From contig PXTS01000044.1 in assembly GCA_003022485.1 (NCBI GenBank), forward strand, positions 1 through 39,805: a stretch of 39,805 nt of DNA. The letters run 5' to 3'. The position numbers and the translations under genes are program-made. The first letter of the stretch is position 1; every line of letters begins with the position of its first letter. Positions 1 to 39,805 of the stretch are shown one piece after another. The DNA comes from Bacteroidetes bacterium QS_8_68_28 (lineage in GTDB: Bacteria; Bacteroidota; Rhodothermia; Rhodothermales; Salinibacteraceae). The notes beneath the pieces are model-generated. The model was given only the letters and a program-made list of their open reading frames with translations. It had not been told where the DNA came from and did not search any database.

Positions 1-2
1 AG

Positions 3-281
3 GCCGACCGGGCCCCGCAGCTCGTGCGAGAGATCCGGCACGTTCAGCGCGAGGGAGAACGAGCGTACAACCTGACGGGCGTGGTAGCGAGCGCGCAGAA
101 GCGTTTGGAGGCGCTACGCACGATGGAGGGGCGCAAGTGCTTTCCCGAGGACGTGCAATCTGCCGCCGAAAGCGTCTACGCCGTGAAGGAGTTGGAAGCG
201 CTCGCGTCCGACCTTTTCGACGTGTGGACGTGGACAAAAACCCTTGCCGACCAGGCGGAGGCTATCCAGGCAAAGGCGTGA
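3..281 (+). CDS. C-terminal part of a hypothetical protein truncated by the window edge
   Basis: Frame open from the left edge (ADRAPQLVREIRHVQREGERAYN...EAIQAKA) to TGA at 279-281; no recognised family. Confidence 0.4.
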   Translation, partial: ADRAPQLVREIRHVQREGERAYNLTGVVASAQKRLEALRTMEGRKCFPEDVQSAAESVYAVKELEALASDLFDVWTWTKTLADQAEAIQAKA

Positions 282-984
282 CCACCGTCACTGGCCGCGG
301 CAGCGCAGGCACGCGGGGGCCGCTGCTGGCACGAAGGTTTCCCTTCGGGCGGCGGCCCTTTCGCTCGGGGCTCCGGCGGCGTCCACTCGCGACCACAAAC
401 GCATGTGCCACGAATGAGCTGGCGGGCGTCCATGGGCTGGCGGGGACAGCGGACGTGAGGTTTTGAGAGGTTCTCCGATCCCGCCTGCTCCCGCGCCTGG
501 GGGAGCACTCGGGAGACGAGAACCTAAGAAAACCTAAGATACCCTGCACCCATGCGCTCGGGGGGAAGCACCGTTTTGATACACCCCTGCACGCTCGCGC
601 GCTCGGGGCAGCGCGAAAGTTTGCGCAAGCTCGGGCGCGCGGGCCGCCCCAGGCGGGAGCACCTGACCCCGGCACGCCTGCACGCGCGCGAGGCACGGGT
701 AGCAAACTGCAGTTTCTGCAGCCGCCCCGCGCTCGCGCGCCTGCACCCACGCAGGAGGCGCTCTCTGAACGCCGCTTGGGGAAAGTCAGCTCCGGAAAGA
801 GACGACGGGGGAACCGATGATAATATCATTCAATTCCCCAAGCAGGGCACCTTCAAGGACCACACCCTCGACCGCTTGGGAGGATGCGGGGCACGCAGGG
901 GCAAAACGGACGCTATGGGGAATATATGGGGAACGAGGTTTCTCAATTCGCCGCTTGAACGCCACATACGCCGATATCAGCCTT

Positions 985-1050
985 GCGCGACACGGATTCA
1001 AAATCCGTTTCCCGCTTTAGGGAGTGGGGGTTCGAGTCCCCCCTCGGGTA
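985..1050 (+). tRNA. tRNA-Leu(CAA) 3' fragment lacking 5' acceptor strand and D-arm
   Basis: Anticodon arm ACGGA-TTCAAAA-TCCGT (992-1008), class II variable arm TCCC-GCTTTA-GGGA, T-arm GGGGG-TTCGAGT-CCCCC (1026-1042), acceptor 3' strand CTCGGGT plus A (1043-1050). No matching 5' strand or D-loop at the expected upstream position. Confidence 0.75.
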
Positions 1051-1064
1051 CTACACGAAAACGG

Positions 1065-1098
1065 CCCGCAGACGCTAAAAATGGCGTTTGCGGGTTTT
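1065..1098 (+). terminator. Intrinsic terminator downstream of the tRNA fragment
   Basis: CCCGCAGACGC (1065-1075) pairs with GCGTTTGCGGG (1084-1094) with one G:U, followed by TTTT. Confidence 0.8.
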
Positions 1099-1322
1099 GT
1101 AATGCGATTCGGGAGCGCGGGCCTGGCTTGCATTGAAACGCACCGAAATGCAGGGGCGGGAGAAAGTAGCGGCTGCTGGGCTGGGCGTCAATGCGCGCCT
1201 CTTCCCGAATTCCCTCTTCGCCGGAACGGTAGCCCCCGCCTGCGTGGTACAACGGCACGGATTTCGCAACCGCCTGCCGCCCGCGCGACACTCCGCCTCT
1301 TCCGGCCCGCCGAACGCCTCGC

Positions 1323-1949
1323 ATGGCCCGCAGCGACGAAGACGATGCCCCCGATGATCCGCTCTCGGAAGCGGCCGTGCGGCGCGCGCAGCAGGGTGAC
1401 GAAGCGGCCCGGAATGCGCTCTACCGCGCCGCCGAGCCCATCCTGCGCGCGTACTTCACCAAGAACATCGGCGGACCGGTCCCCGCCCTGGACGATCTCG
1501 TTCAGAACACGCTCGTGCGCCTCCACGACAGCCTGGCCGGCCTCCAGAAGCCCGGCAGCTTCAAGTCTTTTCTCATGAAGGCGGCCCTCTACGAACTCCA
1601 GGACTACTACCGGGGCCGCTACGACATGAAAGAGCCCCTCTACGCCCCAGACGTGCCCCCCGAGCAGACCGGCGGCGCTCCGCTGGACGACCATCTGACC
1701 GACGGCGTGCCCTCCGAGGACGAAATGGACGTGGAGCGCGCCCTCGACGCCCTTTCCGCGAAGGCGCGCCGCGTCATCGAGTTGCGCGAGTACGGCTACC
1801 GCTACAAAGAGATCGCCCGCATGACCGGCACCACTGAGGCGGCCATCAAAATGCAGGTCAAGCGCGCCTTCGACACCATGCGCGAGGCGCTGGCGATGCT
1901 GGGCGGACTGCTGGGGCCCGCAGGCGCCCTGCTCGCGCCATTTTTGTGA
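1323..1949 (+). CDS. ECF-family RNA polymerase sigma factor
   Basis: 208 aa; region 2-like ALDDLVQNTLVRLHDSLAGLQKPGSFKSFLMKAALYELQDYYR and region 4-like LSAKARRVIELREYGYRYKEIARMTGTTEAAIKMQVKRAFDTMREAL. Confidence 0.85.
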   Translation: MARSDEDDAPDDPLSEAAVRRAQQGDEAARNALYRAAEPILRAYFTKNIGGPVPALDDLVQNTLVRLHDSLAGLQKPGSFKSFLMKAALYELQDYYRGRYDMKEPLYAPDVPPEQTGGAPLDDHLTDGVPSEDEMDVERALDALSAKARRVIELREYGYRYKEIARMTGTTEAAIKMQVKRAFDTMREALAMLGGLLGPAGALLAPFL

Positions 1950-2078
1950 AGATTCCGGGCACGCGCGCCCCGTTGTTACTTTCCGCCGACCCGGTGCGGC
2001 TTACGCCTGTAGACGCAGGGCCGTGCTGCGCCTCCGACGCTTTTTTCCTTCGGCACGCCGCCGGTGCCGCCTTTCCCA

Positions 2079-3359
2079 ATGGACGACCTGACCCGACAGC
2101 TTCTCTTCTACGACGACCTCGCGCCCGAGGAGCAGCGCGCGGCCCGCGACGCGCTGAGCGACGCCCTGGCCGAAGACGAGGACTTGGCGCGCGCGGCGCA
2201 CCGCTGGCAGGCTGCCCGCCGGCGCGTGGCCAGGCGCTTCCGCGAAGCCCTTCCCGAGCGCCGCCTGCTGGTCCTCTACGCCCTGGCCACCGACCCTGAC
2301 GCGCAGGAGGCCGGCGAAGCGCTTACCCGCGAGGAGGAACGCGAACTGGCGAGCGCACGCCCCCAGATCGAAGCGGCCCGCGACGCACACCCTGCCCTAA
2401 GCGATGTGATCGAGCAGATCCGCCGCGAACGGGGCGCCTTCGAGGCTGCCTGGGACGAACACGCGCCCGCTGCCGGCCGCGACGATGCTCCCGGCAGCAC
2501 CGCCCCCAGCAGCGACCGCCGCGCCGCCGACCGCCCGGCCGCCACCCCCGCCCCTGGCAGTGCCCCGAAGCGTCGCCTCGTGCACTCCGAGAGCACTTCC
2601 TTCAGGGCGCAGCGCTGGGGTTTTCGCGTGGCCGCCGCCGTGGCCCTGGCGGCCTTCGCAGCGGTGCTCTTTTTCGTTGCGCAGCGCGACCTGAACACTG
2701 CTACTGTCACCGTCGCCGAAGGAGATGCCCCGCGCACCGTCGAGCTGGCCGACGGCTCGACGGCCCGCCTGATGCCCGGCGCCACGCTCTCCTACGTCGA
2801 TCCCGAGACCGAGGCCGCGCTCGACCGCCAGGCCACCCTCGAAGCAGGCCGCGCCTTCTTCGACATCGTGAGCAAAAAGGACGGCTTCGTCCTCGAAACG
2901 CCGACCGCGCAGGTGACGGTGCTGGGCACGCGCTTTGGGGTGCGCGCCCGGGAGACCGCCACGCGCGTGGTGCTGGCGGAAGGGCGCGTGGCGCTCGCCT
3001 CGGAGGCGGCTACCGGCCAGCCCGTCACGCTCCGGCCCGGCCAAGCCAGCCGCGTGGCCGCTGGGGCGCGCCCGGCCACCCCCACCAAGGTCGAAAACCT
3101 CTCCGAAGCCCTCGCGTGGACGGGGAAATTTTTCTTCCGCAGCACGCCCGCCCGGGTCCTCGCCGACCAGCTCGCCGCGCACTACGACCGCCCCGTCCGC
3201 GTGGCCCCGCCGCTTCGCGGCAGAGCAGTCACCGGCACCTTCGACCGCGACCGGCCCCTGCTCGAAACCCTTCAGACCGTCGCCACCGCGCTGGGGGCGC
3301 AGGTCGATTCCCTTTCGGAGGGCTACCGGCTTGCCCCACCCGGGCCGGGCGGTCCGTGA
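2079..3359 (+). CDS. FecR-family anti-sigma factor
   Basis: ORF track starts at 2064; MDDLTRQL at 2079 is a better start. TM segment (VAAAVALAAFAAVLFFV), then FecR-like VELADGSTARLMPGATLSYVDPE...GRAFFDIVSKKDGFVLETPTAQVTVLGTRFGVR and a C-terminal STN-like DUF4974-type region. Confidence 0.88.
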   Translation: MDDLTRQLLFYDDLAPEEQRAARDALSDALAEDEDLARAAHRWQAARRRVARRFREALPERRLLVLYALATDPDAQEAGEALTREEERELASARPQIEAARDAHPALSDVIEQIRRERGAFEAAWDEHAPAAGRDDAPGSTAPSSDRRAADRPAATPAPGSAPKRRLVHSESTSFRAQRWGFRVAAAVALAAFAAVLFFVAQRDLNTATVTVAEGDAPRTVELADGSTARLMPGATLSYVDPETEAALDRQATLEAGRAFFDIVSKKDGFVLETPTAQVTVLGTRFGVRARETATRVVLAEGRVALASEAATGQPVTLRPGQASRVAAGARPATPTKVENLSEALAWTGKFFFRSTPARVLADQLAAHYDRPVRVAPPLRGRAVTGTFDRDRPLLETLQTVATALGAQVDSLSEGYRLAPPGPGGP

Positions 3360-3446
3360 AGGAAGCCTTCGGCGAACCGTGGCACCGCTCGCGGCGTACG
3401 TCTCTCGCCCGCAATGCCCTCGACGTAGTCCCGGCGAGCCGCGCGC

Positions 3447-6233
3447 GTGTCCCGCTTCCCTAAATGGCCGGCCCTGCTTCTTCTGGTGGCCGTGGGGGGA
3501 GGTGCGGCTGGATCGGTTGCGCGCGCGCAGTCCGCCGGAGGGCGCGCGGCGATTCAGCTCGACATGCAGGACGTACCGCTGACCGAGGCCCTCGCGGAGA
3601 TGCGCGCGCAAACGGAGGTAGATCTTGTATTCGCCCGCGTGCTGGTGGAAGGCGAGCGCGTCTCCTGCCAGTACGCGGGCGGCGAGGCCGGGCGCGCACT
3701 GGCGTGCCTCCTGGCCGGCACGGGCCTGCGCGCCGAGCGCGTGCGGCGGCGCCAGTACGTCATCGTGAAAGGCGGGGACACCACCGGCGCTTTTGACTCG
3801 GAAAGTGGGCGCGCCGCGCTGGCGGGCTTCGTCACCGACGCGCAGACCGGCGAGGCGCTTCCCGGGGCGCACGTGTCGCTGCCGGCCCTCGAGCTGGGCG
3901 CCGCGACCAACGGGGCGGGCTTCTTCTCGATGTCGCGGCTCCCGCAGCGGCGCTACCGCGTGCGCGTCAGCTACGTGGGGTACCGCACGCTCGACACGAC
4001 AGTCGTGGCCGCGCGCGCTCCCCGGCCGTCGGGCGACGCGCCGTCGGGCGACGCGCCGACGCGCCGGGCGACCGAAGGCCTCCCCGAACTGGCACTACGC
4101 CCAAAGGCACTCAAAGGCCAAGAGGTCGTCGTGAACCCACAGGCGGGCGAGCCGCGCGCGGCCACCGGCGGCCCGTTCACGCGCGCCCTTTCGGCGCAGA
4201 CGCTGGAGGCGATGCCTTCGTTTCTGGGGGAGGGCGACCTGATCCAGGCCCTCGAACGGCGGCCCGGCGTGCGCAAAAGCGGCGCCCTGGGCGGCGGGAT
4301 GAGCGTCCGCGGCGGCCAGACGGACCAGAACCTCTACCTGCTCGACGGGGCGCCCGTCTACCGCCCGTGGCACGCCTTCGGCTTGCTTTCGACCTTCCAG
4401 ACGGGCACGCTCCAGAACGCGCGCCTCTACGAAGGCCGCTTTCCCGCCGAGCACGGCGGGCGCCTTGCCGCCGTCCTCGACGCGCAGTTGAAGGACGGCC
4501 GCCGCCCAAGCAGCGAGCCACGGGCTACGCTGGGCCTCAGCCCCTTGAGCGCGCGCTTCCGGGTCGAGGCGCCCCTCTCCGACCGCTTCTCGCTGATGCT
4601 GAGCGGGCGCCGCTCGTATCTAGATCTGCTCGTCGGGAGGCGGCATCCCGTGGCCGGGGGCGGGCGGCGCGACACCCTGCGCACCGGCTACAACTTCCAC
4701 GACCTCAGCGCCAAGCTCTCCGCGCGGCTTTCCCGCCAGCACCGCTTTTCGCTGAGCTACTATCACGGGCGCGATGACCTGGACCTGCGCCTTCCTTTCG
4801 ATCTGTCGCTGGACTTCTCCTCGTGGTTGCGCCCGGCGAGTTTCTTTTTCGAGATCGGGCAGAACTGGGAAAATCGCCTCCTCTCGGGGCGCCACCGCTG
4901 GCTGGCCTCCGACCGCTTCTTCCTGACGACGACGGGCTACATCTCCACCTACTCCGCGCGCGAGGACGCCTTCGTACGACCTGCTGCGAGCACTTCGGTG
5001 AAAAGCGACTACCGCGTCGAGTTGCGCGACGCTGGCCTCAAGCTCGACGCCGATTACGCCCTTTCCCCGGCCCACCAGCTCCGCGCCGGGCTAAAGGTGT
5101 CGCACCGCCGCTTCGACAGCCGTCTCACGACCGATCTCCAGCGCGCCCTGGGAGTCGGCTCGGTAAATCGGCAGCGGAGCCGGCAGCGCGCGGTAGAGGG
5201 GGCCGCCTACGTGCAGGACACGTGGCAGCCAGCCCCGCGCTGGACGGTGCGGCCGGGGCTGCGCGCGAGCGTCTTCTCCGGCGGCGGGGCCCCCCTGCGC
5301 CTCAGCCCGCGCCTCTCGGCCTCCTACCGCGCCCACCCGCGCCTGCTGACGCTTCGGGCCGGCGGCGGCCTCTACACGCAGTACCTGCATCGCCTGCGTG
5401 ACCGCTACTCGCTGGTCTACGATCTGGTGGCCGGGCGCTGGGTGCCAGTGACGAAGCGCACCGATCCGGCCCGCGCGGCGCAGCTTTCCGCCGGGGCCTC
5501 GGGGCATCCGCTGCCGGGCCTGCGCCTGCGGGCGGACGTCTACTGGCGCCGCGCCACCGGCGTGCTCGTCCCCCGCGACCCCGAGCAGCGCAAGAACCAG
5601 CTACGCGGCCTCGGGCTGGAGGCCGGCGCGCTGCTGGGCCAGTACACCGACGCCACGACGCGCGCCTACGGGCTGGAGCTGGAGGCGCGCTTCGACCCGG
5701 CCGGCCCGTGGCGCGCGCGCCTCGGCTACACGGCAGCCCGCTCGCGCATCGACCCGGCGCCCCCGAACGAGAACCGCCGTCCCGAAGACGCCCCGCCCGC
5801 GACGGACGCCTACCCCGACCGCTACGACCTCCCCCACCAAGTGCAGGCCGGTGCGCGCTACACCGGCGCGCGCTGGAACGCCGGCCTCAGCGCCGTGGCG
5901 CGCAGCGGCTACTCCACCACCGTACCCGTGGCGCGCTACCGCCTCGCGGGCGCGCTCTCCTCAGGCCAAGAAAAAAAGCCGACGACCTATCTGCACCGCC
6001 CGCAGCGGGGCAACGGGCGCCTGCCGTCCTACCTGCGCCTCGACGCCACCGTGGGCCGCCGCTTCGCGTGGCTGGGGGCCGACTGGCACGCCCAGCTCCA
6101 CCTCTACAACGCCACCTCGCGCCGCAACGTCGTGGGCCGCCAGTACGAACTGGGCGCAAACGACCGCGTGCGCTCCGACGACCGGCGCGGCTTCCCGATC
6201 CTGCCGCTCTTCGAGGTGGAAGTGACGATTTGA
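3447..6233 (+). CDS. TonB-dependent outer-membrane receptor with N-terminal STN and CarboxypepD_reg-like domains
   Basis: Signal peptide; STN-like IQLDMQDVPLTEALAEMRAQTEVDLVF; carboxypeptidase regulatory-like ALAGFVTDAQTGEALPGAHVSLPAL; plug GGGMSVRGGQTDQNLYLLDGAPVYRPWHAFGLLSTF; C-terminal aromatic beta strand LPLFEVEVTI. Confidence 0.9.
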   Translation: MSRFPKWPALLLLVAVGGGAAGSVARAQSAGGRAAIQLDMQDVPLTEALAEMRAQTEVDLVFARVLVEGERVSCQYAGGEAGRALACLLAGTGLRAERVRRRQYVIVKGGDTTGAFDSESGRAALAGFVTDAQTGEALPGAHVSLPALELGAATNGAGFFSMSRLPQRRYRVRVSYVGYRTLDTTVVAARAPRPSGDAPSGDAPTRRATEGLPELALRPKALKGQEVVVNPQAGEPRAATGGPFTRALSAQTLEAMPSFLGEGDLIQALERRPGVRKSGALGGGMSVRGGQTDQNLYLLDGAPVYRPWHAFGLLSTFQTGTLQNARLYEGRFPAEHGGRLAAVLDAQLKDGRRPSSEPRATLGLSPLSARFRVEAPLSDRFSLMLSGRRSYLDLLVGRRHPVAGGGRRDTLRTGYNFHDLSAKLSARLSRQHRFSLSYYHGRDDLDLRLPFDLSLDFSSWLRPASFFFEIGQNWENRLLSGRHRWLASDRFFLTTTGYISTYSAREDAFVRPAASTSVKSDYRVELRDAGLKLDADYALSPAHQLRAGLKVSHRRFDSRLTTDLQRALGVGSVNRQRSRQRAVEGAAYVQDTWQPAPRWTVRPGLRASVFSGGGAPLRLSPRLSASYRAHPRLLTLRAGGGLYTQYLHRLRDRYSLVYDLVAGRWVPVTKRTDPARAAQLSAGASGHPLPGLRLRADVYWRRATGVLVPRDPEQRKNQLRGLGLEAGALLGQYTDATTRAYGLELEARFDPAGPWRARLGYTAARSRIDPAPPNENRRPEDAPPATDAYPDRYDLPHQVQAGARYTGARWNAGLSAVARSGYSTTVPVARYRLAGALSSGQEKKPTTYLHRPQRGNGRLPSYLRLDATVGRRFAWLGADWHAQLHLYNATSRRNVVGRQYELGANDRVRSDDRRGFPILPLFEVEVTI

Positions 6234-6312
6234 CCGCCGGGCCTTCCCTGATGAGGGCCAGGGCAGTCACATTAAACACGAGATTCTCTTAGGTCCCCGC
6301 AGAACATGGCCG

Positions 6313-7776
6313 CTATTCCGCAGTCCTGCCCGCAGGAGCGTGCGCCTCTCGGTCCAGCCGGTACGTCTCGCGCACCAGCCCCACCGCCAGTGCGCGCGCC
6401 ATCTCGTGCGCCTCGTCCATCGAGAGCTGATGACGCGCGACGAGGCCGGCCAGGTAGTTGGCGTCCACCCGCCGCGAGAGGTCGTGGCGCGCCGGGATCG
6501 ACAGGAACGCGCGCGTGTCGTCGTTGAAGCCGGCCGTGTTGTAGATGCCGGCCGTTTCGGTCGTGCGCCGGCGGTAGCGCCGCATCCCTTCGATGGAATC
6601 GTGAAACCACCACGGCGGCCCGAGGCGCATAGCAGGGTAGTGCCCCGCCAGCGGGGCCAGCTCGCGCGCGTACGACGATTCGTCAAGCGTGAAGACGACG
6701 AGGTTGAAGTTCGGATGCGCGCCGTACTCGTTCAGGAGCGTGCGCAGGTTGCGCGTGTACTCAGTGGGCACGGGGATGTCCGCGCCGCTGTCGGGCCCGA
6801 AGCGCTCGTAGATGGCTCGGTTGTGGTCCCGCAGCGCGCCGGGGTGAATCTGCATCACGAGGCCATCTTCGGTACTCATGCGCGCCATTTCCAAGAGCAT
6901 GTGCGCTTGAAACGTGCGCTGGTCGTCTTCGCCCGCTTCGCCGCGGAGGGCTTTGTCGAAAAGGGCGCTCGCTTCCTGTTCAGAGAGCCGCTGCGTTACC
7001 GGCTCGACGACGGCGTGGTCAGTGGAGGTGGCCCCCATTTTTTTGAAGAAGGCGCGCTGCTCTTCGAGCGATTGCAGGAAGCCGTCGTAGCTGGTAATCT
7101 CGCGGTCGGTTTGCTGGCCGAGGCGCCGGATTTCCTCTCGCCAGCCTGCCGATGCGAGCGCGAAGGCGGCGTCGGGGCGGAAACACGGCACGACGCGCCC
7201 GTCCCAGTCGCTCTGGCGGATCTGCCGATGATGTTCCAGCGCAGAGGAAGCCGGGTCGGTCGTGGTGAGCACATCGATGCCGAAGCGGTCGAAAAGCGCA
7301 CGCGGGCGGAAGCCGGGTTCGTCGAGCTTGCTCTGAATCTGGTCGTAGACGCGTTGCGCTGACTCGCCGGTGAGCTTTTCTTCGACGCCGAGGACTTCGG
7401 AAAACTCGTAGTCGAGCCACGCGCCGGTGGGCGTGCCGCGAAAGAGGTAGTAGTGCTCGGCGAACAGCTGCCACGCCTCACGCGGGTCGCTCTCGACCTG
7501 GATGCCGTCAGCCTCGGGGCCCTCCGGCGGGATGCCCAGCGCCTCCAGCGACACCCCCTGCGAGTAAAGCATCCGGTAGATGTAGTGGTCAGGCTCGAGG
7601 ATGAGCGCGGCGGGCTCGGGAAAGGCCTCGTCCTCGGCCAAAAGGCGCGGCGGGACGTGGCCGTGCGGGCACACCAGCGGCAGGTCCTTCGTCCGTTCGT
7701 AGAGCGCGCGCGCCTTGTCGCGCACGGCAGGCGCAGGGTCGAAGTAGCGGTCTTCGTGGAGTGCCAGCGGCTTCAT
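6313..7776 (-). CDS. uxaC: Uronate isomerase (glucuronate/galacturonate isomerase)
   Basis: MKPLALHEDRYFDPAPAVRDKARALYERTKDLPLVCPHGHVPPRLLAED...; family motifs HYYLFRGTPTGAWLDYEFSEVLG, FDRFGIDVLTTTDPA, GPPWWFHDSIEGMRRYR, AGFNDDTRAFLSIPARHDLSRRVDANYLAGLV. ORF-track N-terminal extension rejected. Confidence 0.93.
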   Translation of the reverse strand: MKPLALHEDRYFDPAPAVRDKARALYERTKDLPLVCPHGHVPPRLLAEDEAFPEPAALILEPDHYIYRMLYSQGVSLEALGIPPEGPEADGIQVESDPREAWQLFAEHYYLFRGTPTGAWLDYEFSEVLGVEEKLTGESAQRVYDQIQSKLDEPGFRPRALFDRFGIDVLTTTDPASSALEHHRQIRQSDWDGRVVPCFRPDAAFALASAGWREEIRRLGQQTDREITSYDGFLQSLEEQRAFFKKMGATSTDHAVVEPVTQRLSEQEASALFDKALRGEAGEDDQRTFQAHMLLEMARMSTEDGLVMQIHPGALRDHNRAIYERFGPDSGADIPVPTEYTRNLRTLLNEYGAHPNFNLVVFTLDESSYARELAPLAGHYPAMRLGPPWWFHDSIEGMRRYRRRTTETAGIYNTAGFNDDTRAFLSIPARHDLSRRVDANYLAGLVARHQLSMDEAHEMARALAVGLVRETYRLDREAHAPAGRTAE

Positions 7777-7835
7777 CGCGAAGTCTTTTGTGGGAAAAGC
7801 GCTACGAGGGGGCAGCTGCTCGCGCCCCTCCGGGC

Positions 7836-8864
7836 TCACCGCTCGACGCGGCCGGAGCCGGGTCCTTCGGCGAGGGCCTCGACCTCCTCGACGGTGGCGA
7901 GGTTCTGGTCGCCGGGGATGGTCTGCTTCAAACACGAGGCGGCCACGGCGAATTCGAGCGCCGCGCGCGTGTCGCTCTTCGCCCAGAGGCCGTAGATGAG
8001 ACCGGCGGCGAAGGAGTCGCCCCCGCCCACGCGGTCCACCAGGTCGATCTCGTAGCGGCTCGAGCGCTGCGGCTCTCGGCACTCCTCCTCGTCATGGAGG
8101 ACGGCGCTCCAGCCATTTTTCGAGGCGGAAAAGCTCTCGCGCAGCGTGATGGCGACTTTGTCGAAGTCCATTTTGTCTTTGAGGGTTTCGGCGAGGCGGA
8201 AGTAGCCTTCCTCGTCGAGCTGGCCGGCCTCCACGTGGGTGCCTTCCGCTTTTAGCCCCAGCGAGCGGTCGGCGTCCTCCTCGTTGGCGATGCAGACGTC
8301 TACGTGCTCCATCAGCGGGCGCATCGTCTCGCGCGCCTCTTCGACCGACCACAGCTTGCCGCGGTAGTTGAGGTCGCAGCTGACAGTAACGCCGGCGTTG
8401 CGAGCGGCATCCAAGGCAGCGCGGAGGACGCGGCGCGGCCCTTCGCTGAGGGCCGGCGTGATGCCCGTCCAGTGGAACCAGTCGGCCCCGTCGAAGGCTT
8501 TTTGCCAGTCGATTTCGCCCGGCGCGAGGTCGTTGACGGCCGAGTGGGCGCGGTCGTAGACGACTTTCGAGCCGCGCTGGGAAGCGCCGTATTCGAGGAA
8601 GTAAATGCCGAGGCGCTCCCCGCCGCGCGCGAGGTAGTCGGTGGCCACGCCGTAGCGGCGCAGGTGGTTCAGGCACGCCTGGCCAATGGGGTTCTCGGGA
8701 ATTTTGGAGGCGAAGTGGCTCTCACAGCCGTAGTTGGCGAGCGAAATAGCGACGTTGGCCTCGCCGCCGCCGTAGATGGCGTCGAAGCGGTCGGCCTGCA
8801 CGAAGCGGCGCTTGCGCGGGGGCGAGAGGCGAAGCATGATCTCGCCGAAGGTGACGGTTTTCAT
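7836..8864 (-). CDS. kdgK: 2-keto-3-deoxygluconate kinase (PfkB family)
   Basis: MKTVTFGEIMLRLSPPRKRRFVQADRFDAIYGGGEANVAISLANYG...; C-terminal DRVGGGDSFAAGLIYGL PfkB signature; neighbours eda. Confidence 0.9.
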   Translation of the reverse strand: MKTVTFGEIMLRLSPPRKRRFVQADRFDAIYGGGEANVAISLANYGCESHFASKIPENPIGQACLNHLRRYGVATDYLARGGERLGIYFLEYGASQRGSKVVYDRAHSAVNDLAPGEIDWQKAFDGADWFHWTGITPALSEGPRRVLRAALDAARNAGVTVSCDLNYRGKLWSVEEARETMRPLMEHVDVCIANEEDADRSLGLKAEGTHVEAGQLDEEGYFRLAETLKDKMDFDKVAITLRESFSASKNGWSAVLHDEEECREPQRSSRYEIDLVDRVGGGDSFAAGLIYGLWAKSDTRAALEFAVAASCLKQTIPGDQNLATVEEVEALAEGPGSGRVER

Positions 8865-8890
8865 CGCGCCCGGGAAGGCCAGCCGAAGCC

Positions 8891-8941
8891 ATGCAAAAGG
8901 CATACAGCCCCGACCTGACGGACGTCCAGTGGCAACTTATC
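8891..8941 (+). pseudogene. N-terminal relic of an IS5-type (DUF4096-like) transposase
   Basis: ATG at 8891 translates MQKAYSPDLTDVQWQLI, resembling the Y-x-S/x-DLTD-x-QW-x-LI N-terminus of IS5-family transposases; similarity is lost afterwards. Confidence 0.5.
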
Positions 8942-8969
8942 AGGTCCGTTTTCGGTTTCTCCCCCCACC

Positions 8970-9617
8970 TCACTCGCGGGCGGCGTCGATGCTGTTGCGC
9001 AAGCGGCGGGCGTTGTCGGTGAGCGTGGTGTAGTCGCCGGCGGCGATGGCGTCTTCGTCCAAGAGCGCGCTGCCGACGCCGACCAGCGACGCGCCGGCGC
9101 CGATCCAGTCCCCCGCATCGCATAGGCCCACGCCCCCGGTGGGCACGAGCTTCAGGTGCGGCAGCGGGGCGCGCACAGCCTTAATGAACTTTTTTCCATG
9201 AACGCTCGCCGGGAAGACCTTGACGAAGTCCGCCCCGGCCTCGTGGGCGCGCTGGATCTCGGTCGGTGTGAAGCCGGCGGGCATGGCGACGGCCTCGGCG
9301 TCGAGCGTGGCGGCGACGACGTCTTCCTTGAAGACGGGGCTGACGACGAAGCGCGCGCCCGCTTCGACGGCCTCGCGCGCCTGCCGCGGCGTGGTGACGG
9401 AGCCGACGCCCAGCAAGAGGTCCGCGCCCAGCTTGCGGCGCGCGGCCCGGATCATCTCGATGGCCCCGGGGACGGTCATCGTGATCTCGATGGCCTCGAC
9501 GCCGCCCTTGGCGAGGGCCTCGGCCACGTGCACGAGGCGCTCGGTATCGGTCATGCGAATCACGGCAGCCGCGCCGATGGACTCGAGGCGTTCTGCCGTC
9601 TGCGGGCGGTCGGGCAT
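8970..9617 (-). CDS. eda: 2-keto-3-deoxy-6-phosphogluconate aldolase
   Basis: AAAVIRMTDTERLVHVAEALAKGGVEAIEITMTVPGAIEMI, GVGSVTTPRQAREAVEAGARFVVSP, FVKVFPASVHGKKFIKAVRAPLPHLKLVPTGGV. Confidence 0.93.
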   Translation of the reverse strand: MPDRPQTAERLESIGAAAVIRMTDTERLVHVAEALAKGGVEAIEITMTVPGAIEMIRAARRKLGADLLLGVGSVTTPRQAREAVEAGARFVVSPVFKEDVVAATLDAEAVAMPAGFTPTEIQRAHEAGADFVKVFPASVHGKKFIKAVRAPLPHLKLVPTGGVGLCDAGDWIGAGASLVGVGSALLDEDAIAAGDYTTLTDNARRLRNSIDAARE

Positions 9618-9709
9618 GTTTAGTGTTGGGGGGGCTTTAGCGTTGGGGGGACGGGGCTGTGGTGTTGTCGTTTCTTGCTTTCGAGCGTGGCTGCTCTCTC
9701 GTGGCTGCT

Positions 9710-10756
9710 CTACGCACGCTCTCCCTCGCGCTCCCACAGGCCCAGCAGGTAGTTCGCCCCGAGGGCGCGGTCGTAGAGGCCGTAGCCGGGACGCACGTTC
9801 GGGCGGTCCTCCTCGCCCCAGATCATGCGCCCGTGATCGGGGCGGAGCGGCCCGTCGAAGCCGCTCTCGCGCAGCGCGCGGACGACGGCGGCGAGGTCCA
9901 CGTCACCGCTCGGGTGCGGGGTTTCGTGAAAGCGTTTCTCGCCGGTCGCGCGCACGTTGCGCAGGTGGGCGAAGTGAACGCGCCCGCCCAGCCTCCGCGC
10001 CGCCCGGGGCAGCGCCTCGGCCTCGTCGGGGTCAGCCCCCAGCGAACCGGTGCAGAGGCACACCCCGTTGGCGGGCGTGCCGGCCAGCTCGGTCACGCGC
10101 TCCAGCGCGGCGGCGCTGGTGACGATGCGCGGCAGGTCGAAGACCGGCCACGGGGGGTCGTCGGGATGAATCGCGAGCTTGACGCCCGCTTCTTCGGCAA
10201 CGGGACCGACGCGCTCAAGAAAGTACGCGAGGTTTTGCCAGAGGTCCTCTTCGCCCACGCCCTCGCAAGCGTCGAGGAGTTCTTCCAACTCCACGCGCGA
10301 GTAGCTGGCCCAGGCGGGCAGCTCGCCGGTGCCGCCGGAAAAGTCGAACTCCGAGAGGTCGGCGTGGTCGTAAGCCAGCGCCTCGGAGCCGTCGGGCAGG
10401 CGGTGGGCCAGGTCCGTGCGCGTCCAGTCGAATACGGGCATGAAGTTGTAGCAGACGACCTCGATGCCCAGCGCCCCGGCGCGCTCGACGGAACGGGCGT
10501 AGTTGTCGATGTAGCGCTCGCGCCCGGGCCGGCCCAGCTTGATGTCTTCGTGGACGGGAATGCTCTCGATGGCCGAGAAGCGCAGGCCGGCGTCTTCGAT
10601 GCGCTCTTTGAGCCGGGCGAGATCTTCCTTCGGCCACGCCTGGCCGGGCGGCACGTCGTAGAGGGCGCTCACGACGTGTTCGACGCCGGGCACCTGGCGA
10701 ATCTGGTCAAGGCGCACGCCGTCGTCGGGGCCGTACCAGCGGACGGAAAGCTGCAT
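9710..10756 (-). CDS. uxuA: Mannonate dehydratase
   Basis: MQLSVRWYGPDDGVRLDQIRQVPGVEHVVSALYDVPPGQAWP; VKLAIHPDDPPWP; GVCLCTGSLGA; VHFAHLRNV; DHGRMIWGEE. Confidence 0.93.
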   Translation of the reverse strand: MQLSVRWYGPDDGVRLDQIRQVPGVEHVVSALYDVPPGQAWPKEDLARLKERIEDAGLRFSAIESIPVHEDIKLGRPGRERYIDNYARSVERAGALGIEVVCYNFMPVFDWTRTDLAHRLPDGSEALAYDHADLSEFDFSGGTGELPAWASYSRVELEELLDACEGVGEEDLWQNLAYFLERVGPVAEEAGVKLAIHPDDPPWPVFDLPRIVTSAAALERVTELAGTPANGVCLCTGSLGADPDEAEALPRAARRLGGRVHFAHLRNVRATGEKRFHETPHPSGDVDLAAVVRALRESGFDGPLRPDHGRMIWGEEDRPNVRPGYGLYDRALGANYLLGLWEREGERA

Positions 10757-10907
10757 GGGACGGGGTTTGGGAACGATGCACCGCAAGGGCATGACCTCCG
10801 GCCTCATCAGGCCCCTACATTTTTGTGAAATCGCGAGCTTGCCGGAGGCGCGGTTCTCTTCGGGGTCGCCGCTCGGCCTGTTTGCCCTCTTCCCCATTGC
10901 TCGGACC

Positions 10908-11696
10908 CTAAATCGTCATCGCCGAGTAGCCGCCGTCCACCGGCAGGTTGGTGCCGGTGACGAAGGAGCCGGCCCGCCCGGAGGCCAGGAGCAACGCCGC
11001 GCCGACCAGCTCTTCGGGGTCGCCGAAACGGCCCGCGGGCGTGTGGCCCATAATGTCGCTGATGCGCTCCTCGCTGAGGATCTCGCGGTTTTGCTCGGCC
11101 GGGAAGAAGCCCGGCGCCAAGGCGTTGACGCGGATCCCTTCCGGCGCCCACTCGCGTGCGAGGTTTTTGGTCAGGTTGATGAGGCCAGCCTTCGAGGCGG
11201 CGTAGGTGAACACCCGCGAGAGCGGCGTGATGCCGGCCATCGAGCTGACGTTGATGATCGCCCCGCCTTCGCCCTGATCGAGCAGATACTCGCCGAAGAC
11301 CTGACACGACAGGAAGACCCCCTTCAGGTTGACGTTCATGATGTGGTCCCACTCCTCCTCGTCAATTTTCAGAAACGGCGTGGCGGAGTTGACGCCCGCG
11401 CCGTTGACCAGCACGTCGAGGCGCCCGAAGCGCGCGTCCACCTCGTCGCGCAGGGCCTCCAGGTCGCCGCGCTCGGTCGTATCACAGGATACGAAAACCG
11501 CCTCGCCGGCCTCGTCGTGGCCCGAGAACTCCTCGGCGCGGTCCTCGCCGGTCTCACGGTCGCGCCCTACGATTACTGTGTCGGCCCCGGCGCGGCAGAG
11601 GCCTTCGGCAATCTGGCCGCCCAGCTCGCCGGTGGCGCCGATGACGACAGCGGTCTGGCCGTCGAGGGAAAAGTGATCGTCGAGGTAGGTGCTCAC
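10908..11696 (-). CDS. uxuB: SDR-family oxidoreductase, probable fructuronate reductase (D-mannonate oxidoreductase)
   Basis: Probable GTG start at 11696 (VSTYLDDHFSLDGQTAVVIGATGELGGQIAEGL); NVSSMAGITPLSRVFTYAASKAG and DGGYSAMTI; context next to uxuA. Specific function from context only. Confidence 0.75.
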   Translation of the reverse strand: MSTYLDDHFSLDGQTAVVIGATGELGGQIAEGLCRAGADTVIVGRDRETGEDRAEEFSGHDEAGEAVFVSCDTTERGDLEALRDEVDARFGRLDVLVNGAGVNSATPFLKIDEEEWDHIMNVNLKGVFLSCQVFGEYLLDQGEGGAIINVSSMAGITPLSRVFTYAASKAGLINLTKNLAREWAPEGIRVNALAPGFFPAEQNREILSEERISDIMGHTPAGRFGDPEELVGAALLLASGRAGSFVTGTNLPVDGGYSAMTI

Positions 11697-11771
11697 TTTT
11701 GAGGGAAAAGGAAGGGGAAAAGAGATTTCAATGCCGAACCGACCACCAAAATAGATTCCGGTGTTAGGTAA

Positions 11772-11789
11772 AGAGACAAAGACGTCTCT
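11772..11789. promoter_or_regulatory. Inverted repeat AGAGAC-N6-GTCTCT upstream of the SDR gene
   Basis: Read directly: AGAGACAAAGACGTCTCT, intergenic between the SDR gene and uxaE. Confidence 0.4.
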
Positions 11790-11822
11790 GGGTTCGCAAG
11801 CGACCGCCCCTTCTTCGAACAT

Positions 11823-11857
11823 CAAGATTTGTCTTGCTAACCCCAAGATTTGTCTTG
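11823..11857. promoter_or_regulatory. Tandem palindromic operator candidate, two exact CAAGATTTGTCTTG sites 21 bp apart
   Basis: CAAGATTTGTCTTG at 11823-11836 and 11844-11857; each has CAAGA/TCTTG dyad symmetry; 21 bp start-to-start is about two helical turns. Confidence 0.65.
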
Positions 11858-12008
11858 GTGAACCGACCGACAGGGTGAACGTTGCCTGATTAACTTCTCG
11901 AACGTCATCTTTGTGCTCTGTGAGAGGCAGACCGGTGTCGAGACTATTCAAACGCCGACTCACCATTTTGAACCCTTGACTCGCATTTTTAGCGAAGCGA
12001 CGCCTCCA

Positions 12009-13670
12009 CTACGCAGACGCCTCCGCCTGCTCGGGGGCGCGGTCGTTGGCGAAGACGCTGCCGACGCCGCCCAAGTGGCGGTCGAAGTGAGCTCCGAGCA
12101 CCTCGTAGTGCTCCGCCTCGTGCTCGTCGAGCAATGCGAAGAAGCGGTCCTTGAAGCGTGGCTCACCGCTCTCGCCGGTGGCCGTGAGGACTGAGCCGTA
12201 GGTGAGGTGCAGGAGCTGGCGGCCGTCATTTTTTTCGAGATACGTCTCTTCCAACTCTTCGTCGGCCACGTCTGCCGGGGCGGGGATGACGTCGAGGTCG
12301 GTGGTGACGTGGTAGGTCTTTTTGTCCGTCTCGAAACGCGTAAAGGCGTATCGCACGACCTCGCGGAAGACGGCCGGCGCGTGGCGGGCGGGAATGCGCA
12401 GGGCTTCGAGATAGCTTGTGCCGGCGGTCTTGAGGTGCAGCCGCCGGCCCGCGTGACGCCCCATGATCGGGTAGACGCTGAACTTGTCGCTGCCGGAGTG
12501 GATCGAGAGCTTGTAGCCGCCGAGTGCCTCGGCGATGGCGGCGTGCCGGGCGAAGCTCTCTTCGAAAGCGTCGAGGTCGCCGATGAAGTCGATTCCCTTC
12601 TGGAACTCGCCGGTGAAGCGCGGGGCGAGGCTCGTCACCGCTACGCCCAGACGCCGAAGCTCGGCAGCCACGAAGAAGTGCTCGCGCGGGCGCGTCGGGT
12701 GGTCGGTTTCGTCGACGGACATCTCCAGGTCGTAGGTTTCGCCGGGCCGCTCGGTCTCGTACTGCGCGGCGAGGTAGTCGGCCATCCGGCGCGTGTGCGC
12801 GATGGCCGCGCCATACTTGACGGCCGCGCGCATCAACTCCTCTTCGCTGAAGTCCACGCCCAGCGCCTCGGCCTCCTCGTGCGGCTCTTCTACGTAGCGG
12901 CGGAGCGCCTCCTCGGGAGTGCTGCCGAGGTTCTCCCAGGGCAGCGCCTGGAAGCGTTCTTCGAGCGGGTCGCCGCTCAAACCGTCGGCCTCGTTGTCGA
13001 CGTGGTCGGAGGGGTCGATGGTGTACATCGTGTAGCCCTCGGCGAGGCAGCGGTCGATGTGCTCTTCGGTCTTGAGGTGATCGGCGTCTGCGCCGTAGCC
13101 GCCCGTGAAGCCCGCCTCGAAGACGCCCCAGGTGGCATCCGCGAGCACTTCGGCAGGGGAGCGCCCGGTGCGCTCCATCTCGCGGATGGACTGCTGGGCG
13201 AGGACGGGGCGTGCCTCCGCCCTGCGGCAGGCGCGCAGGTGGCCGGGCGTGGCCATCCCCAGCCGGTCGCCGCACCCGACGGCGGAGGCGTTCCCCAGCG
13301 GCACCGGTGCCGTCCACGGAAACGCCGCGTGCAACGCCTTCGCGTTGCCGGGCGTGAGCGCGCAGACGGCCACGCGCTTCCCGCCGCCGGTTTCCAGCGA
13401 CGCTTCTTCCTCGAACGCGTTGCTCGGGTCGCCGCTTCCGGCCTCCTCGCCGGCCACGACGAGCCGCTTTTCTCTGTTTTTCTCGCCCCCCAGCCGTGCC
13501 AGCGCATACGTCGCCGCGCCCTGGTCCTGCACCGACGCGGCGTAGATCTTCACCGGCCCGTCCGCATGCTCACGCAACGCGTGCAACGTTTCTTCGGAGA
13601 GCGCGGCCTCTCCCTGCCCGCCCGCCGCCGAAGCGGATTCAGCGCGTCCGTCAACTTGACGTTCGTCCAT
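12009..13670 (-). CDS. uxaE: Tagaturonate epimerase (tagaturonate/fructuronate epimerase, UxaE family)
   Basis: 553 aa; LGMATPGHLRACRR, VLAQQSIREMERTGRSPAEVLADATWGVFEAGFTGGYGADADHLKTEEHIDRCLAEGYTMYTIDPSDHVDN, KLSIHSGSDKFSVYPIMG. Family from recall of UxaE-type proteins plus context. Confidence 0.82.
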   Translation of the reverse strand: MDERQVDGRAESASAAGGQGEAALSEETLHALREHADGPVKIYAASVQDQGAATYALARLGGEKNREKRLVVAGEEAGSGDPSNAFEEEASLETGGGKRVAVCALTPGNAKALHAAFPWTAPVPLGNASAVGCGDRLGMATPGHLRACRRAEARPVLAQQSIREMERTGRSPAEVLADATWGVFEAGFTGGYGADADHLKTEEHIDRCLAEGYTMYTIDPSDHVDNEADGLSGDPLEERFQALPWENLGSTPEEALRRYVEEPHEEAEALGVDFSEEELMRAAVKYGAAIAHTRRMADYLAAQYETERPGETYDLEMSVDETDHPTRPREHFFVAAELRRLGVAVTSLAPRFTGEFQKGIDFIGDLDAFEESFARHAAIAEALGGYKLSIHSGSDKFSVYPIMGRHAGRRLHLKTAGTSYLEALRIPARHAPAVFREVVRYAFTRFETDKKTYHVTTDLDVIPAPADVADEELEETYLEKNDGRQLLHLTYGSVLTATGESGEPRFKDRFFALLDEHEAEHYEVLGAHFDRHLGGVGSVFANDRAPEQAEASA

Positions 13671-13706
13671 CGTTCAGTCCGTTTTTCTGGTGCAGAAGGC
13701 TCGTTT

Positions 13707-13718
13707 AAAGGATCCTTT
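13707..13718. promoter_or_regulatory. 12 bp perfect palindrome AAAGGATCCTTT upstream of uxaE
   Basis: Read directly at 13707-13718 between dctM and uxaE. Confidence 0.25.
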
Positions 13719-13756
13719 GCCCCCGTCCCCCATCTACAACCGACGATCCACAAAAG

Positions 13757-14984
13757 TCAGTATCCGAAGAGGCGCGGGAGCCAGAGGCTCACTTCCGGCA
13801 CGAAGGTGACGACCAGGAGCGCGACCACCATAGCCAGAAAGAGCGGCAGCAACGGCCGCACGAGCCGCGAGATGGTCGTGTTGCCCACCGCCGCTCCCAC
13901 GAAGAGGACGCTCCCCACCGGCGGCGTGCACAGCCCCACGCACAGGTTGAGCACCATGACGATGCCGAAGTGCACCGGCTCGATGCCCAGCTCGGTCACG
14001 ATGGGTAAAAAGATGGGCGTGAAGATCAGCACCGCCGGCGTCATGTCCATGAAGGTGCCCATCACCAGCAGGATGGCGTTGATGATAAGCAGGATGCCGA
14101 CCGTGCTGTCGGTGAGGGTCAGAAGCGCGCGCGAGAGGTTCTGCGGAATCATTTCGTAGGAGAGCACCCACGACATCGCAATCGAGGTGCCGATCAAGAG
14201 CATCACCACGGCGGTCGTCTCGACGGCCCCCAGAAGAATCTCCGGCAGCTCTTGGACGGTCACTTCCCGGTAAATGAACGCCAAGACGAGCGCGTAGAGC
14301 ACGGCGATGGCCGCCGCCTCCGTTGCGGTGAAAATGCCCGCGACGATCCCACCGATCACGACGACAAGCATGAAGAGACTCGGCATAGCGTCCCGGAAGC
14401 GGCGCAGCGTTTCGCCGAGGGGCACGCGGTCGGAGGTAGGGTAGTCCGAGCGCCAAGCCCAGACGCCGGCCACGGCCATGAGGCTGAGCCCCACCAGGAT
14501 GCCCGGCACGTAGCCGGCCAGAAAGAGCGCCGCAATCGAGACGCCGCCCGAGGCGGGCAGCCCCGAAATTCTTATCATAACCTTCCTTCTCCATTTGCGG
14601 CGCCATGAAACCGCCCACGCCCGAGGCTGCCGCCACCGCCGAACCTGAGACCGCGCCGAAGAGCATCGAGGCCACCACGTTGACGTAGGCCAAGCCGCCG
14701 GGGAACGTCCCCAGCACTGCTTTTGCAAAGTCCACGAGCCGCCGCGCCATGCCGCCCCGGTTCATCAGTTGCCCGGCCAGGATGAAAAACGGAATCGCCA
14801 GAAGCGCAAACGAGTCGAGTCCCGTGGCCACGCGTTGGGCGACGGTCGTCATCGTCGCCGTCGGGCCGACCGAGAGGAGCAGCGTCAGCGCCGTGGAGAG
14901 GGCGATGCAGATGGCCACCGGCACGCCCACGAGGAGCAGCAACGCGAAGCTGACGGCGAGAATGAATACGGCGGTCGGGTCCAT
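13757..14984 (-). pseudogene. dctM: TRAP transporter large permease (DctM-like), frameshifted with an internal deletion near 14565-14580
   Basis: Frame A MDPTAVFILAVSFALLLLVGVPVAI...GGFMAPQMEKEGYDKNFGAA then loses similarity; DctM similarity resumes in frame B at ASGGVSIAALFLAGYVPGILVGLSL... to the C-terminus VTFVPEVSLWLPRLFGY. The expected TAASSxIGPIIPPS segment is absent. Confidence 0.8.
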
Positions 14985-15243
14985 CGGTCAGTTCGGGGGT
15001 GGTGTTGCCGGACGCGTTGCTTTTGGTGCGGGGCGTGAGGCGCGTGATGCGTGGAACGTGCTCGGTCGACAACGCCTGCCCGAAGATTTCGTCTTGGCAG
15101 GTTCACCACCAACGCCAATCAGAGCGTCCAGATGCTCAAATCTTGTTCCAGCCACCGCAGCCGAGCAACCTCACGCACCTGCACGTCAGGAACGCACGTC
15201 AGGAGTGAAACGACAAAGTAGGCTTGGAGGCCCCTCGCGTCAA

Positions 15244-15879
15244 TCAATCAATCGGAAGCGCTTTTTGGTCGTATCCGTCGGGTGGCGTGTCGTCGGCACC
15301 GGTCTCCAACGTGTCGGATTCGCCCATATCTGATTCGCCCATATCCACGGCCTGGTGCTGCTCCGTCTCGTCGGCGGAGGGGCCGGGAGCACGCTCCTCG
15401 GTAGCAACGTGCACGACCGCGTAGAAGAGCATCAGCAGCCCGCTGATGGGCACAACGGCGTAGACCACGCCCAGCGGCACATCCAGCGCCGGCGAGGTCT
15501 GCCCGAGCATAAGCTGGACGTAGACCAGCCGCCCCCCACCCCAGACCATCACCGCCAGCGCGAAAAGCCCTATGCACACCTGAATGAACGTCTCCAAGAG
15601 TGCGGCCCACCACCCTTCGAGCTGTTCTGGCAGTAGTTCCAGCGCTAAGTGCGTCTTCTGGCCCACGGCGTAGCCGGCCCCCAGTACGCCAATCCAAATC
15701 AGCATGAAGCGGGCCAGCTCGGTCGTGAAGCTGCTCGGGGACCCCATCACGAAGCGCGTGAACACGCCCCAGAGCACGTTCACCACGCTCAGGCCCATCA
15801 GCGCGACCAGCACAGGGCCGACGACGCGGTCGGTTCGGGATTTTAGACGTTGGATTTTAGACGTTGGATTTTTGCTCAT
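15244..15879 (-). CDS. dctQ: TRAP transporter small permease (DctQ-like)
   Basis: VVNVLWGVFTRFVMGSPSSFTTELARFMLIWIGVLGAGYAVGQKTHLALELLPEQL...; four hydrophobic segments; adjacent to dctP. Confidence 0.85.
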   Translation of the reverse strand: MSKNPTSKIQRLKSRTDRVVGPVLVALMGLSVVNVLWGVFTRFVMGSPSSFTTELARFMLIWIGVLGAGYAVGQKTHLALELLPEQLEGWWAALLETFIQVCIGLFALAVMVWGGGRLVYVQLMLGQTSPALDVPLGVVYAVVPISGLLMLFYAVVHVATEERAPGPSADETEQHQAVDMGESDMGESDTLETGADDTPPDGYDQKALPID

Positions 15880-17021
15880 GGCCTCTTTCCCCCGTTGCTT
15901 TCCGCTTGCCTTTCGCTCCTCATGTCGGCTACGCCAGCCGTGTCCGTAGCCGCCGAATCGTCCGTAGCCGCCGAATCGGTTCCGACGCTTCGGATTTCCT
16001 GAAGCAATTCGTAGACGACCGGGGCCTCCTCGCGGTAAGTCTCGTAAAGCGGCTCGACAGCTTCAGCGAACTTCTCCGTGTCGGGCCGAATGATCTCCAC
16101 GCCCGCCTTCTTGACCTCGCGCATGGCCTTTTTCGTCGCCTTATCCCAGAGGGTTTTCTGCACCTCGGCCGACATGCGCGCGGCCTTCATCAGCCAGCCG
16201 CGCTCCTTTTCCGAAAGGCGGTCCCAGAGGTGCGTCGAGGCGACCAGCACGTCCGGCACGGCCGTGTGGCGGTCCAGCGAGTAGTACTGGCACAGCTCGT
16301 AGTGGCGCGTGGTGTGAAACGACGGCGGGTTGTTCTCCGCTCCGGCCACGACCCCCTGCTGCAGTGCCGTGTAGAGCTCGCCGAAGGCGATGGGCGTGGG
16401 CGAGCCGCCGAGCTGGCGCACCATGCGAATGGCCACTGGGCTGGACTGGGTGCGAATCTTGAGGCCCTCCAGGTCCGACGGTTCGCGAATCGGGGTGTTC
16501 TTCGTGTAAAAAGAACGGCTTCCCGCATCGTAATAGACGATGCCGCGCAGCCACACGTCGCGGCTGGAGAGCAGAATGCGCTTCCCGATCTCCCCCTCCA
16601 AAACGTTAAAGCGGTGCTCCTCCCCTCGGAAGATGTAGGGCAACCCAAGAACCTTGTACGACAGCGAAAAGCTCTCCATTACTGCCGAGGAAACTTTCGT
16701 CATGTCGAGACTGCCGATCTGGAGCAGTTCGAGGGCCTGTCGCTCGGTGCCGAGTTGCTCGCTGGGGTAAATCTTCAGCGCCATTTGCCCACCGGAGAGC
16801 GAGTCGAGCTTCCGCCCCATCACTTCCATCGCCTGGTGCACCGGGTGCGTGGGGTCGAGCCCGTGTGCGAGACGGATCACGGTCTCGGCCTCCGCCGAAG
16901 CAGCGGATGCGGAGGGAACCGAAGAAGACCCCGGAGCCCCTCTGCAACTCGCCAAAAACACCCCGCCCACGATCAGGGCGATCCGGCTCGTGACCACCCC
17001 AATGAAGCGCAAGGTACGCAT
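15876..17021 (-). CDS. dctP: TRAP transporter substrate-binding lipoprotein (DctP-like)
   Basis: MRTLRFIGVVTSRIALIVGGVFLASC lipobox-like; VIRLAHGLDPTHPVHQAMEVMGRKLDSLSGGQMALKIYPSEQLGTERQALELLQIGSLDMTKVSS; EPSDLEGLKIRTQSSPVAIRMVRQLGGSPTPIAFGELYTALQQGVVAGAENNPPSF. Confidence 0.9.
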   Translation of the reverse strand: MRTLRFIGVVTSRIALIVGGVFLASCRGAPGSSSVPSASAASAEAETVIRLAHGLDPTHPVHQAMEVMGRKLDSLSGGQMALKIYPSEQLGTERQALELLQIGSLDMTKVSSAVMESFSLSYKVLGLPYIFRGEEHRFNVLEGEIGKRILLSSRDVWLRGIVYYDAGSRSFYTKNTPIREPSDLEGLKIRTQSSPVAIRMVRQLGGSPTPIAFGELYTALQQGVVAGAENNPPSFHTTRHYELCQYYSLDRHTAVPDVLVASTHLWDRLSEKERGWLMKAARMSAEVQKTLWDKATKKAMREVKKAGVEIIRPDTEKFAEAVEPLYETYREEAPVVYELLQEIRSVGTDSAATDDSAATDTAGVADMRSERQAESNGGKRP

Positions 17022-17667
17022 TCCACTACCGGACACTTTAGGATCGGCTGTTTTTAGGATCGGCTGTTTCGGACGCGGAAAAAGCCCGTAGCATGTCGTA
17101 GACTGGAGTTGTCCCCAGTCCTCATCAGCAGTGCCACAGGCTTTCCCGTGCGCTCTCGACTACGAAGATATCGCGCCGTGCGCCAACAGCTTTGCCATCG
17201 CTTCCCCCGACGCTTCCCATCCGGAGCGCCTCATGTGGACATTTACCCCTGCGGGCACGGTGGCGGGTGTCGTCGCGTCTGGCTCTGTGAGCCTCCCGAA
17301 GCGGGCGGTGAAAGCTCCGAACCAAAGCGCAACGTCACACGCGGGGCGATCCCGAGCGTTTCCTCTGCAGCGAGAACACCACATTCAAGACGTTGGTTGG
17401 TTATGGGGGCTAAAAGCGTATTCGAGCGTCAAGCGTGCAGAGCCGCTGGCGGATGGATGCGACTCCCGCTCACATTTTCCCCGTGCACGTGACGGACGAT
17501 GGAGCGCGGAGGTCTCGTGACCGGCGTTCCCTTTTCCCCGCCGGGAATCGGTGCCGCCGAGGCCGGGTCTTTCTCGCTGGAGGTGAGGTGCGGCTGCCGT
17601 AGTCGTCGCGCATCACGTTCCGTTTCTGACCGCTTCTTGCCCCAAAGCCAAAAAGCCACGCTCGACC

Positions 17668-18750
17668 TCACCCCGAACGCGCCCCGCTCGCCTCCGCGTC
17701 GTTCCCCGCGTGGGGCAGGCCGGCGGCTTCGTACACCGAGAGCACCGCATCGAGGCTGCGGCGGCCCTCTGCCCCGTCCACCAGCGGCGGACGATCCTCG
17801 CGGGCGGCGGCCATGAAGTCGGCCAGCAGGCGGGCGTGCCCTTTCGCTTCGATGCCGCCGGGCGCACCGCCGGCGCCGGCGTCGCCGCCGTCCGTCTGCA
17901 ACGCCGGCGGCTCCACCCCGGCTGCTGCGGGGTCAGCCGGCGTCCAGCGGCGGACGGCTTCGCCCTCCAGTTCCAGTCCCCCGCCGGTGCCGTAGAGCGC
18001 GAGACGGTGCGGGAAGCCGGACCGGGCGGTGGTGGTGGCCGTGATCGTCGCCTGCGCGCCGCTCTCGAACGTGAGCGCGGCCGAAAGCGTGTCCTCGACC
18101 TCGACGCTGCGCTCCAACGTGCTGGCCTGCGCCTCCACATCGGCCAGATCGCCGAGGTACCAGACGAGCAGATCCACGAGGTGAATGCCCTGGTTCATCA
18201 GCACGCCACCGCCGTCCTGCGCCCAGGTGCCGCGCCAGGTCGCCTGCTCGTAGTACGCTTCGTCGCGGTGGTACGGAAGCACGACGCTCCCCAGCGTCGG
18301 CCGGCCGAAGTCGTTTTCGCGAACGACCGCCCGGTGGATTTTCTGAAACAGCGGCTCGGCGCGGCGCTGGAAGACGACGCCCAGGCGCACCCCGGCCTGC
18401 CGACAGGCGCGAATCATGCGGTCGGCGGCGTCGCGCCGGAGGGCCATCGGCTTTTCGACGAGCACGTGCTTGCCCGCCTCGGCGGCCTTCACGGCCTGCG
18501 CGGCGTGCTGCCCGCTTGGGGTCGTGAGGACAACCGCGTCCACGTCGGAGCGGCCCAGCACGTCGTCGTAGCGCGCGCAGGGCGCTCCGAAACGGTCGCT
18601 GATTTCGTCGAAACGTGCCGGGTCGTAGTAGGCGACGGCCGCCAACGCGGCCCCGCGTTCGGTGTGAGCCGCGACGGCCTCGCGGTGCAGATTTGCGGCC
18701 ATGCCGGCCCCCACGAGCGCGAAACGGAAAGACGGCGCGTTTTCTGACAC
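17668..18750 (-). CDS. Gfo/Idh/MocA-family oxidoreductase
   Basis: FRFALVGAGMAANLHREAV..., EAGKHVLVEKPMALRRDAADRMI (EKP motif), WAQDGGGVLMNQGIHLVDLLVWYLG. Confidence 0.88.
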   Translation of the reverse strand: MSENAPSFRFALVGAGMAANLHREAVAAHTERGAALAAVAYYDPARFDEISDRFGAPCARYDDVLGRSDVDAVVLTTPSGQHAAQAVKAAEAGKHVLVEKPMALRRDAADRMIRACRQAGVRLGVVFQRRAEPLFQKIHRAVVRENDFGRPTLGSVVLPYHRDEAYYEQATWRGTWAQDGGGVLMNQGIHLVDLLVWYLGDLADVEAQASTLERSVEVEDTLSAALTFESGAQATITATTTARSGFPHRLALYGTGGGLELEGEAVRRWTPADPAAAGVEPPALQTDGGDAGAGGAPGGIEAKGHARLLADFMAAAREDRPPLVDGAEGRRSLDAVLSVYEAAGLPHAGNDAEASGARSG

Positions 18751-18976
18751 AGGAAAGAGGGGAAGTGGGGGATTCTAAGCCGTGAGAGAACGTACGTAAA
18801 CCGTTCTGCCGTCTACGTGAGTTTTGTTCCTGCTGCGAGGGTTCGGGAGCGGAGGAGGAGGGAAGATTCGGGAGTACGCAAGAGAGCAATACGAGCAGAA
18901 AAGCACGATCCACCATCCGGCGAGCAACGCGAGCGGACCACCCACCATCTACCGTTTTGCCGAAACGCGCGGGCGC

Positions 18977-20368
18977 TCACCGCGCTGCGGCCATGAGCTT
19001 TTCTTGCCACTGCGGGGCGTAGGTGCGGCTCCACAGTTGCATCGCCTCCTCGCCCCGAGGGCGCCCTGTCTCCGGATCCACGTCCACTTCCATCTTCCGG
19101 CGCTGCGCGATATTGCCGAGGTGGCACAGCAAGACGCTCTTGCGGGCCTCGCCGATGGGGGAGTGCGGCTCGGCCTCCCCGCGAATGGCGCGCACGAAAT
19201 TGGTGGTGTGCCGGTCCGTCATGCCGCCTCCCCCGCGGATGTTGGTCTGGTCGATCTGGCCGTCGCCGCGCACGCTCTTTTCGACGAGCTCCCCCTCCAT
19301 GTCGTGGACGGCGTAGCCGCTGCGGTCGATCAGGACCGTTCCCTCGGTGCCGTGGATGGCCGCCCCTCGGCCCCCGCTGCCGGGCCCGCTCCCGCCACGC
19401 GGCGGGGTCGAGCTGCTGCTGCGTCCGTCCCAGGCGATGGACTTCTCGCCCGCGAAGTCGAAACCGGCGACCTGCGTGTCGAAGGCCTCCCAGTCGTCAT
19501 CGTAGGCGTAGCGCCCCCCGTTGGAGGCAGCGCGCGTGGGGTAGTCCACGTCCAGCGCCCAGCGGCACACGTCGATCTCGTGCGTACCGTTGTTGCAAAT
19601 CTCGCCGGTGCCCCAGTGCCAGAACCAGTGCCAGTTGTAGTGGATCAGGTTTTCGGCATACGGCTTGTTCGGGACCGGGCCCTGCCAGAGGTCGTAGTTG
19701 AGCCAGTCGGGCACCTCGGCGGGCCGCTTCAGGTTTGTCGGCCCTCGGTTTCGATTGTAGTAGGCGCGCCCGTAGTAGGCGTCGCCGATGACGTCGCCGC
19801 TGCGAATGCGCTCGACGATCTCCTGCGAGCGCGGCGCGGAGCGCTGCTGGTTGCCCATCTGGATGACTTGGTCGGGATATTTCTTCTGCGCGGCGACCAG
19901 CATCTCGCCCTCACGCGGGTTGTGGCTGCACGGCTTTTCGACGTAGACGTGCTTGCCGGCGTCCAGCGCCATGAGCGCAGCCGGGGCGTGCCAGTGGTCG
20001 GGCGCGGCGGTGGCGAGGGCGTTCACGTCTGCGTCGTCAAGGGCGCGGCGGAAGTCCTCAACTCCCTCGGGCGGCCGATCCTGGATCTCGGCTACGTCGG
20101 CCACGGTCTTGTCGACGGCCCGTTCGTCCACGTCGGCGATGTAGGCGACGCGGGCGTCCGGCGTCTTCGCGAAGCTTTTCGCAAGCGCGTTACCCCGGCT
20201 GTTGACGCCCATGACGGCGACCGTGACCCGCTCGGCCGGGGAGCCGCCGGCGGCGCGCACCGCGGGGGCGGCGAGGGCGCTGCCGGCCAGGCCCAGCCCG
20301 GCCCCGGCGACCGCTGTTTGCTTGATGAACGCGCGCCGGTCGGTAGTTTCGTCGAAGGCGTCGGGCAT
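18977..20368 (-). CDS. Gfo/Idh/MocA-family oxidoreductase with Tat signal peptide
   Basis: Start MPDAFDETTDRRAFIKQTAVAGAGLGLAGSALAAPAVRA (RRAFIK Tat motif); VAVMGVNSRGNALAKSFAKTPDARVAYIADVD; AGKHVYVEKPCSHNPREG; HWFWHWGTGEICNNGTHEIDVCRWAL. Confidence 0.9.
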   Translation of the reverse strand: MPDAFDETTDRRAFIKQTAVAGAGLGLAGSALAAPAVRAAGGSPAERVTVAVMGVNSRGNALAKSFAKTPDARVAYIADVDERAVDKTVADVAEIQDRPPEGVEDFRRALDDADVNALATAAPDHWHAPAALMALDAGKHVYVEKPCSHNPREGEMLVAAQKKYPDQVIQMGNQQRSAPRSQEIVERIRSGDVIGDAYYGRAYYNRNRGPTNLKRPAEVPDWLNYDLWQGPVPNKPYAENLIHYNWHWFWHWGTGEICNNGTHEIDVCRWALDVDYPTRAASNGGRYAYDDDWEAFDTQVAGFDFAGEKSIAWDGRSSSSTPPRGGSGPGSGGRGAAIHGTEGTVLIDRSGYAVHDMEGELVEKSVRGDGQIDQTNIRGGGGMTDRHTTNFVRAIRGEAEPHSPIGEARKSVLLCHLGNIAQRRKMEVDVDPETGRPRGEEAMQLWSRTYAPQWQEKLMAAAR

Positions 20369-20435
20369 GACGGGTTTTCTGGTTGGTTTCGTGGTTTCGG
20401 GCGTCGGCGGGGCATCAGGAAGACGCGCCGGGCGC

Positions 20436-21884
20436 TCATCGTTCGCGCAGCTTGATGTTGCGATACCAGACCGCGTCGCTGTGGTCCTGCAGGACGATGC
20501 GGCCGTTGCGCTTCCGGGCGAAGTCCTCGACATCGGCGTATTTGCTCGCGGCAAACAGATCGGCAAAGCGCTCGGAGTCGAGGTCGTACTCGAGCAGCTT
20601 CTCGCCGTTGAGCCAGTGCTCCCCGTGGGAGCCGTCGAAGACGAGACGCGACTGGTTCCACTGCCCCGGCGGTCGCACCTGCTTTCGCGATGCGTCGGCG
20701 CGGATCAGGTCGTAAAGAGCGCCGGCGCGGTGCGTGGGGTCTTTCGCGTCGGGGTGGCGCTCGTCGTCGAGAATTTGGTACTCGAAGCCCAGTGCCGCAC
20801 GCGTCGGCTCGGCGGCAGTGGACATCTGCTCCGACACGTTGTACTTGAGGCCGCTGTTGGCGCCTTCGGCCACTTTCCACTGCCATTTCAGCTCAAAGTC
20901 GCGGTATGCGTCTTCCGTCATGATGTCGCCGCCTTCGAGGGGCTGGCCGTCCGGCGCGGTGGGCACGTTATCACTCTCGCGTTTCTTGATCGCCCCGCCC
21001 GAGGCGCTGACGACCTGCCAGTGCTCCGCGGGGATTCGCTCGGCCCCCAGCGCCGTCCATCCGTCGAAGCTTTCCCCGTCGAAGAGCAATTGCCAGCCGG
21101 CTTCGCGCTCCGCTTCGGTGAGCGTGTTCGGCGGCGCGTCGCCCTGCGCGACGGCTTCCCCTACGAGACGCTTGACACGCAAGTCGCGAAAGCGGTACAC
21201 CTTGCCGTCTTCCCCGTGGTGCTGAATTCCGATCACCCCTTCGCGGTCTCGGGAGTCGCGGTAGGCGGTGGTCCGCTCGCCGTTGACCCAGATCTTGAGG
21301 CTGTCGCCCTCGGCGCGAATGCGATACCGGTTCCATTCGTCGGGCTGGAACGCCTGCCCGACGGTTTTGCGAAATTCCTCACCGGAGGACGCGCCTTCCT
21401 GCGGGTGGAGCCAGCCGCGCCGCGCTTCGTCGTAGAGCCCGCCGGAGAAGGCGCGGTCGCTGGGGTCGACCTCCGCCTGATACCCCGAGACGCGATTGGG
21501 CTCCACGTTGGCGCGAAACATGAAGCCGGAGTTGGATTCGCGGTCGGGCACCTTCACTTCGCCTTCGAAGATGAAGTCGCGGAACGTCGTATCGGTGACG
21601 AGGAAAAACTTCTCGTCGGAGCGAAGCCGAATTTCATCGTCCACGACCTGTGTTTCGCCCCAGTCGTACGGGTTGCGCCAGTCATCGAGCGCCTCCCCGT
21701 CGAACAGCGACTGCCATTCGCCGGCGGTCGCGTTATTCGGGGAGTCAGCGGCGGGTTCTCCGGTGGCGCACCCACCGGTTCCCGCCGCCAGTGCGACGGC
21801 CCCGGCCAGAAGCAGTGCAAGAAGCATCGTACGCTCGGCCGCAGCCTTCGCCCGGCCCAAGCAAGATTTTCCGGAAGCCATCAT
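20436..21884 (-). CDS. Lipoprotein with two DUF1080 (3-keto-disaccharide hydrolase-like) domains
   Basis: Hydrophobic leader ending GGCATGEPA; SLFDGEALDDWRNPYDWGETQVVDDEIRL and LLFDGESFDGWTALGAERIPAEHWQVVSASGGAI start two DUF1080 repeats; each has SNSGFMFR or ANSGLKYN motifs and WNRYRIRAEGDSLKIWVNG or WNQSRLVFDGSHGEHWLNG. Confidence 0.85.
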   Translation of the reverse strand: MMASGKSCLGRAKAAAERTMLLALLLAGAVALAAGTGGCATGEPAADSPNNATAGEWQSLFDGEALDDWRNPYDWGETQVVDDEIRLRSDEKFFLVTDTTFRDFIFEGEVKVPDRESNSGFMFRANVEPNRVSGYQAEVDPSDRAFSGGLYDEARRGWLHPQEGASSGEEFRKTVGQAFQPDEWNRYRIRAEGDSLKIWVNGERTTAYRDSRDREGVIGIQHHGEDGKVYRFRDLRVKRLVGEAVAQGDAPPNTLTEAEREAGWQLLFDGESFDGWTALGAERIPAEHWQVVSASGGAIKKRESDNVPTAPDGQPLEGGDIMTEDAYRDFELKWQWKVAEGANSGLKYNVSEQMSTAAEPTRAALGFEYQILDDERHPDAKDPTHRAGALYDLIRADASRKQVRPPGQWNQSRLVFDGSHGEHWLNGEKLLEYDLDSERFADLFAASKYADVEDFARKRNGRIVLQDHSDAVWYRNIKLRER

Positions 21885-21894
21885 GCGTTTCGCG

Positions 21895-22293
21895 TTATCG
21901 GGATCGGATGAGAAAGGGCCGGTAGGGCGTGACGAACGAGTCGACGTCCGCCGTGTAGCGCCCTACGGCGGCCCCGGTTTTGCGGTCGGCGTGGGTTTCC
22001 TGTGGGCTGCGTCCGTACCGCGTCACCTGGAAGGTGCTGGGAATGACCATCTGCATCCCCATGAGCGGGACGATCGGCGGGGGCTCCTCGCCCTCGCGTT
22101 CCGTGCGGCTTTCGACGCGGACCGCGCCGCTGCCGTAGACGGTGTAGTTCGTGAAAAGCGTCGATTCCCCGACGGGCAGCGTGCCTTCCTCCACGGCGGC
22201 GCGCACCGCCTGCGGAGCGACCCGTTCGGTTTCCACCGACGCAACCGCGCGATTTTCGCCCGCGTCTTCCCAGTCGAAGAGTAACGCGGCCAT
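21895..22293 (-). pseudogene. C-terminal remnant of a GH2 beta-galactosidase (LacZ small-chain domain)
   Basis: STLFTNYTVYGSGAVRVESR...PPIVPLMGMQMVIPSTFQVTRYGRSPQETHADRKTGAAVGRYTADVDSFVTPYRP, matching the LacZ pattern LPRxGMxxxLP...WYGRGPHExYxDRKxGAxxGxYxxxVxxxxxPYxRP; truncated at both sides. Confidence 0.72.
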
Positions 22294-22664
22294 GCCGTTT
22301 GGCCTGGTCGTTGTCGATCGGTAAGTTCTAGTGAATCATGCAAACGGGCGCACGATAAGCGCAGTTCCGCTGAAACGGTAGGACCTGAGCGTGGCGCCGG
22401 GGGCGGCTCGTCCTCGGCGACGGGCGTGCGTGGTCGTCTACGAAGATGGTGGGCGCGCTCCAAACGCGACTTCACGCCGGAGGCGAGCGCTGAAACGGCC
22501 GAGCGCCGAGACGCCTGCCGGTTGCCGGGCTTTCCGAAATCCGCTATACATTTTTCCGGAATCCGCTGTACATTGTAGTGCTGCTCCATTGCAGCAGTGC
22601 CGCGCCAGTTGGCGTTCGCCGCTTTCGCCTTTTCCCGTAGAAACCAGGTTTTGCCCCGAAGAGC

Positions 22665-24281
22665 ATGCAATTTGCATATATCGACTACGTTGTTTTTTGC
22701 ACTTACATTGTGGTGATCGTGGGGGCGGGGTTGTGGGTGTCTCGCGAGGAGGAGGGCCACCAGAAAGACTCCGCGGACTACTTTCTGGCCTCGAAGGCGC
22801 TGCCCTTTTGGGCGATCGGGGCGTCTTTGATCGCCTCGAACATCTCTGCAGAGCAGTTTATCGGGATGAGCGGGTCGGGTTTTCGGGTCGGGCTGGCGAT
22901 CGCTTCCTACGAGTGGATGGCGGCGGTGACTTTGCTTGTGATCGCGTGGTTTTTTCTGCCGATCTACCTGGAGAAGGAGATTTTCACGATGCCGCAGTTT
23001 CTTGAGGAGCGCTACGACGGGAGGGTGCGCACGCTTCTGGCGGTGTTTTGGCTGTTGGTGTACGTGTTCGTGAACTTGACGAGCGTGCTGTACCTTGGGG
23101 CCTTGGCGATGGAGGAGATCATGGGCACGCCTTTTTGGCTGGGCATTCTCTTTCTGGCCGGCTTTGCGACGACGTACTCGATCTACGGGGGGCTGAAGGC
23201 CGTCGCCTGGACGGACGTAATCCAGGTGGCCGTCTTGATCGGCGGGGGGCTTTTGACCACGTGGTTTGCTCTGGACGCCTACGCGGAGAGTCTCGGGGCC
23301 GACGGGCCGGTTGCCGGGCTGTCGGGACTTCTCGAAAACGCCTCGGACCGCTTCAACATGGTGCTTTTCGAAGGGGAGCTGACCTACACCGACGAGAGCG
23401 GCCGGACGCGGGACGCCTATCAGCTTTTGCCGGGGATCGGCGTGATCTTCGGCGGGATGTGGGTGGCGAACCTTTTTTACTGGGGCTGCAACCAGTACAT
23501 CATCCAGCGCGCCCTGGCGGCCCGGAGCCTCAAGGAGGCCCAGCGCGGGCTGGCGTTTGCCGGGTACTTGAAGCTGCTTTTGCCGCTGGTGGTGGTGGTG
23601 CCGGGGATCGTCGCCTACGCGCTGGACCCGGCCGCGATCGGCGTGGCCGACGACGCCTACCCGTGGCTTCTGGGGCAGTACCTGAGCCCGGGCCTGCGCG
23701 GGCTGGCGTTTGCGGCGCTGGTGGCGGCGGTGGTCTCCTCGCTGGCTTCGATGATGAACTCCACGGCGACGATCTTTACGATGGACCTTTACAAAACGTC
23801 GCGGTTCGGGGAGGAGGCCTCCGAGAGGCGGCTTGTCGGCGTCGGGCGCCTCGTGAGCCTCGCCTGCATCGCCGTTGCGTGCGTGATGGCCCCGCAGTTG
23901 GCGGCGTTCGACCAGGTGTTTCAGTACATTCAGGAGTACACCGGCTTTGTGAGCCCGGGGGTTCTGGCGGTGTTTATGACGGGGCTTTTTTGGAGCAAGG
24001 CCACGCCCGGGGCGGCGCTTGTTTCGGCGGTGCTTTCGATTCCGCTTTCGGCGGGGATGAAGTGGCTGGCTCCGGGGGTGCCGTTTATGCGGCGCATGTT
24101 GATTGTTTTCTTTCTGTCGGTGGCGCTGATCGTGGGGGTTTCGCTTTTGGAGGGGAAAGGCCAGGACCACCCGAAGGCCGTCGATCTTTCGGACGTGAAC
24201 CTCGTGGGCGACCCTGTTTACAACGTGGCGGCCTTCGGGATCTTGGGAATCACCGCCGCGCTCTACGCGGCGTTCTGGTAA
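22665..24281 (+). CDS. Sodium:solute symporter (SGLT-like sugar symporter)
   Basis: 538 aa; DSADYFLASKALPFWAIGASLIASNISAEQFIGMSGSGFRVGLAIASYEWMAA; GGMWVANLFYWGCNQYIIQRALAARSLKEAQRG; LAALVAAVVSSLASMMNSTATIFTMDLYK-like core. Confidence 0.93.
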   Translation: MQFAYIDYVVFCTYIVVIVGAGLWVSREEEGHQKDSADYFLASKALPFWAIGASLIASNISAEQFIGMSGSGFRVGLAIASYEWMAAVTLLVIAWFFLPIYLEKEIFTMPQFLEERYDGRVRTLLAVFWLLVYVFVNLTSVLYLGALAMEEIMGTPFWLGILFLAGFATTYSIYGGLKAVAWTDVIQVAVLIGGGLLTTWFALDAYAESLGADGPVAGLSGLLENASDRFNMVLFEGELTYTDESGRTRDAYQLLPGIGVIFGGMWVANLFYWGCNQYIIQRALAARSLKEAQRGLAFAGYLKLLLPLVVVVPGIVAYALDPAAIGVADDAYPWLLGQYLSPGLRGLAFAALVAAVVSSLASMMNSTATIFTMDLYKTSRFGEEASERRLVGVGRLVSLACIAVACVMAPQLAAFDQVFQYIQEYTGFVSPGVLAVFMTGLFWSKATPGAALVSAVLSIPLSAGMKWLAPGVPFMRRMLIVFFLSVALIVGVSLLEGKGQDHPKAVDLSDVNLVGDPVYNVAAFGILGITAALYAAFW

Positions 24282-24388
24282 CGCGCGGCGTTCTGGCAAC
24301 TGCCGAAGGCCACGCGCCCCCGCTGGCAACCTTCGCCGCCGCCGTTTTTTCTTCTCGACCTCCTCTCCAGACGCGCCGCTCCCTTCCT

Positions 24389-25648
24389 GTGGACCAGCCC
24401 GCCCCCCCCCTCGCGGACGACCCGAACGCAGCAAGCGATCCGGCCGGAACGACGGAAACCGCACCGGAACGACTACAACGGGCGCTCAGCCGGCACTTCG
24501 AGACAGGCCCCTCGCCCAACTCGAGCGACGAGCGCGCGTCCTGCGTCGTCGCCCAGGCGCCGGGACGAGTGAACTTGTTGGGCGGCCACACCGACTACTC
24601 CGGCGGCTTCGTGCTCCCGACCACCATCGACCGCGCGGTCTACGTGGCCCTGCGCGCAAGTGGAGATGAGACCGTGCGGCTCCGATCCGTCGACTTCGAC
24701 GAAGACGCCACGTTCTCTCTCGAGGCGGAGACGGCGATAGAGGAGCTCCCGACCTGGGCGCGCTACGTGGCCGGCGTGACGGCCGAGCTTCGCCGCCGCG
24801 GATACGCGCCGGAGGGCTTCGAAGCCCTCATCGCAGGCAACGTACCTCTGGGGGCAGGCCTGAGCTCCTCGGCGGCACTGGAGGTGGCCACGGCTGTAGG
24901 GCTCGGCGAGCTCTTTTCGCTCGGGCTCGGAGCCGTCGAGACCGCCCGGCTTTGCCAGCGCGCTGAGCAGGAGCACGTTGGCGTCGAGTGCGGCATCATG
25001 GACCAGTTCTCTTCGCACCTCGGGCGGGCCGGCCATGCCCTCTTCCTCGACTGCCGCTCGCTGGAGCACCGGCATGTCCCCCTCCCGCTGGCGGAAGACG
25101 TCTGCCTCGTCGTCGCCGACAGCGGCGTGCGCCGCGAGCTCGCCTCCTCAAAGTACAACGAGCGGCGCCGCGAGTGCGAGGAGGCCGCGCGCTTTTTCGC
25201 CCAGTTCGACGCATCTATCGAATCGTTACGCGACGTGCCCGAGGCGCTCATCGAGAAGCAGGGGACCGAGCTGGACGACACGTTACGCCGGCGCGCGCGG
25301 CACGTGGTGAGCGAGAACGAGCGTGTGGAGCGCGGGGCCACGCTCCTCGCAGACGGAGACCTCGAGGCCTTCGGTCAGCTCATGAACGCCTCCCATGCCA
25401 GCCTCGCCTCAGGCTACGAGGTCAGCTGCGCAGAGCTGGACGCACTGGTGGAGATCGCGCAGTCCGTCGAGGGCGTGCTGGGCACGCGCATGACGGGCGC
25501 AGGCTTCGGCGGCTGCACAGTCACGCTGGTCCGGCGCGATGCGACCGAGCACCTGCGGCGCGCAATGGAGGCGCGCTACCGCGAGCGCTTCGCGCCCGAC
25601 CTGGAAACCTACGTCGTTGAGCGCAATCTCAAAGCTGGACTTTTGTAG
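24389..25648 (+). CDS. galK: Galactokinase-like GHMP sugar kinase
   Basis: Likely GTG start at 24389; APGRVNLLGGHTDYSGGFVLPTTIDRAVYVAL, NVPLGAGLSSSAALEVATAVGL, GVECGIMDQF, SKYNERRRECEEAA, GTRMTGAGFGGCTVTLV. Confidence 0.85.
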   Translation: MDQPAPPLADDPNAASDPAGTTETAPERLQRALSRHFETGPSPNSSDERASCVVAQAPGRVNLLGGHTDYSGGFVLPTTIDRAVYVALRASGDETVRLRSVDFDEDATFSLEAETAIEELPTWARYVAGVTAELRRRGYAPEGFEALIAGNVPLGAGLSSSAALEVATAVGLGELFSLGLGAVETARLCQRAEQEHVGVECGIMDQFSSHLGRAGHALFLDCRSLEHRHVPLPLAEDVCLVVADSGVRRELASSKYNERRRECEEAARFFAQFDASIESLRDVPEALIEKQGTELDDTLRRRARHVVSENERVERGATLLADGDLEAFGQLMNASHASLASGYEVSCAELDALVEIAQSVEGVLGTRMTGAGFGGCTVTLVRRDATEHLRRAMEARYRERFAPDLETYVVERNLKAGLL

Positions 25649-25934
25649 CGCCCTAAAGGCGGAGGGCACGTCTTGACGCGAAAGCGCTTGCGAGGCCGCC
25701 CAGGCATGTGACTTCGCTATCCGGCCCAACACACGTACCCCGCCCGGCGGATCTGACAGCGAATCTGCGTAACTCATCGGAGAGCAAAGCCTCCTTCGAT
25801 CTCTCCTCGGCGCTACTCGGACTCGACAGGTCGCCTGCATCGGCTTGTTGCATCGAAGGGCCGCAATCTTCCTGCCTCCTCTTGGCGAAGCGTCTACGCG
25901 ATCCGAAACTCGTCCGTCTACGAAACCCATCCGT

Positions 25935-27527
25935 CTACGAAACTCGTTTGACGACCACCGCTTCCGCCTCGCGCCGCGCCGGGAGCTCTTCGGGGAGTGC
26001 GCGCGGAGGTGCCACGGAGAGGCGAAAGTCAACGCGGCGGCTTTCCGCCCAGTATTCGATCACGTTTCCAGATCGCTTGTCGGCTCGGTGCAGGGAAAGA
26101 ATTTGCCCGACCGCGAAATCAACCATGGTTTCAGCGGAGAGGTGCCCGAGTGTCCGCCGGTGGCGGAGCGTGCGGCCCTGTCGGTGGTAGACGGCAAGCC
26201 GGCCCCCGCTCCCGTTGGTTCCCACCAGGTACACGACGCGAGCGTCGAGCTGCAAGGCCTCGGCGAGAACGCCCCTAAACACCTCGGCCGGAATCAAAGG
26301 CGCGGCTCCTTCGCTCGCGGCCGCCGTCGTCGCCGCCGCGTCCGTCTTACGCTCTCGACTCCGGCCGCGCCCCGAGGAGTTCGGCGGGCGTTCTTTCGAA
26401 GGGGGCCATTCCGTTCGGTGCTCTTCGAGACGCTCCCGGGCCCTTCGGAGCGTCTCTTGGAGGGAAGATGGAACTGAAGAGCGATCTTCAAAAAAGCGAA
26501 TGTCTTTTTCTTGCGGCGTCCTCCCCGCTGACAGGTCCGAACGGAGCCGCTGTACCGCCCGCTCGCGGGCGAGTTGGGGCAGGGCATCGGCGAAGACCTC
26601 TTCGATCCGCTCCTCGGGGGCGTACGCGAGCGTGTGGCTCGCCACCTCGAGGTCCGCCAGCAGGCGTTCCAGCGAAGGGCGCCCCGGATCATGCGAGGCG
26701 AATGCCCAGCGCAGCGTTCCCTTCTCTTTCTCGTACGCGGTGCGCACCGGGACCACGTTCAGATCGACCATGCGCGCCCACTGCTCGAGCGTGAAGCGGC
26801 TTCGGCGTTTGCGGATTAAGGTCCTGACGCTGTGCATGTTAAAGTCCACCGAGTCGAACTCGTAGACCTTGGCGGCCCGTGCGTAGACGGCTTCGCGATC
26901 CACCTCCGGCATCCGCGCGACGGTGCGCCAGAGCGCGCCGGGCATGCCTGCCTTCTTCCAGCGGCGCCGGGCGGCGCCCACCTGTCCGGCGGTCACGATC
27001 TGGTCGAAAAGGAGCATCGTCGCTACGCGGTCACGCAGATCCAGCGCCGAGAAGGAGTCTTGTTCTTGCTGCTGCGATCCCCGCCGTCCGTTCAGCGATG
27101 CCAGAGCGCGGGATCGCTCGCGCAAGAGCGCGCGCACGCGTCTCAGAAGCATGCTCGGGGGGAGCGGCCGGCTCACCACCTCGTCGGCGATCTCGAAGAT
27201 CCGCTCGCTCGCCGGTTGGTTGTGTTGTTTAGAAAGAACGAGAAGGCAGGGCAGGTAGCCTCTCGCCTCTTCTCTGAGGGCGCGCAGGGCATCCCGGTGC
27301 TGGTGAAGGGAGGGGCCGTCGATCAGCGCGAGGTCTACGTCTTTCGGCCAGGCGCTCGCGTGCCGGCCGCCCGCGACGTCATACTGCTTGCTTAGTTCAC
27401 GCCGAATCCGGCGCCGGTTGCCTGTCCCTTCGAAGAGAAGAAGGATCTGCTCTTGAGAATCGTTCGGATCCTCCTTTTCAGAGAGCATCTCTCCCAGAAG
27501 AAGCTCGCGCGCTGCCGCAGATTTCAT
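25935..27527 (-). CDS. Protein with degenerate receiver-like N-terminus and GspE/MshE N-terminal-like domains, no ATPase domain seen
   Basis: Start MKSAAARELLLGEML at 27527; ILLLFEGTGNRRRIRRELSKQYDV...EIADEVVSRPLPPSMLLRRVRALL receiver-like; LLFDQIVTAGQVGAARRRWKKAGM...FTLEQWARMVDLNVVPVRTAYEKEKGTLRWAFASHDP GspE-N-like; C-terminal LQLDARVVYLVGTNGSGGRLAVYHRQGRT...VDFRLSVAPP resembles the N2 region of T2SSE proteins. No Walker A GxxxxGK[ST]. Confidence 0.5.
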   Translation of the reverse strand: MKSAAARELLLGEMLSEKEDPNDSQEQILLLFEGTGNRRRIRRELSKQYDVAGGRHASAWPKDVDLALIDGPSLHQHRDALRALREEARGYLPCLLVLSKQHNQPASERIFEIADEVVSRPLPPSMLLRRVRALLRERSRALASLNGRRGSQQQEQDSFSALDLRDRVATMLLFDQIVTAGQVGAARRRWKKAGMPGALWRTVARMPEVDREAVYARAAKVYEFDSVDFNMHSVRTLIRKRRSRFTLEQWARMVDLNVVPVRTAYEKEKGTLRWAFASHDPGRPSLERLLADLEVASHTLAYAPEERIEEVFADALPQLARERAVQRLRSDLSAGRTPQEKDIRFFEDRSSVPSSLQETLRRARERLEEHRTEWPPSKERPPNSSGRGRSRERKTDAAATTAAASEGAAPLIPAEVFRGVLAEALQLDARVVYLVGTNGSGGRLAVYHRQGRTLRHRRTLGHLSAETMVDFAVGQILSLHRADKRSGNVIEYWAESRRVDFRLSVAPPRALPEELPARREAEAVVVKRVS

Positions 27528-27636
27528 AGGCCAAGCGTGCCGGCCGAGGGGCAAAATCACATACGATAAGCCGTGCTCCCTACCCACTGCGCGGCCGTTG
27601 AAGAAGCCAGGACCGCTCCCCTCGAAGGGCGTCTTT

Positions 27637-29157
27637 TCAGGGGAGGGAACTCGGCGGTGCGTCCTCCACAAATTCGGGCGTGCCCTGCAAGATGCCGCGA
27701 AGCTCGGTGAGCGGCTCGCCCACTTTGAGGCCGTACTGCGTGATGGCAAACTCACGCAAAGTGTTCTCGAAATCGCCCGCCCGTTTTTTGAGCACGCCGA
27801 TGGCTTTTCGCAGTTCGCCTTTCATTTCGAGGTAGCGCAGAAAGACGATGTTGTCAGCGACGTAGCTGAGCGCCGACGCGGTGGGCGTGAAATCGCCGGT
27901 GACGGAAGACACTTCGTCGGTGAAAAACACAGTCACGTTCTTGTTCACGAGGTACTTCGTGAGCGCTTGCAGGCGCCTGGCAAACGCCGACTTCCGCATG
28001 AAGTTTTGCAGGCCCGTGAGGCTGTCGATCATAATGACACCTGCCTCGCGCTCTTCGACTTCGCGGCGCACCCTCTGCGAAAAGCGGTCGATAGAGAAAT
28101 TCCACGGGCGCACGGTGCGAAGCGCCAGCGTGTCTCGCTCGACCATTTCCTGGATCGGAATGTTGATCGCCTCGCAGCGGTGAATCATCGTCTCCGGTTC
28201 TTCCTCGAGGTTGAACACGACCGAACGCTCTCCTCGTCCGGCGGCCTCTTTGACGAATTGAAGTCCGAGGGTCGTCTTCCCGACCCCCGCCGGCCCGCTG
28301 ACGATGGACGTCGTCCCCCGCTCGATCCCTCCGTTGAGCAACTGGTCCATCTCCGGCACGCCCGTAGAGACCGTCTCCCCGGTGAACTGCCGCGCCTCCA
28401 TGTCGGGGGCGAGCCTCGGATGCACTGTGATGCCTGTCGCGGAGATGGTAAAGCCGTGGGGCCCCTGCTTCGCGCTTCCCCCTCGAAATTTGGGCACGGT
28501 AATGAGGCGCCCGTTCTCCCCTTGACGTAGCTCTAAGATACCGTCGCTGAGAAACTGAAGGTCGTGGTCGGGCGCCTCGGGGCTGCTTTCGGAGGTGAAG
28601 AGCACGGTGGCGCCTTGCTCGGTGAGAAACCGCACGAACGAGAGCACCTGCTTGCGAAACTGCTCCGGGCTGGCCGCCAGGTAGCGAAACTGCGTCATCG
28701 AGTCGACGAACACGCGCGCAGGTCGGGTCTCCTCGACGCGTTCGACGATGGCCTCCATCGCAGGCTCGCGTTCGACCTCCGAGGGCGAGAAGATGTCGTA
28801 GGTGTCGGCTTCTTGGAAAAAGTCGGCCTCCGGCGCCAGGTTCAGAAACGACACCGGCTCCAGGTTGAAGCCGAGGCGGGCGGCGTGAGCCCGCACCTGC
28901 TCCCCCGGCTCGCCGAGGGTGATGAAGAGAGCTTCGCTCGCTGTGTCGGCGGTCAGGAAATGCGCGCCGAGAATCGTCTTGCCCGCGCCCGGCCCCCCGC
29001 GCAGCAGGTACGCCCGCTCCGGTTCCACTCCCCCGCCGAGCACTTCGTCCAGGCCGGCAATGCCGGTGCTGAGGCGCTCAGGAGGCGTCGAAGCGTCGGA
29101 AGAGGTGGGCGCGCCGGGGGCCGCAGCAGGAGCCGGGGAGGCGTTCGTCGAAGGCAT
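27637..29157 (-). CDS. KaiC-like double RecA-domain ATPase
   Basis: Two Walker A motifs GGPGAGKTIL and GPAGVGKTTL; STGIAGLDEVLGGGVEPERAYLLRGG and STGVPEMDQLLNGGIERGTTSIVSG; VFVDSMTQFRYL and VIMIDSLTGLQNFM. Confidence 0.9.
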   Translation of the reverse strand: MPSTNASPAPAAAPGAPTSSDASTPPERLSTGIAGLDEVLGGGVEPERAYLLRGGPGAGKTILGAHFLTADTASEALFITLGEPGEQVRAHAARLGFNLEPVSFLNLAPEADFFQEADTYDIFSPSEVEREPAMEAIVERVEETRPARVFVDSMTQFRYLAASPEQFRKQVLSFVRFLTEQGATVLFTSESSPEAPDHDLQFLSDGILELRQGENGRLITVPKFRGGSAKQGPHGFTISATGITVHPRLAPDMEARQFTGETVSTGVPEMDQLLNGGIERGTTSIVSGPAGVGKTTLGLQFVKEAAGRGERSVVFNLEEEPETMIHRCEAINIPIQEMVERDTLALRTVRPWNFSIDRFSQRVRREVEEREAGVIMIDSLTGLQNFMRKSAFARRLQALTKYLVNKNVTVFFTDEVSSVTGDFTPTASALSYVADNIVFLRYLEMKGELRKAIGVLKKRAGDFENTLREFAITQYGLKVGEPLTELRGILQGTPEFVEDAPPSSLP

Positions 29158-29327
29158 GGAGGGCGGGGCCTGTCAGTGAATCAGTGCTCAGTGAAGCCGT
29201 GTTTGCGTCGTTCGAGGTGGTAGACGAGATGGCAAGAGCGGATGGCAAGAGCGGTTCGCGTGCAGGGAGCGCGGCCTGCGGCGCGAGGGGGAATGAGACG
29301 GCTGCCGAGAGCGCGCTTCCATTGCTT

Positions 29328-32300
29328 TCACGTTTCGGCCGTGCCGAGTTCGGCCGTGCCGAGCACCTCTCGGGTCGCCTCGAGCAGGTCGTCCTTCGAG
29401 AAGGGTTTGCCGAGGTGGCCGTCGAACCCGGCCTCGCGGTAGCGCTCCGCGTCGCCTCCCGTCGCATGGGCGGTAAACGCCACTGCCGGGACGCCCGCCG
29501 TCGGCGCGCCGGGCCCCTCGCGCAGCCGCCCGAGCAGTTCGATCCCATCTTCGGGGGCGCTCAGGCTGATATCGATGAGCATCAGGTCCAACGGCGCGCC
29601 GTCGGCCTCACTCCCAGTCCGGCCCTCGGCCAACGCGAGCGCCTCCTCGGCCCCCGCCGCGCTCTCCACGTCGCAATGCCCCCGGAGCATATGTTCGACC
29701 AATGCCCGCGTGTTGGCGTTGTCCTCGACGAGAAGAACTCGGGGCTGCGCGGGGCCTGCTTCCTCCCCGCCGCTGGACCGGTCCGCGTCCGGCGGCTCCG
29801 CTCCGGCAGTAGCCTCTCCGGCAGTAACCTCTTCGCCTGCCGGCCCCACAGGAGGGAACCGCATCGTGAACGTCGTCCCTTCGCCTTTCTCAGACTCCAC
29901 GTCGATGGTCCCGTCCATCTGCTCGACGAGGCGTTTGGCGATGGCCAGTCCCAGCCCGGCGCCCTCGTGCGAGCGCGTCAGCCCCTTCGACTCCTGCTCG
30001 AAGTCTGCAAAGAGGCCGCCGCCGCCTTCGAGGAAGTCGTCCCCGATCCCGGAGCCGGTGTCCTCGACCTCGACCCGTACTTCCTGCTCTCCCTGCTCAA
30101 CGCGTACGGTCACGTGGCCCTCCTCGGTAAACTTGATCGCGTTGCCGATCAGGTTGTCCAAGACGCGCCCGAAGGCCCCTTCGCTCAAAGCGGCGCGCGC
30201 GTCTTTCCCCTCGGGCGGAATCTGCACGCGCAGCGCGAGGCCCTTCTCCTCGGCCGCCGGGCGGTGCACTTCGGCGGCGGCGCGCACCTGCGCAGCCACG
30301 TCGGTCGGCGCGGTGGTCATCTCGGCCCGGCCCGTGCCGCCGCCGCCCTCCAGCTTCGCGAGCTCGAGGATCGAGTCGAGCGTCTTTTGCAGACGCTGCC
30401 CGCTCGCAACGATGCGCCCGGCGAACTCCTGCTGCTCGCCTTCGCTCTCCTCTCCGAGCACGTCCGCAAAGCCGATAATCGAGGCCAGCGGCGTGCGCAG
30501 CTCGTGGCTCATGTTGTTCAGAAACGAGGTCTTCGCTTCCAACAACTCCTCGGCGCGCTCGCGCGCCTCCCGCTCCGCCTCGAGCTCGACGCTGTCGCTC
30601 ACGTCGCGGGAGCTGACCAAGATGCCCTCGACGGCCGGGTTGTCCAGCAGGTTGCACCCGGCCGACTCGAGGTGCACCCACGAGCCGTCGGCGTGGCGCG
30701 TGCGAAACTGTACTTTCGTCGACTCGCCGGGGGGCGCCTGAATGATCGCTCGAAACGCCGCGCGCACGCGCTCCCGGTCGCCGGGGTGTATGCGCTCGAA
30801 AGAATTGGTGCCCTCGACGTCCGCCGGGGCGCGGCCGAGCACGCGCTTCGCGGAGGGGCTGGTCCGGCGGACCGTGCCGTCTTTTTCAAGGATGGTGATG
30901 ATGTCGGACGTGTTTTCGAAAAGCGCGCGGTGGTGCTCCTCGCTTTCCCGAAGCCGCTCTTCGGTCTCTTTGCGCGCGGTGACGTCCTGCACGATGCCGA
31001 CGATCTGAACGACCTCGCCGCCGTCCTCCTCGCTACGTACCGGGAACGCCCGGTCTCGAACCCACCGGATTTCTCCATCCGGGCGCACGACCCGAAACTC
31101 TTCGTCGTAGTCGCCCTGCGCCTGGTCGGTCAGGGCCGCTTCGCGGACGCGGTCGCGGTCCTCGGGATGGATCGCCTCGATCCACAAACGCGGTGACTCG
31201 TAGAGCTCCTCGCACCGGCGCCCCCAGATCTCCTCGAAGGCCGGGCTGATATAGCACATCTCCCGTTTTTGCGGGTCGGTGACCCAGAATACCTCCGTGA
31301 CCGTCTCGGCGATAAGCTGCAAGCGCTCCCGGTTCTCCCGGAGGGCCTCCTGGGCCTGCTTGCGCTCGCTGATGTCTTCGAAGAACACCGAGAGGCCGGT
31401 CTCGAAAGGGTACGCGCGAACCTCGACCCAGACGTCCAGCGGCGGGAAAAAGGTCTCGAGACTGACCGCTTCTCCCTCTGCGACGGCCCGGTGGCACTCC
31501 TCATCGAAGACCGTATCGACGGCCTCCGGGAACTCTTCCCACACGTTTTGCCCCAGCAGCTCCTCGCGCCGCCGCTCAAAGACGCGCTCGGCCGCGTCAT
31601 TGACGTAGGTAACGTTCCAGTCCTCGTCGAGCGCGAAGAACGCGTCGCTCATGCTCTCGAGGAGCTCTTCGATCTGGTCCCGGCTCTCGCGGAGGGCCTG
31701 CTCGGTCTGCTCCCGTTCGAAATAGCCGGCCAGCAGGTCGCTGGTCACGCGCAGGACGTGCGAGTCGCTGCGGTCCCAGTCGCGGCCCGGGCCGGTGTGC
31801 TCGAAGCCGAGGACGCCGTAGAGCGTGCCGTCGCTCCGGGGAATCGGCACGTCCAGCAGTGACGCGATGTCCTGCCGGGCGAGGTAGCGCTGCTCCGCCT
31901 CCGCCTCGGGCGGCAGATCGGAGACCCGGATATGCAGCGGTTCCTCAACTTGCCGGAGCTGCTCGAACCACCACGGAAACGCCTCGGGAGAAAGGGTTTC
32001 TTTGCGTTGGGTAGTCCTTGGCCCGGAGGACTCCTGATGCGAAGCAACCCACTCGTGCGTTCGGGCCAGCGGCCCGTCGGCGCCGGGGCGCTCGAGAAGG
32101 TACGTACGGTCGGCTTCGACGGCCTCGCCCAGCAGCGCGAGCACCGCGTCGAGGTCGGCGTCCCCAGAGAGTAGCTCGGAAGATACGCGGGCCACCGTTT
32201 CTTCCAAGCGCGCGCGGCGCTGCTCCATTTCGCTCATCACCATCGCGGCGAAGTCCTCGAGGCGCGTCTTCTCCTCGTCGCTAAAGCCGCGCGGCTTCCG

Positions 32301-32804
32301 GTCCAAGACGCACAGCGTGCCGATTGCGTGGCCCCCCTCCGGCGTGACCAGCGGCGCGCCGGCGTAGAAGCGCACGTGCTCCTCGCCGGTCACGAGCGGG
32401 TTGCCGGAGAAGCGTTCGTCTGCAGTCGCGTCCTCCACGACCATCGGCTCCTGGGACGCGATGGCGTGGCGGCAGAACGAGATCTCCCGGTCGAGCTCCC
32501 GGTGATCGGTGCCGTAGCACGACTTGGACCACTGCCGCTCCTCATCCACGAGTGCTACGAGCGCGATGGGCACGTCGAAGCAGTCGGCCGCCAAGCGCGT
32601 GATGCGGTCGAATGCTTCCTCTGGCGGGGTGTCCAAGACGCCGTAGCGCCGGAGCGCGTCGAGGCGCTCCTGTTCCTCCGAGGCCTCGGTCCCTTCGGAG
32701 GGCGCGTCGCTCCCCCGGCGATCCTGCCTCCCATTGAGGCGGGGCCGAGCGGGGCTTTCCTTCGAGTCGGGTAACTTCTTCACGATACTAATTTGAGGCG
32801 TCAA
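29328..32804 (-). CDS. Hybrid sensor histidine kinase: GAF, second GAF, multiple PAS/PAC, HisKA, HATPase_c, receiver
   Basis: RLDALRRYGVLDTPPEEAFDRITRLAADCFDVPIALVALVD (GAF); SFLNNMSHELRTPLASIIGFADVLGEE (H box); VLDNLIGNAIKFTEEGHVTVRVE, DTGSGIGDDFL, GAGLGLAIAKRLVEQMDGTIDVES; RVLLVEDNANTRALVEHML. Confidence 0.92.
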   Translation of the reverse strand: MTPQISIVKKLPDSKESPARPRLNGRQDRRGSDAPSEGTEASEEQERLDALRRYGVLDTPPEEAFDRITRLAADCFDVPIALVALVDEERQWSKSCYGTDHRELDREISFCRHAIASQEPMVVEDATADERFSGNPLVTGEEHVRFYAGAPLVTPEGGHAIGTLCVLDRKPRGFSDEEKTRLEDFAAMVMSEMEQRRARLEETVARVSSELLSGDADLDAVLALLGEAVEADRTYLLERPGADGPLARTHEWVASHQESSGPRTTQRKETLSPEAFPWWFEQLRQVEEPLHIRVSDLPPEAEAEQRYLARQDIASLLDVPIPRSDGTLYGVLGFEHTGPGRDWDRSDSHVLRVTSDLLAGYFEREQTEQALRESRDQIEELLESMSDAFFALDEDWNVTYVNDAAERVFERRREELLGQNVWEEFPEAVDTVFDEECHRAVAEGEAVSLETFFPPLDVWVEVRAYPFETGLSVFFEDISERKQAQEALRENRERLQLIAETVTEVFWVTDPQKREMCYISPAFEEIWGRRCEELYESPRLWIEAIHPEDRDRVREAALTDQAQGDYDEEFRVVRPDGEIRWVRDRAFPVRSEEDGGEVVQIVGIVQDVTARKETEERLRESEEHHRALFENTSDIITILEKDGTVRRTSPSAKRVLGRAPADVEGTNSFERIHPGDRERVRAAFRAIIQAPPGESTKVQFRTRHADGSWVHLESAGCNLLDNPAVEGILVSSRDVSDSVELEAEREARERAEELLEAKTSFLNNMSHELRTPLASIIGFADVLGEESEGEQQEFAGRIVASGQRLQKTLDSILELAKLEGGGGTGRAEMTTAPTDVAAQVRAAAEVHRPAAEEKGLALRVQIPPEGKDARAALSEGAFGRVLDNLIGNAIKFTEEGHVTVRVEQGEQEVRVEVEDTGSGIGDDFLEGGGGLFADFEQESKGLTRSHEGAGLGLAIAKRLVEQMDGTIDVESEKGEGTTFTMRFPPVGPAGEEVTAGEATAGAEPPDADRSSGGEEAGPAQPRVLLVEDNANTRALVEHMLRGHCDVESAAGAEEALALAEGRTGSEADGAPLDLMLIDISLSAPEDGIELLGRLREGPGAPTAGVPAVAFTAHATGGDAERYREAGFDGHLGKPFSKDDLLEATREVLGTAELGTAET

Positions 32805-32832
32805 TGTCGCAGCCGAAGCCCGTCAAGCCTCT

Positions 32833-32849
32833 AAAACCTGACAGGTTTT
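32833..32849. repeat. Palindrome AAAACCTG-A-CAGGTTTT upstream of the histidine kinase
   Basis: Perfect 8 bp arms around one base, about 30 bp upstream of the kinase start. Confidence 0.6.
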
Positions 32850-33025
32850 CGCACGCGACGATCACGCGGACCTGAACAGCCATTGCGACATCAATTTCGC
32901 GACGGTATGACAGGCCGCTACGCTTACTTACAGACGTGCTTGTAGGAACTCTTGTAGGAACGAGAGGGCTTTGAGCCGGCTGCAACTACGTCAAAGACAA
33001 TGCCACTCACGCCGCAGTCACGCCC

Positions 33026-33073
33026 CTGTTCCACGCCAGGGCTGTTCTACACCAGAGCTGTTCTACGCCAGAG
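33026..33073. repeat. Three tandem 16 bp units spanning the sufE stop codon
   Basis: CTGTTCCACGCCAGGG / CTGTTCTACACCAGAG / CTGTTCTACGCCAGAG; the sufE stop (TAG, minus) lies in the third unit at 33063-33065. Confidence 0.9.
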
Positions 33074-33494
33074 CCGCGGCGCGTTCTTTGATCTGGCGCA
33101 CCATCGCGTGGAGGCCGTTTTTGCGTGTGGGCGAGAGGTGTTCGTCCATGCCGATCTCGCCGAGGAAGCCCAGCTCGACGGTAACAACGGCCTCCGGCGG
33201 CTGGTCGTCGAGCACGCGGATCAGCAGCGCCACGAGGCCGCGCGTGATGGCGGCGTTGCTGTCGCCGGTGAGGCGCAGGCGCCCGTTCTCGCCGGGCTCG
33301 GCGCGCACCCAGACCTTCGACTGGCATCCCTCGATGCGGTGCGCGTCGTTTTTGTACGCCTCGGCGATTTCGGGAATCTCGCGGCCCAGGTCGATCAGGT
33401 GCTCGTAGCGGCCCATCCAGCCGTCGAAGAGGCTGAACTCAGCGATGAGGTCGTCTGCACGGGCGTCGATGGTGGATTCGGCCGTAGCAGGCAT
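33063..33494 (-). CDS. sufE: Fe-S biogenesis cysteine desulfuration protein SufE
   Basis: DDLIAEFSLFDGWMGRYEHLIDLGREIPEIAEAYKNDAHRIEGCQSKVWVRAEPGENGRLRLTGDSNAAITRGLVALLIRVLDDQPPEAV; GCQS cysteine motif. Confidence 0.92.
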   Translation of the reverse strand: MPATAESTIDARADDLIAEFSLFDGWMGRYEHLIDLGREIPEIAEAYKNDAHRIEGCQSKVWVRAEPGENGRLRLTGDSNAAITRGLVALLIRVLDDQPPEAVVTVELGFLGEIGMDEHLSPTRKNGLHAMVRQIKERAAALA

Positions 33495-33580
33495 GATGGG
33501 TCGTTTGGGGGGTGGTTTTTGGTTTCTCGCCGCGAAGACCAGTGACCAACAATCAACCCCCGAAAGGCCAAGCAGGTCCT

Positions 33581-34861
33581 TCACCCGAACATGCGACGCA
33601 CTTTGCGCAATCCCTCGACGAGGCGATCCACGTCGCTTCGGTCGTTGTAGCAGGCCAGCGACGCGCGCACCGTGCCGGGGATCGAGAAGTGCTCCATCAA
33701 AGGTTGCGCGCAGTGGTGGCCGGTGCGCACGGCGACGCCCATTCGGTCGAGGACGGTGCCGGCGTCGTAGGGATGCACGTCCCCCAGCAGGAACGAGAGC
33801 ACGCTCGCCTTCTCCCGCGCGGTGCCGACGAGGCGAATGTCGTCGATCTCACGGACGCGCTCGGTGGCGTATTCGAGAAGCGCTTTTTCGTGCCGGCGCA
33901 CGCGGGGGCGGCCCTGCTCCTTCAACCACGCGGCGGCGGCCCCCAGCGCGATGACGGATGAAATATTCGGCGTGCCCGCCTCGAATTTGTGCGGGACCTC
34001 TGCGTAGGTCGTGTCCTCGAAGGACACCTCGTCGATCATGTCGCCGCCGCCCTGGTACGGCGGCATTGCGTCGAGGAGCCGGCGCCGCCCGTAGAGCACG
34101 CCGATGCCGGTGGGGCCGTACATCTTGTGCCCGCTAAAGCAGAAGAAGTCCGCCCCCAGCGCTTCCACATCGACGGGTAGGTGCGGAACGGATTGCGCGC
34201 CGTCGACCAGCACCTTCGCGCCCGCCTCGTGGGCCGCCCGGACGATTTCCTCGACCGGGTTGATCGTGCCCAGCGCGTTGCTGACGTGCGTGACGGCGAC
34301 GAGCTTGGTGCGTTCGGAAAGCCGTTTTTCGAACGCCTCGAAGACCAGCTCGCCCCGGTCGGTGACGGGGATGATCTTGATCTGCGCGCCCGTCTCTTCG
34401 CAGATGCGCTGCCAGGGGACGATGTTGGAATGGTGCTCCATCTGCGAGAGCAGGACCTCATCGCCTTCCTGCAACTCCGCGCGGCCCCAGGTGGCGGCCA
34501 CGAGGTTGATCGCCTCGGTCGTCCCGCGCGTGTAGACGATTTGCTCGTGCGCAGGACGCCCGCCTGCTTCGGGGGCGCCGATGAAGTCGGCCATGCGCTC
34601 GCGCACCGCCTCGTAGGCGTCAGAGGCCTGCTGGCTGAGGAAGTGCACGCCGCGATGGACGTTTGCGTTCTCACGCGTGTAGTAGCCGGTGAGGCGGTCA
34701 ATCACCGCCTGGGGCTTCTGCGTGGTGGCCGCGTTGTCGAGGTAGACAAGCGGCTGGTCGTCGTAGAGGTCTTGCTGGAGCGCAGGGAACGCGGCGCGCA
34801 CCGCTTCGACGTCGTAGTCGGCATCGAGGACCGCTTCTTGTTTCGGGCGCGTGGCTTCCAT
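33581..34861 (-). CDS. sufS: Cysteine desulfurase SufS
   Basis: YLDNAATTQKPQAVIDRLTGYY, QMEHHSNIVPWQRI, FFCFSGHKMYGPTGIGVLYG (PLP lysine), VRTGHHCAQPLM. Confidence 0.95.
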   Translation of the reverse strand: MEATRPKQEAVLDADYDVEAVRAAFPALQQDLYDDQPLVYLDNAATTQKPQAVIDRLTGYYTRENANVHRGVHFLSQQASDAYEAVRERMADFIGAPEAGGRPAHEQIVYTRGTTEAINLVAATWGRAELQEGDEVLLSQMEHHSNIVPWQRICEETGAQIKIIPVTDRGELVFEAFEKRLSERTKLVAVTHVSNALGTINPVEEIVRAAHEAGAKVLVDGAQSVPHLPVDVEALGADFFCFSGHKMYGPTGIGVLYGRRRLLDAMPPYQGGGDMIDEVSFEDTTYAEVPHKFEAGTPNISSVIALGAAAAWLKEQGRPRVRRHEKALLEYATERVREIDDIRLVGTAREKASVLSFLLGDVHPYDAGTVLDRMGVAVRTGHHCAQPLMEHFSIPGTVRASLACYNDRSDVDRLVEGLRKVRRMFG

Positions 34862-34888
34862 CGTGGTAGAGGGGTGTGAAGTGAGGGG

Positions 34889-34924
34889 GGAAGGGGCGGT
34901 CCAAGTAGAGCTATCGCCCCTTCC
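34889..34924. terminator. Hairpin between sufD and sufS
   Basis: GGAAGGGGCG (34889-34898) and CGCCCCTTCC (34915-34924) are perfect reverse complements; loop of 16 nt; terminator or processing role not established. Confidence 0.4.
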
Positions 34925-34941
34925 TCCTTTCAAACCTTCCT

Positions 34942-36312
34942 TCACGCAGTCCGCGCCCCAAATCGCGCATCCACCTCATCGGTCAGCCACGCGGCCAGCG
35001 GCCCGGAGCGCACGTTCTCGACCACGTCGCGGGCGAAGGCGCCCAGCAGGATGACGCGAGCGCGCGACTCGGGAATGCCGCGCGAGCGGAGGTAGAAGAT
35101 GGCCTCCTCGTCGAGCTCGCCGGTCGTGGAGCCGTGCGAGCACTCCACGTCGTCGGCGTAGATCTCCAGTTCGGGCTTGGAGTAGATCTGCGCGCTGCGC
35201 TCCAGCACGATGTTTTTGTTGGACTGGTAGGCGTTGATGCGCTGCGCCCCGCGATGCACGTGCACGCGCCCGTTGAAGACGCCCGTCGCCTTGCCCGAGA
35301 GAATGCCCTTGTAAAGCTGGTTCGAGACGCAGTCCGGCGCGGCGTGCTCCACGACGGTGCGGTTGTCCACGTGCGTCTCGCCGCGGCCCAAGTAGAGGCC
35401 GTTCAGGTGCGACTCGCAGAACGGGCCGGCGGGCGTGATCGTCAGGTTGTTGCGCACGAGGTCGCCGCTGAGCGTGACCGCGAGCGTGTCGAAGATGCTC
35501 TCGGTTTCGTGGTAGGCCCCGAAGGTGGTGTGCTGCGAGGCGCCCGCGCCTTCGTCCTGGACGACGTAGTGATCGAAGTGCCCGCGCGCGCCGACGTAGG
35601 CCTCACGCACGGCGTTGGTGAAGCTGCCGGGCGTGGGGGCATACCCCGAGGGCGTGCGGTGCATCTCGATCAGGCGGGCCTGCGCCTCCTCCTCTACCAC
35701 GAAGAGGTGGCGGGGCTGCGCAAAGAGCGGTTCGTCCCCGGCCGAGGGCAAGTGCAGGGCGTAGACGGGGGTTTCGAGCCGCGTGCCCTCCGGCACGTAG
35801 AGGAACAGCCCGTCGCGCGCGAAGGCCGCGTTGAGAGCCGTCATCGCGCGCTGCTCGGGGTCGCCGGCCTCGAAGTCGGCATACTGCCCATAGTGCTGAT
35901 GGAACACGCTGGGATGCGCGTTGGCGCCTTCGGCAAAGGAACCGACGAACGCCCCCTCCGGCAACGGGCCCACCTCCGAAAGCGCCTCCGAAAAGCGCCC
36001 GCCGACGGTCACGACGATGTGCGCGTCGAGGTCGCCCAGCAGGAGTGCTTCGACCTGCTCTTCGCTCGCCTGCGGGGCCGCTTCGGCGGGGGCCAGGCGG
36101 TATTCATGCTTGAGGGCTTTGGCAACGTTGGTGTACTTGTAGGCTTCGAGCTGGTTGGTAGGGAAGCCGAGCTCCTCGAAGCGCTCGATGGCGCGACGGC
36201 GGCGGCCTTTGACCGCCTCTACCGTCCCGTTTTTCGCCTTCTCCGAAAGCCCTTCGAAGGCGCGGAGGAAGCGGGCTTCGGTCGAGGGTTCTTCTTGAAC
36301 CGTTGCGGGCAT
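34942..36312 (-). CDS. sufD: Fe-S cluster assembly protein SufD
   Basis: GFPTNQLEAYKYTNVAKAL; KATGVFNGRVHVHRGAQRINAYQSNKNIVLERSAQIYSKPELEIYADDVECSHGSTTGELDEEAIFYLRSRGIPESRARVILLGAF. Confidence 0.95.
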   Translation of the reverse strand: MPATVQEEPSTEARFLRAFEGLSEKAKNGTVEAVKGRRRRAIERFEELGFPTNQLEAYKYTNVAKALKHEYRLAPAEAAPQASEEQVEALLLGDLDAHIVVTVGGRFSEALSEVGPLPEGAFVGSFAEGANAHPSVFHQHYGQYADFEAGDPEQRAMTALNAAFARDGLFLYVPEGTRLETPVYALHLPSAGDEPLFAQPRHLFVVEEEAQARLIEMHRTPSGYAPTPGSFTNAVREAYVGARGHFDHYVVQDEGAGASQHTTFGAYHETESIFDTLAVTLSGDLVRNNLTITPAGPFCESHLNGLYLGRGETHVDNRTVVEHAAPDCVSNQLYKGILSGKATGVFNGRVHVHRGAQRINAYQSNKNIVLERSAQIYSKPELEIYADDVECSHGSTTGELDEEAIFYLRSRGIPESRARVILLGAFARDVVENVRSGPLAAWLTDEVDARFGARTA

Positions 36313-36451
36313 GAAAGTCAGATCCTTGCTTGTTCGAAAAGGGAGTGTGGGGGCATGGGGAAGCCCCCAGCAACGGTGTTGAATGTCAAAAGTACTTGTT
36401 CGCTTCGCTCACGGCGCGGGAGATCTCTCACACTCATCAAACAACCGCTCC

Positions 36452-37249
36452 TCAAGCAACCGCCTCCTCCGGCTCGGCCGCCTTGCCGTTCTCCGCCGCG
36501 TTGCCGCCGGAGAGCCACTCGTAGCCGCGCTCCTCCAGCTCCACGGCCAGGTCCTTGTCACCGCTCTTGGCAATCCGACCGCCGACCATCGCGTGCACGT
36601 AGTCCGGCTCGATGTAATTGAGGAGCCGCTGGTAGTGGGTAATGATGATAAACGCGCGGTCCTCGTCGCGCAGTTGGTTCACGCCGTCGGCGACGATGCG
36701 GAGCGCATCGATGTCGAGGCCGCTGTCGGTTTCGTCGAGAATGGCGAGGCGCGGCTCCAGCATGGCGAGATGGAAGATCTCGTTGCGCTTTTTCTCTCCG
36801 CCGCTGAAGCCTTCGTTGACCGAACGCTTCGTGAGCGCCTCGTCGAGATCGACGAGGTCGGCCTTCGCGCGCACCTGCTTGATGAAGTCCGCCGCGCCGA
36901 GTTCGTCCTTGCCCTGCGCCTCGCGCACGGCGTTGACCGATTCTTTGAGGAAGTTCTGCTGGCTCACGCCCGGCAGCTCCACCGGATACTGAAACGCCAT
37001 GAAGACGCCCGCCTGGGCGCGCTCCTCGGCTTCCATCTCCAGCAGGTCCTCCCCGTCGTACTGAACGCTTCCCTGCCTCACCTCGTACTCCTCGCGCCCG
37101 GCCAGCACCTTCGCCAGCGTGGACTTGCCCGAACCGTTGGGGCCCATGACCGCGTGCACCTCGCCGCCGTCGGCGTCCAGGTCGACCCCGCGCAGGATTT
37201 CGGTGTCCTCAATGCCGACGTGCAGGTCGTTTATTTCGAGTAAAGCCAT
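36452..37249 (-). CDS. sufC: Fe-S cluster assembly ATPase SufC
   Basis: MGPNGSGKSTLAKVLAG (Walker A), FSGGEKKRNEIFHLAMLEPRLAILDETDSGLDIDAL (signature and Walker B). Confidence 0.96.
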   Translation of the reverse strand: MALLEINDLHVGIEDTEILRGVDLDADGGEVHAVMGPNGSGKSTLAKVLAGREEYEVRQGSVQYDGEDLLEMEAEERAQAGVFMAFQYPVELPGVSQQNFLKESVNAVREAQGKDELGAADFIKQVRAKADLVDLDEALTKRSVNEGFSGGEKKRNEIFHLAMLEPRLAILDETDSGLDIDALRIVADGVNQLRDEDRAFIIITHYQRLLNYIEPDYVHAMVGGRIAKSGDKDLAVELEERGYEWLSGGNAAENGKAAEPEEAVA

Positions 37250-37320
37250 GTTGCTCGTTGAGTGCGTGTTTGCAGTTCAGAAAAGTACGTTTCGGTCAGC
37301 GGGCGGGTAGAGGGTGCGGG

Positions 37321-37406
37321 GGTATGGGAGTGTGGGAGTTTTCAGGTTGCCGGCGCTCTCGCTGCCCGGGAACTTCCACACTCCCGCACTCCCACACGTG
37401 AGAGGG
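37321..37406. repeat. Long imperfect inverted repeat just downstream of sufB
   Basis: GGTATGGGAGTGTGGGAGTTTTC at 37321-37343 opposes the right arm GGGAACTTCCACACTCCCGCACTCCCACACG ending about 37398; roughly 17 of 23 aligned positions match. Confidence 0.5.
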
Positions 37407-37412
37407 AGGCGA

Positions 37413-38839
37413 TCAGCCGACCGAACCTTCCAGTTCAATCGCCAACAGCTCCTTCGCCTCCACGGCAAACTCCATCGGCAGCTCCGCGAGGATCTCCTTG
37501 CAGAAGCCGTTGACGATGAGCTTGAGGGCCTCCCTTCGCCGACCTTCGAGGTGGTCGCCTCGTGCTCGACCTTCGCCGTCGGGTTGCCCACCTCGATGTA
37601 CGGGAAGGTGTGCGCCCCGCAGTCCTCGCCGATCAAGAGCGAGTCGCACTGGCTGAAGTTGCGTGCGTTTTCAGCGCCCTCGTTGATCTTGACGAGGCCG
37701 CGATAGGAGTTTTCCGCAACCCCCGCCGAGATCCCCTTCGAGATAATTGTGGACTTGGTGTTTTTGCCGATGTGGGTCATCTTGGTCCCGGTGTCGGCCT
37801 GCTGGTGGCCCTTCGTGAAGGCCACCGAGTAAAACTCGCCGACCGAGTCGTCGCCTTTCAGGATGACCGACGGGTACTTTTGCGTCACCGCCGAGCCGGT
37901 CTCCAGCTGCGTCCAGCTGATCTTCGAGCGGTCGCCTTTGCAGATGCCGCGCTTGGTGACGAGATTGAAGATGCCGCCCTCGCCGGTCTCGGGGTTGCCG
38001 GGGTACCAGTTCTGAATCGTCGAATACTTGATCTCGGCGTCCTCTTCGGCCACGAGCTCGACGACGGCCGCGTGAAGCTGGTTGTGCTTGCGCATCGGCG
38101 CGGTGCACCCCTCCATGTAGCTCACGTAGCTGCCCGGCTCGGCCACGATCAGGGTGCGCTCAAACTGGCCGGTGTTCTGCTCGTTGATGCGGAAGTACGT
38201 CGAAAGCTCCATCGGGCAGGTTACCCCCTCGGGCACGTAGACGAACGAGCCGTCGGAGAAGACCGCCGAGTTGAGCGCGGCGTAGAGGTTGTCGGTGTAG
38301 GGGACGACCGAGCCCATGTGCTTGCGCACCAGCTCGGGGTGCTCCTGGGCCGCCTCGCCGAAGCTCATGAAGATGACGCCCGCCTCCTCGAGCTTTTCCT
38401 GGAAGGTCGTGGCGACCGAGACGGAGTCCATGACCGCATCGACGGCCACGCCGGTGAGGGCCTTTTGCTCTTCGAGGGGAATGCCGAGGCGCTCGAACGT
38501 GTCGAGCAGCTCCTGCGGGACCTCCTCCATGCTGTCGTACTGCGCCTTCTCCTTCGGCGCCGAGTAGTAGCTCATGTTCTGGAAGTCCGGCTCCTCGTAG
38601 TCGAGGTGTGCCCAGTCGGGATAGAAGTCCTCCTGCTGGATGAGCCGGTCGAAGTAGCGGTAGGCCTTCAAGCGCCACTCCAGGAGCCATTCCGGCTCGT
38701 CCTTTTTGGCCGAGATCATGCGCACGGTCTCCTCGTCGAGGCCCGGTTCGGCGGTGTCGGCCTCGATGTCGGTCTCCCAGCCGTGCTTGTAGTCCTGCTC
38801 GGCAACGTCCTGTAGATACTGCGTCTCTGCGGTACTCAT
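37413..38839 (-). pseudogene. sufB: Fe-S scaffold SufB with an apparent frameshift plus internal deletion near 37531-37537
   Basis: Frame [50 protein letters not shown]...[12 protein letters not shown]; similarity resumes in frame B at [39 protein letters not shown]. The usual DQLFYLxxRGLxxE linker is missing. Confidence 0.88.
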
Positions 38840-39249
38840 AGCGCGCTGCGGGTCGCTTGGGGCGAAAGAAAGGAAGGAGGGGCGCTCCGCCGGCCCGCTG
38901 CCTCGGGGGGCTACTTCAGTGGATGAGATGCAACCCTGCGCGCGAGGGCAACGTTCCTTTGGGCCGCCCACTTCCCGCCGTCTTAACGTGGGAATGATCG
39001 GGCTGCGCGGGGCGCAGGGGCGGGGGGCGCTCGGCGTTCTTCGAAGCGCGGACGAATGCACGGAAAGCGGACGAATGCACGAAAAGAACGCCACGCGCCC
39101 TGCCCCCGGTGCCGGGCGCGCTGACGGAGAAACCTCTTTTCGGGGCGAAAGTTTACCTCATCGAGCGACCGAAGGCCGGCCTGCGCGGGCCCTCCCACGC
39201 CGATGCAGACCCCCCGCGCTCCCCACCCAACACGAACCACGCAACAGCC

Positions 39250-39657
39250 ATGGAGCTTTCCCAGAACGACCTCTTCGGCGACGGCCCCCAGACCGAGGCG
39301 ACGGCCAAGAGGGAGCTGCCTGCCCTCGACCTTACGATCACCGAGCGCGCCCTTGACCAGCTCTGGGAGGTGGCCCGCGAGGACGACGTGGACCCCGGCA
39401 CGGCGATGCTGCGCGTGGCGGTGGTGCCCGGCGGGTGCAGCGGGCTGACTTACGACCTCGGCTGGGACACGACCGAGCAGGAGAGCGACACGACCGAGGA
39501 GGCCGGCGGCCTCTGCTTCGTCCTGGACAAGAAAAGCCGCCTCTACCTGAGCGGCACCGAGATGGACTTTACCGACGGGCTCCAGGGCGAGGGCTTTCAC
39601 TTCAAGAACCCGCAGGCGGCGCGCACCTGCGCCTGCGGCGAGTCGTTCGGGGTGTGA
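39250..39657 (+). CDS. HesB/IscA/SufA-type iron-sulfur carrier protein
   Basis: LTITERALDQLWEVAREDDVDPGTAMLRVAVVPGGCSGLTYDLGWDT...GEGFHFKNPQAARTCACGESFGV; three conserved Cys in GGCSG and CACG. Confidence 0.9.
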   Translation: MELSQNDLFGDGPQTEATAKRELPALDLTITERALDQLWEVAREDDVDPGTAMLRVAVVPGGCSGLTYDLGWDTTEQESDTTEEAGGLCFVLDKKSRLYLSGTEMDFTDGLQGEGFHFKNPQAARTCACGESFGV

Positions 39658-39682
39658 ATGTCGTTCGGGGTGTGAATGCGCA

Positions 39683-39805
39683 CTACCGGGGCAGCAAGTC
39701 GGCCACGGCGACCTCGGTCTCGGCCTGCGGCGGGCGCAGCGTGGCCGGGGGGCGCACCGTCTCGCGCCGGTCGTAGCCGTCGCCGCTCGGATCGCGGTAC
39801 GCCTC
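39683..39805 (-). CDS. C-terminal fragment of a possible Uma2-family nuclease, truncated by the window edge
   Basis: Minus frame EAYRDPSGDGYDRRETVRPPATLRPPQAETEVAVADLLPR, stop at 39683-39685; resembles Uma2 C-termini but short. Confidence 0.35.
   Translation of the reverse strand, partial: EAYRDPSGDGYDRRETVRPPATLRPPQAETEVAVADLLPR

Follow-up and report, generated by a model that had tools for sequence, protein, structure and literature searches.

Short tandem duplications of 13–21 bp are elevated and shaped by selection in a lineage of Salinibacteraceae

The stretch of DNA analysed here (39,805 nt, contig C44 from base 1; hereafter the window) carries short tandem duplications within, across the ends of and between its genes, and this raises the question of what produced them and why they lie where they do. 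An earlier note had listed 16 such arrays and suggested a duplication process tolerated or favoured at gene ends. The source assembly comprises 1.81 Mb in 88 contigs and is 62% complete. Among named organisms, its tagaturonate epimerase is closest to those of a Bacteroidetes MAG (isolate GSL.Bin8) and a Salinivenus MAG, so that the genome probably belongs to the Salinibacter/Rhodothermia lineage. Duplications were counted in 625 kb of this genome (G000; 512 kb of genes and 113 kb outside genes), in 327 kb and 293 kb from two sister species (G001 and G002, about 80% identical to the source genome in DNA where alignable), and in 100 kb from each of eight relatives; completeness of the three genus genomes is 56–62%. 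Genes were called with a purpose-built codon-usage caller that leaves 18–22% of the DNA noncoding and probably over-calls noncoding sequence. Shuffled controls preserve codons within genes and dinucleotides outside them. Our results show that the duplications are real, far above chance, elevated in this lineage, shaped by selection and confined mainly to an unusual size window.

All 16 arrays are present in the window where they had been placed. TRF at score 30 retrieves 13 of them but misses three weak ones with two mismatches each: a G-rich 17 bp × 2 array beside the aldolase gene start (9619–9652), a 14 bp × 2 array across the uxuA stop (9686–9713) and a 13 bp × 2 array with 11 of 13 positions matching in the dctM–dctQ gap (15181–15206). 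A stricter finder (period 10–30, identity of 85% or higher, roughly two or more copies) returns 12 of the 16 and two arrays absent from the earlier list, both also found by TRF and both in frame within genes: an exact 15 bp × 2.3 array in the TonB-dependent receptor gene (4025–4058) and a 15 bp × 2.1, 94% identical array in the sensor kinase gene (29801–29832). The array detected by TRF and not by the stricter finder lies across the symporter stop (24266–24300, 18 bp × 1.9). The remaining arrays are recovered by both programs. Three of these are exact and in frame within genes, namely in dctQ (15317–15345, 15 bp × 1.9), in the dctP C-terminal end (15942–15978, 18 bp × 2.1) and in the C-terminal codons of the sensor kinase (29334–29363, 15 bp × 2). 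Another exact array, 14 bp × 2.5, lies where dctP ends and dctQ starts (15838–15872; the dctQ start position is approximate), and an exact 16 bp × 2.1 array is immediately upstream of dctP (17037–17069). The array upstream of the SSF symporter (22531–22574, 22 bp × 2, 91% identical) has the second-longest noncoding period in the source genome sample. Gaps between genes hold exact arrays at 29228–29254 (13 bp × 2.1, noncoding, between the KaiC-family and sensor kinase genes) and 32939–32961 (12 bp × 1.9, noncoding, in the interval from sufE to the kinase start), as well as, with sufB on one side and the HesB-type Fe-S biosynthesis gene on the other, a 95% identical 19 bp × 2.1 array (39048–39086). 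Finally, stops are crossed at 25904–25947 (17 bp × 2.6; gene 25935–27527, minus strand), at 33026–33074 (16 bp × 3.1, 88% identical; sufE) and at 39642–39678 (18 bp × 2.1, exact; Fe-S biosynthesis gene). In the first two of these the gene-proximal copy holds the stop. The gene names given earlier are mostly right, as Pfam supports the SUF genes, dctPQM, the SSF symporter, the KaiC family, the PAS/GAF sensor kinase, UxuA and KDPG aldolase. The sufB and dctM genes of the source genome carry frameshifting deletions.

Comparison with shuffles and with relatives, which the earlier note had proposed, places the duplications far above expectation. In 625 kb of the source genome we find 163 tandem duplications of period 10–30 (261 per Mb), where shuffles expect 4.6. 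They divide into 61 in genes, 24 at gene edges and 78 in noncoding DNA, against 3.8, 0.2 and 0.6 in shuffles. The sister species have 131 (G001) and 194 (G002) per Mb. The source genome also exceeds the sampled relatives, whose densities range from 0 to 100 per Mb in small samples of 100 kb each. Loci of other phyla, nearly all draft metagenome assemblies, have 15 per Mb (n = 65), and E. coli K-12 has one duplication per 100 kb sampled. When duplications of 13–21 bp in noncoding DNA and at gene edges are expressed per Mb of noncoding DNA, the source genome reaches 826 (95% interval 666–1012), G002 632 and G001 300. Two relatives with near-complete genomes are also raised, although their samples are small and their intervals wide (G009, 380, 123–887; G031, 256, 70–656), and the remaining six relatives lie at 0–79. 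This implies a duplication process that is strongest in the genus without being strictly restricted to it.

The reading frame provides a further view of these arrays. Inside genes of the source genome, 54 of 61 arrays have periods divisible by three, and outside genes the remainders modulo three are even. Periods not divisible by three occur 7 times in 512 kb of genes versus 68 times in 113 kb outside, so that, per base, genes hold about 44-fold fewer frame-breaking arrays than the DNA outside them. Coding continues in the shifted frame at one of 71 frame-breaking arrays, compared to 24 of 54 in the in-frame control. That frame-breaking periods are avoided is strong evidence that living cells carry these duplications and that selection filters them.

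The arrays had been described as placed at gene boundaries, and this holds in part. Most of the excess is located in noncoding DNA, with a peak in the first 30 bp past stop codons, where the density per Mb is 2260 in the source genome, 857 in G001 and 1799 in G002, compared to 654, 201 and 443 elsewhere in noncoding DNA. The peak is thus 3.5- to 4-fold in each of the three genomes separately, a contrast that may be inflated, as part of the 18–22% left noncoding by the caller is probably coding; the true peak may be nearer 2–3-fold. The 30 bp before start codons, however, show no comparable rise. In-frame arrays are somewhat more concentrated in the opening and closing codons of genes, and no clustering of duplications beyond random was detected within noncoding DNA. 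The earlier idea that gene ends tolerate such a duplication process is supported. Such tolerance accounts simply for the gene-end pattern, and a hotspot of mutation there is also possible. The pattern points to an unusual, size-limited copying or repair error filtered by selection and not to gene ends having a special function.

The arrays share a size and not a sequence. The noncoding period spectrum of the source genome has one sharp mode, with 93 arrays of 13–21 bp, two of 22–120 bp and seven of 10–12 bp. Most arrays have about two copies. Arrays with mismatches between copies have the identical ceiling despite exact runs that are for the most part short (median 12 bp). Among 152 noncoding units from the three genomes there are 30 pairs with any common 9-mer and no shared unit. 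This agrees with the earlier description of many independent, unrelated duplications and rules out a single dispersed repeat family. In the 46 exact noncoding arrays of the source genome, 16 have no bases beyond two copies, 15 have one and three have two; nine have at least three. Flanking homology of exact arrays is therefore close to chance apart from this small tail, and some events may use homology. Mismatches between copies comprise 52 transitions and 16 transversions, as expected of ageing. Some 14-bp arrays, chiefly in G002, show a 7-bp sub-period that may represent a second phenomenon.

The units are also AT-rich for this genome. Their GC fraction is 0.551 in the source genome, compared to 0.656 in adjacent noncoding DNA (p about 1e-9), and GC falls stepwise at the array edge, where base preferences are weak. 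Units of the sister species are AT-rich in the same direction, not significantly so in these smaller samples. The sharp 13–21-bp window and the AT-rich units are two features absent from the earlier note. The dinucleotides AT and TA are more enriched in units than AA/TT, which makes general AT-richness a better fit than a UV-type TT preference. Likewise, an overhang limited by melting fails as an explanation, since longer units are not more AT-rich and the trend is weakly opposite. Inverted repeats show no rise over relatives.

Few sites can be polarised, because the noncoding DNA of the sister species is mostly unalignable. The best is the end of the window, which is 98% identical to the end of contig C64 of G001. 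At 39048–39086 the source genome doubles 19 bp; in G001 this unit is single and the adjacent 18 bp are doubled instead. At 39642–39678 the unit is single in G001, whose spacer there is both longer and different. Two further cases are clean. A 21-bp duplication at locus L116 (1439–1491) of the source genome is single in G001. The reverse is seen at locus L161 (5367–5403), where G001 has a 15-bp duplication that is missing from the source genome. The end of C64 may be chimeric, and an inverted copy of sufB lies at the end of one G001 contig. Junction alignment with relatives, one of the checks proposed earlier, reveals units that are single in one genome and double in the other at a few sites in near-identical stretches, and from these alignable sites the ancestral state looks single-copy.

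Taken together, a mutation process elevated in this lineage and combined with purifying selection is very probably responsible for these arrays. We lean, by a modest degree, towards reading them as the marks of a single recurrent class of mutation, a homology-free duplication in place whose rate is high in the genus, with selection acting on its products. As the most likely molecular step, a staggered break or paired nicks would open the DNA about 13–21 nt apart, and both ends would be filled in and then rejoined, resembling a target-site duplication without an insert. The result would be a segment of about 13–21 bp, AT-rich for the genome, copied once in place without flanking homology. Selection would purge events that shift frames or disturb gene starts, leaving survivors between genes, densest in the 30 bp after stops, together with in-frame events within genes. 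The fill-in step itself is proposed tentatively, as a possibility slightly short of an even chance, and the lower size limit near 13–14 bp, which simple fill-in does not predict, speaks against it. More speculative still is an enzyme of the genus that would open AT-rich DNA with a 13–21-nt stagger and reseal it after fill-in without Ku, making short tandem duplications a dominant class of noncoding insertion.

The repair genes found in these genomes bear on how such ends might be joined. Ku was found in two of 41 genomes, G025 and G039, both outside the family, and in none of G000–G024, which include near-complete family genomes in addition to the 56–62% complete genomes of the genus. For Ku-dependent end joining with fill-in, the expected lack of microhomology is observed, but the expected Ku is not found. 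In the three genus genomes, searches for domains of ATP-dependent ligase, reverse transcriptase, Cas1 and Argonaute gave no match; at a completeness of 56–62%, such gene absences are weak evidence. A DNA_pol_B_thumb match falls below the cut-off in G000 and G002. MutS was found in G002 and not in the incomplete G000 and G001. The PolA 5′–3′ exonuclease domain is complete in G001 and G002 and partial in the source genome, possibly because of a contig end.

The earlier note had named slippage or break repair as the process. Slippage during replication, or flap-mediated duplication that turns ABA into ABABA by way of short direct repeats, as seen where a flap nuclease is defective, yields two- to few-copy tandem arrays of similar size, and in rad27-deleted yeast short-direct-repeat duplication is a main event (PMC5677150). 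The partial PolA exonuclease domain of the source genome and the minority of arrays with at least three extra bases fit this explanation. However, most exact arrays have flanking homology at chance level, which does not agree with classical slippage at pre-existing repeats, the sister species show the excess despite a complete PolA exonuclease domain, and no sharp 21-bp ceiling would be expected. We regard slippage as unlikely and already disfavoured; break repair is the mechanism family that we propose as the best. Scars of mobile elements, in which a 13–21-bp target-site duplication is followed by precise excision, would also give a homology-free, in-place copy of bounded length. Here separated pairs are more than ten times scarcer than tandem copies, with three separated exact noncoding repeats of at least 14 bp at distances of 60–5000 bp in 625 kb. 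Moreover, target-site duplications of one element are usually of narrow length. This origin is improbable.

Retention of the duplications for a benefit, as backup stops, terminator spacing or gene-end regulation, would be in line with the post-stop peak seen in three genomes. The stops themselves do not support a backup role, however, as the 20 duplications of the source genome with a stop in the gene-proximal copy have periods with remainders 0, 1 and 2 in 7, 6 and 7 cases, that is, with no in-frame bias. The suggested backup-stop effect is thus not supported, and since the units also lack a common sequence and duplications occur in frame inside genes and throughout noncoding DNA, we consider beneficial retention in general very improbable. 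An artefact of assembly or amplification might be suspected from the incompleteness of all three genus assemblies (56–62%), from the inverted sufB copy at one G001 contig end and the frameshifting deletions in sufB and dctM, and from the 21-bp ceiling, which is a common assembler k-mer. Nevertheless, an artefact would not spare frame-breaking positions in genes or give transition-rich mismatches between copies, and diverged arrays, whose exact runs are mostly short, share the ceiling. Draft loci of other phyla stand at 15 per Mb, and the near-complete G009 and G031 are also raised, with wide intervals. There is very little chance that the arrays are artefactual.

Short tandem duplication itself is a known kind of mutation. 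In mammalian cells, small tandem duplications are known to arise by fill-in at staggered breaks, a route that is strongly Ku-dependent and, for 3′ overhangs, also depends on CST/Pol alpha-primase (PMC8355091). Those duplications, a dominant outcome at some staggered breaks, resemble the present ones as in-place tandem copies, mostly with little microhomology (PMC8355091). The present ones differ in that no Ku was found in this family and in their 13–21-bp length window. Short tandem duplications likewise arise genome-wide in rad27-deleted yeast, there flanked by direct repeats in the ABA to ABABA manner (PMC5677150), whereas most arrays of this lineage have no more flanking homology than chance would give. 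Bacterial VNTR and minisatellite arrays are also tandem and often intergenic; unlike them, the duplications of this lineage number hundreds per Mb of noncoding DNA, are mostly of two copies, and have narrow periods and unrelated units. The TAACTGA direct repeats of Beggiatoaceae (PMC4679880) are similarly abundant between genes in one bacterial lineage, but consist of one conserved 7-bp sequence, while here every site has its own unit. In the literature open to search we found no description of a bounded, mostly homology-free 13–21-bp duplication mode in bacteria.

Small tandem duplications are a frequent class of mutation in human DNA. A bacterial lineage in which no Ku was found, with a hard size window and many times the density of most relatives, would be a natural system in which to look for a bacterial route to such duplications. 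It would also show how fast intergenic DNA and the 3′ ends of genes can grow.

Three conserved genes of the genome that carries the window are shortened relative to the sister species, in each case with a shift of frame: sufB (window 37534) lacks 40 bp, dctM (window 14556) lacks 68 bp and a gene in another sampled stretch of the same genome (L106 13891) lacks 47 bp. These gaps represent either gene decay or assembly error. Elsewhere in this genome, only the last third of the PolA 5'-3' exonuclease domain is matched (contig C63, 4441-4596), within an 807-aa frame. The domain is complete in both sister species, G001 and G002; here it could be genuinely truncated or simply cut off where the contig stops.

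Two contig ends of G001 resemble the window. The end of contig C13 (L158 11641-13150) carries a second sufB piece, inverted and diverged, part of which is 100% identical to the window, and the end of contig C64 (L159 14710-15893) holds a stretch with 98% identity to it, compared to ~80% between the species elsewhere. These window-like ends could stem from recombination, from a mixture of strains or from chimeric assembly at the ends of the contigs. The spacer at window 39657-39677, 3' of the Fe-S biosynthesis gene, is wholly replaced in comparison with L159, within flanks that are otherwise 98% identical; it measures about 19 bases in the window and 74 in G001, and only the G001 spacer contains a terminator-like inverted repeat.

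The noncoding DNA of G002 contains degenerate, ACGNANT-like heptamer arrays (L179 16731; L180 14432 and 15861; L197 1631), which give rise to 14-bp periods, and its lag-7 self-similarity is elevated. The sampled stretches of a further relative, G004 (L213-L217), hold exact spaced noncoding repeats in very large number. One of these stretches begins beside cas1 (contig C1, 329030-329947), and the repeats are therefore probably a CRISPR array.
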